DNA from: a virus
Strand: one strand, 5' to 3'
DNA length: 43,323 bases
Virus record (IMG/VR): IMGVR_UViG_3300005530_000043
Coordinates: 1 to 43,323 of that record
Position 1 is the first letter of the stretch, and each line of letters begins with the position of its first letter. The position numbers were made by a program, and so were the translations under genes. Under the pieces are notes generated by a model that worked only from the letters and a program-made list of their open reading frames with translations, had not been told where the DNA came from and did no database searches. Of the stretch, positions 1 to 43,323 are shown piece by piece.

Positions 1-1940
1 CCCCGCTTTTCACTTTTTTTTTTACTCGAGGCAGACTTCTTCACGGCGGCCGATTCCTTCGCCGCCTTCGCGTTCGCCGGGAATTCCGACGGATCCGGCA
101 CCTTCACCTTGCCGAGATCGATCTTGAGGAGCTTCGCCGCGGCCGCGAAGCGACTTGCGCCGTCGTTCGACCACGATGAGACGACCAGGTCGCTCGCGAG
201 CAGCAGCTGCATGATGAGCTTCGACTGCAGCCCTGGGCCAAGACCCTCGGCGTGTTTCGCGATCGCCTTTCCGAAGTCGTAGCTGCCATGCACGCTCTTC
301 TCCGGCGGCTCGATGTCGAGTGCCTTCACCGCGGCGCGGAGCGTGTCGTTCGTCACCTCGCGCAGCAGCCACTGAATGATCGGAAGCAGCCATGCGCCGC
401 CGATCGAAATCGGGAGCTTGTCTGAGATCGCTGCGAACTGTGCGCGGCGTAGTTCGGCCTTCCGTTTGGCAGCCGCCTGTCGCTTCCGCTCTTCGAGCTG
501 GTATTGCGTCGGCGGCTGCTTCGCGGGCTTTGCACTCGCACTCTTCGCCTTTACCCCCGCGTTCTCCTTCGCGTACTCCGCCGCGAGCTTCTCGAGCGCG
601 TCGACATTGAGCGCGTAGTCGACCTTCCCGACGCGCACGACCTCGCCCGTGTAGCGCGCGCGCAGTTCCGGCGGAATCTCGCGGAGCTCTTCGTCGAGGA
701 TGATGGTCTCGAGGATGAACTTGAGATCCTTCACCGGCACCGGCTTGCCGTCCTCGACGGCGTCGCGCCACTCGTACTCCTTCGAACCCTCTTCGATCGC
801 GCGCTCGAGGATCTTTGATGGGACGTTCGCGAACTGGCGAACAACCGGCGCGGCCGCGGCCGAGAACACGCCACTGATGAACAACGGCTGGAACGCCGCC
901 GGCGCATCGAGAATCGCGAGCCGATCGGCGACCGTGCTCCGCGGCTTCTTGAGATAGTCCGCGAGCTGCGAGGCGGTCCATCCCTTCGACTCGATGATGC
1001 GCTTCCACGTGCGCGCCTCCTCGAGCGGCTTGAGCCGCTTGCCTTGGTTGAGCGCCGACTGCCGGAGCAGCAGGTCGCCGGCATCCATCGGCCGTTCGTT
1101 CACGATTGCGCGAATGGTCTCCCGACCCGCCTTGAGCGAGCCGCGATAGCGACGTTCGCCGTCGACGATGATGTATGGCGGATGAAACCCGTGGTTCAAC
1201 CCAATCGTGATCGGCTCGCCCGCCTGAGGATGCGGCCGCACTTCGATCGGCGGGAGGATCGTGTCCGGATGAATGTCGTCGCCGATCTCGGCGTCTGCGC
1301 CCTCGTCGCGCGGTTGGTCCGGATCCGGCGCGACGTCGGCGATGGGCAGCTCGACGACGATCGCGAGCACGTTCGGCTCGCCGGCCAGGTTTCCCGCCTT
1401 CCCGATCGGCGCCTCGCTTTCGGTCTCCTCGACCGGCGCCGCACTATCGCCCGCATCGACCGGGACACTCCGCGCGAGGCGATACGCCTCCTCGAGCGTG
1501 TGATCACTCAACATCGAGACGATCTCGCGGACTTCCGCGGCGTCGATCAGCGCGGCGATCTCCGCGCGCAACGGCGAGCCTTCTACCGGCTGCGACTCGA
1601 CCAGACGGCCGATCGTCGAGATGATCCAATCGTTCGCCTGCGCGGAGAGCGGCCGGCTCCGCATCTTCGCCGGCAGCTTGCGCAGCGCGAACGCGGAGAA
1701 TTGTTCGCCGACGGTCGCTTCGGCTTCCGCCTGGTCGCCCTCATCGTCGGCGTCGCCGGCGTCCAGCGCCGCGTCGAGTCGACTCTCGAGATCGGCGGGC
1801 GCCTCGTCGTCGTCGTCATCCCAGTCAAAGTCATCCTCGTCGTCGAGATCCTCATCGGTCGCGTCATCGCTCGCGTCGTCGATCGCCACCGGTTGATCCG
1901 CGTCGTCCGCGAACGTGTACTCGTCGTTGTCGTCAGCCAT
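1..1940 (-). CDS. ParB-like nuclease-domain/HTH protein, partial (runs off left edge)
   Basis: The gene starts at ATG 1940 and stays open through base 1, giving at least 646 residues. Residues 1-75 are very acidic. A ParB N-terminal-like domain lies at about 195-285, with the box GERRYRG at 260-266. A helix-turn-helix follows at about 314-345 (WTASQLADYLKKPRSTVADRL is its core). The visible C-terminus is Lys/Ser rich. ParB-domain proteins bind DNA in partition or regulate and process phage DNA. No ParA ATPase is visible, so plasmid-style partition is unproven. The start overlaps the preceding zinc-ribbon gene by 8 bp, placing it last in the leftward recombination operon. An A10 run near the edge (14-23 on the plus strand is T) is a possible indel site, so the true C-terminus is uncertain. 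Confidence 0.85.
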   Translation of the reverse strand, partial: MADDNDEYTFADDADQPVAIDDASDDATDEDLDDEDDFDWDDDDDEAPADLESRLDAALDAGDADDEGDQAEAEATVGEQFSAFALRKLPAKMRSRPLSAQANDWIISTIGRLVESQPVEGSPLRAEIAALIDAAEVREIVSMLSDHTLEEAYRLARSVPVDAGDSAAPVEETESEAPIGKAGNLAGEPNVLAIVVELPIADVAPDPDQPRDEGADAEIGDDIHPDTILPPIEVRPHPQAGEPITIGLNHGFHPPYIIVDGERRYRGSLKAGRETIRAIVNERPMDAGDLLLRQSALNQGKRLKPLEEARTWKRIIESKGWTASQLADYLKKPRSTVADRLAILDAPAAFQPLFISGVFSAAAAPVVRQFANVPSKILERAIEEGSKEYEWRDAVEDGKPVPVKDLKFILETIILDEELREIPPELRARYTGEVVRVGKVDYALNVDALEKLAAEYAKENAGVKAKSASAKPAKQPPTQYQLEERKRQAAAKRKAELRRAQFAAISDKLPISIGGAWLLPIIQWLLREVTNDTLRAAVKALDIEPPEKSVHGSYDFGKAIAKHAEGLGPGLQSKLIMQLLLASDLVVSSWSNDGASRFAAAAKLLKIDLGKVKVPDPSEFPANAKAAKESAAVKKSASSKKKSEKR

Positions 1941-2220
1941 TGCTCGATCCTCTCAGGTCGTTAGCACACCAGTAACAGATCGTCGGGCGACTGAACGCGA
2001 AGTTCCCGCACGACGCACACGTGAACACCTCGGCGCGCGGCTGGCCGCGCATGGATTCGATCAGGACCCGCTCGCGCGGCGTGATCACGGGGCGCAATCG
2101 GCGCACGCAGACTACGGCATCCGAATGCAGTTCCCCCTGGTACTCTTCATTCCGCCGGCGCCAGCTCAGGAACGTCTTGGCCTGCTCCGGCGTCGGCGAT
2201 TCGAACTGGAACCGGCCCAT
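1933..2220 (-). CDS. Small zinc-ribbon protein
   Basis: This encodes 95 residues. The C-terminal third carries two Cys pairs, CASCGNFAFSRPTICYWC, the layout of a small zinc ribbon (CxxC-x11-CxxC). The N-terminal half is charged and has no recognised domain. The gene lies 3 bp after the Bet gene and overlaps the ParB-like start by 8 bp, so it is translationally coupled in the recombination operon. A nucleic-acid-binding or protein-adaptor role is inferred from the ribbon and context only. I cannot name a family. Confidence 0.8.
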   Translation of the reverse strand: MGRFQFESPTPEQAKTFLSWRRRNEEYQGELHSDAVVCVRRLRPVITPRERVLIESMRGQPRAEVFTCASCGNFAFSRPTICYWCANDLRGSSNG

Positions 2221-2223
2221 CGA

Positions 2224-3507
2224 TTAGAACGGCTGCTTGAGGCGCGCTGCGAGCTCGTCGACGAGCGCCTTCATCCTTTCGGGCGTGTCAGCCTTGTCGA
2301 AGCGCTTCTTGTAGAAGTCGCGATCGTCCGATTCGAGCTTGGGATCCTTGATCAATCGCGCGGCCTCGCGCGCCAGCTCCGCGATCTCCGACATGTTCGC
2401 CTTCGTCGCCGGCACGGGAGTGGTGGAGGCCGCGGACGTTTTGGTGTCCAGCGCATCCTCAACCTTTCCCGGGCGGAGAGCAGAATCGTTCGTCGGCGCG
2501 GCCTTCGACTCGCCGCCCATGTCCATCGTCGTCTGATCCTTCGCCGCCGCGCCCTCGCGCATGGCGATGATCAGAGCGCAGGCGTTGCGCAGCCGATAGT
2601 TGATCGGCGAGCTCTCTCCATCGCCCTGTTCGTCTTCCTGAATTTTCTTCTGGATCCACTTTCGAATCGCGGGAATCATCTTCGCGTCGAGCTGACCGAG
2701 CGGCGTACCCCCCTTGCCATTCCACGCGGACTTAGCGCCCGGGAGCGGCATCTCGAGCGCGGTCTCGATCGTCATCGTCTCTTCGACGACGTCGTCCTGA
2801 CCTTCTACCGAGTACTCGGCGTCTTCCTCGCCGGCCGGTTCGCTCGCGGTGTCGCGATCGGACTGCGTCCCCGCGGCCGCGCGCCGCACCGCTGGCTTCG
2901 GATCGTTGTCCGCCTGACCCATTTCTTCCGCCGTGTACAGTCCGGCGAGCTCCTGCGGGAACGCCTTTCGGAGCGCTAAGGATTCCGCGCACTTGGCGAT
3001 CATGACGTCGCCCATCGTACCCCACATTCGATTCGGCGCGCCGTCTTTGGTCTTCTGCACGTACGCGCCGAAGCGCGCGACGGCGTACAACGGCTCGGCG
3101 AAGTCGCTGCGTAATACCCCCACGCGCGCGGCCACCGGCGCGGTGTCGGCGAGCCACACGTCCTTCCAGACGCCGTCGGATCCGCACCAGAAGGGTCCGA
3201 CCTGGCCCTGATACTTGCCGGTGCGTTCGGCGATTAAGCGCTGGCCGTCGATCGAGATCTGCGTTTGCATGACCTCGCGACGCTGCTGGCCATCCCAGCG
3301 CTTGATCGCGTAGATCTGGCGGCTGAAGGGATCGAGCCCAGTGCGTTTGCACTGCTGCATGAACATCGAGAGCTCGTCGTCACTCGCGCCCTTCGCGATG
3401 GTGCGCTTGATCAGCTCGACTTGGTCGCGCGAAAACTGGACACTTGCCGCGGTAACGACCGCGGTGGACTCTTCGCCCTGCGGGCGCGTGGCGACAGCGT
3501 TCGACAT
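2224..3507 (-). CDS. bet: Bet/RecT-family single-strand annealing recombinase
   Basis: This encodes 427 residues starting at ATG 3507, in a TAATG junction with the upstream gene. The N-terminal ~210 residues match the phage Bet (lambda Red-beta) family. Key stretches are [21 protein letters not shown], the [22 protein letters not shown] region, the [11 protein letters not shown] segment and [18 protein letters not shown]. Such proteins anneal complementary single strands during phage recombination and replication. The protein is longer than lambda Red-beta (261 aa). An acidic, Lys-rich C-terminal extension follows, as is common in Bet homologues that contact SSB or host factors. The neighbouring Gp157-like gene is a frequent partner. 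No exonuclease (Exo/YqaJ) gene was recognised next to it. Confidence 0.93.
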
Positions 3508-4055
3508 TACTTGATCCTCAGCGAAATGCCGCGCGTGACCGTGAGCCCATCGGGCAACGGCTGGCCGGCTTTGTGGTGCTCGATCGCCGCGCGGCGATCG
3601 AGGGCAAACGTGGCCGGCGCGAACTTCACGAACGGCGCGCCTTCTTCGAACAGCGTGGACAGCGTCTCGGGCGCGAGCTCGCCGGCGAGCGACGGCGGAT
3701 TCGTCGCGACACTCACGGTGATCAGGAGACCGCTGAGCTTCGTCCGCTCGTGCCGCTGCATCTGCATGAGCAGGCCAGCCTTGCTGCGCTCGACAGCGTG
3801 CTCGATCGCCTTCCGCCGCGCAGCGATACGCTTCTCTTCCTCGCGCAGCTTGACGACGTCGGTCTCACGATCGAGGATCCACAGCCCCCAACGCTCGAGC
3901 TTCGTGTCGATCATGCCCTCGATCTTCTCGAAGGCCTTTTCCAGGTCGACGGTGAGCTCGCCCTCATTTTCGAAGAGCAGCTCGTCGAGCGCGTCGCGGA
4001 CATCGTTGAGCTCGCGCATCGTCGGCAGCATCGATCCCACAGCGGCGGCTGTCAT
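3507..4055 (-). CDS. Siphovirus Gp157-like protein
   Basis: The start is ATG 4055, because its A/T overlap the upstream stop in an ATGA junction. The product is 182 residues. The N-terminal two thirds form a long helical segment ([20 protein letters not shown], then [20 protein letters not shown]). A Lys/Arg-rich coiled region and a C-terminal part containing [11 protein letters not shown] follow. This is the typical Gp157 arrangement, a family found beside phage recombinases and linked in older literature to phage resistance in Streptococcus phages. Its molecular role is unknown. The 3' end abuts Bet (TAATG), so the two are probably co-translated. Confidence 0.8.
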
Positions 4056-4369
4056 CGCGGGACTCCCGCGTTCGCCACATGCAGCGATGTGACTGGAGCG
4101 CCCGCCGCGATGGTGTGCGCTCGCGCCGCATCTAGCCATTGCATGGCCTGATCGAGACAGCCGTGGACCGACACGGCGGCATCTTCCGACTCGTCTTCAA
4201 CGGTTCCGGGAAGAATGATCATCGGCACGTCCGGCGGCGGCAGGATCGCGAGCGCGGCCATCACCGAGATGCGCGCGCTGTCGATGAGCGAGCCGCCCAG
4301 TGACTCGCGGAAGACGGGGACGCCACTAGCCGTCTGTTCGTCGGCATTCGCATGCGTACTGGCGGTCAT
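4052..4369 (-). CDS. Hypothetical early protein
   Basis: This encodes 105 residues from ATG 4369, with no recognised domain. It contains a conserved-looking proline-rich strand (LPPPDVPMIILPGTVEDESE) followed by an acidic segment and a helical C-terminus (CLDQAMQWLDAARAHTIAAG). Four-base ATGA overlaps on both sides place it firmly in the leftward early operon between a small CxxC protein and the Gp157-like gene. No function can be assigned from the sequence. Confidence 0.7.
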   Translation of the reverse strand: MTASTHANADEQTASGVPVFRESLGGSLIDSARISVMAALAILPPPDVPMIILPGTVEDESEDAAVSVHGCLDQAMQWLDAARAHTIAAGAPVTSLHVANAGVPR

Positions 4370-4659
4370 CGCGCATCACTCCGGCGGTAGCGATCCTCGA
4401 GCGCCTGGAGCGCGTCAATTTCGACGGCAGTGAGCAGGCGATCGTCCACCTCGTCGCGGCTCTTCCACTCGACGCGGTGAATCCACGTGCCGCACGCCAG
4501 GCACTGACCGACGCTCGTCGCGTGATCGACGAACGGGGAATCCACACGCTTCCGCACGGAGAGCGCGTCGTGGGTGCAGGCCGCGACGATCGAGTAGGGC
4601 CGCGGGAACGTCTCGCGTCCGGGTCCGGTCGTCGCCTGCTGTTGGAGGGTCATGTTCAT
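4366..4659 (-). CDS. Hypothetical protein with a CxxC pair
   Basis: This encodes 97 residues. ATG 4659 is the longest start, and ATG 4653 is equally possible because neither has a strong Shine-Dalgarno. The middle holds CLACGTWIHRVEWKSRDEVD, a single CxxC knuckle that could bind zinc with an upstream Cys/His (AACTHDA). The C-terminus is helical (EIDALQALEDRYRRSDAR). It overlaps the next gene by ATGA. Function is unknown. Confidence 0.68.
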   Translation of the reverse strand: MNMTLQQQATTGPGRETFPRPYSIVAACTHDALSVRKRVDSPFVDHATSVGQCLACGTWIHRVEWKSRDEVDDRLLTAVEIDALQALEDRYRRSDAR

Positions 4660-4758
4660 TGGAGATTTCCTCGTCCCGCGTTACCTTCGTCTCTACCGGC
4701 GTCGGCCCATCCGTCGCCGTGCCCTGTCGGGATGTCCCTCCCGGCGGGGCGTTGTTTT

Positions 4759-5151
4759 TCAGGCCGTCAGACGGCCGTGTTTCGCCGCGAGCTCGTCGAC
4801 GCGCTTCATCATCAGGCGGCCGAGCTCCTTCACCCAGTCGAGCGGAACGCCCGTCATCACGGCGTCCTCGAGATGCCGATCGATCACACGGCCCGGGTAT
4901 GAGATCTCCTGCGCGACGTTCGCGATTGCGCGCGAGCTGTAGGCCTGACAGGGGTCTCCGTTCCGATGCCAGCGCGAGTACACCCCGCGCACTTCCTTAT
5001 CGAAGTCGGGATCCGGCGCGTCGTGGCGCCGTGTGACGAGCGACGACGGTCGCTGCGCGTACTGCCCACCAGGGATCAACGCGAGACTCCCCGGGTTCTG
5101 GCGATAACTCCCCGCCTTTAGCGAACTGCTCTGCCTCATGTTGTCCCTCAT
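4759..5151 (-). CDS. Hypothetical early protein
   Basis: This encodes 130 residues from ATG 5151. ATG 5139 is an alternative, preceded by GAGGG at good spacing. The N-terminus is Ser/Gly/Arg rich and probably disordered. The C-terminal half is helical (SRAIANVAQEISYPGRVIDR, then MTGVPLDWVKELGRLMMKRV). No domain is recognised. It follows the small HTH gene by 20 bp and is followed by about 100 bp without a gene before 4659. Base pairs 4762-4776 form a 6-bp GGCCGT/ACGGCC hairpin in its last codons, without a T-run on this strand. Confidence 0.68.
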   Translation of the reverse strand: MRDNMRQSSSLKAGSYRQNPGSLALIPGGQYAQRPSSLVTRRHDAPDPDFDKEVRGVYSRWHRNGDPCQAYSSRAIANVAQEISYPGRVIDRHLEDAVMTGVPLDWVKELGRLMMKRVDELAAKHGRLTA

Positions 5152-5171
5152 GAGTGTTTTCCTGCGGTTTG

Positions 5172-5387
5172 TTACTGCGCCACGCCGGCATCGGCGCGCG
5201 CAGTCCTGTACCGATTCACCGAGTCACGCGTGACGACGATGCGGCCGGCCACGAGTTCGCCGTCGAGCTCCTTCTTGATCACCAGGGAGCGCACCGTGGC
5301 GTTCGCGATTCCGATGGCCCTCGCGGCCTGCGGGATCGACATGTGGCGGTCAAGCATTTCGCCCTCCGTCTTTCCGTCCGTGTCCAT
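5172..5387 (-). CDS. Excisionase/Cro-like HTH protein (first gene of leftward operon)
   Basis: This encodes 71 residues from ATG 5387, preceded by AAGG/GAGG. The core MSIPQAARAIGIANATVRSL, then a D-G-E-L wing and IVVTRDSVNRYRTAR, is the helix-turn-helix 17/MerR-like fold used by excisionases and small phage regulators. It is the first gene of the leftward operon. It starts 46 bp from the strong promoter at 5433-5460 and is divergent from the repressor gene. It could act as Cro, as excisionase, or as an activator. The position favours a Cro-like switch role, but another HTH gene (40541-40957) next to the integrase is the better Xis candidate. Confidence 0.75.
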   Translation of the reverse strand: MDTDGKTEGEMLDRHMSIPQAARAIGIANATVRSLVIKKELDGELVAGRIVVTRDSVNRYRTARADAGVAQ

Positions 5388-5410
5388 TGCCTCTACCTTC
5401 CGCCCAGCGG

Positions 5411-5440
5411 TTGACAGTTCTGTGACCGCCGAATGATAAG
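5411..5440 (+). promoter_or_regulatory. Rightward repressor promoter (PRM-like) candidate
   Basis: TTGACA at 5411-5416 is a perfect -35 box, followed after 18 bp by GATAAG (5435-5440), a weak -10. Transcription would begin near 5447, inside the palindrome, which is why the repressor start was placed downstream at 5493 rather than at the longest ATG at 5433. A leaderless transcript from TAGATA (5483-5488) is an alternative. Confidence 0.45.
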
Positions 5441-5460
5441 CAAAATGCCTAGGCAGTCAA
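5433..5460 (-). promoter_or_regulatory. Leftward early promoter (PL-like)
   Basis: On the minus strand TTGACT (5460-5455) is followed after 16 bp by TATCAT (5438-5433). Each box differs from the sigma-70 consensus at one position. It reads into the HTH gene at 5387 and the Bet/ParB operon. The spacer contains the palindrome at 5446-5455, so repressor binding there would block polymerase directly. Confidence 0.7.
5446..5455. promoter_or_regulatory. Palindromic operator candidate TGCCTAGGCA
   Basis: This is a perfect 10-bp dyad between the -35 and -10 of the leftward promoter and at the expected start point of the rightward one. An 8-bp core copy, GCCTAGGC, recurs inside the repressor gene at 5707-5714. 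This is a natural site for the adjacent XRE repressor. It is inferred, not shown. Confidence 0.6.
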
Positions 5461-5492
5461 TACCCGAAACGCGACTTTCTCTAGATATTTCG

Positions 5493-6029
5493 ATGAGTTC
5501 GCCCGACGAACGGCGCGGGAAGCGGCTAAAGGCCGCTCGCGAGGCTAAGGGCCTGACACAGGCGGCCGCCGCTCAGCGGTTGGGCATCGACACGCAGACG
5601 CTCAGTCGATGGGAGCGAGCTGGCCGGGTGAAACCGCGAGATCTCGTCGCCGCTGCGCAGCTCTATGGCGTCTCGATCGCCGACCTGGATCCGGCACAGG
5701 CAAAAAGCCTAGGCGATAATCGACCGGCTGCCGTTCGCGAAAACGACCCCGTCTCCGCCGATGAGGTCAGTTACATCGTTGACCAGGTCCGCCAAAAGGC
5801 GACGCGATACAACATTCGTCGCGCTCAAGGCGCGCCTCCGGGCGAGCTCGATCGCCTCTATGCTGAATTGGAGCTGTCGGTGCGCAACGGACTCCAGGCC
5901 GGCGCGAATGACGAGTACTCCCTCGCCATGTTGACCAAGGCGATGATCGGACTTCTGACGTCAGAGAGCGATCCGCCGCGCGAGGAAAAGCCGCGCGGGT
6001 CTGCGAAACAGTCCGGCAATACGCGTTGA
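5493..6029 (+). CDS. XRE-family repressor without peptidase domain
   Basis: This encodes 178 residues from ATG 5493. Longer starts at 5433 and 5445 overlap the promoter/operator. Residues ~8-65 form a classic XRE/lambda-repressor HTH (RLKAAREAKGLTQAAAAQRL, then IDTQTLSRWERAGRVKP). The C-terminal ~100 residues are helical and polar, with no S24/LexA-type Ser-Lys protease signature, so RecA-stimulated self-cleavage is unlikely. It is divergent from the leftward operon and is probably the lysogeny repressor. The TPR gene 81 bp downstream may supply the sensing function. No strong Shine-Dalgarno precedes the chosen start. Confidence 0.8.
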   Translation: MSSPDERRGKRLKAAREAKGLTQAAAAQRLGIDTQTLSRWERAGRVKPRDLVAAAQLYGVSIADLDPAQAKSLGDNRPAAVRENDPVSADEVSYIVDQVRQKATRYNIRRAQGAPPGELDRLYAELELSVRNGLQAGANDEYSLAMLTKAMIGLLTSESDPPREEKPRGSAKQSGNTR

Positions 6030-6031
6030 AT

Positions 6032-6041
6032 TCTTAAGAAG
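6032..6041. promoter_or_regulatory. TTCTTAAGAA palindrome between repressor and TPR genes
   Basis: This perfect 10-bp dyad lies 3 bp after the repressor stop, in an unusually AT-rich patch. It is followed by TTCTA/TAGAA arms (6043-6047 and 6056-6060). It may be an operator or a weak terminator controlling the TPR gene. Nothing further in the sequence decides this. Confidence 0.3.
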
Positions 6042-6110
6042 TTCTAATCTTCGCTAGAAGCCGGGGTTTGTGATCGCGCGGTCTATCGCGCTCGGAAAAA
6101 CAGTTGTACC

Positions 6111-7325
6111 GTGGGATCCATGCAAGGCATCGGCTTCTTGGAGCTCATGGCCTCCGAACACGATCCCACCCGCTGGCACGAGCTCTCCGCTGGGATGATT
6201 TGCGTTCGCTGCGCCGAGGCAGCGCTCGGACCGTCGGGAGTGACGGCTCAAGAGCTCCGCTTCGCGCGCACGCTACTGCCGCGCGTGCCGAACATTCCGC
6301 GCCAACTGCGGCTCGCCTCGATCCTCGAGACAATTGACGGATCCAGCATGGACGGCCCGCACCGTTCAGAGCTCGCGCGGAAGCTGCTGAGTCTTGGCAT
6401 CGAGCTCCAGGCTGACGGGCACCTGAGCGCCGCCGTCGATGTCTTCCGCGCGATCGTCATCGCGATGCACGACGACGCCGATGTCCGTTTGCTCGCATAT
6501 CGGCAGAAGGGATTCGCGCTGCGGACGATGAAACAATTCGAGGAGGCGTCGATCGCGTACGGCTCGATGCACGAGCTCGCGACGCGAGAGCGCAACCGCA
6601 CGATGCAGCTCGAGGCGATGCTGGGCCACGCCAAGATCGACATCGAGCGCGGCAACCTACCGGCGGCTGAGGATGTGGTGAAGATGGTCCTCGAGCGGGC
6701 CCGGCGCCTCAATCTCAGCGACGTCGTCGCGCGCGCGTTGATGGACCGCGCGGCGATCGCCGGCATACGGCGCGATCCCATCAACGCGATCCTCGACACC
6801 TACGAGGCGCTTGAGCTCGCGGCCGAGCCGACACGCGAGCGGTTGCTCATGAATCTCGCGACGGCATACCGCGAGGTGGAGCACGCAGCGGCCGCGCGAC
6901 AGATCGCCGAACATCTTCTGGCGCAATCGCCGTCGACGGAACTCCGCGCGTACGCCGCGATTCTTGCCTATCATCTCGAGATCGACGCCGGCGATGATCT
7001 CGCGATGGAGCGCGCACGGCGCCGCGTGGTGGCACTTGAGCGAACGCCGCTCGCTGACGCCGAGTTTGAAGAGGCGTACGCGCGCGAACTGTCGCTGAAA
7101 GGACGGTTCCAGGACGCGATCGCCGCGGCGGAGCGCATGCTGGAGTGCGCGCAGGCGCACCGGATGAACGAGCTCGTCATCCGTGCGGACGTGGCTATTG
7201 CGGACCTGAACGCTGGCCGGGTCCCAGCCGTCTATCAATTCCGGCCGCAGCTTGCACAAACGGCCGCCAACTCGAAGTTGGCGGCCGTCACGAAAGCGCT
7301 ACTCACGCGCTGCGCAGTCTTATGA
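6111..7325 (+). CDS. TPR-repeat protein of the lysogeny module
   Basis: This encodes 404 residues from GTG 6111, or 401 from ATG 6120. The body from ~80 onward is a series of tetratricopeptide-like helix pairs (LAYRQKGFALRTMKQFEEAS; AMLGHAKIDIERGNLPAAED; MNLATAYREVEHAAAARQIA; LSLKGRFQDAIAAAERMLEC). An N-terminal segment has CVRCAE. No HTH or enzyme domain is visible. TPR solenoids of Rap/AimR-type regulators bind peptides or partner proteins. Here the gene follows the repressor on the same strand, so a regulator of the switch is plausible but unproven. It overlaps the convergent lipoprotein gene by 6 bp. Confidence 0.8.
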   Translation: MGSMQGIGFLELMASEHDPTRWHELSAGMICVRCAEAALGPSGVTAQELRFARTLLPRVPNIPRQLRLASILETIDGSSMDGPHRSELARKLLSLGIELQADGHLSAAVDVFRAIVIAMHDDADVRLLAYRQKGFALRTMKQFEEASIAYGSMHELATRERNRTMQLEAMLGHAKIDIERGNLPAAEDVVKMVLERARRLNLSDVVARALMDRAAIAGIRRDPINAILDTYEALELAAEPTRERLLMNLATAYREVEHAAAARQIAEHLLAQSPSTELRAYAAILAYHLEIDAGDDLAMERARRRVVALERTPLADAEFEEAYARELSLKGRFQDAIAAAERMLECAQAHRMNELVIRADVAIADLNAGRVPAVYQFRPQLAQTAANSKLAAVTKALLTRCAVL

Positions 7326-7484
7326 CTGCTCGCAGCGGCCGTCGCTGGTGATGTAGCCGGACTTTCCGTCGATCGTCGTGCACGAATCGCCGGTATCGCG
7401 ACGCGGCGCGGATGAGAGTTCGGAACAAGCCGCCAGGGCGACAGGCAAGGCGAGCAAGGCAACGAAGATGATGCGACGGCGCAT
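7320..7484 (-). CDS. Small lipoprotein (lipobox LAAC)
   Basis: This encodes 54 residues from ATG 7484, chosen because AGGAGAG lies just upstream. A longer reading frame to 7568 lacks such a site. The signal is MRRRIIFVALLALPVALAAC: basic n-region, hydrophobic core and lipobox with Cys20. The 34-residue mature part has two Cys (35, 51) that could form a disulfide. Small phage lipoproteins can block superinfection (T5 Llp is the precedent) or act as outer-membrane spanins (Rz1). The location in the lysogeny island favours conversion or exclusion. The spanin alternative remains, since the lysis genes lie upstream on this strand. Confidence 0.78.
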   Translation of the reverse strand: MRRRIIFVALLALPVALAACSELSSAPRRDTGDSCTTIDGKSGYITSDGRCEQS

Positions 7485-7574
7485 GTTGACTCTCTCCTGA
7501 AAAGGATTGGGTTGCGGGCGAGCGCCCACTGCGGCAACGTATGGCTGACCGAACCAACGGACAGCCAACGTTTT

Positions 7575-8093
7575 ATGTCATTGATTCAGCGTTTTGTGAC
7601 AGGCGGCGCCCTTGCCCTGTTCACCGCGTCTTCACTTCGAGCTCAATCACGCGATCGGTCGTGGCTCTTTCCGGCGGTTCGGGGCATCGATACGGTCGCG
7701 GTGTCTCTCGCGATCGACGGCGAAATAGCACGACGATTCGACTCCACTGCATTCCGTAACGCTGCGGAGATAGAATTTCGGCGAAGCGGAATCGCCGTGT
7801 CGTCCGCTGCCGGATTTGGCCCGCGCTCGGCACATGTGATGCTCAGCGTTATCGCGCTTCCGATCTACTCCGGGTCGAACAGCGTCGACTACTTCGCGAA
7901 GGTCGAGGTCGATCGAGTTAGCCGAGTTGCGAATCAAGTCGACCCGTTTCTAACCACGGTATGGCAAGGACGCGGTACACTCGGAGCTTCCGCCTCAACA
8001 GGCGGGGCCGAGCGCGACGTCCAGGATTCGCTAACGAAGCAGGTACAGCAGCTCGTGAACGACATTCTCGCCGCACGCAGCGCCAAGGAGTGA
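7575..8093 (+). CDS. Secreted protein with signal peptide
   Basis: This encodes 172 residues from ATG 7575. The N-terminus MSLIQRFVTGGALALFTASS followed by LRAQS is a Sec signal with a probable cut after LRA or just before Q. The mature part alternates strands and polar segments (GIDTVAVSLAIDGEIARRFD; AHVMLSVIALPIYSGSNSVD; YFAKVEVDRVSRVANQVDPF) and ends in a helix (QDSLTKQVQQLVNDILAARS). Nothing indicates an enzyme. It lies in the plus-strand island after the TPR gene and looks like a lysogenic-conversion cargo gene. Its Shine-Dalgarno is weak. Confidence 0.7.
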   Translation: MSLIQRFVTGGALALFTASSLRAQSRDRSWLFPAVRGIDTVAVSLAIDGEIARRFDSTAFRNAAEIEFRRSGIAVSSAAGFGPRSAHVMLSVIALPIYSGSNSVDYFAKVEVDRVSRVANQVDPFLTTVWQGRGTLGASASTGGAERDVQDSLTKQVQQLVNDILAARSAKE

Positions 8094-8395
8094 CGCAACT
8101 TTATTGGCGCGGGCTTCCGGTGCCATCACGGCGCGTCCGGATCCGGATCAGCCGTAACGTGCCGGCGAGCTGGTGGTGCGCGCCACTCGCGGGCCAGGAG
8201 CGAGACGCGCTCGAGCTCCAGACCGCTGAGGGCCCACTGCTCATCGATGACGAGGACGGCGTCGGCACCGCAGTGATGTCCAACGCCTATAAGTCGCACG
8301 GCGGCTACAGTCGGCTGCCGGCGGATTCCGAAGTCCTCGCGGAGCTACCACCGATAGGTGATTCCGATCGTGACGCCCGGCCCGGAATGGAGTGA
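8090..8395 (+). CDS. Hypothetical small protein of the plus-strand island
   Basis: This encodes 101 residues from GTG 8090, in a GTGA overlap with the previous stop. AAGGAG sits immediately before the start, closer than usual. The frame has strong G/C third-position bias and an ordinary composition (YWRGLPVPSRRVRIRISRNV; PASWWCAPLAGQERDALELQ; LLIDDEDGVGTAVMSNAY). It therefore looks translated, although the start is uncertain. The last 51 bp overlap the 3' end of the convergent spanin-like gene. No function is recognised. Confidence 0.55.
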   Translation: MTQLYWRGLPVPSRRVRIRISRNVPASWWCAPLAGQERDALELQTAEGPLLIDDEDGVGTAVMSNAYKSHGGYSRLPADSEVLAELPPIGDSDRDARPGME

Positions 8396-8983
8396 GCCGT
8401 CCGGATCCCGCACGACCGCGGCACCGGCGGTGATGCCGAGCCCCCAGTGTCGATGTTGCGCCTCGCTCACGGTGAGCGCGTGCTGCAGATCCTGACGTTC
8501 CGTCGACCACGCCGCGCGCTCGCCCCCGATCGCGACGCGCAACTGCACGATCGCCGCGGTATCGCGGACGAGCGCCACGCGCAGGGAGTCGCCGGCAACC
8601 CGCAGCGTGTCGACGATCGTCACGAGCGCGTGCACCTTCTCGGTGTCGGGCGCCGTCGACGTCGCAACCTGGTGCGCACGTTCGGCGAGGGTCCGCGCAT
8701 GCGTCCAGCTCGAGTCCGCACCGCGCGATTGCTGGACCGCCGTATCGGCGCGCGCCATCGCCGTATCCGTGTGCGCCACGGCGGCGACACGTTGACTCGA
8801 GTCGCGGCTGATCAGCGCGTGGAGCTGCACGAGCTCGCGATCGCGCCCCGCGTCCCGGTAATGCCCGTGGTAATGCCCGTAGAGTAACCCTGCGACGATC
8901 GCCACCGCGGCGACGATCGCGGTGCCGCGCCAGCGTGCGAGCCGCTGCTCGATCTTGGTCCAGGAGTCCGCCGCGGTCGTCAT
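8345..8983 (-). CDS. Spanin-like membrane-anchored coiled-coil protein
   Basis: This encodes 212 residues. ATG 8983 overlaps the amidase stop (ATGA), while longer starts lie inside the amidase gene. A transmembrane helix (GTAIVAAVAIVAGLLYG, ~20-36) precedes a long periplasmic helical region rich in Ala, Thr, Asp and Arg heptads (~45-175). The end is a beta-hairpin-like sequence, WGLGITAGAAVV then GPGVTIGITYRW, with a terminal aromatic as in outer-membrane beta-signals. Position after holin and amidase fits an inner-membrane spanin role in disrupting the outer membrane at lysis. No nested Rz1 with a lipobox was found. Confidence 0.65.
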   Translation of the reverse strand: MTTAADSWTKIEQRLARWRGTAIVAAVAIVAGLLYGHYHGHYRDAGRDRELVQLHALISRDSSQRVAAVAHTDTAMARADTAVQQSRGADSSWTHARTLAERAHQVATSTAPDTEKVHALVTIVDTLRVAGDSLRVALVRDTAAIVQLRVAIGGERAAWSTERQDLQHALTVSEAQHRHWGLGITAGAAVVRDPDGSLHSGPGVTIGITYRW

Positions 8984-9525
8984 ACAGCCTCCAGGAGCTC
9001 GAGCACGCGATGCCGAACCGCGAGTTTCGACAGGATCGGCCGATCGGGATGATAGCCCGTCGGATCGATCTTGCGCCCGAGCTTCCCGTTGTCGAAGCAG
9101 GCCTCGTCTTCGTGCCCCACAATACGCCGCGTGACGTCCGCGGCCGGCCACTTATTCAGTGCGAAGAGCGCGGCGCAATCGTGCGCAATGGCCTCGAGCT
9201 GCTTGGTCGTTGCCGGCGTCTTCGTGTCCGTCGCGGCCGAGAGCCCGTAGTACACGCGGTTGGCATTCTTCGTCAAACAGACGCCGGCGTGCCAGGCGGC
9301 CGATTCCATCGACGGCGTGATCTGCACCACGGATCCGTCATCGAGATAGAGCCGGTTGTACGAGACGTGGCAGGCCGGATCGTGGAACCAGGCTTCGGCC
9401 GAGCGATCGTTCGACGAGTCGTCAAAGTGCAGCATGATCCCACGACGCGCGCCGACCGGCCGCGCTTCATAGCAGTTGCGCGAGCCGACGAAGCGCACGG
9501 GGTCGAGCAGTTGGAGCGCGCTCAC
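8980..9525 (-). CDS. Endolysin, N-acetylmuramoyl-L-alanine amidase (Amidase_2)
   Basis: This encodes 181 residues. The fold hallmarks are GIMLHFDDSSND with zinc ligand His33, HVSYNRLYLDDGSVVQITP, the AAWHAG motif, RIVGHEDEA with His138, and LGRKIDPTGYHPD, where Lys152 and Asp154 match the Lys and third ligand of the AmpD/T7-lysozyme family. There is an insertion between GHED and GRKIDP. It cleaves the amide bond between MurNAc and the stem peptide. There is no signal peptide, so export relies on the holin. ATGA overlaps join it to the holin-like and spanin-like genes. Confidence 0.92.
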   Translation of the reverse strand: MSALQLLDPVRFVGSRNCYEARPVGARRGIMLHFDDSSNDRSAEAWFHDPACHVSYNRLYLDDGSVVQITPSMESAAWHAGVCLTKNANRVYYGLSAATDTKTPATTKQLEAIAHDCAALFALNKWPAADVTRRIVGHEDEACFDNGKLGRKIDPTGYHPDRPILSKLAVRHRVLELLEAV

Positions 9526-9857
9526 TGTGTGGGATCTCCGCGCTCGTCATCCTTGCGATTGTTCGGGAGCAGCGCGTCACGCGCCGCGGCCGCGATGCCG
9601 GTGGCCACCTGCCCGACCTGCGGACCGAGATACTGCGCGATGCGCGGGCCCGCCGCCCAGGTCGCGAAGGCCGTGAACATCGTCCCCTCGAGCGCGTACA
9701 CCGTGTTCGGGATGAACGCCTTCGCCGCGTGCAGCGTCAGATAGACGTCGATCGCGATCGTGACGATCGTGAGCGTCACGGTGATCCAGAGCCCGACACG
9801 CGACGCGGAGAGCTTCTTCTTCTCGTCTTCGATCAATTGCTCGAGGCGCATGGTCAT
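9522..9857 (-). CDS. Holin-like small membrane protein
   Basis: This encodes 111 residues. The first hydrophobic segment is LWITVTLTIVTIAIDVYLTL (~24-43). A second, weaker one spans TVYALEGTMFTAFATWAAGP (~52-71). The charged N-terminus (EDEKKKLSAS) and charged tail (PNNRKDDERGD) fit a class II-type holin or antiholin. The gene precedes and overlaps the amidase (ATGA), the canonical place for a holin. Holin sequences are not conserved, so the call rests on topology and context. Confidence 0.75.
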   Translation of the reverse strand: MTMRLEQLIEDEKKKLSASRVGLWITVTLTIVTIAIDVYLTLHAAKAFIPNTVYALEGTMFTAFATWAAGPRIAQYLGPQVGQVATGIAAAARDALLPNNRKDDERGDPTQ

Positions 9858-10168
9858 CTCGGCGAGAAGGTGCCAACCTGCTGCGGCTGCAGGCGCTGGA
9901 GCTCGCGCTCCTCGAGATCATCGAGCCGCTTCTCGGCCTTGCGCACGTCGCCGCGGATCCCGTTCTGTCCATCGGGACCGATCACGAACGCGCGGAGCTG
10001 TTCAAGCTCGAGCTTGATGTCCGCGAATTGCTTCTGCAGCTCGGCGCGGAGCGAAGTCTGGCCCGCCGAGTGACGACGATCGCGCGCACGACCGCCGATA
10101 AAGTCCAGGAGCTGCTTTGCGACGACGAGGCCGCCCACGACAGCTTCGCCGATATGTTGTGGATCCAT
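9854..10168 (-). CDS. Small coiled-coil protein of the lysis cassette
   Basis: This encodes 104 residues from ATG 10168, placed by GGAGG six bases upstream. A mildly hydrophobic N-terminal stretch (HIGEAVVGGLVVAKQLLDFI) is followed by a coiled coil (RAELQKQFADIKLELEQLRA and KAEKRLDDLEERELQRL). It is the first gene after a terminator-like hairpin and overlaps the holin gene by ATGA. It may be a holin partner or regulator. No family is recognised. Confidence 0.72.
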   Translation of the reverse strand: MDPQHIGEAVVGGLVVAKQLLDFIGGRARDRRHSAGQTSLRAELQKQFADIKLELEQLRAFVIGPDGQNGIRGDVRKAEKRLDDLEERELQRLQPQQVGTFSPR

Positions 10169-10188
10169 CACTCCTCCAAAAACGAAAC

Positions 10189-10216
10189 GGCCCACCCTCG
10201 AGACGAGGAGCGGGCC
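10189..10216 (-). terminator. Hairpin with T-tract before the lysis cassette
   Basis: Arms GGCCC (10189-10193) and GGGCC (10212-10216) plus CCTCG/CGAGG (10196-10200, 10204-10208) enclose the loop AGA. On the minus strand the stem is followed by GTTTCGTTTTT and then directly by the GGAGG of the next gene. It fits a terminator for the virion genes or a processing site ahead of lysis. Confidence 0.6.
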
Positions 10217-10252
10217 AGTCAGCCGTGCGTGAGTTGTCGAGTACTTCGCGAA

Positions 10253-13048
10253 CTATTTCTTCGGGCCGATCACACGTCCGGCTTGTTCGCCAGCCGGAAG
10301 GCCGAGCAGCTGCTGCGCCTTCGCCCTGGTGAGTTGTCCTTTCTTCTGCAACGCCTCGAGCTCGTCGAGAGCCTTCATCAGTGTCGCGCGATCCGGACCG
10401 CCCTGCGTGTCGACACCGGCCATCAATCGATTCGCGACGGCATCGGCGTTGTTGGCGTTCACGCCGCTCATGATGTTCTTGATCCGCGCCTTCATCCCGA
10501 ACTTGAGCGCGCGCGATGGACTGACGACCATGCGCGCGACGTCCGACGGCGATGTGCCGTCTTCGATCGCGCTCCGCGCGCCGGCCTTGTCCATCGTGTT
10601 CGAGCCGCCGAGGATTCGCGCGTTCGCGTCGGACATGCTCCGCTCTTCGCCGGCGCGCTTGAGCAGCTCAGCCGACGAGGGCGCGTCCTTCGCGATCGCG
10701 GCGAGCTGCTGCCGTGCGGCGGCGGATCCGGACAGCTTTCCAGCGACCGGCGCACCGTCGCGCGTGTTTGCAATGACCTGATTGAGCGCGTCCTGGAGCC
10801 CGTAGCGATAGAGTCCCTTCTCGTGATCCGTCTCGAGCGCGCCGATCTCCCGCTCAATCACCCGCGGATCCTTATTGATCGCACCACGCCCGGATTCAAG
10901 CGCCTCGCGCATCCGCTCGGCCGCGGCGTACTGCTGACGCGCCTTGCCGTACTCCGGTACGGCGGCATCGACCTTCCCCAGAAATTCCCCGAGCCGCTGC
11001 TGCAGCTTCACCGCGGCCGCCTTGTCGATCGAGCGCTTGTCGAGGTTCTTCTGGATCTCGGCGTCGACGCCGCGCTTCACCATGTCGAGGGCTTCGACGT
11101 CGGGAATGGTGGTCCGCACTTCGCGCGTCGCCGCCGCTGGCGCATTCTCACCAAAGTTGAAATCCGTCGGGTCCGATTCGCGGCGTTTGAGCTCGGCCTG
11201 GAGGCGCGCGATCGCATTCTCGCGGGCCTTTCGAACGATCTGCGACTTGTTGAACTCGCCGACCGTCTTGTTATCCTGGGCGAGTTGGTCGGCGTCGCGC
11301 ATGCCGTCGGCGTCTGGAAGATCCTCGGCCTGTCGCTTGATGCGGTTTCCGAACTCATCCGTCGTTCGCTTGGAGCGACCGATCCGTTCGCTGCTGGGGA
11401 GCGCTTCATAGTCGGCGCGATAGCCCGCTTCCTGGACCGCGGAATGCGCCGCCTCTTCGCTCGCATTCATCTCGGTCAGGCGCTGCCACTCCTTCTCGAG
11501 CTCCTCGTCGCTCACATGCGTGAGATCACGACGCAACTGACCAAAGCGATCACGCACCGTCAGATCGCCCGGCGCCGCGTGCTCGAGCGGGACGCCCTGC
11601 TTGCGCATCGTCTTCACGACGTCGGCCCACTGATCGTCCGAAAACCCGGGAGGCGTCGGCGGGACCTTGGGCGGTTCAACGACGTACGAGATGCGCTCCG
11701 GGAGCTCGCGACCGTCGAGTTTTGCGAGATTCTTCGCGAAGGCGTATGCCTTGTCGAAGTACGGCAGCTTGAGCATCTGGTCGATCGTCTCGTCGGGCAC
11801 CGCGCCCTTCGCGTATGCGTTGCGGTAATTCTCGTCAGCCGCCGCCATCTGAGCACTACGCATCTGATCCGCGAGCTCGTACGGGTTCACCGGTTGAACG
11901 CCAGACGCGTTCGTCATGTCGGCGCTGATCCGCGTTGCCGCATTCTCGGCCCGTCGACGCAGCACCTGCGGCGTCTTCGTTGCAGCAGCGGATTCGGTGA
12001 AGGTGCGCGCGCCAGCGGCGAGCTGCTGCGCGCCTTCCCCACCAAGATCCGCCAGCGTCACAGGCTTGTCGCCGGACGCCGTCGTCGCGGCATCGCGAAG
12101 ATCCGCGATCGACTTACCACCCTTCGTGATCGTGTTGAGCACGATCTGATCGCCGCGATCCTGCGCCGACCGCACGCCGACGCGCCGCGCGGTCTTCTGC
12201 GGCACGGTGAGCTCGATCCCCTGCTTGTCGTCCAGAAGCGGTGCGACCGCATCGGCGGGTGCGCGGACGCCGGCGGCATCGATCGCGCGCGACGCGACCG
12301 GGCCGACGATGCGTTTGCCTGCCGCGACGCCACCGGAAACAACCGGTGCGACGACGGCGCCCGCCATCGCACCGCGCGCCGCGCCGGTGAGACGATCGCC
12401 TTCTGACGTTCCCGCGCCGGCGGCCGCGCCGCCGATCGCGCCCACGTCGACCGCGTGCCCGAACGCCTGCGAGATGCGACTCAGTTTCGATGCGGCCTGG
12501 GGCACTTCCGCGGCGGCCGGCAGCAGTCGCGCGGCGCCGAGCCCGGTCGCGGCACCGCCCGCGATCTGCGCGGCTGTCGAGACGATCGGATGCGCCGACT
12601 CGTAGGCGTGGAGAATGCCACGCTCATTCGCGAGCGCATCCGTGTACGATGATTTCGTGAACAGCGATCGCGCGCCGGCGTTAATCTCGTCGCCAAAGCC
12701 GAACGTCGCCCCCTGCTCGATCTCGCGCGGCAGTCCGCTCGAGATAATCGGCGGCTCGGCGGCCATCGCCGCGCGACGACTCGCCTGATCGGGGGCCGCA
12801 GACGTCGCGTCACTCGCCGCACCGGCGTAGCTCGGGGCACGGATCGCACGCACGGGCGCCGCCGACATGGGCGCCAACCGCTCGTGCGTCCCGAGGTAGT
12901 CGTCGATCTCCTCGGGCTTCGCGCCCTTCGACTGCATGAGCTGAATGTTGTTCCGGATCCGCGTCTGCTCGGCGGGATTGAGCGACGCGAAGGACCGCGG
13001 CGTGCCGGGCGCCGGCGCCTGCGGAATCGGCTGGATCGGCGCCGTCAC
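10253..13048 (-). CDS. Large internal virion (DNA ejection) protein
   Basis: This encodes 931 residues from GTG 13048 (GTGA overlap). The N-terminus is Pro/Ala rich and contains a short motif (RSFASLNPAEQTRIRNNIQLM). A Gly/Ala-rich hydrophobic region at ~155-265 (AAQIAGGAATGLGAARLLPA; GAIGGAAAGAGT; GAMAGAVVAPVVSGGVAAGK) could insert in membranes. The rest is long helical and charged. This architecture, size and placement after two other internal-protein candidates fit podoviral ejection proteins that leave the capsid with the DNA. No transglycosylase motif was seen. Homology to any specific protein cannot be claimed by eye. Confidence 0.7.
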   Translation of the reverse strand: MTAPIQPIPQAPAPGTPRSFASLNPAEQTRIRNNIQLMQSKGAKPEEIDDYLGTHERLAPMSAAPVRAIRAPSYAGAASDATSAAPDQASRRAAMAAEPPIISSGLPREIEQGATFGFGDEINAGARSLFTKSSYTDALANERGILHAYESAHPIVSTAAQIAGGAATGLGAARLLPAAAEVPQAASKLSRISQAFGHAVDVGAIGGAAAGAGTSEGDRLTGAARGAMAGAVVAPVVSGGVAAGKRIVGPVASRAIDAAGVRAPADAVAPLLDDKQGIELTVPQKTARRVGVRSAQDRGDQIVLNTITKGGKSIADLRDAATTASGDKPVTLADLGGEGAQQLAAGARTFTESAAATKTPQVLRRRAENAATRISADMTNASGVQPVNPYELADQMRSAQMAAADENYRNAYAKGAVPDETIDQMLKLPYFDKAYAFAKNLAKLDGRELPERISYVVEPPKVPPTPPGFSDDQWADVVKTMRKQGVPLEHAAPGDLTVRDRFGQLRRDLTHVSDEELEKEWQRLTEMNASEEAAHSAVQEAGYRADYEALPSSERIGRSKRTTDEFGNRIKRQAEDLPDADGMRDADQLAQDNKTVGEFNKSQIVRKARENAIARLQAELKRRESDPTDFNFGENAPAAATREVRTTIPDVEALDMVKRGVDAEIQKNLDKRSIDKAAAVKLQQRLGEFLGKVDAAVPEYGKARQQYAAAERMREALESGRGAINKDPRVIEREIGALETDHEKGLYRYGLQDALNQVIANTRDGAPVAGKLSGSAAARQQLAAIAKDAPSSAELLKRAGEERSMSDANARILGGSNTMDKAGARSAIEDGTSPSDVARMVVSPSRALKFGMKARIKNIMSGVNANNADAVANRLMAGVDTQGGPDRATLMKALDELEALQKKGQLTRAKAQQLLGLPAGEQAGRVIGPKK

Positions 13049-14478
13049 GGCGTGATCCCGTACTTCGAGACGTATGGATTCGCGGGGGCCGCGGTCGCAC
13101 CTCCGCCCGCGACCGGTTTCGTGACCGGGCGACCGACGCGGCGCGGCGACGGCGTCGTATCACGAAGATCGATATTGCCGCCCGGATCCGTGCCGGCTGC
13201 CGGCGGCGTGGCGGTGGCACCGCCACCCGGCGCACTGTAGAACTGGCCGCGGACGGGCTTGTAGCCGAGCGAGTCGACGAGATACTGCTGCGTGTCGAGC
13301 GGCAGATTGTTGAAGGCGCGGCCGCTCTTCGTCGCGGCGTCGAGGATGCGCTGCTTACGCGAATTGCTAATCTGCGCCAGCGCCGACGGGTCATTCCAAT
13401 TCGACGGAATGAACATGTCGTCCGAGGCCTTCTGCTTTTCGGGCGAGAACCGCGCGCCTTCCGTCGCGAGCGTGCCCGTGATGCTAAACTGCTTGGCCGC
13501 CTGCAGGAAGCGCTGTCCGTCGGGACTCTGGATCGCCTTCGCGAGCGACCCGCCGTGCTTCTGCGTGAGCGTCGTGGTGAGCTCCGGCTTGCCCAGGTCC
13601 TGCAGGATCTGATGCGACTTGATCATCTCAGGCAACTGGATCGCCGCGGTGGTCTCGTCCTGATTCGGCGTACCGAACTGCTGCTTGGTGAGGAACGCCT
13701 CGGCCTCGGCCTTGGCCTTCGTCGGAATGAGATTCTGCTCGTGCATGAAACGCAGGTTCTCGAGCGCGCGCTCGTCGCCGGCACGCGCCTTCTGCATCTG
13801 CTCCTGGAACGTCTGGGTCAGCTGCGTCTGCGACTTCTCGAACGTCTCGCGCTGCGATTCGGCCTGCGCGGCATCCGAGCGCTTGTAGTCGCGGATATAG
13901 CGCTTCCCGCCCATCGTGAGCGCGGCTTGCGGCGGCGATGGCGGAACAGGCGCGGCGGTCGCCACCGGTGCGCTCTGGGTCGGCGACGCGTACGCGTCGA
14001 GCAGCGACGGCCCGGGGTTCTTCGCCTGGTATCCGGGCACGCTCGCGAGCGGATTCGTCTGAATCGGTGCGGCGGCTGGAGCTGTGGACGTCACTGGCGC
14101 GGCGCCGTAGGCGGACGCCGTGAGGGATCCATCGCCGCCGTCCGGCGCTTCCACGTAGCCTTCGCGGCCGAGCGCCGCGAGCGCCTGCGCGGTCTCGCGT
14201 TCGTTCGCGATCGCGGCCTGCGACTTGTCGAATGCAAACTTCTGCTCGGCCTGTCCGCGCTCCCACTGCTGCTGTGCGGCGGCGCGCTGATCGATCGCGT
14301 CCTGTCGCGCGAGCTGATGCGTGGTGAGCTTTCGCTGATAGGCTTGCGCGATGAGGTTCGACGCGGAATTCCCGATCGCGTCGATCGCGCCACCAATGTC
14401 GACCTGCGGCCGCGTGTTCGGCTGCGCATAAGCTCCGAACAAGCCGGATCCGGGCCCGGCGCGGTAGCTCGAGGGCAT
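13045..14478 (-). CDS. Internal virion/ejection protein candidate
   Basis: This encodes 477 residues from ATG 14478 with AAGGAG upstream. Parts, in order, are a Gly-rich start (AGPGSGLFGAYAQPNTRPQV), an amphipathic region (IDAIGNSASNLIAQAYQRKL), long Gln/Ala helices, Pro/Ala linkers, and a helical central part (SQRETFEKSQTQLTQTFQEQ). A C-terminal low-complexity tail with ATPPAAGT and GGGATAAPANP ends it. It lies between the small and large internal protein candidates in an overlapping chain, as ejection-protein trios do. Function is inferred from order and composition. Confidence 0.62.
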   Translation of the reverse strand: MPSSYRAGPGSGLFGAYAQPNTRPQVDIGGAIDAIGNSASNLIAQAYQRKLTTHQLARQDAIDQRAAAQQQWERGQAEQKFAFDKSQAAIANERETAQALAALGREGYVEAPDGGDGSLTASAYGAAPVTSTAPAAAPIQTNPLASVPGYQAKNPGPSLLDAYASPTQSAPVATAAPVPPSPPQAALTMGGKRYIRDYKRSDAAQAESQRETFEKSQTQLTQTFQEQMQKARAGDERALENLRFMHEQNLIPTKAKAEAEAFLTKQQFGTPNQDETTAAIQLPEMIKSHQILQDLGKPELTTTLTQKHGGSLAKAIQSPDGQRFLQAAKQFSITGTLATEGARFSPEKQKASDDMFIPSNWNDPSALAQISNSRKQRILDAATKSGRAFNNLPLDTQQYLVDSLGYKPVRGQFYSAPGGGATATPPAAGTDPGGNIDLRDTTPSPRRVGRPVTKPVAGGGATAAPANPYVSKYGITP

Positions 14479-14487
14479 CGTGACTCC

Positions 14488-15138
14488 TTAGCCGACGTGG
14501 AAGGTGGCGTTCATCTGCCCGAGACCCGTCTGGGTGCCCTGCGGCTTCGCGGTCAGCGGATGGAGCCCGAACGCGCCCTGGATCATGGGCATCTCGTCCT
14601 CGCCGCCGGACAGCATCTGACTCGGCGCCGGCGCGGACACGGATGGCGACGACTTCGCGTCGAGCGCGCCCATCGCGCTCACGTTCTCATGCGCGCCGTA
14701 CGCCGACATAATTCCCTGAGCGGTGCCGGTCGCGGCGCCGACGAGATCGTTCATGTACGCGGCGTTGTTCTCGTTCTGCGCCCGCGTGTGCGCGGCATCA
14801 AGATCGTGCCGCTCAAGTCCGAGCTCGCGGTTCGTGTCGGCCTGCATCTGGCCGCCGAGCGTCGACGGCGTGCCACCAGCGTACGCGGTCTCGGTGAGCG
14901 CACTCGAGGGCGAGCGTTGCGTGAACTGTTGCCCGGGCACGAGCAGCCCGCGCGCGTTGAGCGATTCGGCCGAGTCCTGCCGCACATCGTTCTCGTGCAC
15001 GGTCTGCCGCTGCGACGCGCTGCGATACGCGTCCTCGATATAACCCTTGTTGCGCTGCTTGGTCTGATTGCCGGTGACGGCTTTCGCCACGCCACCGATG
15101 ACCGCCGAGCCGCCGATCGCGACTGCTACCCACGACAT
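14488..15138 (-). CDS. Small internal virion protein with hydrophobic N-terminus
   Basis: This encodes 216 residues from ATG 15138 with GGAGG five bases upstream. The first 20 residues, MSWVAVAIGGSAVIGGVAKA, are hydrophobic and Gly rich, followed by a Gln/Arg/Asn-rich helix. That is the pattern of small podoviral ejection proteins such as the T7 gp14 type. The middle has a Gly/Thr patch and the C-terminus is Met/Gly/Pro rich. It overlaps the cupin-like gene by 13 bp. The assignment is by architecture and position. Confidence 0.65.
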   Translation of the reverse strand: MSWVAVAIGGSAVIGGVAKAVTGNQTKQRNKGYIEDAYRSASQRQTVHENDVRQDSAESLNARGLLVPGQQFTQRSPSSALTETAYAGGTPSTLGGQMQADTNRELGLERHDLDAAHTRAQNENNAAYMNDLVGAATGTAQGIMSAYGAHENVSAMGALDAKSSPSVSAPAPSQMLSGGEDEMPMIQGAFGLHPLTAKPQGTQTGLGQMNATFHVG

Positions 15139-15557
15139 AGAGCCTCCTGCGGATCCGGCGCCGCGAGCACTGGCGCCGGCTGAATCAGTTCCGCCTCGAG
15201 TCGATCGAGGTCGGTCTCACGCGTCGCGTGAATCGTTGTCCACACGGTCTCCTCATGGGCGAAGCCCACGCGCCGCGTGCCGGGGTGCGCAACGAACGTG
15301 AAGGGAGCGACGATCTCGCGAACCTCGTCGCCAGCGGTCCACACCGAGATGCGGCCCCGCGAGATCACATTCAGATGTTGCGTGCGATGGATCTTCCCCG
15401 TCAGCAGGGTGCCGGCGGGAATGGTGATCTCACGCGCGTAGAGGCCGTCGGCGAAGTGATGCACCGGCTCGATGATCACCGGCGTCTCGAGCCGCATCGC
15501 CGCCTCGAGCGCATCGACCGTGAGGCCCTGCCGCGCAAGCGCGACCAGATCGTTCAT
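15126..15557 (-). CDS. Cupin-fold virion-block protein
   Basis: This encodes 143 residues. The central part reads as a cupin beta-barrel: YAREITIPAGTLLTGKIHRT, QHLNVISRGRISVWT, EVREIVAPFTFVAHPGTRRV, and HEETVWTTIHAT. His of IHRTQH and H of FVAHPG could be metal ligands, but the full HxH/E/H set is not evident. Proteins like this occur in phage structural clusters with unknown roles, perhaps as an assembly factor or virion component. It overlaps both neighbours. No enzymatic role can be assigned. Confidence 0.72.
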   Translation of the reverse strand: MNDLVALARQGLTVDALEAAMRLETPVIIEPVHHFADGLYAREITIPAGTLLTGKIHRTQHLNVISRGRISVWTAGDEVREIVAPFTFVAHPGTRRVGFAHEETVWTTIHATRETDLDRLEAELIQPAPVLAAPDPQEALCRG

Positions 15558-15796
15558 GTCCGCTGTTCCTCGGCCACGACGGCGATCACGAGGCCCTCCG
15601 AGGTGAGTGTGCCGACGTCATCGGCCGCGAGTCCACGCGAGGCCGCCATCCCGGTACCCGCGGCCATGAAATCACGATCGGCTTGCGTATACGCCGCGAG
15701 CGCCGCGCGACGCCGCGCGTCGATGCCCTCGAGCAACGCGCGGTCAACGGCGGTGAGATGCAGCGTTACACGCAAGGCCGGGGCATGATCAGACAT
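15554..15796 (-). CDS. Small hypothetical virion-block protein
   Basis: This encodes 80 residues from ATG 15796, overlapping the fibre-like gene by 8 bp and the cupin gene by ATGA. The N-terminus is strand-like (LRVTLHLTAVDRALLEGIDA) and the middle helical (RRAALAAYTQADRDFMAAGT). No domain is recognised. Its setting suggests a chaperone or minor tail part, which is a guess. Confidence 0.65.
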   Translation of the reverse strand: MSDHAPALRVTLHLTAVDRALLEGIDARRRAALAAYTQADRDFMAAGTGMAASRGLAADDVGTLTSEGLVIAVVAEEQRT

Positions 15797-16511
15797 AGAG
15801 GGTCCGATCGCTCGCCCCAGGCGCGACCCCCGCGGCGGTGGTCTTCACGCGAACCAGCGTGCCCGTATCGACGGCAAAGATGTTGAGCGACGTCGTCCCG
15901 GCGCCGCTGCCGCCGTCGACCATCGCACGCGTATTTCCGGCGATCAGGCTGCGCACGGCACTCTGCCCGAGCAAATACAGATTGCCGTCGCCGCTCTTGC
16001 CCATTAGACCGAGTGCGGTACTCGAGGCGGTCGCGCCGTTCATCGTCAGCAACCCGTACCCTGACGAGAGCGCGCTCTCCGCGATGATCTTCGGCGCGCT
16101 CGTCACGCCGCTGTCATTAACGGTCAGGGGCCCCTGAAACGTGAACGCGCCCACAGGGAACGTGCCCGCCCCGACGTCGGCGGCGGTCAGCGTATCCCAC
16201 ACCGTCGTCCCCGACGTCGAGCCCGTGCCGAGCGAACGCAGAAACTTGCGCGTCGCGGCGACGTCGCCGATCACGTCGGCGGCGGCCAGGACGTCCCACG
16301 TCGGCGTCCCGGCCACGGATCCGGTGCCCTGCGAGCGGAGAAATTTCCGCGTCGTCGTGACCTGGCCGGGAATGTCGCTGAGCGCGAGCGGCAAGCCCGC
16401 ATCCGACAGCGAACTCGGTTTGCCGACGAGCGCGTTCCAGGCTGTGAGCGGACGATCCGGCGTGCGTCCAAGCGGCACCGTCGGCCGGACCATCGGCGGC
16501 CGCGGCGTCAC
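15789..16511 (-). CDS. Tail fibre-like protein with internal repeats
   Basis: This encodes 240 residues from GTG 16511 (GTGA with the upstream stop). The same frame stays open far upstream, but that part only shadows the nozzle gene. Two ~33-residue repeats each carry a TRKFLRS segment, a GTGS turn, a tryptophan (PTWDVLAAADV; TVWDTLTAADV) and a glycine. A more diverged copy may precede them. The C-terminus is strand-rich (LNIFAVDTGTLVRVKTTAAG). This resembles trimeric fibre stalk repeats plus a head region. It probably binds the host or attaches to the nozzle. The repeats are also visible at DNA level. Confidence 0.72.
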   Translation of the reverse strand: MTPRPPMVRPTVPLGRTPDRPLTAWNALVGKPSSLSDAGLPLALSDIPGQVTTTRKFLRSQGTGSVAGTPTWDVLAAADVIGDVAATRKFLRSLGTGSTSGTTVWDTLTAADVGAGTFPVGAFTFQGPLTVNDSGVTSAPKIIAESALSSGYGLLTMNGATASSTALGLMGKSGDGNLYLLGQSAVRSLIAGNTRAMVDGGSGAGTTSLNIFAVDTGTLVRVKTTAAGVAPGASDRTLYV

Positions 16512-18436
16512 ATGCCCTCCCGCACGCCGGCCGGTTTCTCGCCAAGGCCCTCGAGCTGCCAACGACCGGCCGCACTGACATTCTGCATCCGCAGCTTGAA
16601 CCGCGTGCCGCGACGCGCGCTGAACGCGACGGGCACGGTGATGCGCGTGCCCTGCTGGCCGCCGGCGCCGACGTACGCCCACTTGTTCCACGTCGCCACC
16701 CAACTCTTGACGAGAAAGTCGGCCGCGTTCGCGGGCACGATCGCGCCCGCCGTGCCGTTCCCGAGGTTGGTGTCGGTGCCGCTGGTATCCACCCAGAGAT
16801 CGCCGTCGGCGGGCGTGCCCGGCGCCGTCGCGCCGATCGTGAGCGTCACCGCGGTCATGCTCTGACCATCGATGGTCGGTGTCAGCGTGAAGACGAGCGG
16901 CAGCGCGCTCGCCGCTTCCCACGCGATCGTGAGATAGCGCTTCCGCATCACGCCGACACCATTCGGGCCGAACGGCGCGTATTCGCCAAAGGTGACATCC
17001 GGCGCGCTGCTGGGCAGGGCCGGACTCGCGGCGGCCGTCGCCTTGTACGCGTAGCGCCGCAAGTTTTGCGTCACGCCCGGCACGGCGATAAAGCGCCCAT
17101 TGTTCGCGACGACGTCGCGCTTGAACCACGCGCCCGCCGTTAATTGCACACCCGGCATCGGCTGCCGGGTGAAGCCGCCGGTCAGACAGTGGTACTTGAT
17201 GATCACCGTGTCGGTGCCATAGCCGTAGCCGTTGCTGATCGAACACCACGGAATGACCACCCACACTTGCATCGTCTCCGGGTCCGCGACCATCCACACG
17301 AGATCCTGATTCGTCTGCCCGGGATAGGTCGTCGCCCGCGCCGGATCCGTCCAGATGCAGTCCCACCAACCATTCGATTTCGTCGCGAAGTCGCGCACGC
17401 GATTGCCGATCGGTTCGACCGCGGCGCCATCGAACTGCCAGAGCCCCTCGTCGCTCACGCCGTAGAGGAGACCGTCGGGACCTTCGATCATTGCCTTCGG
17501 CCCAACCACATTCCGGCTCTTCTTGATCGGGATCGCGCCGTTCGCGAGGAAGCTGTCGCGCCCCATCCCCTCGACGAAGTGCAGCTCTTTGTTGGTGCCG
17601 ACCCAGAGCTTCCCCGACCAGACATACCCGGCGCGAATCATCTCGCCGGCGCCGCCCAGGAGCAGTGCATCGGAATCGACGAACGCCCGATCGGTCGTCA
17701 CGTCCGTCGGCGTCGGATCGTTGCCGTACTTGAGCGGGTTCGCGAGGTTCGAGAACATGAGACGCGTCGGGCCGTCGCCGTTCGTCGCGTCGCTGTCGTC
17801 GAAGCCGAAGAGAAAGACGTGGTTGTTGTAGGCGACGCAGCCGCGCGGGTACAGCTTCTTGCTGTGCGTGGCCGCGTTCGGGTTGATCTGCCCGTCCGGC
17901 CCCGTGCCGAGCGCGTCGAAGCGGTCCATCGCCTTCAGCGAGTAGCTCGTGCCGTCCCAGATCAGCGCGTACATCCCGAGCGTCGACCGTGGCGTCTGCG
18001 CGCCGCGCGCCCCAAGGCAAATGAGGGCGACGCGCGTCTGCACCCCGGCCTTCACGTACGGGAACGTCACCGTCGTCACGTTGACGCCGGCGGCGACCGT
18101 CGAGCCCAGATCCAAGATGGGCGACACGGTCGCGGAGACCGGATCCACGATCGCGACCGCCGTATCGGTGGTGCTGCTCGTCGCGCCGACGACGATCAGC
18201 TTCGGGGCCTGCGGGATCGCGAGCGCTTCGATCGCGAACATCAGCGCCATCGCGGTCGCATGGCCGTCCTGCACCGCCGCGAAGTTCGAGAGATCGCTCG
18301 CCGCCACGAGCTGGCCGCGCGGACCGATGTCATAGCCGTCGCACGCCGTGAGCTCGTCGGTGCGATGCGCATCCGACGAGCCCTCGAGCGCGACCCCGCC
18401 GCCGAAGACGGGGACCGAGAGGACTTGATCAGCCAT
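16508..18436 (-). CDS. Nozzle/DNA-stabilisation-like tail hub protein
   Basis: This encodes 642 residues from ATG 18436. The sequence is all-beta with repeated propeller-like blades: DGYDIGPRGQLVAASDLSNF, YNNHVFLFGFDD, GYVWSGKLWVGTNKELHFVE, EGPDGLLYGVSDEGLWQFDG, QDLVWMVADPETMQVWVVIP, and GGFTRQPMPGV. Such propellers are typical of podoviral nozzle proteins (P22 gp10 type). The C-terminal part adds carbohydrate-module-like strands. It follows an adaptor-like gene and precedes the fibre-like gene, matching a short-tail assembly order. Exact homology is unverified. Confidence 0.7.
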   Translation of the reverse strand: MADQVLSVPVFGGGVALEGSSDAHRTDELTACDGYDIGPRGQLVAASDLSNFAAVQDGHATAMALMFAIEALAIPQAPKLIVVGATSSTTDTAVAIVDPVSATVSPILDLGSTVAAGVNVTTVTFPYVKAGVQTRVALICLGARGAQTPRSTLGMYALIWDGTSYSLKAMDRFDALGTGPDGQINPNAATHSKKLYPRGCVAYNNHVFLFGFDDSDATNGDGPTRLMFSNLANPLKYGNDPTPTDVTTDRAFVDSDALLLGGAGEMIRAGYVWSGKLWVGTNKELHFVEGMGRDSFLANGAIPIKKSRNVVGPKAMIEGPDGLLYGVSDEGLWQFDGAAVEPIGNRVRDFATKSNGWWDCIWTDPARATTYPGQTNQDLVWMVADPETMQVWVVIPWCSISNGYGYGTDTVIIKYHCLTGGFTRQPMPGVQLTAGAWFKRDVVANNGRFIAVPGVTQNLRRYAYKATAAASPALPSSAPDVTFGEYAPFGPNGVGVMRKRYLTIAWEAASALPLVFTLTPTIDGQSMTAVTLTIGATAPGTPADGDLWVDTSGTDTNLGNGTAGAIVPANAADFLVKSWVATWNKWAYVGAGGQQGTRITVPVAFSARRGTRFKLRMQNVSAAGRWQLEGLGEKPAGVREGM

Positions 18437-18467
18437 AGAACCGGGCGGCCTGGATCACCGCGGCGAC

Positions 18468-19157
18468 TCAGCCCTGGCCGGTGGACGCGCCGTTGACCGA
18501 CGCGAGTTGATTCAGGCGCTGCACGATCACGCCGCCGTGCGGCGACTGGAGCGCGGTCGTCGACAAACCAGAGAGCTGCAGGAAGCCCGCGCGCTGCACA
18601 TCACGGTAGTCCTTGAGCGCCGCGAATTCGGCGGCGTCGCGACCGGTGTCCTTCGTCGCGAGGTACACCGCCATCTCGACGATGATCAACTCGACATGGC
18701 GCGTCGGAAAGCGGGTATCGAGTACCGTGCTCAGCGCCGAGAGTGACGCCGGCGCGTCGAGAATCCAAGCGGTGAGGACGTCGGTGGCCACCGGATCACC
18801 AGACTGCCCCCGCGAGACAATCGTCGCGCCCTGGCGGAACACCGCGGGCGCGAGATGCCAGCCGCGGTCGATCTCCTCCACCGGGATCACGTTGACCTTG
18901 CCACCACTCGCGTTCTGCACCCGGCGCAGGTCGATGAGATCCGTCGGCACCGTCACCGACGGCGGCGAGCCCGCCAACGTGAGCGTCGTCTTCGACAGGA
19001 AGCGCTCCGGCGCCGCGACCGCCGCGACCGCGTAGATGAACTGAAAGAGACGATCGGCGAGGCCGAGCAGCTCGCCATCGGTGGCGAGCTTGCCCGGGTC
19101 GTTCGCGGTCGACCGCGAGTACGCGGCTTCGATCAGGTTTTGGGCGGTGGTCGACAT
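18468..19157 (-). CDS. Head-tail adaptor-like protein (copy 2)
   Basis: This encodes 229 residues from ATG 19157 with AAGGAG upstream. The N-terminus NLIEAAYSRSTANDPGKLAT followed by DGELLGLADRLFQFIYAVAA parallels the start of the 270-residue protein at 20794-21606 (DLIEAARIRHWSF, then DGAAVLWLNQRQRHLL). A strand-rich centre (VTVPTDLIDLRRVQN) and a helical C-terminus (LIIVEMAVYLATKDTGRDAA) follow. This is the layout of podoviral tail adaptors that ring the portal. It is next to the nozzle gene. The similarity between the two was judged by eye. Confidence 0.6.
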   Translation of the reverse strand: MSTTAQNLIEAAYSRSTANDPGKLATDGELLGLADRLFQFIYAVAAVAAPERFLSKTTLTLAGSPPSVTVPTDLIDLRRVQNASGGKVNVIPVEEIDRGWHLAPAVFRQGATIVSRGQSGDPVATDVLTAWILDAPASLSALSTVLDTRFPTRHVELIIVEMAVYLATKDTGRDAAEFAALKDYRDVQRAGFLQLSGLSTTALQSPHGGVIVQRLNQLASVNGASTGQG

Positions 19158-19172
19158 ACGGACGATCTCTCC

Positions 19173-19478
19173 TTATTGAGCGGGCAACGTGGGGGACGCG
19201 TTCCCCTCGCGGATGGCGGCCGGACGCGTCGGATCCGGCAACACCGGCGTGATGGGCGGCACGTACGCGGCAAGCGCATCGAGCGCTCGCACGCACACCG
19301 GGTGCAGCACGAGCTCGGGCTCGATCTGCACCGCGAGTCGAGTGAAGAGCGGGCGCCGCCCCTCGAGGTAGTCGAAGTCGGCCGCCGTCAGGCCGCCGGC
19401 GCGCGCGGCGGCGTCGAGCATCGCGGTGACGTCCGCCAAGAGCGCCGCGTACGCGTCCGTGACGAGCAAGGCACTCAC
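19173..19478 (-). CDS. Hypothetical virion-block protein
   Basis: This encodes 101 residues from GTG 19478 (GTGA overlap with the 80-residue gene). It is almost entirely Ala-rich helix (YAALLADVTAMLDAAARAGG; LALDALAAYVPP-like end) with a Pro-rich C-terminus (PPITPVLPDPTRPA). No domain is recognised. It belongs to the neck/tail cluster by position. Confidence 0.62.
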   Translation of the reverse strand: MSALLVTDAYAALLADVTAMLDAAARAGGLTAADFDYLEGRRPLFTRLAVQIEPELVLHPVCVRALDALAAYVPPITPVLPDPTRPAAIREGNASPTLPAQ

Positions 19479-19717
19479 GGGCGGCGCCCGCGGGTGATCG
19501 TCCCATCCTTCTCGAGACGATCGGTCTCCGTCAGCTGATAGCGCAGCTTGATCTCGCTGACGACGAAGGCCATGTTCGCGCGCGCCGCCGCGAGCGCCTC
19601 TTCGGCCGAGCGGTGATTGGCTGCGGCTCGGCGCATCATCGTCGCATCAGAGTTCGTGATCTTCGTCGGGAGCGAGGATTTCGGTTTGGTCTTGGCGTTC
19701 GCGGTGAGTCTTGGCAT
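19475..19717 (-). CDS. Small basic hypothetical protein
   Basis: This encodes 80 residues from ATG 19717. The longer frame upstream only shadows the 350-residue gene, and the start has no clear Shine-Dalgarno. The N-terminus is Lys/Thr/Ser rich (TANAKTKPKSSLPTKITNSD), followed by an Ala-rich helix and a charged tail. A small neck or tail component is possible. No family is recognised. Confidence 0.58.
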   Translation of the reverse strand: MPRLTANAKTKPKSSLPTKITNSDATMMRRAAANHRSAEEALAAARANMAFVVSEIKLRYQLTETDRLEKDGTITRGRRP

Positions 19718-19734
19718 GAGGCGTCGGATGAGGG

Positions 19735-20787
19735 TTAGTTCGGAACGCGGAGCCTGCGGAAGCCCGCGCCGGCGGTGTCCGCGGCATCGCGCGAGACGCG
19801 CACGAGCGCGCCGGCGCTGACGTCCCAGAGCAGCATGCGCATATCGCCCGCGGTGGCATCGGCGCCATCGAACCGCACGAGCTCGCGGACGTTGCCGGCG
19901 AGGTCCTGCGAGAAGAACGACCACCGGAGCGGGAGAATCCCCGCGGAGGGCGCGGCGTCGACCTGCACGTCCATCGCGCCGCCCTGCGTCCATCCGGATC
20001 CGTCGTAGCCGTGGATCGTTGCGCCGAAGATCGTGTCCGCGACATGCACGGCGGCGAGCGACCCGAGCGTGCCGCGCGCGAAGAACGCGTCGATAAAGTT
20101 TCCGCCGACCGCGTCGTTGATCGTCGTCATCGTGAAATCGAGCCCGCCGCCCTGCGCGGTGAGATCGACTAAGCCACTGACCACGTTGCCGCCCGGGCCG
20201 AACAGCACGCCGGTGTCAAACACGCTGCGCCCGATCGCGCGCAGTCCGTAGTTGCCAACGTTGGACGTGCCGAAGGTGCCGATGAGCAGGCGCCCGAATT
20301 CATCGAACCGCCAGCGCGTGACACCACCCGGATGTCCGTCGAGCGCCTCGTTGGAGGTGACGAGATCCCATCGCGTCTTGACGGCATTGTGCGTCGGGTC
20401 CACGATCGCCGCCTGCCACACGTTGCCGAGATCGGTCCGGAGGCCGGCCGTATCAACGAAATCGCACTGGTAGCCACACCAGTCGCCCGCGATGGAGGGG
20501 CCGCCGTCGCGCGTCTTCACCATCGAGATTTCAGGACCAGCGCCCGGTACTCCACCGGCGACACGCGCGTCCTCGAGCACCAGCACCATCCCGCCGGGCG
20601 CACTCGCGTCGTCGCTATAGAGATAGGCGGCGACAAATGCCTGCAGCGCGACACCCGCATCCACCTGGCGCTTGCCAATGGAGAACTTCCCGTGCGGGAA
20701 CGCGCTACCACCGGTGAGATAGCCCCAGACGTTATCGAGCGAGGCGTTGGCCTCGGTCGCAGTATGTCCGAAAAAGGTCGGCGCCAT
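19735..20787 (-). CDS. Beta-rich virion protein, possible fibre or appendage
   Basis: This encodes 350 residues from ATG 20787. The composition is Gly, Asp, Ala and aromatic rich with many short strands and turns (VWGYLTGGSAFPHGKFSIGK; PGGMVLVLEDARVAGGVPGA; GVTRWRFDEFGRLLIGTFGT; IDAFFARGTLGSLAAVHVAD; ATAGDMRMLLWDVSAGALV). That suits an extracellular beta-structured appendage such as a fibre head or head decoration. It sits between two adaptor-like genes. No catalytic motif (for example a depolymerase) was seen. Confidence 0.58.
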   Translation of the reverse strand: MAPTFFGHTATEANASLDNVWGYLTGGSAFPHGKFSIGKRQVDAGVALQAFVAAYLYSDDASAPGGMVLVLEDARVAGGVPGAGPEISMVKTRDGGPSIAGDWCGYQCDFVDTAGLRTDLGNVWQAAIVDPTHNAVKTRWDLVTSNEALDGHPGGVTRWRFDEFGRLLIGTFGTSNVGNYGLRAIGRSVFDTGVLFGPGGNVVSGLVDLTAQGGGLDFTMTTINDAVGGNFIDAFFARGTLGSLAAVHVADTIFGATIHGYDGSGWTQGGAMDVQVDAAPSAGILPLRWSFFSQDLAGNVRELVRFDGADATAGDMRMLLWDVSAGALVRVSRDAADTAGAGFRRLRVPN

Positions 20788-20793
20788 CGCGCG

Positions 20794-21606
20794 TTAGCCC
20801 TCGTAGATCACGTTGGTCACCTGCAGGTCGCCGAGAATGTCAAACGCGCTCTCCGCGATCTCGCCTTCGGCGCGCCGGGCGGCTTCGCGAAAACCCGTGC
20901 GCTCGGCCGTGGTGCAATCCTTCGACTGATTCGCGAACAGTTCCGCGAGTCCGGCGACGAGCGGCTCGTGCAGCGCTGCCGGCAGCACGAGCGCATCGGT
21001 GAGGGCCGCGATCGCCGAGAGTCCGATGTAACTCAATTGCACCGCGACGACCGTGCTCCACGAATCGACCATGCCGAGACTCGAGGCCGGCCGGATCGGG
21101 ACGACGCGATTCTGTCCGACGAACGCCGGCAAGTAGCGATCGGGCGTCACCCGGAGGCGTTCCGATTCGTCGACGAGCGTCACCGGAAGCTCGGTCCCGT
21201 TGTCGAACGTCGCCGTCATCGCGAGCAGCGCGATCGCATCGGACGGCAGCGGCCACCCGGGCGTCCCCCCGTTCGCGCCGAAGGGGTCGGTCGTGATCCG
21301 CGGGCCGGTGAGATCGACGTACGGCGTGCCATTGCCGTTCACGCTCACCGGCCAGCCGTCCGCGACCGTCGTGAGATAGATCGGCGTCCCGTTCGCGTTC
21401 ACGCCGACGAGCGTGCCATTCACCGCGGCGGCCGTTTTCATGCTCGTCCCCACGAGGCCACGCAGCGCGTCCCGGAACTTGAGCAGCAGATGGCGCTGGC
21501 GTTGATTAAGCCAGAGCACGGCCGCGCCGTCCCCGAGCTGGACGTCGATGAACGACCAGTGGCGGATCCGAGCCGCTTCGATGAGATCGCGCACGACCGC
21601 GGTCAC
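20794..21606 (-). CDS. Head-tail adaptor-like protein (copy 1)
   Basis: This encodes 270 residues from GTG 21606. Its N-terminal helices (VRDLIEAARIRHWSFIDVQL; WLNQRQRHLLLKFRDALRGL) resemble those of the 229-residue protein at 18468-19157. A central beta domain (GTPIYLTTVADGWPVSVNGN; TELPVTLVDESERL) and a helical C-terminus follow, giving a larger version of the adaptor layout. It is the first sizeable neck gene after the head block. Function is inferred from architecture and order. Confidence 0.58.
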   Translation of the reverse strand: MTAVVRDLIEAARIRHWSFIDVQLGDGAAVLWLNQRQRHLLLKFRDALRGLVGTSMKTAAAVNGTLVGVNANGTPIYLTTVADGWPVSVNGNGTPYVDLTGPRITTDPFGANGGTPGWPLPSDAIALLAMTATFDNGTELPVTLVDESERLRVTPDRYLPAFVGQNRVVPIRPASSLGMVDSWSTVVAVQLSYIGLSAIAALTDALVLPAALHEPLVAGLAELFANQSKDCTTAERTGFREAARRAEGEIAESAFDILGDLQVTNVIYEG

Positions 21607-21612
21607 GGGGCG

Positions 21613-21930
21613 TTACTTCTCCGCCGCCTTCTTCTTCACGAGCTCGAGCTCTTTCTTGAGCAACGCGAGCTCCGCGTCCTTCTCTTTGAGCTGCGCGCGG
21701 AGCTCATCGTTCGCCGCTTCCTGCGCCTGCAGGTCTTCGAGCAGCTGCTCGATCGGCTCGCTGCCGGATCCGGCCGACGTCGTCGCGGCCTGCTCGAGGA
21801 CCTTGCGCTCGGTTTCCGACAGCGGCTTGAGGCCCTTGGCTTTGCGACAGACGTTGCAATGGTCGCGCAGGCCGAAGGCTTCGATTTCCTTCTTCGAGTC
21901 GGGATCGACGTGCAGGTGCGACGTGTTCAT
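21613..21930 (-). CDS. Coiled-coil protein with CxxC knuckle
   Basis: This encodes 105 residues. ATG 21930 overlaps the upstream stop (ATGA), so the longer frame to 22005 is not used. The N-terminus has HVDPDSKKEIEAFGLRDHCN then VCRKAKGL, forming a CxxC pair with nearby His. The rest is a strong coiled coil (EPIEQLLEDLQAQEAANDEL, then a Lys/Glu heptad run to the end). It may be an oligomeric neck or assembly factor. No family is recognised. Confidence 0.65.
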   Translation of the reverse strand: MNTSHLHVDPDSKKEIEAFGLRDHCNVCRKAKGLKPLSETERKVLEQAATTSAGSGSEPIEQLLEDLQAQEAANDELRAQLKEKDAELALLKKELELVKKKAAEK

Positions 21931-22454
21931 GAGACGCTCGTGGTGAGAGTGGGGCTCTGCGACGCCGCGTGCGCCGCCTGGGAGCCAAAGCCGGTGACGG
22001 GCCACTGCTCACGCCCGTCGTTCCCGGCGAAGTGGTGCGCGACGCGATCGAAGTACTCGAGGTCCTCCTCGGCCGCGTCGGTTGCGATCGCACGCTCGGC
22101 CGATTCCTCGGCGGCGTACATGCGCTGCAATTCGTTCATCCAGTGCCGGTTCTTGCGATCCCAGAGGCGCAGGAAGTCCACCAACCACGGGCCGACGTGG
22201 CGATACGCTTCGTTGCCGTCGCCATCCCAGCGCACCTGGTAGATGACCGCGGGCTCCTCGAGCCCCGGCAGGGGGCGCACGACTTCCCACCGGCCTTCAT
22301 GCGCGGGCGGGATCGGCAGGCCGTACGCGTCGAACGCGCCGGGCCGCGTGACGAGCGATCGTGGATTCCATCGGATCCGGAGCTGGTCGTCGATCTCTCG
22401 ACGGATCGCCAGCTCAATGGGATCGATCTCGTCCCGCGACTGCGGCGCGTCCAT
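21927..22454 (-). CDS. Hypothetical head/neck-block protein
   Basis: This encodes 175 residues from ATG 22454. Order of parts: an acidic helix (DEIDPIELAIRREIDDQLRI), a strand-rich central part with many aromatics (WEVVRPLPGLEEPAVIYQVR; RHVGPWLVDFLRLWDRKNRH), then Glu-rich helices and a Ser/Thr-rich tail. It is compact and globular in appearance. It lies 4 bp after the 198-residue head protein. No family is recognised. Confidence 0.65.
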   Translation of the reverse strand: MDAPQSRDEIDPIELAIRREIDDQLRIRWNPRSLVTRPGAFDAYGLPIPPAHEGRWEVVRPLPGLEEPAVIYQVRWDGDGNEAYRHVGPWLVDFLRLWDRKNRHWMNELQRMYAAEESAERAIATDAAEEDLEYFDRVAHHFAGNDGREQWPVTGFGSQAAHAASQSPTLTTSVS

Positions 22455-22457
22455 CGA

Positions 22458-23054
22458 TTACAGCCCGACCGGGGCCGCGGTGAGACCCGCCGCGACGGCG
22501 ACGCCGCCGAAGACCGGCTCGCCGACCACCGACACGTACGCCGCGTTCGGCGTGACCGTGCCGTCATCGAGATTCGTCGTCCCGCCAACGAAGTTGCCGG
22601 TGCCGGTCGGATGGATCTCGGTGATGCCGTAGATCGCCTCCGTGACCGGGACGGTCGGCGGGATGATGGCCGCGCGTGTCGCCCCTTCCGTCCCCATCCG
22701 CGTGCGATGCGTCTGGTTGCCCGCGCCGTCATCCTGCACCGTGTGCACGAAGATGTTGTACTTGCCGTTCGTCACCGTGCCGCTGAACGCCGCGGTATCC
22801 GTGTTCGCGGCCACGAGCCCCAGGACCGCGCGCGCGCCGGCGGTCGGCGACGAAAGGTATCGAAAGGCCGTCGCCGCTTTTGCAAGCGTCGATGAGGCGC
22901 CGTGGATCGTCAGGCCCGACGTCGACAGCGTGGCCGACTGCAGCGCCTGCCGCGTGCTCTCGAGATCGACGACGACTTTGTTGTGCTCCTGCCGCGTTTC
23001 GTCGCCGGCGAAACCGCCGGCGGCAGGATTCTGCGTGCGAGTAGTACCAGCCAT
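22458..23054 (-). CDS. Head decoration/fibre-like protein
   Basis: This encodes 198 residues from ATG 23054, with GGAGG upstream. The frame beyond that start shadows the capsid gene. A helical N-terminus (RQEHNKVVVDLESTRQALQS) leads into a strand-rich Gly/Thr/Ala domain (NTDTAAFSGTVTNGKYNIFV; TVPVTEAIYGITEIHPTGTG; NAAYVSVVGEPVFGGVAVAA). It comes directly after the major capsid gene and a hairpin, where decoration or head-fibre genes usually lie. This is a positional inference. Confidence 0.6.
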   Translation of the reverse strand: MAGTTRTQNPAAGGFAGDETRQEHNKVVVDLESTRQALQSATLSTSGLTIHGASSTLAKAATAFRYLSSPTAGARAVLGLVAANTDTAAFSGTVTNGKYNIFVHTVQDDGAGNQTHRTRMGTEGATRAAIIPPTVPVTEAIYGITEIHPTGTGNFVGGTTNLDDGTVTPNAAYVSVVGEPVFGGVAVAAGLTAAPVGL

Positions 23055-23081
23055 GATGAGAGTCCTCCAACAGCAGCGCGC

Positions 23082-23120
23082 CGGCGAACCCGAATGATCC
23101 GGATCCGCCGGCGTTCGCCG
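23082..23120 (-). terminator. Hairpin after the major capsid gene
   Basis: CGGCGAAC (23082-23089) and GTTCGCCG (23113-23120) form a perfect 8-bp stem 3 bp downstream of the capsid stop on the minus strand. The loop contains one CGGATCCG octamer (23100-23107). A TGCTGTTGGAGG ribosome site follows. It is a candidate terminator or mRNA-stabilising structure. Confidence 0.5.
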
Positions 23121-23122
23121 TG

Positions 23123-24571
23123 TCAGCTCGTGGTGATGTCGTAACCGATCGCCATGTTCTTCGGCGTCGGACAGTCGAAGTTGGAGTACCAGAGCAACGT
23201 CGCCTCTTCGGCGTCGTAGCCCGACACGACGCGGAAGATCGAATCGCCCTGCTTCTTCCAGGACGGCTCGTTGCGCTGCGCCCACTCGATCTCGCTCGTG
23301 TTGACGAGGTTCATCGACGCCACCGGCGCGTCCTTGTCCTTCGTCCACTTGAGCCCATCGTGCTCGAGCGCCGTCGCGCCGTACGCGAGCTTCGTCGCCG
23401 GCACAATGCGCGCGATCTGCGTGAGCAACGCCTCGAAGTCGCGATTGATTTCCGGGCTCGCGATGCAGAGGTCGGCCGTGCCACCGCGGCGGAAGAGCTT
23501 GTCCTTCAGGTTGCGGATGTTCGAGAGCGACAGCGCGGCGCCGAAGTCGACCGCCGTGCCTTCCCAATCCGAGTACGTCGAGCGATCGATGTTGTGATAC
23601 ACCGACGTGCCGAGGCCGAGGACCGACGTCTGGAACGACGACGTCGCGACCATCTTGAGCCAGCCCTCGATCTCGTTGTTCTTGGCGCCGAGTCGGTAGA
23701 TCGGGCAGTTATCCGCGATCGCGTTGGCGAGCACCGGCAGGAAGGTGATCGCCGTGCCCGTCATCGACTGGATGACGTACCCGTTGCCCGAGTTGTCCTC
23801 GGTGTCGAACGCGATCGTCATGTTCTTCTTGAACAGGAACGTCGTGTTCGACGCGAGCGAGCCCCACGCCACGCCATAGGCGGAATCGACTGCCACCGTG
23901 CCAATACCGGCCGCGTAACCACCGCCGTTGTTGACGAGCCCGATGCGCCCAGTGCCGTCCGACCAGCTCTGGCGGCCGAGATCGAGCGTCAGACCTTCCT
24001 TCGTGTCCTTGAGGATCCGGATCGCGAAGTCGACAAACGCCTTGCGGGTCGAGAATTCCTTCGCCTGGCCCGTGATGTACAGCTGCGCGTAGTTGTACTT
24101 GGTCGTGACGATCGCGTCCTCGTACTGACCGCGACCCGCGACCGGCAGTTTGGCGTTCTCCGCGCGCGCACCAACGCCCTGGTGCACGCCGAGCATCACC
24201 GGGTAAATGTCCCGACGACCCGACGACGTCCGCTTCTTGTTGAGCTTCGACTTGAAGACGGTCGCCTTATTGATCGCGTCGACGATATCGCGCAGGACGT
24301 AATTCTCCTGCAGCAGCTGATCCCACTGCGACGTCGAGACTTCGAACGAGCCGATGACGACCGGCGCGACGAGCTTCGACGCCGTCGACGCGTGCGCGGC
24401 GTGCGGCATCAGGGACAGCAGCGCGAGCGCCAGCACGAGGAAAAACAGTCGGGCGAAGAATGACGCGAACACGCTCGTCGTCGACGGACCGCCCGCGCGC
24501 ACCATCGTGCCCGGGCTCCCACTCCACACCGCCTCGAGGCGGCCGCGGATCTTGGTGAGAATGACCTGCAT
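23123..24571 (-). CDS. Major capsid protein (HK97-type) with signal-peptide-like N-terminus
   Basis: This encodes 482 residues from ATG 24571, fixed by TTTTGGAGGGTTC just upstream. Residues 1-41 are basic and Gly/Ser rich. Residues 42-55 are a hydrophobic core (LFFLVLALALLSLM), followed by PHAAHAS with a Sec-like AHA/S site near 61. From ~63 the sequence looks like a capsid: QWDQLLQENYVLRDIVDAIN, RRDIYPVMLGVHQGVGARAE, KYNYAQLYITGQAKEFSTRK, and a C-terminal strand-rich domain ending PTPKNMAIGYDITTS. The 378-residue acidic scaffold precedes it. A hydrophobic leader on a capsid protein is unusual. It may be a delta-domain-like assembly peptide or a real membrane signal. No better internal start exists. 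Confidence 0.88.
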   Translation of the reverse strand: MQVILTKIRGRLEAVWSGSPGTMVRAGGPSTTSVFASFFARLFFLVLALALLSLMPHAAHASTASKLVAPVVIGSFEVSTSQWDQLLQENYVLRDIVDAINKATVFKSKLNKKRTSSGRRDIYPVMLGVHQGVGARAENAKLPVAGRGQYEDAIVTTKYNYAQLYITGQAKEFSTRKAFVDFAIRILKDTKEGLTLDLGRQSWSDGTGRIGLVNNGGGYAAGIGTVAVDSAYGVAWGSLASNTTFLFKKNMTIAFDTEDNSGNGYVIQSMTGTAITFLPVLANAIADNCPIYRLGAKNNEIEGWLKMVATSSFQTSVLGLGTSVYHNIDRSTYSDWEGTAVDFGAALSLSNIRNLKDKLFRRGGTADLCIASPEINRDFEALLTQIARIVPATKLAYGATALEHDGLKWTKDKDAPVASMNLVNTSEIEWAQRNEPSWKKQGDSIFRVVSGYDAEEATLLWYSNFDCPTPKNMAIGYDITTS

Positions 24572-24590
24572 GAACCCTCCAAAACGCGAC

Positions 24591-24636
24591 ACAGCCCGAC
24601 GCTCATCACCGCGGATCGCGGGCGAGCTCGGGCTGT
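24591..24636 (-). promoter_or_regulatory. Leader hairpin immediately before the capsid gene
   Basis: ACAGCCCGA (24591-24599) pairs with TCGGGCTGT (24628-24636). After one bulged C (24600), GCTC (24601-24604) pairs with GAGC (24624-24627). On the minus strand GTCGCGTTTTGGAGGG follows, so a T-run merges with the capsid ribosome site. It could be a terminator, an attenuator or an RNase III-type processing site boosting capsid expression. The remaining intergenic bases to 24702 hold one CGGATCCG (24661) and nothing else I can name. Confidence 0.6.
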
Positions 24637-24702
24637 CGCTTGGTTGCTTGAGTTGTGAACCGGATCCGGAGATCCGGGACTACGTGCTACGTCGCTACAC
24701 GA

Positions 24703-25839
<1,137 letters not shown>

Positions 25840-25879
25840 CGATCAATTCCTCAGGCTGCGGAACATCGTCGCTTGGCGC

Positions 25880-28111
25880 CTAGACGCCGGCGGCGGCGAA
25901 GTCCGATGGTTGAAGCGACGCGCCGGCCCCGGCGCTCGCGGATCCGCCCGGCGCGGCGCCCGGCGGTGGTGTCACACCCGGCGCACCGCCGGCGTTGTCA
26001 TTCGGCGCCACCGGACCGCCCGCGGCGGCCGCGGCGTTCCCTGCGGCCTGCTCGATCAGCGCCCGGTGCGCGAGGATGTGCTGGACGAACAGCTGCTGCG
26101 CCTGCGGATCCCAGCGCTCGAAGCGCGAGCGATCGGCCTTGAGTACGCGGATATGCTCGTCGTAATGGCGCGCGTGATTCTGCCAGAACCCGGGCTGCGG
26201 CACGGCCAGCACGCCCTTCGCCGGACTGAATTCTTCGAACTGCGCGTGCTCGAGCATCACTTCCGTCTCGTCCGGATCCGCGTCGAGCTCGAACGCCTGG
26301 ATGCCGCCGACGTCGAGAATGCGCGAGAGCTTGAGCGGGTCGATCGAGCCCGGCGCTTCGCCGGCGACCAACCCCGGGATCTTCGACACGATGTCGAGCG
26401 CCATGTCCTGCCGCGCCGCCTTCGACCACGGGAACATCGAGCCGACTTGCACCTGGACATCGATCGAGTCGCCGAGGTCCGCGCCCATGAACGAGCGAAT
26501 CTCCCAGCGGCCGTTGTGCCCGCGCACCTTGAGGATGCGCTCTTCAGTGTAGTTGTCGCGCGCCAGCACCAACATGCGACGCCCGATCTCCTGCAGCCCG
26601 TTCTCGATGTTGAAGAGCGTCGGCGTGAGCACGCTGTCGACGGACTCCTGCAGCACGAGGAAGCCGCGGCCGCTCGAGACGCCTTCCGGCTTCTGCCCCA
26701 TCCCGACGTTGTTCATGCCGGAGACGAGCATGAGATCGTCGAGAATGCGCTGCCGCTCCTGGTACACGCCGGCGGGGAGTGTCTTGATCTCCACCTGCAC
26801 GGGCGGTTTCCCGTCGACGTAGCCCTTCGACTCGAGCTTCTGGCCCGGGTCGCTCGTGATCTTGAGGTTCTTGTCGAACGGATGGACGATCCACTTCCCG
26901 CCCATCGCCATCATCACGTTGTGCTCGCCGATCTTGCCATTGAGCACGTTGTACTCGCGGTTGAGCGGGCACACTTGCGAGAGTAGTCCCATCGCGTGCG
27001 GATCGCCGGGCACCGGAACGTCATCGATCTCGACAACCGGTGGCCAGAAGCCGTTCGGCAGCGTCTCCTCGGGGAGCGCCATCGTCTTGTTGACGGTGAT
27101 CCAGTGGCGGCCGCCCTGATAGTCGTCGCACGGCTTCCGGTAGTACTCGATCACCAACACGCGTTCGCCGATCGACTCGTGCCGATCGCCGGCGAGCGAC
27201 GTCTGTCCCAGGATCTCCGTGGCGCCGGCGGCGTTCGCGATCAGATCGTCCACCGACTCGAGCTCGTCGTCGGACCCGCCCTCGAGCTCCTCCTCGTCGA
27301 GCTCCCACTTCTTCATCGCCGTTGCCTTGGGCAACGTGTAGCCGATGAAGTACTCGTACGCGTCGTCCTTCGACTTCGCTTCCGGGTTATAGCGGATCGA
27401 GATCGGCGAGACGAGTTCGACGGCGACTTCGCCTTCGAAGATCATCTCCGGCTCGGCCTTGAGATCGAGCACCCACTGGCCGCGGATCCGCTTCCGCGCC
27501 GGATTGCCGTTCTCGTCGGCCGCGACTTCGTGCTCTTCGCCGGTGATCGGATCCGTCACCGGCACCGTGCGCGGAATCAGCTTGCCGCCTTCCGCGTCCC
27601 AATAGACCCGGACCGCGATGTTGCCGGTCGCGAGCAGCCAACCGGCCGCCTTCGCGAGCAGCTTGGGCATCGCGAGCGAGCGCCAGAGTTGCTGGAGCAA
27701 CGACTCGCCTAGGCGCGCGGCCTCGCGGTCTTCGGAATCTCCGGTGCGCGGCGGCACCACGTCGAAGGACGGCTTTTGCTTGATGAGCTTCGCGATCGCC
27801 GAGCGATAGACGGCGAACACGAGATTCGTGATCGGGCGCTGCCGCCACTTCGGGACGTTCTGCTCCGGCGTCCAGCGGCGCGTCTGCGCATCCCACTCGA
27901 GCCACTGTTTGCCGAGCAGGAAGAGGATGCAGCGCGACCACAGCTTGTAGAGGCCGTAGAAATGCTCGCGCTGCCGCGTCCAGCGGCCGAACGTGTAGTT
28001 CGCTTTGTCTCGATCGGAGGCGTCCTCCTCGGGCGCCTCCTGGATCGACTCGAGCTCCGAGAGCTCGTCGTCGCGATCGCTGTCCTGGACGTCGCGCAGC
28101 GCGCTGGCCAT
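25880..28111 (-). CDS. Portal protein (P22-like size)
   Basis: This encodes 743 residues from ATG 28111, close to the ~725 residues of P22 portal. Recognisable parts are FYGLYKLWSRCILFLLGKQW, RPITNLVFAVYRSAIAKLIK, AKAAGWLLATGNIAVRVYWD, LVIEYYRKPCDDYQGGRH, and a helical stem/crown region around GMNNVGMGQKPEGVSSGRGF. A Gly/Ala/Pro-rich C-terminus ends it. Portals form the dodecameric DNA channel at one vertex and bind the terminase. The gene lies after the small 79-residue gene and before the scaffold. An acidic N-terminal 35 residues is an extra. Confidence 0.9.
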   Translation of the reverse strand: MASALRDVQDSDRDDELSELESIQEAPEEDASDRDKANYTFGRWTRQREHFYGLYKLWSRCILFLLGKQWLEWDAQTRRWTPEQNVPKWRQRPITNLVFAVYRSAIAKLIKQKPSFDVVPPRTGDSEDREAARLGESLLQQLWRSLAMPKLLAKAAGWLLATGNIAVRVYWDAEGGKLIPRTVPVTDPITGEEHEVAADENGNPARKRIRGQWVLDLKAEPEMIFEGEVAVELVSPISIRYNPEAKSKDDAYEYFIGYTLPKATAMKKWELDEEELEGGSDDELESVDDLIANAAGATEILGQTSLAGDRHESIGERVLVIEYYRKPCDDYQGGRHWITVNKTMALPEETLPNGFWPPVVEIDDVPVPGDPHAMGLLSQVCPLNREYNVLNGKIGEHNVMMAMGGKWIVHPFDKNLKITSDPGQKLESKGYVDGKPPVQVEIKTLPAGVYQERQRILDDLMLVSGMNNVGMGQKPEGVSSGRGFLVLQESVDSVLTPTLFNIENGLQEIGRRMLVLARDNYTEERILKVRGHNGRWEIRSFMGADLGDSIDVQVQVGSMFPWSKAARQDMALDIVSKIPGLVAGEAPGSIDPLKLSRILDVGGIQAFELDADPDETEVMLEHAQFEEFSPAKGVLAVPQPGFWQNHARHYDEHIRVLKADRSRFERWDPQAQQLFVQHILAHRALIEQAAGNAAAAAGGPVAPNDNAGGAPGVTPPPGAAPGGSASAGAGASLQPSDFAAAGV

Positions 28112-28119
28112 CTACGCGA

Positions 28120-28359
28120 TCAGCTCTCGACCTTCGTGAAGTCCACGTAGAACGTGTCGCCTGCCTTGATCTTGCCGACAAGTTCGGGATTCGTAATCGA
28201 GAGCTGGATGTCACCGCTCGGCGTGTACCGCGCGAACGTGTTGTCTTCGCTCTCGCCGTTCGGGCCGTAGGGATCCTTGCCGCTCACCGGCTGCATCTTG
28301 ATCGAGTCGGCGTTCGTGAAACTCTCGACGGAACGGACGACCACCTTAGCGCGCATCAT
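28120..28359 (-). CDS. Small conserved beta-strand phage protein
   Basis: This encodes 79 residues from ATG 28359 (ATG 28356 also possible), preceded by GGGAGAG. The pattern MRAKVVVRSVESFTNADSIK, then MQPVSG, DNTFARYTPSGDIQLSITNP and AGDTFYVDFTKVES belongs to a widespread small phage protein placed near portal or early structural genes. Its role is not established. It is followed 8 bp later by the portal gene and preceded by a long structured leader. Confidence 0.75.
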   Translation of the reverse strand: MMRAKVVVRSVESFTNADSIKMQPVSGKDPYGPNGESEDNTFARYTPSGDIQLSITNPELVGKIKAGDTFYVDFTKVES

Positions 28360-28398
28360 GAGCTCTCTCCCGGTTAGGAATGGGCTGAAACACGAAAA

Positions 28399-28444
28399 GC
28401 CGACCAATCCCGGGCCGTCGCGATGGACGGAGGGACAGGTCGGC
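28399..28444 (-). promoter_or_regulatory. Three-tier leader stem-loop before the portal operon
   Basis: GCCGACC (28399-28405) pairs with GGTCGGC (28438-28444), TCCC (28408-28411) with GGGA (28432-28435), and CCGTC (28415-28419) with GACGG (28426-28430). On the minus strand TTTTCGTGTTT follows. It fits an intrinsic terminator with a long stem, or a processed leader. It lies 40 bp upstream of the 28359 start. Confidence 0.6.
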
Positions 28445-28708
28445 AGACGCCTCTCAGCTCAGATTGTCGGCCGAATAGCTACCGACGGATCCGGCGAAAG
28501 GCAAATCTCTTCAGGGTTTGTTCAGCGACGAGTTGTGAGCGTCCGTCGGCACTTGGCAGGCGTAGCTGGCCGTGTCACAGCTCTTTGGACTCGCCTGTTG
28601 CTGCACTCCGATGCATTGTCCCTGGCAACGGAGACCGGCGTGGAATCGGCCTTGGGATCGGGGCATTGTCCGACGCGCGTGCACGTCATTCCGTGCGGCG
28701 ACGAACGC
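28445..28708. other. Region without a convincing gene, with possible broken Cys-rich ORF
   Basis: Between the leader hairpin and the stop of the 72-residue gene there is no clear intact CDS. On the minus strand, ATG 28689 begins a 55-codon Cys-rich frame ending at 28522 (MTCTRVGQCPDPKADSTPVS at its start). Its later half looks non-coding. The neighbouring frame reads SPKSCDTASYACQVPTDAHN and ends at 28511. One extra G in the GGG at about 28621-28623 would join them into one 59-residue protein. This could be a decayed small gene or a sequence error. One CGGATCCG lies at 28486. Confidence 0.35.
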
Positions 28709-28927
28709 TCACGACTCGTTCATGTCGACCCGAAGGTTACGTCGTTTCTTCACTTTTCGCGAGCGGGTCGGCTTCGTTGTCTCACGCAACGTCGAGTGCG
28801 GACACTTCGGGTCGAGATGCGCCGCCGCTTTCGCACCCGGGCGACCGTGCGCCGGATGCGCGGCGGGCCCAGGTTCGCAGACGCAGCGCGCCGGCTCGGT
28901 GTAGTTCGATCGGCGGCGACGGCTCAT
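28709..28927 (-). CDS. Small basic Cys/His-rich protein
   Basis: This encodes 72 residues. ATG 28927 shares one base with the upstream stop (TGATG). The motif ARCVCEPGPAAHPAHGRPGA, followed by KAAAHLDPKCPHST, gives three Cys and several His that could bind zinc. The ends are strongly basic (MSRRRRSN; KVKKRRNLRV). This suggests nucleic-acid binding, but no family is recognised. The short overlap and the spacing of Cys/His support a real gene, though plus-strand frames are also open here. Confidence 0.55.
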   Translation of the reverse strand: MSRRRRSNYTEPARCVCEPGPAAHPAHGRPGAKAAAHLDPKCPHSTLRETTKPTRSRKVKKRRNLRVDMNES

Positions 28928-29217
28928 CAGTGCTTGAGCGCCTCTGCTGCGGCCTTTTCAGCCTGGTCATAGAATCCGCGCGGCATCTCGGGAATGAACT
29001 GCTGCGCCCATTCCGCGCCAGCGATGAAGAGCAATCTGCGCTCGTCGGCCCAGCGCGTGTGAATGATCTGCGCGACGCGTCGCTCGAGATCCCGATACGG
29101 CATGAGCTGATCGAGTCGCTGATCGACGTGGAGTCGAACCATCTGACCGAGCGCGCCATCCTCTTTTTCTAGCTCGCCGACGATCAGCGCCACGAGTTCT
29201 TTCGGCGTGTCTGGCAT
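28927..29217 (-). CDS. Hypothetical helical protein
   Basis: This encodes 96 residues, starting at ATG 29217 in a TGATG junction. It is helical throughout: KELVALIVGELEKEDGALGQ, MVRLHVDQRLDQLMPYRDLE, AEWAQQFIPEMPRGFYDQAE. No domain is recognised. It belongs to a chain of small genes between large terminase and portal. Confidence 0.68.
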   Translation of the reverse strand: MPDTPKELVALIVGELEKEDGALGQMVRLHVDQRLDQLMPYRDLERRVAQIIHTRWADERRLLFIAGAEWAQQFIPEMPRGFYDQAEKAAAEALKH

Positions 29218-29774
29218 TAGTGCCTCACGATCTTAATGTGCGGATCCTGCCCGTTCCCGATCGGACCGCCGTGCACGCGCTGCTTGATCAGCTGCTGCTC
29301 CTCGACTGACAGCAGCGCCGTAATCCGGATCGCGCGACGTTGATGGCGCTCGCTCAATCCTCGGAAGTGCGCAGCCTCCTCATTCCGATCGCGGAGCTGC
29401 AGTTGCCGCGCGACGTCGAGCGATCGCGCACCCGCCTCGGCCTCGTCTTCGACGTCCTGCGTCGTGAAGTAGCCGTCTTTCGTCGGATCGCCCTGCAGCA
29501 GCACGTTGACGAGCGCGAGGCGCAGCCCGGGATTGAGCACCGCGTTCACCGCGCGCGCGACCCGCTCGTTGTCGAGCGCAAGCGCGATCATCTCCGGCGT
29601 GAAGGTCGCGGAGTACTCCGGACCGTGCTCGCCGTCGACGACGTCGACGGACGCGGCGCAGGTCGGACACCGTGGCGGTTGATTCGGATCCGGCGCGGCC
29701 GCCGGCGTCGCCCGCTCGCCGCGGTGGAAGCGCGACACAATGCCGCGCAGAAGAGTCTGCACTCGCTTCGTCAT
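29217..29774 (-). CDS. Hypothetical protein with CxxC pair
   Basis: This encodes 185 residues from ATG 29774, overlapping the next upstream gene by ATGA. A basic N-terminus and Pro-rich linker with RCPTCAASVDVV are followed by helices (TPEMIALALDNERVARAVNA; LNPGLRLALVNVLLQGDPTK) and an Arg/Gln-rich C-terminus. One CxxC alone is weak evidence for zinc. No family or role is recognised. Confidence 0.68.
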   Translation of the reverse strand: MTKRVQTLLRGIVSRFHRGERATPAAAPDPNQPPRCPTCAASVDVVDGEHGPEYSATFTPEMIALALDNERVARAVNAVLNPGLRLALVNVLLQGDPTKDGYFTTQDVEDEAEAGARSLDVARQLQLRDRNEEAAHFRGLSERHQRRAIRITALLSVEEQQLIKQRVHGGPIGNGQDPHIKIVRH

Positions 29775-29971
29775 TCCTTCTGCTCCTTGATTGACACCTT
29801 CTCGACCGCGCGGATGAACGCCGCGATCGCCAGCTGCGCCACGGAAAAGCAGGCGCGCAGATGGCGAAGTGAATGCGTGTCTGTCTCGTCGCTCAACAGC
29901 TCGGCGCCATAGCCCGCGCGATAGGCGTTCGCGAGCTCCGCATCGGTGAACAACATGCCGGGTTCAATCAT
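29771..29971 (-). CDS. Small hypothetical protein
   Basis: This encodes 66 residues from ATG 29971, defined by ATGA overlap with the upstream stop. The longer frame to 30379 only shadows its neighbour. The sequence MIEPGMLFTDAELANAYRAG then AVEKVSIKEQKE is helical and amphipathic. No domain is recognised. Confidence 0.62.
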   Translation of the reverse strand: MIEPGMLFTDAELANAYRAGYGAELLSDETDTHSLRHLRACFSVAQLAIAAFIRAVEKVSIKEQKE

Positions 29972-30327
29972 CGTCCTCGTCTCGTGAAGGTTGGGTTGTA
30001 GCCGAGCCGGTGCAGGAGATCGAGCGTTTCGCGATCCTCGTCGAGCGGCGGCTCGAGCTCCTCGTCGGTGGTGTTCAGGTAGAAGTCGAACTGCGCCCGC
30101 GTGATCGCGTAGAACTCGATCCGCGGCGAGGGTCGCGACGTGATGATGCCGAACGCGAACGTCGTCGGCGTGCACTGATCGCAACCGACGAAGATGTGCC
30201 CGTCGACGCGCCGCTGGTCGAGATGAAAGCCTTCCTTCGCGTGCCGGCGCACGTGGCCATGCCGGCACCGAATCTCGTTCGGATGGCAATACCAGATCGG
30301 CGGCTGACCGACGAGCTGCGTCGCCAT
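29968..30327 (-). CDS. Cys/His-rich hypothetical protein
   Basis: This encodes 119 residues from ATG 30327. The region WYCHPNEIRCRHGHVRRHAK and HIFVGCDQCTPTTFAFGI contains four Cys and several His in zinc-knuckle-like spacing. The C-terminus is acidic then basic. It overlaps both neighbours (TGATG and ATGA). It may be a small zinc-binding phage protein. Function is unknown. Confidence 0.68.
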   Translation of the reverse strand: MATQLVGQPPIWYCHPNEIRCRHGHVRRHAKEGFHLDQRRVDGHIFVGCDQCTPTTFAFGIITSRPSPRIEFYAITRAQFDFYLNTTDEELEPPLDEDRETLDLLHRLGYNPTFTRRGR

Positions 30328-30821
30328 CAGTCGACGGTGAACCCCAGCGAGGCGTCGTGCTGCACCGCGTGGCGGTCATCCTGATCGACGGACGTCAGGC
30401 CCTCCGGATCCGGATCCGCAATATCGAGCGGCAGCGCAAAGCCGACGCGGCGCATGTCGGTGATCGCCGACAGCATCTTGTCATTCGACCGCTGCAGCGC
30501 CTCGATGTGCTTTGCTTGACCGCGCGCGATCAGCTCGGCGGTTTCCGCCCGCTTCGTCGCCTCCGCGCGACCTGTGCGCTCGCCGAGGATCTCGGCCTCA
30601 AGCTTGTCGCGATCGCGCTCTCGCGACTTGAGTGCGGCGTCCCTCGACGCCGTCGCCTCGGCCAGGTCGGCCTCGAGGCGCTTGCCGACGTAGAGCAGCT
30701 GGTCGACTTCGTTGACGTGCTTCTCCCTGGTCGCCACGGCCCGGCGGCGGTAGTACCGCTGCAGCAGCACGAGCGCCACCAGGTACGTCACGTGGACCAA
30801 GAATTCCGCGATCAGATGCAT
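30327..30821 (-). CDS. Membrane-anchored coiled-coil protein
   Basis: This encodes 164 residues. The N-terminal hydrophobic helix (LIAEFLVHVTYLVALVLLQR, ~3-22) is followed by basic residues and a long coiled coil (QLLYVGKRLEADLAEATASR; ERDRDKLEAEILGERTGRAE). A globular tail ends it. Topology resembles i-spanins, but it is downstream of the large terminase and far from the lysis genes. A second spanin, a membrane-linked assembly factor or an exclusion protein are all possible. Confidence 0.65.
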   Translation of the reverse strand: MHLIAEFLVHVTYLVALVLLQRYYRRRAVATREKHVNEVDQLLYVGKRLEADLAEATASRDAALKSRERDRDKLEAEILGERTGRAEATKRAETAELIARGQAKHIEALQRSNDKMLSAITDMRRVGFALPLDIADPDPEGLTSVDQDDRHAVQHDASLGFTVD

Positions 30822-32543
30822 TCATCCCTCCTGCACGACGTCGCCGTACTCGCTGCCGCTCGCGGACGCGTCGTCGTCATCATCGTGATTGGTGTGGCCG
30901 AGCGCGTCCTTCCAGATCTGCTCTTCGGCCGTGAGGTGTTTCTTCACCTTCTCCTCGACCAACGGGCCGAGCCAGGTCATCACCAGATACCGAACCCCAT
31001 CGCACCCGTCGGCGCCGTCCGCGGTCGCGTCGTCCGGCTCGTCTTTCTGCACCTTGCCGTCGATCGCTTTCGGATACTGCCAATTGTTCATCTCCCAGAT
31101 GAGCCGCGACCCTTCGACGGGTTTGCCCATGCCGCTCGTGCTCATGCCGAGGCGCCACACCCGGCGCTCTGGATCGATGTCACCGAGATCGCGCTTCACG
31201 AAGAATGCGCCCCGGTTCATCAGCGACTCGACCCGATCGATCCCGGCCTTCTTGGTCTTCGCGTAGCCGTCGACGCCGGCGACCAAGTACTTCGAGCCGA
31301 GGCGATCGAGCGCCTGGTTCAACTCCGCGATCGACGACGGATCCGCGTTGTCCGCGCGGATGATGATCGCGTCACGCGTCTTCTCGCCCTCCTTCGCCTG
31401 TTCGATCCCGGGCACGTCGTACTTCGTGAGCAGGTCATTCAGCCGTTTCGCGCGCACGTCGACGCTTTCGTTCTGGGAGAACACTTCACCGACGATCGTG
31501 AGCTCACCGTCGGGACCGACGATGCCCCAGATGAAGATCCAACGCCATTTCCCGAGATCGATCGCGCCGTAGTGCCGCCCCGTCTCGCACAGCGCGATCA
31601 GCTGCTCCTCGGTCATCGGCTTGCCGTGCTGCTCGAGATCGAACGGCCACACGGCGCCGATCGGCCGCACAAACAAGCCTGAGAGACGCGCGGCGAGCTG
31701 CGCCGGGTTGTGCTTGAGCTCCTCTTTGAGCTCGGCGAGCGCTTCGACGGTGATCGACGGGTTGTCCTCGAGACCAGCGTGCGAGCACCAGTGCCGCGCG
31801 GTCGCGATGCGGCCTGACTTGAACGGCTCGTACACGCGCCCATAGACCCACGTAAAGCCTTTGAGCGGCGTCATCGTCGCGATCGTATCGCCGCCAAAGC
31901 GCAGCAGGCGCGGCTGCATCTCATCCCACACGGCCTCCGGGTGCTCCTCGTCGAGCCACACGCGATGCACGCGCGCCGACTGGTACCGCTCGGCACCCTG
32001 CTCGGCCGCCTTGCCCGTGATGCGCGAGAGCTTGCCGTTGTCCGCGCGGATGATGATGTCGCGCCGCTGCGACTTCTTGAACGGCGGCGGTGCGGAGACG
32101 ATCCGATCGACCGGAATCCAGGTGAGCAGCTCGGGCAGCAGGATGTTCTCCCAGAGCTCCCACGTGAGCGCGGACGCCCAGCAATGCACTGGCGGCTTCC
32201 ACTTCTGGTTCGGGTGTCGGCCGAGGCACAGCATCACGACGTCGACGGCGCCGAGTGTCGTCTTCCCAACCTGGTTGCCCCAGAACAACCAGCGATGGCG
32301 CGCGTTGTGGATGAACGCCTCGAGCTGCTTGCCGTGCAGTTGGCCCGGGATCTCCGGCGAGACGCGTGAGAACTCGTACTCCCACAGGGCGTCGGTAAAC
32401 GCCGGATCGAACAGTCGGCGCAGCGGGTCAACGACGGGCGCGCCAGCGTACGCGCGGTGGACGAGCTGCAGCGAGCCGCGATCGAGGGCATCCCCGATCG
32501 CACTCCGGCTCGAACGCACGAACAGGTCAGATGGCGAGAGCAA
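30822..32543 (-). CDS. terL: Terminase large subunit
   Basis: This encodes 573 residues from TTG 32543, with GAGGG five bases upstream. A later GTG is the alternative. The ATPase domain has a Walker A variant GNQVGKTT at 89-96 and Walker B VWLDEE at 195-200. The coupling motif region ATMTPLKGFTWVYGR lies near 223. The RNase H-like nuclease domain opens with YGAIDLGKWRWIFIWG (Asp329). The C-terminus is Asp rich. It drives DNA into the prohead and cuts packaged DNA. It overlaps the small subunit gene by 17 bp. The packaging type (pac, cos) cannot be read from the sequence. Confidence 0.94.
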   Translation of the reverse strand: MLSPSDLFVRSSRSAIGDALDRGSLQLVHRAYAGAPVVDPLRRLFDPAFTDALWEYEFSRVSPEIPGQLHGKQLEAFIHNARHRWLFWGNQVGKTTLGAVDVVMLCLGRHPNQKWKPPVHCWASALTWELWENILLPELLTWIPVDRIVSAPPPFKKSQRRDIIIRADNGKLSRITGKAAEQGAERYQSARVHRVWLDEEHPEAVWDEMQPRLLRFGGDTIATMTPLKGFTWVYGRVYEPFKSGRIATARHWCSHAGLEDNPSITVEALAELKEELKHNPAQLAARLSGLFVRPIGAVWPFDLEQHGKPMTEEQLIALCETGRHYGAIDLGKWRWIFIWGIVGPDGELTIVGEVFSQNESVDVRAKRLNDLLTKYDVPGIEQAKEGEKTRDAIIIRADNADPSSIAELNQALDRLGSKYLVAGVDGYAKTKKAGIDRVESLMNRGAFFVKRDLGDIDPERRVWRLGMSTSGMGKPVEGSRLIWEMNNWQYPKAIDGKVQKDEPDDATADGADGCDGVRYLVMTWLGPLVEEKVKKHLTAEEQIWKDALGHTNHDDDDDASASGSEYGDVVQEG

Positions 32544-33279
32544 GCCAACCCTCGCGGATCCGCTTCCGCATCTCGTCGCCGTCCGGCGTCATCGGCAATG
32601 CCGTGTCGACGACGCGCCCCATCTCGTGGATGACACGATTGAGCTCCGGCCGCGAGATCGCGTTCGCGCTGCGCGCCTTCTCGACGCGCTCGACCATCTT
32701 CCCGATCGCGTCCAACACGCGGTACGCATCGCTGAGATCGAGCACTGTCTTCGGCTTCGCCGCGGCCTCGGCGCCGCGGAGCACCGTGAGGAACTTCCGC
32801 GCCTGGGCGAGCTCGCCCTCCTGCTGCGTCGTGAGCTCCGCGCCTTCGCGCGCGTGATTCTCCCACTCGTCGACGACGTGCTCGAATGACTGCAGCAGAT
32901 CCTCGGGCAGCGGACGGCGGGTGAGCTGAAACGACGCGTGCCACGCGAGCAACGCTTCGGTGTGTTCGTCGTACCGCTCGACGAACTCCTGGAACAGCGC
33001 GCGCAGCGCCGCGATCTCGGGCAACACGTTCAGCGGATCCGGATCGGCCTCGTGCTGCGCGATGAGGTCGCGAATGCGATCGCGCTTGATCGTCGAGTAG
33101 CGGCCGTGCTTGATCGGCGTCTTGCCGCCGTGCAGCCAGCACTTCCCCTGTCCGGGGTGATCCGTCCGCGCGCCGGCGACCTGGGCGCACGCCGATCCCC
33201 GGCGTGTCTTCGCGCCGCATCGCGGAGTACTCACGGGAATGATGCTCGCGCCCGTCGGCGCCGCGACGTCAGCGTCCAT
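32527..33279 (-). CDS. terS: Terminase small subunit-like protein
   Basis: This encodes 250 residues from ATG 33279. The N-terminus has the zinc-binding CGAKTRRGSACAQVAG segment, then HPGQGKCWLHGGKTPIKHGR, the HGGxxxxKHGRYS-type signature common in phage small terminases and related DNA-binding proteins. The remainder is long helices (PEIAALRALFQEFVERYDEH) suited to a ring oligomer. Direct overlap with terL supports the role of recognising phage DNA and recruiting the large subunit. Confidence 0.8.
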   Translation of the reverse strand: MDADVAAPTGASIIPVSTPRCGAKTRRGSACAQVAGARTDHPGQGKCWLHGGKTPIKHGRYSTIKRDRIRDLIAQHEADPDPLNVLPEIAALRALFQEFVERYDEHTEALLAWHASFQLTRRPLPEDLLQSFEHVVDEWENHAREGAELTTQQEGELAQARKFLTVLRGAEAAAKPKTVLDLSDAYRVLDAIGKMVERVEKARSANAISRPELNRVIHEMGRVVDTALPMTPDGDEMRKRIREGWLALAI

Positions 33280-33595
33280 GGTGTTCCGCGGCCGCGGTCA
33301 GGTGCCGCTGCTGACGCTCGAGCAGCGCCAGCAGCGCGCGCACGTCGCCGAGTTCGACGGCCACGTGGAACGTCCCCGCGTGCTTCGCATGCCGATGGGT
33401 CAGATCGACCAATCGGCGAATCGCCGCCTCACGTTCCTCGTCTGCCTTCGCGGTGGTCACGACATGCGCCTCGTTGAAATCCTGCATCTCCATCACCTCA
33501 CAGATCCGCGCGCCGATCGTCCGCTCCTCCGCCCGGGTGCGCGCCAGCGACAGCGCGCGTTCGAGAAACTCCCGGGCGGCGAGCAGGACGCTCAT
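33269..33595 (-). CDS. Hypothetical helical protein
   Basis: This encodes 108 residues from ATG 33595 (ATGA overlap). It is helical throughout (REFLERALSLARTRAEERTI; EVMEMQDFNEAHVVTTAKAD; DVRALLALLERQQRHL) with a His-rich middle (LTHRHAKHAGTFH). It overlaps terS by 11 bp. No family is recognised. Confidence 0.65.
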   Translation of the reverse strand: MSVLLAAREFLERALSLARTRAEERTIGARICEVMEMQDFNEAHVVTTAKADEEREAAIRRLVDLTHRHAKHAGTFHVAVELGDVRALLALLERQQRHLTAAAEHHGR

Positions 33596-33939
33596 CGCGG
33601 CCGCGCGCCCTTCTTCTTCGCCCTCTTCGGCGGCGCATCGTCCGCATCCGCGTCGTTCAGCGGATGCACTCGCACGCGGACGCGTTGGCCGAGCTTGAAC
33701 TGCTGCGCCGCGTCAGCCGGCATCGTGAAGCGCGACTCGTCGGGATACGTACTGAGGATCCCGTCCCCGCCGCGCTTCGGCTTCCCGTGCTTCACGGTCA
33801 TGTGCATGGTGTCGTCGTTGTCGTATCCCTCGCCCAGCGTCGAGATGTGCCCGTGCGCTTCGATGCCGGATCCGGCTTTGCGGAACGGCGGCTGGCGCTT
33901 CGGCGGCTTCTTCGACTTCGTGGCCTTGTCATCCTTCAC
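33592..33939 (-). CDS. Basic hypothetical protein with small beta core
   Basis: This encodes 115 residues from GTG 33939 (GTGA overlap). Lys-rich tails flank a short strand-rich core (DTMHMTVKHGKPKRGGDGIL; ADAAQQFKLGQRVRVRVHPL). The core QFKLGQRVRVRVHPL resembles a small SH3/OB-like strand pair. The ends look disordered and nucleic-acid-binding in character. No function is recognised. Confidence 0.65.
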   Translation of the reverse strand: MKDDKATKSKKPPKRQPPFRKAGSGIEAHGHISTLGEGYDNDDTMHMTVKHGKPKRGGDGILSTYPDESRFTMPADAAQQFKLGQRVRVRVHPLNDADADDAPPKRAKKKGARPR

Positions 33940-34289
33940 GGCTCGTTCCTCGCGATTGCGGCGTTGGCCATCATCATCGCCTGGTCGAGCAACGTGAGTG
34001 CGGTTGCCTGCTCACGACTGACCGGCGTCTCGAGCACGATCTTCTCCGCGAGCTCGCGAAAGCGATCGCGGATCCCGCTGTAGCGCTGGGCCTGATCGCC
34101 CTTCGGCGGGTGGTACGTGAAGCGGTTCTGCACATCGGCGAGGATGGCCGCCTTGCGATCAACGCCGGGCGTGACCAGGACGCCGCCCGGCGCAGCGACG
34201 ACGCGCTCGCCGACCGTCGACGCACCGGGATCCGCCGCGCTGGACGCGGGGGCAGTGCCCCCGACGTCCGTTCCGGTCTCGCCGATCAC
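33936..34289 (-). CDS. Acb2/Tad1-hairpin-like protein (predicted anti-defence sponge)
   Basis: This encodes 117 residues from GTG 34289. The last ~65 residues carry the pattern of the Acb2/Tad1 hairpin family: VQNRFTYHPPKGDQAQRYSG, IRDRFRELAEKIVLETPVSR, then ALTLLDQAMMMANAAIARNE. Known members form helical oligomers that bind cyclic oligonucleotides (Acb2, anti-CBASS) or gcADPR-type molecules (Tad1, anti-Thoeris). The N-terminal ~50 residues are Gly/Ala/Pro rich and probably flexible. It lies in an overlapping chain of small genes next to terS. The family call is by remembered motif, and ligand and target are not deducible. Confidence 0.75.
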   Translation of the reverse strand: MIGETGTDVGGTAPASSAADPGASTVGERVVAAPGGVLVTPGVDRKAAILADVQNRFTYHPPKGDQAQRYSGIRDRFRELAEKIVLETPVSREQATALTLLDQAMMMANAAIARNEP

Positions 34290-34639
34290 GAGCCGGTCGC
34301 GTCAGCGTCCGTGCCGGCGAAGAAGGCTTTCACCTTCTCGATGAGCGCCTCGATGCCGTGCTCCAGCGAGGAGTAGATGTGATGCACCGTGCTCTCTTCC
34401 TCGCCGCTCGCGCCCGGCACGATCGCCTTGAGCTGGCCGTCCGCGGTCTGATGCACCGTCGTGCCCGCCGGCAACTGCGCCGCGTGCTCGTCCGAGATCT
34501 CGATCGGCGCGCTGCTCGCCGGCGCGCTGCCATCCGTCGACCCATCGCCCTGCGTCGCACTCGGATCGTTCGCCGTTGCTGTCCCGGTGCTGCCGGTACC
34601 GCTCGTCTGGTCCTGCGACTGACCGTCGTTGTCCGCCAT
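34286..34639 (-). CDS. Low-complexity Ser/Thr/Gly-rich protein
   Basis: This encodes 117 residues from ATG 34639, set by GAGGAGG ten bases upstream. Residues 1-50 are Ser/Thr/Gly/Ala and disordered. Then follow a short beta/helical module (IEISDEHAAQLPAGTTVHQT; DGQLKAIVPGASGEE) and a helix (IYSSLEHGIEALIEKVKAFF). GTGA overlap ties it to the Acb2-like gene, so they are co-translated. Function is unknown. It may be a partner of the Acb2-like protein. Confidence 0.65.
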   Translation of the reverse strand: MADNDGQSQDQTSGTGSTGTATANDPSATQGDGSTDGSAPASSAPIEISDEHAAQLPAGTTVHQTADGQLKAIVPGASGEEESTVHHIYSSLEHGIEALIEKVKAFFAGTDADATGS

Positions 34640-34643
34640 GGTC

Positions 34644-35030
34644 CTACGCCTCCTCGAGTGGAGTGAGAGTGAGCACGAGGCGATAGTTGCCATCGCGCTT
34701 GATGATCTGCTCCGGGAAGGATTCCCAGCGCAGACTCTTGCGGCGGTCGCCCGCGATGTAGCCGCGCTTCCGCAGCCAATCGATCGGCCACTTGTGCCGA
34801 GCGACCGCGTTGTCTTCGTCCATCGCGGCGCCGAGGTGCATCACCGATCGCAACGAGGCGCGCGCGATCGGCGTGTCCGGCGCCCGCGGGATCAGCTTCG
34901 CCATGACGCGCATGTCGAGCTGCTCCCAGTACGCGTTCTTCTCGCGCTCGATCGAGCGCCAATGCCGCGACCGACCGCGCTTGGAGTTGGTCTGCAGCTC
35001 CGGCATCGGCAGCGTGAGCTCGAGCGGCAC
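34644..35030 (-). CDS. RusA-like Holliday junction resolvase
   Basis: This encodes 128 residues from GTG 35030, sharing a base with the micropeptide stop (TAGTG). E. coli RusA has 120. The start LELTLPMPELQTNSKRGRSR matches the RusA N-terminal strand and Asn motif. The acidic core GAAMDEDNAVARHKWPIDWL then RKRGYIAGD corresponds to the D-x-DN...K...D-x-L...G-x-x-D catalytic pattern. The end LVLTLTPLEEA is the typical last strand. It would cut four-way junctions during replication, recombination or packaging. One change from the family: the usual KP is KWP. Confidence 0.72.
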   Translation of the reverse strand: MPLELTLPMPELQTNSKRGRSRHWRSIEREKNAYWEQLDMRVMAKLIPRAPDTPIARASLRSVMHLGAAMDEDNAVARHKWPIDWLRKRGYIAGDRRKSLRWESFPEQIIKRDGNYRLVLTLTPLEEA

Positions 35031-35110
35031 TACCACGTCGGGTTGTGTCGCGACGCGAGGTAACAGACGATCGCGGTGATCGCGATCGTCAACACAATCA
35101 GCCAGGTCAT
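35030..35110 (-). CDS. 26-residue transmembrane micropeptide
   Basis: ATG 35110 is preceded by GGGAG. The peptide MTWLIVLTIAITAIVCYLAS then RHNPTW is one transmembrane helix with a short cytoplasmic or periplasmic tail. It overlaps the zinc-ribbon stop (ATGT/TGA) and the resolvase start (TAGTG). Very small phage membrane peptides often modulate host membrane functions. No specific role can be given. Confidence 0.55.
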   Translation of the reverse strand: MTWLIVLTIAITAIVCYLASRHNPTW

Positions 35111-35355
35111 GTACGCTCCCACTTGCGCTTGTTCGCGGCCGGATCCGGCCGCGGGTGATGGGGATGCGCCTCCGGACAGCCCACGCGCGTACACTGCTCG
35201 ACGGTCTGCCCGTACTCGCCCAGGTAGAACCGCAGCGGCGCGCCGCACGTGAGGCACGGCGCGACTTCCGTCCGCGGTGCCGCGGCGGCGACGCCCGTCC
35301 ATCCGAGCGCCGCCTGCACATTGAGGCTCGCGCCGCGCGCGCTGCGGCCGCTCAC
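35107..35355 (-). CDS. Zinc-ribbon-like small protein
   Basis: This encodes 82 residues from GTG 35355 (GTGA with the STAS stop). The longer frame shadows that gene. The segment APCLTCGAPLRFYLGEYGQT, then VEQCTRVGCPEAHPHH, gives CxxC-x17-C-x4-C with a His-rich end. A DNA- or RNA-related accessory role is likely but unproven. Confidence 0.65.
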   Translation of the reverse strand: MSGRSARGASLNVQAALGWTGVAAAAPRTEVAPCLTCGAPLRFYLGEYGQTVEQCTRVGCPEAHPHHPRPDPAANKRKWERT

Positions 35356-35744
35356 CGGTGCGCCCGATCGGCGGCGGTGATGGGCGGTTCGATCGTGAGC
35401 ACCGAGTCGAGGTTCACATGCGCGATGAAGAAACGCATCTCCTCGTTCAAGCCTTCGATCAGCAGCCACCCGCCGGCCTCGCGGCATTTCTTGTTCAGGC
35501 TCACCAGCACGCCCAGGCCGGACGTATCGACGTAGCCACACTGCGCGGCATCGAGCACGATCCGCGCGTGGCCGGCCGCGATCATGTCGACGACGTCCAT
35601 CTTGAGTTTCTGGCGCGTCTGCACCGACAGCTCGCTCGGAATGACAACGCGCTTGGCCGCCGGATCCGTGGATGACGGAACCGGCGGGTTCGTGGCAGGC
35701 GTACCGGTCATCCCGATCGCATGGTCGATCGCGGTGGTGTGCAT
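35352..35744 (-). CDS. STAS-domain protein (anti-anti-sigma factor-like)
   Basis: This encodes 130 residues from ATG 35744 with GAGG upstream. After a ~30-residue flexible start the STAS fold runs to the end: RVVIPSELSVQTRQKLKMDV, HARIVLDAAQCGYVDTSGLG, VLVSLNKKCREAGGWLLIEG, FFIAHVNLDSVLTIE. The DTSGLGVL motif with Ser75 matches the phosphorylation site of SpoIIAA/RsbV (DSSGLGVL). Such proteins bind anti-sigma kinases and free a sigma factor. A phage copy could redirect host sigma use or stress signalling. No kinase or sigma factor gene is in the window. Confidence 0.82.
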   Translation of the reverse strand: MHTTAIDHAIGMTGTPATNPPVPSSTDPAAKRVVIPSELSVQTRQKLKMDVVDMIAAGHARIVLDAAQCGYVDTSGLGVLVSLNKKCREAGGWLLIEGLNEEMRFFIAHVNLDSVLTIEPPITAADRAHR

Positions 35745-35832
35745 GGAACCTCGCGTGCGGCTGGAGAGAGCGCCGCGGCGATGATGGTGAGGAGGGAACA
35801 GCGGGAATGTCGTATGCGACTTCAGGGTTTCT

Positions 35833-36888
35833 TCAGGTTCCGGTCGTCAGTTCGGCCGGCACACGACCGACCTCGCACATCGCCTCGATGAGCTGCACGA
35901 GCTGCTCGCGCGATTCATCGCGGAGGGCGCGCAGCTGCTTGCCGAGATCCCACTCCTCGAACCGCGCGTCGTAGATCGCACGAGCGGCCACGCGGGCCGC
36001 GCGCCGTTTGTCGTAGTAACTGCCGCTCGTTTCGCTCGAGGCTTTGAGCGCCGCCCTGAACGCCGCGGTGTGCACGTTGTCAGCGTCAGCGGCAGCGACA
36101 GCGTCAGCGTCAGCGACAGCGGCAGCGACAGCGTCAGCGTCAGCGTCAGCGGCAGCGGCAGCGTCAGCGACAGCGTCAGCGTCAGCGTCAGCGGCAGCGG
36201 CAGCGTCAGCGGCAGCGTCAGCGTCAGCGACAGCGACAGCGACAGCGTCAGCGGCAGCGGCAGCGACAGCGGCAGCGACAGCGGCAGCGTCAGCGTCAGC
36301 GACAGCGACAGCGACAGCGGCAGCGGCAGCGGCAGCGGCAGGCACCTTCGCCTGGAGCTCAGCGACCTTCGCGTAGTACGCGTTCCAGCGCTCGTTCCGG
36401 ATCCGCCAGCATTTGTCCGCCGTCTCGCGACTCAGTCGACGGGCAATGGTCTCGCCGTCGAGATCCACAATTTCCGGCAGCTGCTCGAGCTGCTCCGCTT
36501 CCGCGGTCAGTCCGGCGAGGCGCAGGTAGGCCGGGAAGCGATTTCGCACGACCCAGTTGAGCGCCATGCGCCGGCGCGTCTCATCGTCCGCGTCCGTCGT
36601 CCGCGTGCCGATCAGCTTCGGGATCAGCGGCTTGAGATAGCGATCACGCTCGGCGTTCGACGGCAGCCGGTCGTTGAACGAAATGCACAGGCTCGTGATG
36701 AACTCCGAGGTGCACTTCGGGTGATCGCTGAACTTCTCGCCGGCGATGTAGGCCGTCGCCTCCATCACGCACATGCCGTCTTCGGCCGCGCGGTGCGAGC
36801 CGTACGCGATCGTGAGATCGTCCAGCGAGGTGAGGCCGAGCGCGCGCAAGCGTTCGGGGAGATCGAGCGGTTTCGTCCGCGTGGTCAT
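35833..36888 (-). CDS. Phage protein with hexanucleotide-encoded A-D/V/A repeat
   Basis: This encodes 351 residues from ATG 36888, preceded by GGAGG. The N-terminal ~170 residues look globular and conserved (DLPERLRALGLTSLDDLTIA; ECVMEATAYIAGEKFSDHPK-like core with GSHRAAEDGMCVMEATAYIA; LRLAGLTAEAEQLEQLPEIV). Residues ~185-270 are Ala alternating with Asp, Val or Ala, encoded by 43 tandem hexamers. The end is helical (DLGKQLRALRDESREQLVQL). The N-terminal part resembles a protein recurring in many actinobacterial and soil phages, function unknown. The repeat may be a flexible spacer of variable length. Confidence 0.78.
   Translation of the reverse strand: MTTRTKPLDLPERLRALGLTSLDDLTIAYGSHRAAEDGMCVMEATAYIAGEKFSDHPKCTSEFITSLCISFNDRLPSNAERDRYLKPLIPKLIGTRTTDADDETRRRMALNWVVRNRFPAYLRLAGLTAEAEQLEQLPEIVDLDGETIARRLSRETADKCWRIRNERWNAYYAKVAELQAKVPAAAAAAAAVAVAVADADAAAVAAAVAAAAADAVAVAVADADAAADAAAAADADADAVADAAAAADADADAVAAAVADADAVAAADADNVHTAAFRAALKASSETSGSYYDKRRAARVAARAIYDARFEEWDLGKQLRALRDESREQLVQLIEAMCEVGRVPAELTTGT
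36080..36337. repeat. 43 tandem hexanucleotides NCAGCG (N = T, A or G)
   Basis: Forty-three uninterrupted 6-bp units share CAGCG and differ only at the first base, which is T, A or G but never C on the plus strand. On the coding (minus) strand this is GCT then GNC, with N in the middle of the second codon, giving Asp (GAC), Val (GTC) or Ala (GCC) but never Gly. Copy-number changes would keep the reading frame. Confidence 0.95.
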
Positions 36889-36891
36889 GAG

Positions 36892-36906
36892 ATGCCTCCA
36901 AGGCAT
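36892..36906 (-). promoter_or_regulatory. Small hairpin enclosing the ribosome binding site
   Basis: ATGCC (36902-36906 on the minus strand) and GGCAT (36892-36896) flank the loop TTGGA, so GGAGG of the 36888 gene is half in the stem and half in the loop. A 5-bp stem is weak. Translational control is only a suggestion. Confidence 0.3.
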
Positions 36907-36964
36907 AGGGTTGGGGTGAGACGGCGTCGGCATATGGGGTTCACGGGATCTCGCGAGCACGGCG

Positions 36965-38620
36965 CTAGTCGCCGGGCGGCTCGAGCGAGTCCCAGTAATT
37001 CGGATCCGCCGCGTCATCCTCGGCCGGCGGCGTCCTCTTCAGGTCTTTGGTGCCACTTTCACTTCCGGCACTACCAACGGGCGGGTGCCTGGGTGGAAAA
37101 CCCCTAAAGGGGTTTTCCAAACCTCCAGTGGCACCCGGGGTTGGCACTGGTTTGGCACCTGTGGCACTTGGCAGTTGAGCCACCTTCCCGCTCAACGTGA
37201 CCGTATACCGACCGCCGCGAGATCCTTCCGCGACGTAGCCGGCATCCACGAGCCAGGTGCGCGTCCGGAAGAACGTGCGTCGGGTCAGGTTGGAGGCTTC
37301 AAACCATTCCGTCGTCGTCGCGCCGCGATCCGTGAACGATTCGCGGAGGACGCGAAGCGCTTGGAATCGTTTGGGATTCATGACCCCGGCCTGCTCGCGT
37401 GCGACCTCGGGACTATCGGCCGCTTGCACAACGCAGGAGCCATGACCGGCGACGAGCCGGAAGGGGATGGGGGAAAACGCTTCCGCGTCCTTCTGCTTGG
37501 CACACACGAGCTGGCGACCGTCGTCGCCATCCTCGCAGAACAGCAGCGTATCGACGGCGCCGCGGAGCGCGCTGGAGCCGCGCTCCTGGTCGGAGTTCTT
37601 GCTCGTGTGGTGGACCAGCAGGACCGCCGCGCCGGTCTCGTCGCGGATCCGGTCCGCAGCCGCGATCACCGTCGACATGTCCCGCGTGTCGTTCTCGTCG
37701 CCGCCGACCATGGCGCGCGCGAGCGTGTCGATGACGATCAACCGGAGCGGCTGCCCGACGTGCGGCGCCTTCGCCGCGGTGACAATGCGCGCGACGTCCA
37801 GCGGCTTGAGGAGGTCGATCGGATCGGTGATCACGCCGACGCCCACCGCTTCGCCCAAGACGCGATGGGCGCTCTTCCACGCGACGATCCGCTGCGAGAG
37901 ACCCGCGTCCCCTTCGCCGGCGACGTAGAGGGCGCCGCCGTGCACGATCTCGCGGCCGCACCACGACACACCCGTGCCGATCGAGAACGCGAGATCGAGC
38001 GACAGAAACGACTTGCCGGCACCTGGGGCGCCGTAGATCGCCGCGAGGCCGCCGAGCGGCAGAATGCCGTCGGCGAGCCAGGCCATCGGCGGCAGCTGCT
38101 CGAGCTCGACGTCCGATCGCACGCGCAGCGGGCCGTTGCGTTTCGACGTCCGCGACGTCGCCGCCAACGCATCCAGCGCGGGCCGGAGTCGCTCGGCGAT
38201 CTGCGCCGCGTCGGCCGATCCATCCCGGAGCAGCTTCGCGCTATCATGCAGCGCTTTGTTGGCGAGGCGACGCTTGGCGCGCTCGACGACGATCGACGCG
38301 TGCGATTCGACATTCGCCGCGGTCGGCACCGCGTCGACGAGAAACCCGATGTACTCCTTCCCGCCACTCGCCTCGAGCAGCCCGGCGTCACCGAGCTCCG
38401 TCGACAGCGTGAGCGGGTCGACGACGTCGCCGCGGTCGGCCAGGCCGAGCATCGCCTTGTAGAGATGGCGGTGCCGTTCCACGAAGAAGTCCGCGACGGC
38501 GACGATCGATCGCAGGCGCGAAAGCGCGCCCGGATCAATGAGCACCGCGGAGAGGACGGCTTGCTCGGCCGCCTCGGAGTACTTCCACGCGACATCGCGT
38601 GGGTCAAGCGAGTCAGCCAC
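36965..38620 (-). CDS. DnaB N-terminal domain fused to RepA-like AAA ATPase (replication protein)
   Basis: This encodes 551 residues from GTG 38620 with GAGGG upstream. Residues ~15-120 match the DnaB helicase N-terminal domain (SEAAEQAVLSAVLIDPGALS; FFVERHRHLYKAMLGLADRG; GKEYIGFLVDAVPTAANVES). Residues ~185-400 are a RecA/RepA-like ATPase with Walker A GAPGAGKS, Walker B LRLIVIDTLARAMVGG and sensor AAVLLVHHTSKNSDQERGSS. A C-terminal winged-helix-like part (FQALRVLRESFTDRGATTTE) and a Pro/Gly linker end it. It likely serves as phage helicase or origin protein. The expected DnaB C-terminal domain is replaced by the shorter RepA type. A possible origin lies inside the gene. Confidence 0.85.
   Translation of the reverse strand: MADSLDPRDVAWKYSEAAEQAVLSAVLIDPGALSRLRSIVAVADFFVERHRHLYKAMLGLADRGDVVDPLTLSTELGDAGLLEASGGKEYIGFLVDAVPTAANVESHASIVVERAKRRLANKALHDSAKLLRDGSADAAQIAERLRPALDALAATSRTSKRNGPLRVRSDVELEQLPPMAWLADGILPLGGLAAIYGAPGAGKSFLSLDLAFSIGTGVSWCGREIVHGGALYVAGEGDAGLSQRIVAWKSAHRVLGEAVGVGVITDPIDLLKPLDVARIVTAAKAPHVGQPLRLIVIDTLARAMVGGDENDTRDMSTVIAAADRIRDETGAAVLLVHHTSKNSDQERGSSALRGAVDTLLFCEDGDDGRQLVCAKQKDAEAFSPIPFRLVAGHGSCVVQAADSPEVAREQAGVMNPKRFQALRVLRESFTDRGATTTEWFEASNLTRRTFFRTRTWLVDAGYVAEGSRGGRYTVTLSGKVAQLPSATGAKPVPTPGATGGLENPFRGFPPRHPPVGSAGSESGTKDLKRTPPAEDDAADPNYWDSLEPPGD
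37095..37167. other. Candidate replication origin: perfect dyad plus TGGCAC repeats
   Basis: GGAAAACCCC (37095-37104) and GGGGTTTTCC (37109-37118) form a perfect 10-bp stem around TAAA, with one more T-A pair outside. Beside it four direct TGGCAC copies start at 37129, 37142, 37153 and 37162, and an inverted copy lies at 37050-37055. This sits in the linker-coding part of the replication gene, as lambda ori sits in O. Confidence 0.45.
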
Positions 38621-38653
38621 ACGCGGCCCTCGCCAACGCCAACGGCACGCACA

Positions 38654-39136
38654 TCACGCGTCGACGTCCAGCGTGAGCGTCGCGGTCTCGCGATACGCCG
38701 CGATCGCCTCCTGGAGCGCGACGCGCGCATCGATCGCGGCCTGGAGTTGCTCGATCTCGCGGCCGAGCGCCGCTTCGTACGCCGCCAGCGCGTCGGCCGG
38801 CGCGTCGAGCGTTTCTTCGACGATTTCTGGCCGCCGGCGCGTCGAGCGTTTCTTCGACGATTTCTGGCCGCCGCGGCAATTTGGACAGAGGCTCGGCGCG
38901 CGACCCGGGCGGGCAGGAAATTCGAAATCGTGCGCGCACTGGGTGCACATCGCTGACCGGGTGGATCCGTCGCTGTGGCTCATGGGAAAGGTCTCGGGCA
39001 GGAAGAGAAGTCGGCCGCCGTTGGCGGCGCGGAGACGTGCGTACTCGCGAGCGAAGAAGGCTTTGCAGTCGCGGCACGGCACGCCGTAGCACACGACTGG
39101 GCCGGCGCCGCAGCGCCAGCAATACGCGACGCTCAC
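38654..39136 (-). CDS. Cys-rich double zinc-ribbon protein with coiled-coil tail
   Basis: This encodes 160 residues from GTG 39136. Two Cys clusters are present: YCWRCGAGPVVCYGVPCRDC near the N-terminus and CTQCAHDFEFPARPGRAPSL followed by CPNC. A Lys/Arg-rich joint and a coiled coil (ALAAYEAALGREIEQLQAAI) follow. The joint is encoded by a 37-bp tandem duplication. Because 37 is not a multiple of three, the two copies are read in different frames. Removing one copy would put the zinc part and coiled coil out of frame. The present ORF may therefore be a recent fusion or a mutated gene. A DNA-binding role is possible. Confidence 0.68.
   Translation of the reverse strand: MSVAYCWRCGAGPVVCYGVPCRDCKAFFAREYARLRAANGGRLLFLPETFPMSHSDGSTRSAMCTQCAHDFEFPARPGRAPSLCPNCRGGQKSSKKRSTRRRPEIVEETLDAPADALAAYEAALGREIEQLQAAIDARVALQEAIAAYRETATLTLDVDA
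38796..38873. repeat. Tandem duplication, period 37 bp
   Basis: Bases 38796-38836 are identical to 38833-38873 (41 matching positions at an offset of 37). The unit includes GCGTCGAGCGTTTCTTCGAC. It lies inside the Cys-rich gene and shifts frame between copies. Perfect identity suggests a recent event. Confidence 0.9.
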
Positions 39137-39222
39137 GGACCGAGGGCGCGATACACGCGGTCCTCCCGGTCGTCTCGTGGCTGTGCCACATGGTGCGCCA
39201 CTTCGGGGCGGGCGCCGACCTC

Positions 39223-39336
39223 GCCATGAGGGGGAATGGCGCTAGCTTCCCCCCTCATGGCCCGATCTCCCCAACGGCGCAGATCAGTGATCCTGATCCT
39301 GCGCCCGCTATGACGGCGCGCCTCTCGCGCCGCATA
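39223..39336. other. Three consecutive dyads downstream of integrase (attP or structured RNA candidate)
   Basis: Dyad 1: GCCATGAGGGGGAA (39223-39236) with TTCCCCCCTCATGGC (39247-39261), one extra C. Dyad 2: GCGCAGATCAG (39277-39287) with CTGATCCTGCGC (39293-39304), one extra C. Dyad 3: CTATGACGGCGCG (39308-39320) with CGCGCCGCATAG (39326-39337), one extra A. No convincing gene covers the region. Next to the integrase stop (39364) it is the natural place for attP and a terminator. Confidence 0.55.
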
Positions 39337-39363
39337 GTGTGCCGGATCCGCCAAATAAAACGC

Positions 39364-40611
39364 CTACGCGCCCCGGGCCGTCCGTCCCCCGTTGAAGACG
39401 AGCCGGGGCCCGACCTCCCCGTAAATCCGGGCACGCGCCAGCTGCGCCGCGGTCTCGGGCGTGAAGTGCGTGTAGTGCTTCTCGGTCGTGGCGATGCGCT
39501 GGTGGCCGAGGGAGCGCTGCAGCTCCTCGAGGCGCCCGCCCAACTCCAGGAACAACCGCGCGTACGTGTGGCGCAGCGTGTGCCAGCCCATCCCCGGTTC
39601 GTTGACGCCGGCGATGTCATAGACGAGCTGCAGCTGCAGGTACGACGTCGAGACGTCGGGCACGCCCTTCGCCCATGACAGCACGCGGCCGCGCGCGCGA
39701 TCGCGGTGGTACGTCCACCACGACGGCAGCACGAGCGACGTCCGCGCCACTTTGCCTTTGAGCGGCAGGAGTCCGCTCCGATCGTGCGCCAGCTGATGGG
39801 TGAACCGCACGGTGCGATCGGCCGCGCGGAATTGCGTCCAGTCCAAGGCCATGAGCTCCTTCTGCCGACCACCGGTCCCGAGTGCGAGCTCGATGGCCAC
39901 GCGGATCGACGTGCACCGATTCTCGCGGCGATCGACGGGCGCGTGCTCGAGGCGATCGGCGGCTTCACGGACGGCCACCAGCTCGTCATCGGTGAACGCC
40001 CGCACATCCGTCTCGCCGGGATCCGGCAGCACGAGGCCGTGCGCGGGGTTGTCATCCCGAGCGCGGCCGAGCCACGCGAAAAATGCGCTCCACACCGACA
40101 CCATGCGCTCGACCGTCGCGACTTGGTACTCGGCGTCGAGCATCGTGTTGACGAGCTGCTGGAGATCAACGCGTTCGATCGCGTCGATGCGCTTTGTCGT
40201 GCCGAGCGCCGGCAGGAGATGGGTCCGGAGGCCGGTTCGGTCCGACCATACCGTGCGATCGCCGACCGTGCGCTCGCGATGGAGGATGTACTCCTCGACG
40301 CGTTCCGCAAACGACTTCCGTTCGCGCGGTGCGAGGCCGAGCTGCTTCCGTTTCGCGCCGTCGCGATAGTAGTCGACGTACGTCCACTTCCAACGCTCGG
40401 CGACTTCGAGATCATCCGTGCGATCGCCGGCGTCGGGCCAGCCGCGCGCCGACGGGTTGCGCAGCGTGCACCGTTCCCCGCCCCACGGACGGAGATCGGC
40501 ACCGGCCCAGCGGCCGCGGAAATAAATGCGGGGGCCGAGCTCATGAGGTTTGTGCGCGCGTTGCGCGCGTGGCGGCGGCGCCTTTACGGGCGGCTGCTTT
40601 CCAGGGGCCAC
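39364..40611 (-). CDS. int: Tyrosine recombinase/integrase
   Basis: This encodes 415 residues from GTG 40611, eight bases after GGAG. A TTG at 40686 gives 25 more residues but reads deep inside the HTH gene. An arm-binding-like N-terminus (GPRIYFRGRWAGADLRPWGG) and SAM-like core-binding domain (SFAERVEEYILHRERTVGDR) precede the catalytic domain. Active residues visible are Arg in LALGTGGRQKELMALDW, Lys in PLKGKVARTS, HTLRHTYARLFLELGG (HxxR), GHQRIATTEKHYTHF with the Tyr nucleophile. It inserts and excises the prophage at att sites. It overlaps the upstream HTH gene by 71 bp, suggesting coupled expression. Confidence 0.94.
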   Translation of the reverse strand: MAPGKQPPVKAPPPRAQRAHKPHELGPRIYFRGRWAGADLRPWGGERCTLRNPSARGWPDAGDRTDDLEVAERWKWTYVDYYRDGAKRKQLGLAPRERKSFAERVEEYILHRERTVGDRTVWSDRTGLRTHLLPALGTTKRIDAIERVDLQQLVNTMLDAEYQVATVERMVSVWSAFFAWLGRARDDNPAHGLVLPDPGETDVRAFTDDELVAVREAADRLEHAPVDRRENRCTSIRVAIELALGTGGRQKELMALDWTQFRAADRTVRFTHQLAHDRSGLLPLKGKVARTSLVLPSWWTYHRDRARGRVLSWAKGVPDVSTSYLQLQLVYDIAGVNEPGMGWHTLRHTYARLFLELGGRLEELQRSLGHQRIATTEKHYTHFTPETAAQLARARIYGEVGPRLVFNGGRTARGA

Positions 40612-40957
40612 GAGGAGTACTCCGAGGCGAGAGCGTGAGACCGGACGCGCGTCGCGACGTCGCGCCACGCTTGACGAGCGTGGCAATGTGAGCCTCGACG
40701 GCCGTCCGCGGCAAATGCCACGGGCCGCCGGCCGCGTCCTGATACGCCCCGTCGATCGCCCCGCTCGCGGCCCAGCGGCGCCAACGCTCGTCGGTGTAGC
40801 CGTGGATCCGTGACGCCTGCGTCGTCGTCATCACCGCGGGCCCGCCAGCGCGCTGTTCGAGCGCTTTGACCAGGTCCGCTTTCCTCACGGAGATCGTGAC
40901 CTGCGCGTCATCGGGCAGATGCGCGATCGCGGCCGCGAGATCGTGCGCGCCGATCAC
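40541..40957 (-). CDS. HTH protein next to integrase, excisionase candidate
   Basis: This encodes 138 residues from GTG 40957 (GTGA with the upstream stop). The first half (HDLAAAIAHLPDDAQVTISV then RKADLVKALEQRA) is helical. The second half is a winged HTH-like segment, MTTTQASRIHGYTDERWRRW then HLPRTAVEAHIATLVKR, as in excisionase/helix-turn-helix 17 proteins. The end is basic. Gene overlap with int by 71 bp is typical of xis-int pairs. It could alternatively regulate the early operon. Confidence 0.7.
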   Translation of the reverse strand: MIGAHDLAAAIAHLPDDAQVTISVRKADLVKALEQRAGGPAVMTTTQASRIHGYTDERWRRWAASGAIDGAYQDAAGGPWHLPRTAVEAHIATLVKRGATSRRASGLTLSPRSTPRGPWKAAARKGAAATRATRAQTS

Positions 40958-41613
40958 AGCTTGCCCCCATGATGCGCGGTGATGATCCGCTCGGCATCCT
41001 GCAGCAGCGTCCAGTCTTCGTTCCGGCCGCCGGCGTTCGGATGCGTCTTCGCTTTCGCGAGGCGGAGCGAGGTGCGCGCGTTGTCGATCGACACGACGAT
41101 CACGTGCGCGACTCGTTCCAGCTCGTCGTCCGGCACCCCGCTCAGCCGTGCGATCAATGTGGCCGCTTGGGCGGTCGACAGCGTTGGTGTCGTCGCGCCA
41201 CTGCTCGGGAGCGCCTTGAATCCGGCACGTAACAACGCGGACTGTACGCCGTAGCGCTCGGCGCGACGCAGATCCTCGAGCACGACGGCGATCGCGTAGA
41301 GGTTGTCCTGCCACCAGCCGAACGTGTCGCACGGATACGCCTGGCGATGGCCGTCGCGGTCGACGAATGAAAGAATCACCGCAGGACCGGGCCGCGCGTC
41401 GGCGCGCAGCATGCCGTCCTGCCGGAGATCGCCCATGCGGATCGCGAGCGCCATCTCGATCTTGCGCGCATTGAGATGCTTGAGCTCGCGCTCGAGCACC
41501 TGCAGCGTGCGCGACCACTGCGTCTTGAACGGCGCCTTCTTGCGCGAGTAAGTGGGCGTCGCCTTCCCGGGCCAGACCGCGGGAAGCTCTGTCACAGAGT
41601 ACTCGAGCGCCAT
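40954..41613 (-). CDS. Degenerate J-domain-like phage protein
   Basis: This encodes 219 residues from ATG 41613. Central features are AVILSFVDRDGHRQAYPCDT then FGWWQDNLYAIAVVLEDLRR, a core found in related phage proteins. The C-terminus LRLAKAKTHPNAGGRNEDWT then LLQDAERIITAHHG follows the helix II-loop-helix III pattern of J-domains, but the essential HPD is HPN. Stimulation of DnaK ATPase by the classical route is therefore doubtful. It sits early in the leftward operon before xis/int. Role unknown. J-proteins in phages usually recruit host Hsp70 for replication. Confidence 0.6.
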   Translation of the reverse strand: MALEYSVTELPAVWPGKATPTYSRKKAPFKTQWSRTLQVLERELKHLNARKIEMALAIRMGDLRQDGMLRADARPGPAVILSFVDRDGHRQAYPCDTFGWWQDNLYAIAVVLEDLRRAERYGVQSALLRAGFKALPSSGATTPTLSTAQAATLIARLSGVPDDELERVAHVIVVSIDNARTSLRLAKAKTHPNAGGRNEDWTLLQDAERIITAHHGGKL

Positions 41614-41873
41614 CAGCGCAATCCTCCGGTCGTGTGGTCGACCTCGACAAGCTCCATCGCAAGCCCCGGCACCAGCTTCCGAACGCGCGCGACCGACCCG
41701 TTAAGGTCCTCGTCGAATCGCAACGCCACACCGGCCACGCCCGTGTACTGCTCAATCTGCGGCGAGACGAGATCGCAGCTCTTTCCCGCCGCGAGACGGT
41801 CGATGACGTCGCGCGTGAGACAGATCATCAGCAACGTCTGCCCCTGCTCGTTTTTGACCGGAAGGATGATCAT
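41613..41873 (-). CDS. Small hypothetical protein
   Basis: This encodes 86 residues from ATG 41873 (ATGA with the upstream stop), ending in a TGATG junction. The sequence reads as a compact alpha/beta protein: MIILPVKNEQGQTLLMICLT, RDVIDRLAAGKSCDLVSPQI, ALRFDEDLNGSVARV. No domain is recognised. Its overlaps argue that it is real. Confidence 0.65.
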   Translation of the reverse strand: MIILPVKNEQGQTLLMICLTRDVIDRLAAGKSCDLVSPQIEQYTGVAGVALRFDEDLNGSVARVRKLVPGLAMELVEVDHTTGGLR

Positions 41874-42148
41874 CGTGAGACGCTCCGTCGACGCGATCGC
41901 GGGCCGCCGGTGATGCGGAGATCGCGCGTCACGGCGCCGGGCAGATGCGCCCAGGTCGCGCCATGGATCGCCATCGTGATCGCGGACGGCGACACGCCGA
42001 GCTTGAGCGCGGCGAGCTCGATCCATCCGGATGCGGGCGACTCACGCCGCGCGCGTTCGCGGAGCCGCCGCACCCGGGCCTCGGTGAGTCGCGCGGCGCC
42101 GTGCGCCTCGCCGACGCGCGCCTTGGGGGAATGCCGGTGCTTAGTCAT
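41870..42148 (-). CDS. Small HTH DNA-binding protein
   Basis: This encodes 92 residues from ATG 42148. The segment ARLTEARVRRLRERARRESP, then WIELAALKLGVSPSAITMAI, HGATWAHL resembles the helix-turn-helix appended to phage homing endonucleases and small regulators (A-x-LTE..V..IR .. ELA..FGVS..TI..I..G.TW). No nuclease domain is attached. It is basic at both ends and probably binds DNA. Eight base pairs overlap the winged-helix gene upstream. Confidence 0.7.
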   Translation of the reverse strand: MTKHRHSPKARVGEAHGAARLTEARVRRLRERARRESPASGWIELAALKLGVSPSAITMAIHGATWAHLPGAVTRDLRITGGPRSRRRSVSR

Positions 42149-42461
42149 GCTTGGTCTCGACGGGAAGCGTGCCGATCTCGTCGAACGAGACCAGCACCGT
42201 GATGGCGCGCGCGTTCCGTGGCTCGCGCTTGATGTAGCCTTTCAATTCCAGATTCATGATGTGCTCGGCGACGGTGCCGATCGATTTCCAGCGAAATGTC
42301 TTGCCCAGCTCTTCGAACGTCGGCGCGCAGCCCTGCGACGCGATGCGCGTGCAGATCACGCGCAGGAGCGCCGCTTCGATCTTCGTCAGCGGCTTCTGGC
42401 GCGCGCCGAGCACATGTCCACACGTCGGGCAGCGCTTCGGCTGAATCCGCGGCTCGGTCAA
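42141..42461 (-). CDS. LexA-type winged-helix regulator with zinc knuckle
   Basis: This encodes 106 residues from TTG 42461 (TTGA overlap with the metallopeptidase stop). A short N-terminal CPTCG precedes PLTKIEAALLRVICTRIASQ, GCAPTFEELGKTFRWKSIGT and VAEHIMNLELKGYIKREPRN, the LexA DNA-binding domain pattern. ARAITV is the matching wing. There is no peptidase domain, so it cannot self-cleave. It may repress or activate early promoters, or compete with host LexA. Confidence 0.75.
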   Translation of the reverse strand: MTEPRIQPKRCPTCGHVLGARQKPLTKIEAALLRVICTRIASQGCAPTFEELGKTFRWKSIGTVAEHIMNLELKGYIKREPRNARAITVLVSFDEIGTLPVETKHD

Positions 42462-43009
42462 TCCGGCGCGCCCTCGAACATGCCCAACTGGTGCGCCTGG
42501 ACGACGGATCCGGCAAAGACCGTGAGGTCGTCGCGCCAGAGCCCCCAGCGGCGCACGATCCCGCCAAACTCTTCGATGTCGTGGCTGATGAGCACCCACG
42601 CCGTCTCGCCGCCCGGCGTCTCGTCCTTCCCGAAATGCGAGAGCTCGTGATCCACCAAGGCCACCTTCTGGTGATCGCTGAGCAGCTTCCACTGCTGCCA
42701 ATTGATCTCCATCACCAGGTCGTAGCCGGCGAAGAAGTTCACGCGGCCGCCGGCCTTGCTCGCCTTTCCCCACACGATGCGATCGCGCGTCTTCATCTTC
42801 TCGCGATAGACGTACGCGATCGCCGCGGTGACGAGGTGCTTGTGGATCGCGCGGATCAGGACCTTCGCAATCGCCTCGACCTGCCCGGCGTTGTGATACG
42901 CCTCGGTCTCGTCCCAGCCACCGAGGCCGGGCGTGGCGATCGCCTTCTCGAGATCGAGTTCGTACCCGCGCAACGCGTCGGGGATATGCAACCGCGCTTG
43001 ATTCTTCAC
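42458..43009 (-). CDS. Putative phage metallopeptidase
   Basis: This encodes 183 residues from ATG 43009. It shows the phage metallopeptidase pattern: RVNFFAGYDLVMEINWQQWK, LLSDHQKVALVDHELSHFGK (HExxH with Glu and both His), then WVLISHDIEEFGGIVRRWGL, where His and Glu could complete the zinc site. The middle (AYVYREKMKTRDRIVWGKAS) is basic. The family is common in phages. Suggested roles include host-protein cleavage, but its substrate is unknown. It follows the SWIB gene by 10 bp and overlaps the LexA-like gene. Confidence 0.82.
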   Translation of the reverse strand: MKNQARLHIPDALRGYELDLEKAIATPGLGGWDETEAYHNAGQVEAIAKVLIRAIHKHLVTAAIAYVYREKMKTRDRIVWGKASKAGGRVNFFAGYDLVMEINWQQWKLLSDHQKVALVDHELSHFGKDETPGGETAWVLISHDIEEFGGIVRRWGLWRDDLTVFAGSVVQAHQLGMFEGAPD

Positions 43010-43019
43010 GAGCGAGCCC

Positions 43020-43250
43020 TCACCGGATCTGCTTGTTGACGAGCTTCGTCATTTCGAACATCGAGACCTGCCGCTTGTTGCCAAACACCGCCTTGAGCTT
43101 CTCGTCGGTGTTGATCATCCGACGCTCTTTCTTGTCCTGGAGGCCGTGTTTCTTGATGTAGCCCCAGAGCTTCTTCGTGATCTCCGTGCGTGGGAGCGGT
43201 GCGTCACCGACGATCGCGGCGAGGGCGGGCTTGGGTTGCTTCGGCTGCAT
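43020..43250 (-). CDS. SWIB/MDM2-domain protein
   Basis: This encodes 76 residues from ATG 43250. It is essentially one SWIB domain: LAAIVGDAPLPRTEITKKLW, GYIKKHGLQDKKERRMINTD, EKLKAVFGNKRQVSMFEMTK, LVNKQI. In eukaryotes SWIB parts bind chromatin-remodelling or p53-type helices. Stand-alone bacterial and phage copies are of unknown function, and DNA topology and transcription are suggested from Chlamydia fusions. It is the first complete gene of the leftward run. Confidence 0.85.
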   Translation of the reverse strand: MQPKQPKPALAAIVGDAPLPRTEITKKLWGYIKKHGLQDKKERRMINTDEKLKAVFGNKRQVSMFEMTKLVNKQIR

Positions 43251-43263
43251 GAAGTGCCCGACG

Positions 43264-43323
43264 CTACCGACTCGCGGCCGCCTCGTCGTCGATCGAGAGC
43301 TGGACGGCTTTCCAGCGCCGGCG
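43264..43323 (-). CDS. C-terminal fragment of an unknown protein (runs off right edge)
   Basis: On the minus strand the frame reads RRRWKAVQLSIDDEAAASR and stops with TAG at 43266-43264, 13 bp before the SWIB start. Its composition looks coding, but only 19 residues are visible. If the window ends join as a circle, this frame is preceded by a TGA 12 bases inside the left edge, so it would not continue the ParB-like protein as written. Confidence 0.4.
   Translation of the reverse strand, partial: RRRWKAVQLSIDDEAAASR

Follow-up and report, generated by a model that had tools for sequence, protein, structure and literature searches.

A highly iterated palindrome of Microbacteriaceae chromosomes in a probable temperate phage of Actinomycetota

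The cyanobacterial octamer HIP1 was described in 1995, and the reason for highly iterated palindromes (HIPs) has been open since. Chi sites and DNA uptake sequences are likewise short words iterated through a genome, but the known ones are non-palindromic and oriented, whereas the octamer described here, CGGATCCG, is palindromic, and neither role is supported here. HIPs as a class have been defined as palindromic oligomers with at least 75% G+C and about 1000–2000 copies per Mb (Elhai 2015), and one of them, GGGATCCC, is the dominant over-represented octamer of the Synechococcus JA-3-3Ab and JA-2-3B genomes (PMC4390886). In the window analysed here, the whole 43.3-kb stretch of viral DNA, CGGATCCG resembles these cyanobacterial HIPs, while its sequence, phylum and phage location are new. 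Like HIP1 (GCGATCGC), it is a GATC-centred palindromic octamer found about once per kb in both genic and intergenic DNA, and the likeness to HIP1 drawn in the initial annotation was well founded insofar as the pattern works like a HIP; unlike HIP1, it occurs in a phage and in Actinomycetota, with no methyltransferase found to track its density. HIP1 proper can be set aside, as the dominant octamer here is CGGATCCG and the lineage evidence points to Actinomycetota. In the HIP class HIP1 is low where another HIP dominates; GCGATCGC itself is mildly high in the window (30 observed versus 14 expected, z 2.6 under the codon shuffle). With the Synechococcus octamer it shares an 8-bp palindrome with a GGATCC core, differing in the outer base pair (C..G in CGGATCCG) and in being actinobacterial rather than cyanobacterial. 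As regards the class as a whole, CGGATCCG has the required symmetry and composition, with G or C at 6 of its 8 bases, and its abundance is HIP-like, although 877 copies per Mb in the window and 977 per Mb in the genome of Microbacterium sorbitolivorans (G003) fall slightly under the quoted range. The biased conservation at the DNA level typical of HIPs is seen in regions of the genomes G003, G471 and G338, the phage itself having no close relative. Genome-wide occurrence on the chromosome, another trait of the class, is seen in Microbacteriaceae relatives and would be expected of the phage's own host.

The window contains exactly 38 copies of this 8-letter palindrome, ~7-fold above the expectation of a Markov-3 model, which confirms that its over-representation in the phage is real. 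The initial annotation had reported the enrichment from a count of 37, one too few, with example positions that are correct save 8148, which is really 8138. Its expectation of 1–2 copies was too low: Markov models of orders 1–4 yield means of 4.1–6.5 copies and a maximum of 13 (100 simulations each), and a synonymous-codon shuffle gives 6.2 in called genes, where 33 are observed. A shuffle preserving codons and junction dinucleotides, named beforehand as the comparison that could undo the enrichment, reaches only 8.4 ± 2.5 in called genes (maximum 15, n = 300) against the same 33. Among all 256 palindromic octamers in the window CGGATCCG ranks top with z = 9.0, the runner-up having z = 4.9, and its one-base neighbours are all rare, with 0–5 occurrences each.

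Two copies lie in the gene at 3–1940, which encodes a ParB-like protein (90–97 and 1320–1327), one in the RecT gene (3177–3184), four in the portal gene (25939–25946, 26273–26280, 27483–27490 and 27548–27555), one in the large terminase gene (31338–31345) and two in the helicase gene (37001–37008 and 37644–37651). Five are non-genic, one at 8138–8145, outside called genes, and four in intergenic stretches at 23100–23107, 24661–24668, 28486–28493 and 39343–39350, the last adjoining the integrase gene. The other copies, exact matches like all the preceding ones, are at 9330–9337, 10723–10730, 12954–12961, 13183–13190, 14445–14452, 15150–15157, 16316–16323, 17342–17349, 19230–19237, 19995–20002, 21563–21570, 21765–21772, 22372–22379, 29685–29692, 30405–30412 and 30411–30418 (these two overlapping by 2 bases), 32555–32562, 33034–33041, 33867–33874, 35140–35147, 35661–35668, 36398–36405 and 42505–42512. 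Genic copies use three reading frames, encoding Arg-Ile (7), Asp-Pro (16) or Gly-Ser (10), so that the earlier description of copies in all frames and between genes stands, as does its conclusion that the cause acts on DNA and not on protein. Within window genes, GGATCC spells 12 of the 60 Gly-Ser pairs (0.6 expected) and GATCCG spells 34 of the 59 Asp-Pro pairs (14.5 expected), and the density of the octamer is 1.06/kb outside called genes versus 0.86/kb inside. Overall, its spacing agrees with random placement (CV 0.78, P 0.075), and regular spacing is not significant. The longest gap free of CGGATCCG, 4961 bp, does contain a repressor-like gene (5433–6029), as expected from the proposal that it covers the lysogeny switch, but an equally long gap arises in 32% of random placements and avoidance of the switch is therefore within chance.

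The phage encodes a tyrosine integrase (39364–40611, minus strand; Pfam and PHROG matches) and is therefore temperate. PHROG matches also identify, all on the minus strand, the major capsid protein (23123–24571), the portal protein (25880–28111) and the large terminase subunit (30822–32519); no tRNA was detected in the window. The capsid and portal proteins were used to place the host lineage: their tblastn matches with a known host are exclusively Micrococcales phages, the hosts concerned being only Arthrobacter, Microbacterium and Cellulosimicrobium. The best matches of the terminase include Arthrobacter phages together with phages of many other hosts, the closest matches of RecT in named phages are cyanophages, and k-mer signatures are alike across several actinobacterial loci without discriminating between hosts. 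The stretches read of the related phages Shocker, Adat, DS1, ctEqG8 and L001 hold 0 copies of CGGATCCG. The window is probably a podovirus-like temperate phage whose host is an actinobacterium in or near Microbacteriaceae. Since the portal has no prophage relative in 367 genomes of the genus Microbacterium and the integrase matches do not favour the Microbacterium lineage over others, we infer this host rather than demonstrate it.

A search for a matching over-representation in one bacterial lineage, as had been proposed, led to Microbacteriaceae, a minority of which carry CGGATCCG genome-wide at 0.24–0.98 per kb versus about 0.05–0.1 in relatives. The highest value, 0.98/kb, is that of M. sorbitolivorans, followed by two actinobacterial MAGs (0.84 and 0.78 per kb), further Microbacterium genomes (0.63–0.70 per kb) and further Microbacteriaceae (0.24–0.53/kb); within the genus Microbacterium, 7 of 119 genomes are enriched. 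Among 396 Actinomycetota only G001 and G338 exceed 0.2/kb, and none of 298 sampled Pseudomonadota exceeds 0.13/kb. In nearly all enriched genomes sampled, as in the window, no palindrome is more over-represented than CGGATCCG. One-base flank variants (NGGATCCG) are strongly enriched in these bacterial genomes and hardly in the phage, where both CG flanks are present on 38 of the 61 GGATCC sites (0.62) versus 0.22–0.44 in most enriched genomes sampled (Fisher p 0.009 against G003). Because the phage adheres to the motif more strictly than these genomes do, the true host may belong to an unsampled genus. The open-access papers searched contained nothing relevant on CGGATCCG or on over-represented palindromes in Microbacterium.

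Comparison of G003 with G471, which share 85% identity, using flank-matched octamers as controls, showed that the octamer is maintained at the DNA level in genomes of the host lineage. Sites of CGGATCCG are kept more than controls (Mantel-Haenszel OR 2.2 and 3.9, p 8e-9 and 2e-17); variants one substitution away from the octamer are under-represented, at OR 0.37 and 0.22. The third bases of GGA, TCC and GAT are conserved at 0.73–0.96 inside the octamer versus 0.33–0.63 when those codons lie outside it (p down to 2e-21). Two enriched genomes thus conserve synonymous bases within the octamer ~2x as often as in the same codons elsewhere, which argues for maintenance of the DNA word itself. An excess of multi-base replacements creating sites was not significant once flank divergence was matched (p about 0.22), and genome-wide depletion of near-matches as a sign of conversion was absent, bacterial flank variants being enriched instead.

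The reading that we favour, with a probability of roughly 0.6, is that the phage shares in its DNA the HIP of its host lineage, probably of or near Microbacteriaceae, where a host process maintains it. A cellular process of that lineage would read CGGATCCG, with its core GGATCC, and hold it at ~1 copy per kilobase, existing copies being retained and one-base variants failing to persist; it would presumably work in trans, on prophages as on any other DNA in the cell. We infer that the phage's host is an enriched bacterium of this kind. That phage and chromosome share the word suggests that the maintaining process acts on any DNA in those cells; the finding in a phage speaks more for a process indifferent to what the DNA encodes than for a function confined to chromosomes, segregation for instance.

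The action itself could be repair or conversion with a bias towards the octamer, or selection for a site read by a host DNA-binding protein, two finer mechanisms within this host-process reading, each of them possible without being probable. In the former, a host enzyme would passively restore near-matches to CGGATCCG, and the word would pile up in all DNA of the cell without benefit; this agrees with the depletion of one-substitution variants between related genomes, the similar coding and non-coding densities, the random spacing in the phage and its host-like octamer density, but the NGGATCCG flank variants are enriched in enriched genomes instead of being consumed, and the published HIP model depends on MutS/MutL (PMC4390886), proteins missing from almost all Actinobacteria (PMC5290159). 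In the latter, a protein involved in recombination, nucleoid structure or repair would bind or process DNA at CGGATCCG, and both chromosome and phage would benefit from ~1 site per kilobase. The strong synonymous-site conservation inside the octamer and the high retention of its sites speak for such selection. Against it, no candidate protein emerged, sites in host-lineage genomes are clustered rather than evenly spaced (CV 1.24–1.30), and the phage itself encodes RecT and Gam-like proteins, so that it would not obviously depend on Chi-like sites.

It appears unlikely that the enrichment is driven, as proposed for cyanobacterial HIPs, by an orphan methyltransferase specific for GATC, GGATCC or CGGATCCG. 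Every cyanobacterial HIP genome does encode a methyltransferase whose predicted target covers part of the HIP (PMC4390886), and a conserved beta-class RsrI/CcrM-like enzyme (PF01555) is present in almost all genomes of the genus Microbacterium, enriched ones included; however, it occurs in 115 of 119 irrespective of octamer density, several enriched genomes lack PF02086 and PF00145 enzymes while these occur in low-density ones, and the window encodes none of the three families. The presence of these enzymes therefore does not discriminate, and the methylation suggested in the initial annotation finds no backing; the same holds for the uptake and segregation signals named there. Nor does the octamer behave as a BamHI-type restriction-modification target, since it is enriched, not avoided, and no additional PF01555 enzyme occurs in G004, G006, G011 or G338. 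A signal specific to the phage, for instance ParB binding or packaging sites, might be expected from the ParB-like protein of the window, but is very improbable given the spread of CGGATCCG through chromosomes of the lineage and the 38 dispersed, unclustered copies, unlike a parS cluster. Least credible of all is a by-product of composition or codon usage, or chance: GATC itself is frequent in the window (13.1/kb), but all the Markov and codon/dinucleotide-preserving nulls fail, ruling out chance, codon usage and dinucleotide bias as the cause, and the enrichment is specific to CGGATCCG and not to its neighbours.

More broadly, and at slightly under even odds in our estimation, HIPs may not be peculiar to cyanobacteria. 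Microbacteriaceae are expected to have no MutS/MutL mismatch repair; several of their lineages would have gained a different HIP, CGGATCCG, which would also be imprinted on their temperate phages at chromosomal density. If true, HIPs could not in general be put down to a mechanism based on MutS/MutL, and their cause would be shown to act in trans, on all DNA resident in the cell. The co-occurrence of enriched and non-enriched species within Microbacterium, where the enriched M. sorbitolivorans and M. indicum are available as isolates, makes the cause searchable by comparison of close relatives, and the phage offers a separate test, a small genome in the same cell showing whether the cause needs a chromosome. 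CGGATCCG could also serve as a sequence signature linking unassigned phages to hosts. A screen for other viral contigs with the HIP covered 128 loci longer than 5 kb, chosen in advance for close copies of CGGATCCG; only 5 of them reached 0.4 isolated copies per kb, all 5 being under 10 kb.

The palindromic octamer CGGATCCG, with GGATCC as its core, is strongly enriched in the window, and this enrichment acts at the level of the DNA. An exact recount gave 38 copies in 43,323 bases, so that the 37 copies of the initial annotation were correct in substance and short by one; the site that it placed at 8148 actually lies at 8138. Its expectation of 1-2 copies was below what the window composition gives, since Markov models of orders 1-4 yield means of 4.1-6.5, whereas an order 5 model, which already includes most of the octamer, yields 18. 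The claimed excess nevertheless survives shuffling: the called genes (predicted by a simple codon-usage method, with approximate boundaries) contain 33 copies, compared with 6.2 after a synonymous-codon shuffle and 8.4 (maximum 15 in 300 runs) when the codon-junction dinucleotides are also preserved. CGGATCCG has the highest z-score (9.0; runner-up 4.9) among all 256 palindromic octamers, and each of its 24 one-base neighbours occurs 0-5 times. The genic copies use all three frames (7, 16, and 10) and density is 1.06/kb outside called genes versus 0.86/kb inside, in agreement with the initial annotation. GGATCC encodes Gly-Ser pairs 12 times versus 0.6 expected. The tetramers GATC and TCGA are very common in the window, at 568 and 533 copies, and the very rare CTAG has 11.

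When genome contigs were scanned for three close copies of the octamer, the matches listed led to Microbacterium and to two MAGs. Counting across whole genomes gave 3028 copies in the 3.1 Mb of Microbacterium sorbitolivorans (0.98/kb), 0.84/kb in MAG SZAS-4, 0.78/kb in MAG SZAS-7, 0.68/kb in the Microbacterium sp. Pcu381 bin, 0.63/kb in Microbacterium sp. ASV81, and 0.46/kb in M. indicum, with the other cellular genomes in the same count at or below ~0.12/kb. The genus of M. sorbitolivorans is clearly split, with 7 of 119 genomes at 0.49-0.98/kb and the others at ≤0.11/kb. Eleven more genomes of its family, Microbacteriaceae, reach 0.18-0.53/kb; six of them, 3.1-3.3 Mb long and near-identical in density, probably represent one genus. 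The phyla sampled systematically were Actinomycetota, where only SZAS-7 itself and one other genome (G338) exceeded 0.2/kb in a draw of 396, and Pseudomonadota, where none of 298 other genomes exceeded 0.13/kb. As in the window, no palindrome is more strongly over-represented than CGGATCCG in sampled regions of nearly all enriched genomes; low-density relatives show observed/expected ratios of 0-3, based on small counts. It also ranks first (14 copies versus 1.7 expected) in the regions read (L387 and L397) of the Microbacteriaceae genome G923, which have 57.5% G+C, so enrichment is not tied to a very high G+C content. A 20-kb stretch of SZAS-7 with lower G+C, beside a type III-like modification gene (C299:15001-35000), has only 2 copies (0.10/kb) and may have been acquired too recently to have gained the word.

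CGGATCCG behaves like a highly iterated palindrome (HIP), differing from the known cyanobacterial HIPs in its sequence, its phylum, and its phage carrier. To our knowledge, no earlier phage with a HIP has been described, and we found none reported in the open-access papers searched. We aligned 280 kb of M. sorbitolivorans with 275 kb of its enriched relative G471 (85% identity) and with 240 kb of G338. Compared with other frequent octamers matched on flank divergence, CGGATCCG sites are kept more often (odds ratios 2.2 and 3.9) and their one-substitution states are depleted (0.37 and 0.22). An apparent surplus of multi-base changes was not significant after the same matching. For codons entirely within the octamer whose first two bases are conserved, the third base was retained in 296 of 369 cases versus 190 expected (M. 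sorbitolivorans to G471) and in 285 of 323 versus 158 (the reverse). Because this retention exceeds that of the same codons elsewhere, maintenance at the DNA level can be told apart from protein constraint.

Two mechanisms are candidates, a bias in repair and a binding site kept by selection; third-base retention, compatible with selection and with a restoring repair process alike, does not separate them. The HIP model proposed by Elhai is based on MutS/MutL (PMC4390886); almost all Actinobacteria lack MutS and MutL, according to PMC5290159. In cyanobacteria, a matching methyltransferase was found in every HIP genome (PMC4390886). None of the families PF01555, PF02086, and PF00145 is matched in the window. 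All enriched Microbacterium genomes examined encode a solitary beta-class methyltransferase related to RsrI and CcrM (C2:183860-184774 in M. sorbitolivorans), probably an adenine-N6 enzyme judging from its DPPF motif. Its presence was rejected as the discriminating feature, since orthologues occur in 115 of the 119 genus genomes whatever their CGGATCCG density. The PF02086 and PF00145 families are scattered among genomes.

The window, which spans an entire IMG/VR virus record, is a temperate tailed phage, encoding a large terminase, portal, major capsid protein, ParB-like protein, DnaB-type helicase, integrase, repressor-like regulator, and endolysin, together with an adjoining, Red-like pair of RecT annealing protein (2224-3507) and Gam-like end-protection protein (3507-4031). 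Judging from the octamer enrichment, this phage most likely resides in Actinobacteria that bear a HIP. Among capsid and portal relatives, those whose hosts are known are exclusively phages of Arthrobacter, Microbacterium, and Cellulosimicrobium (~23-26% identity), and the terminase-portal-capsid gene order is shared with Microbacterium phage Shocker. Arthrobacter phages are among the top terminase matches, yet these matches extend to many other hosts. A portal search of 367 Microbacterium-genus genomes and the integrase matches revealed no direct host link, and the window contains no tRNA that could point to a host. Over stretches of 9-34 kb per genome, CGGATCCG is absent from four related phages and from the closest portal relative in IMG/VR. 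The phage motif is also stricter: both outer bases are present at 62% of its GGATCC sites versus 22-44% in most enriched genomes, and one-base flank variants, 2.3-4.9-fold enriched in enriched bacteria, are hardly so in the phage. The explanation is either that the host comes from a lineage outside the sample, where the octamer is stricter, or that phage and chromosome differ in their response. RecT matches are widespread, with cyanophages at the top (54.8% identity to RecT of Microcystis phage Mae-JY09; up to 73% to uncultured viruses). Annotations conflict for the protein at 42458-43009, which has a PhageMetallopep domain (PF18894) and is labelled transposase in PHROGs.
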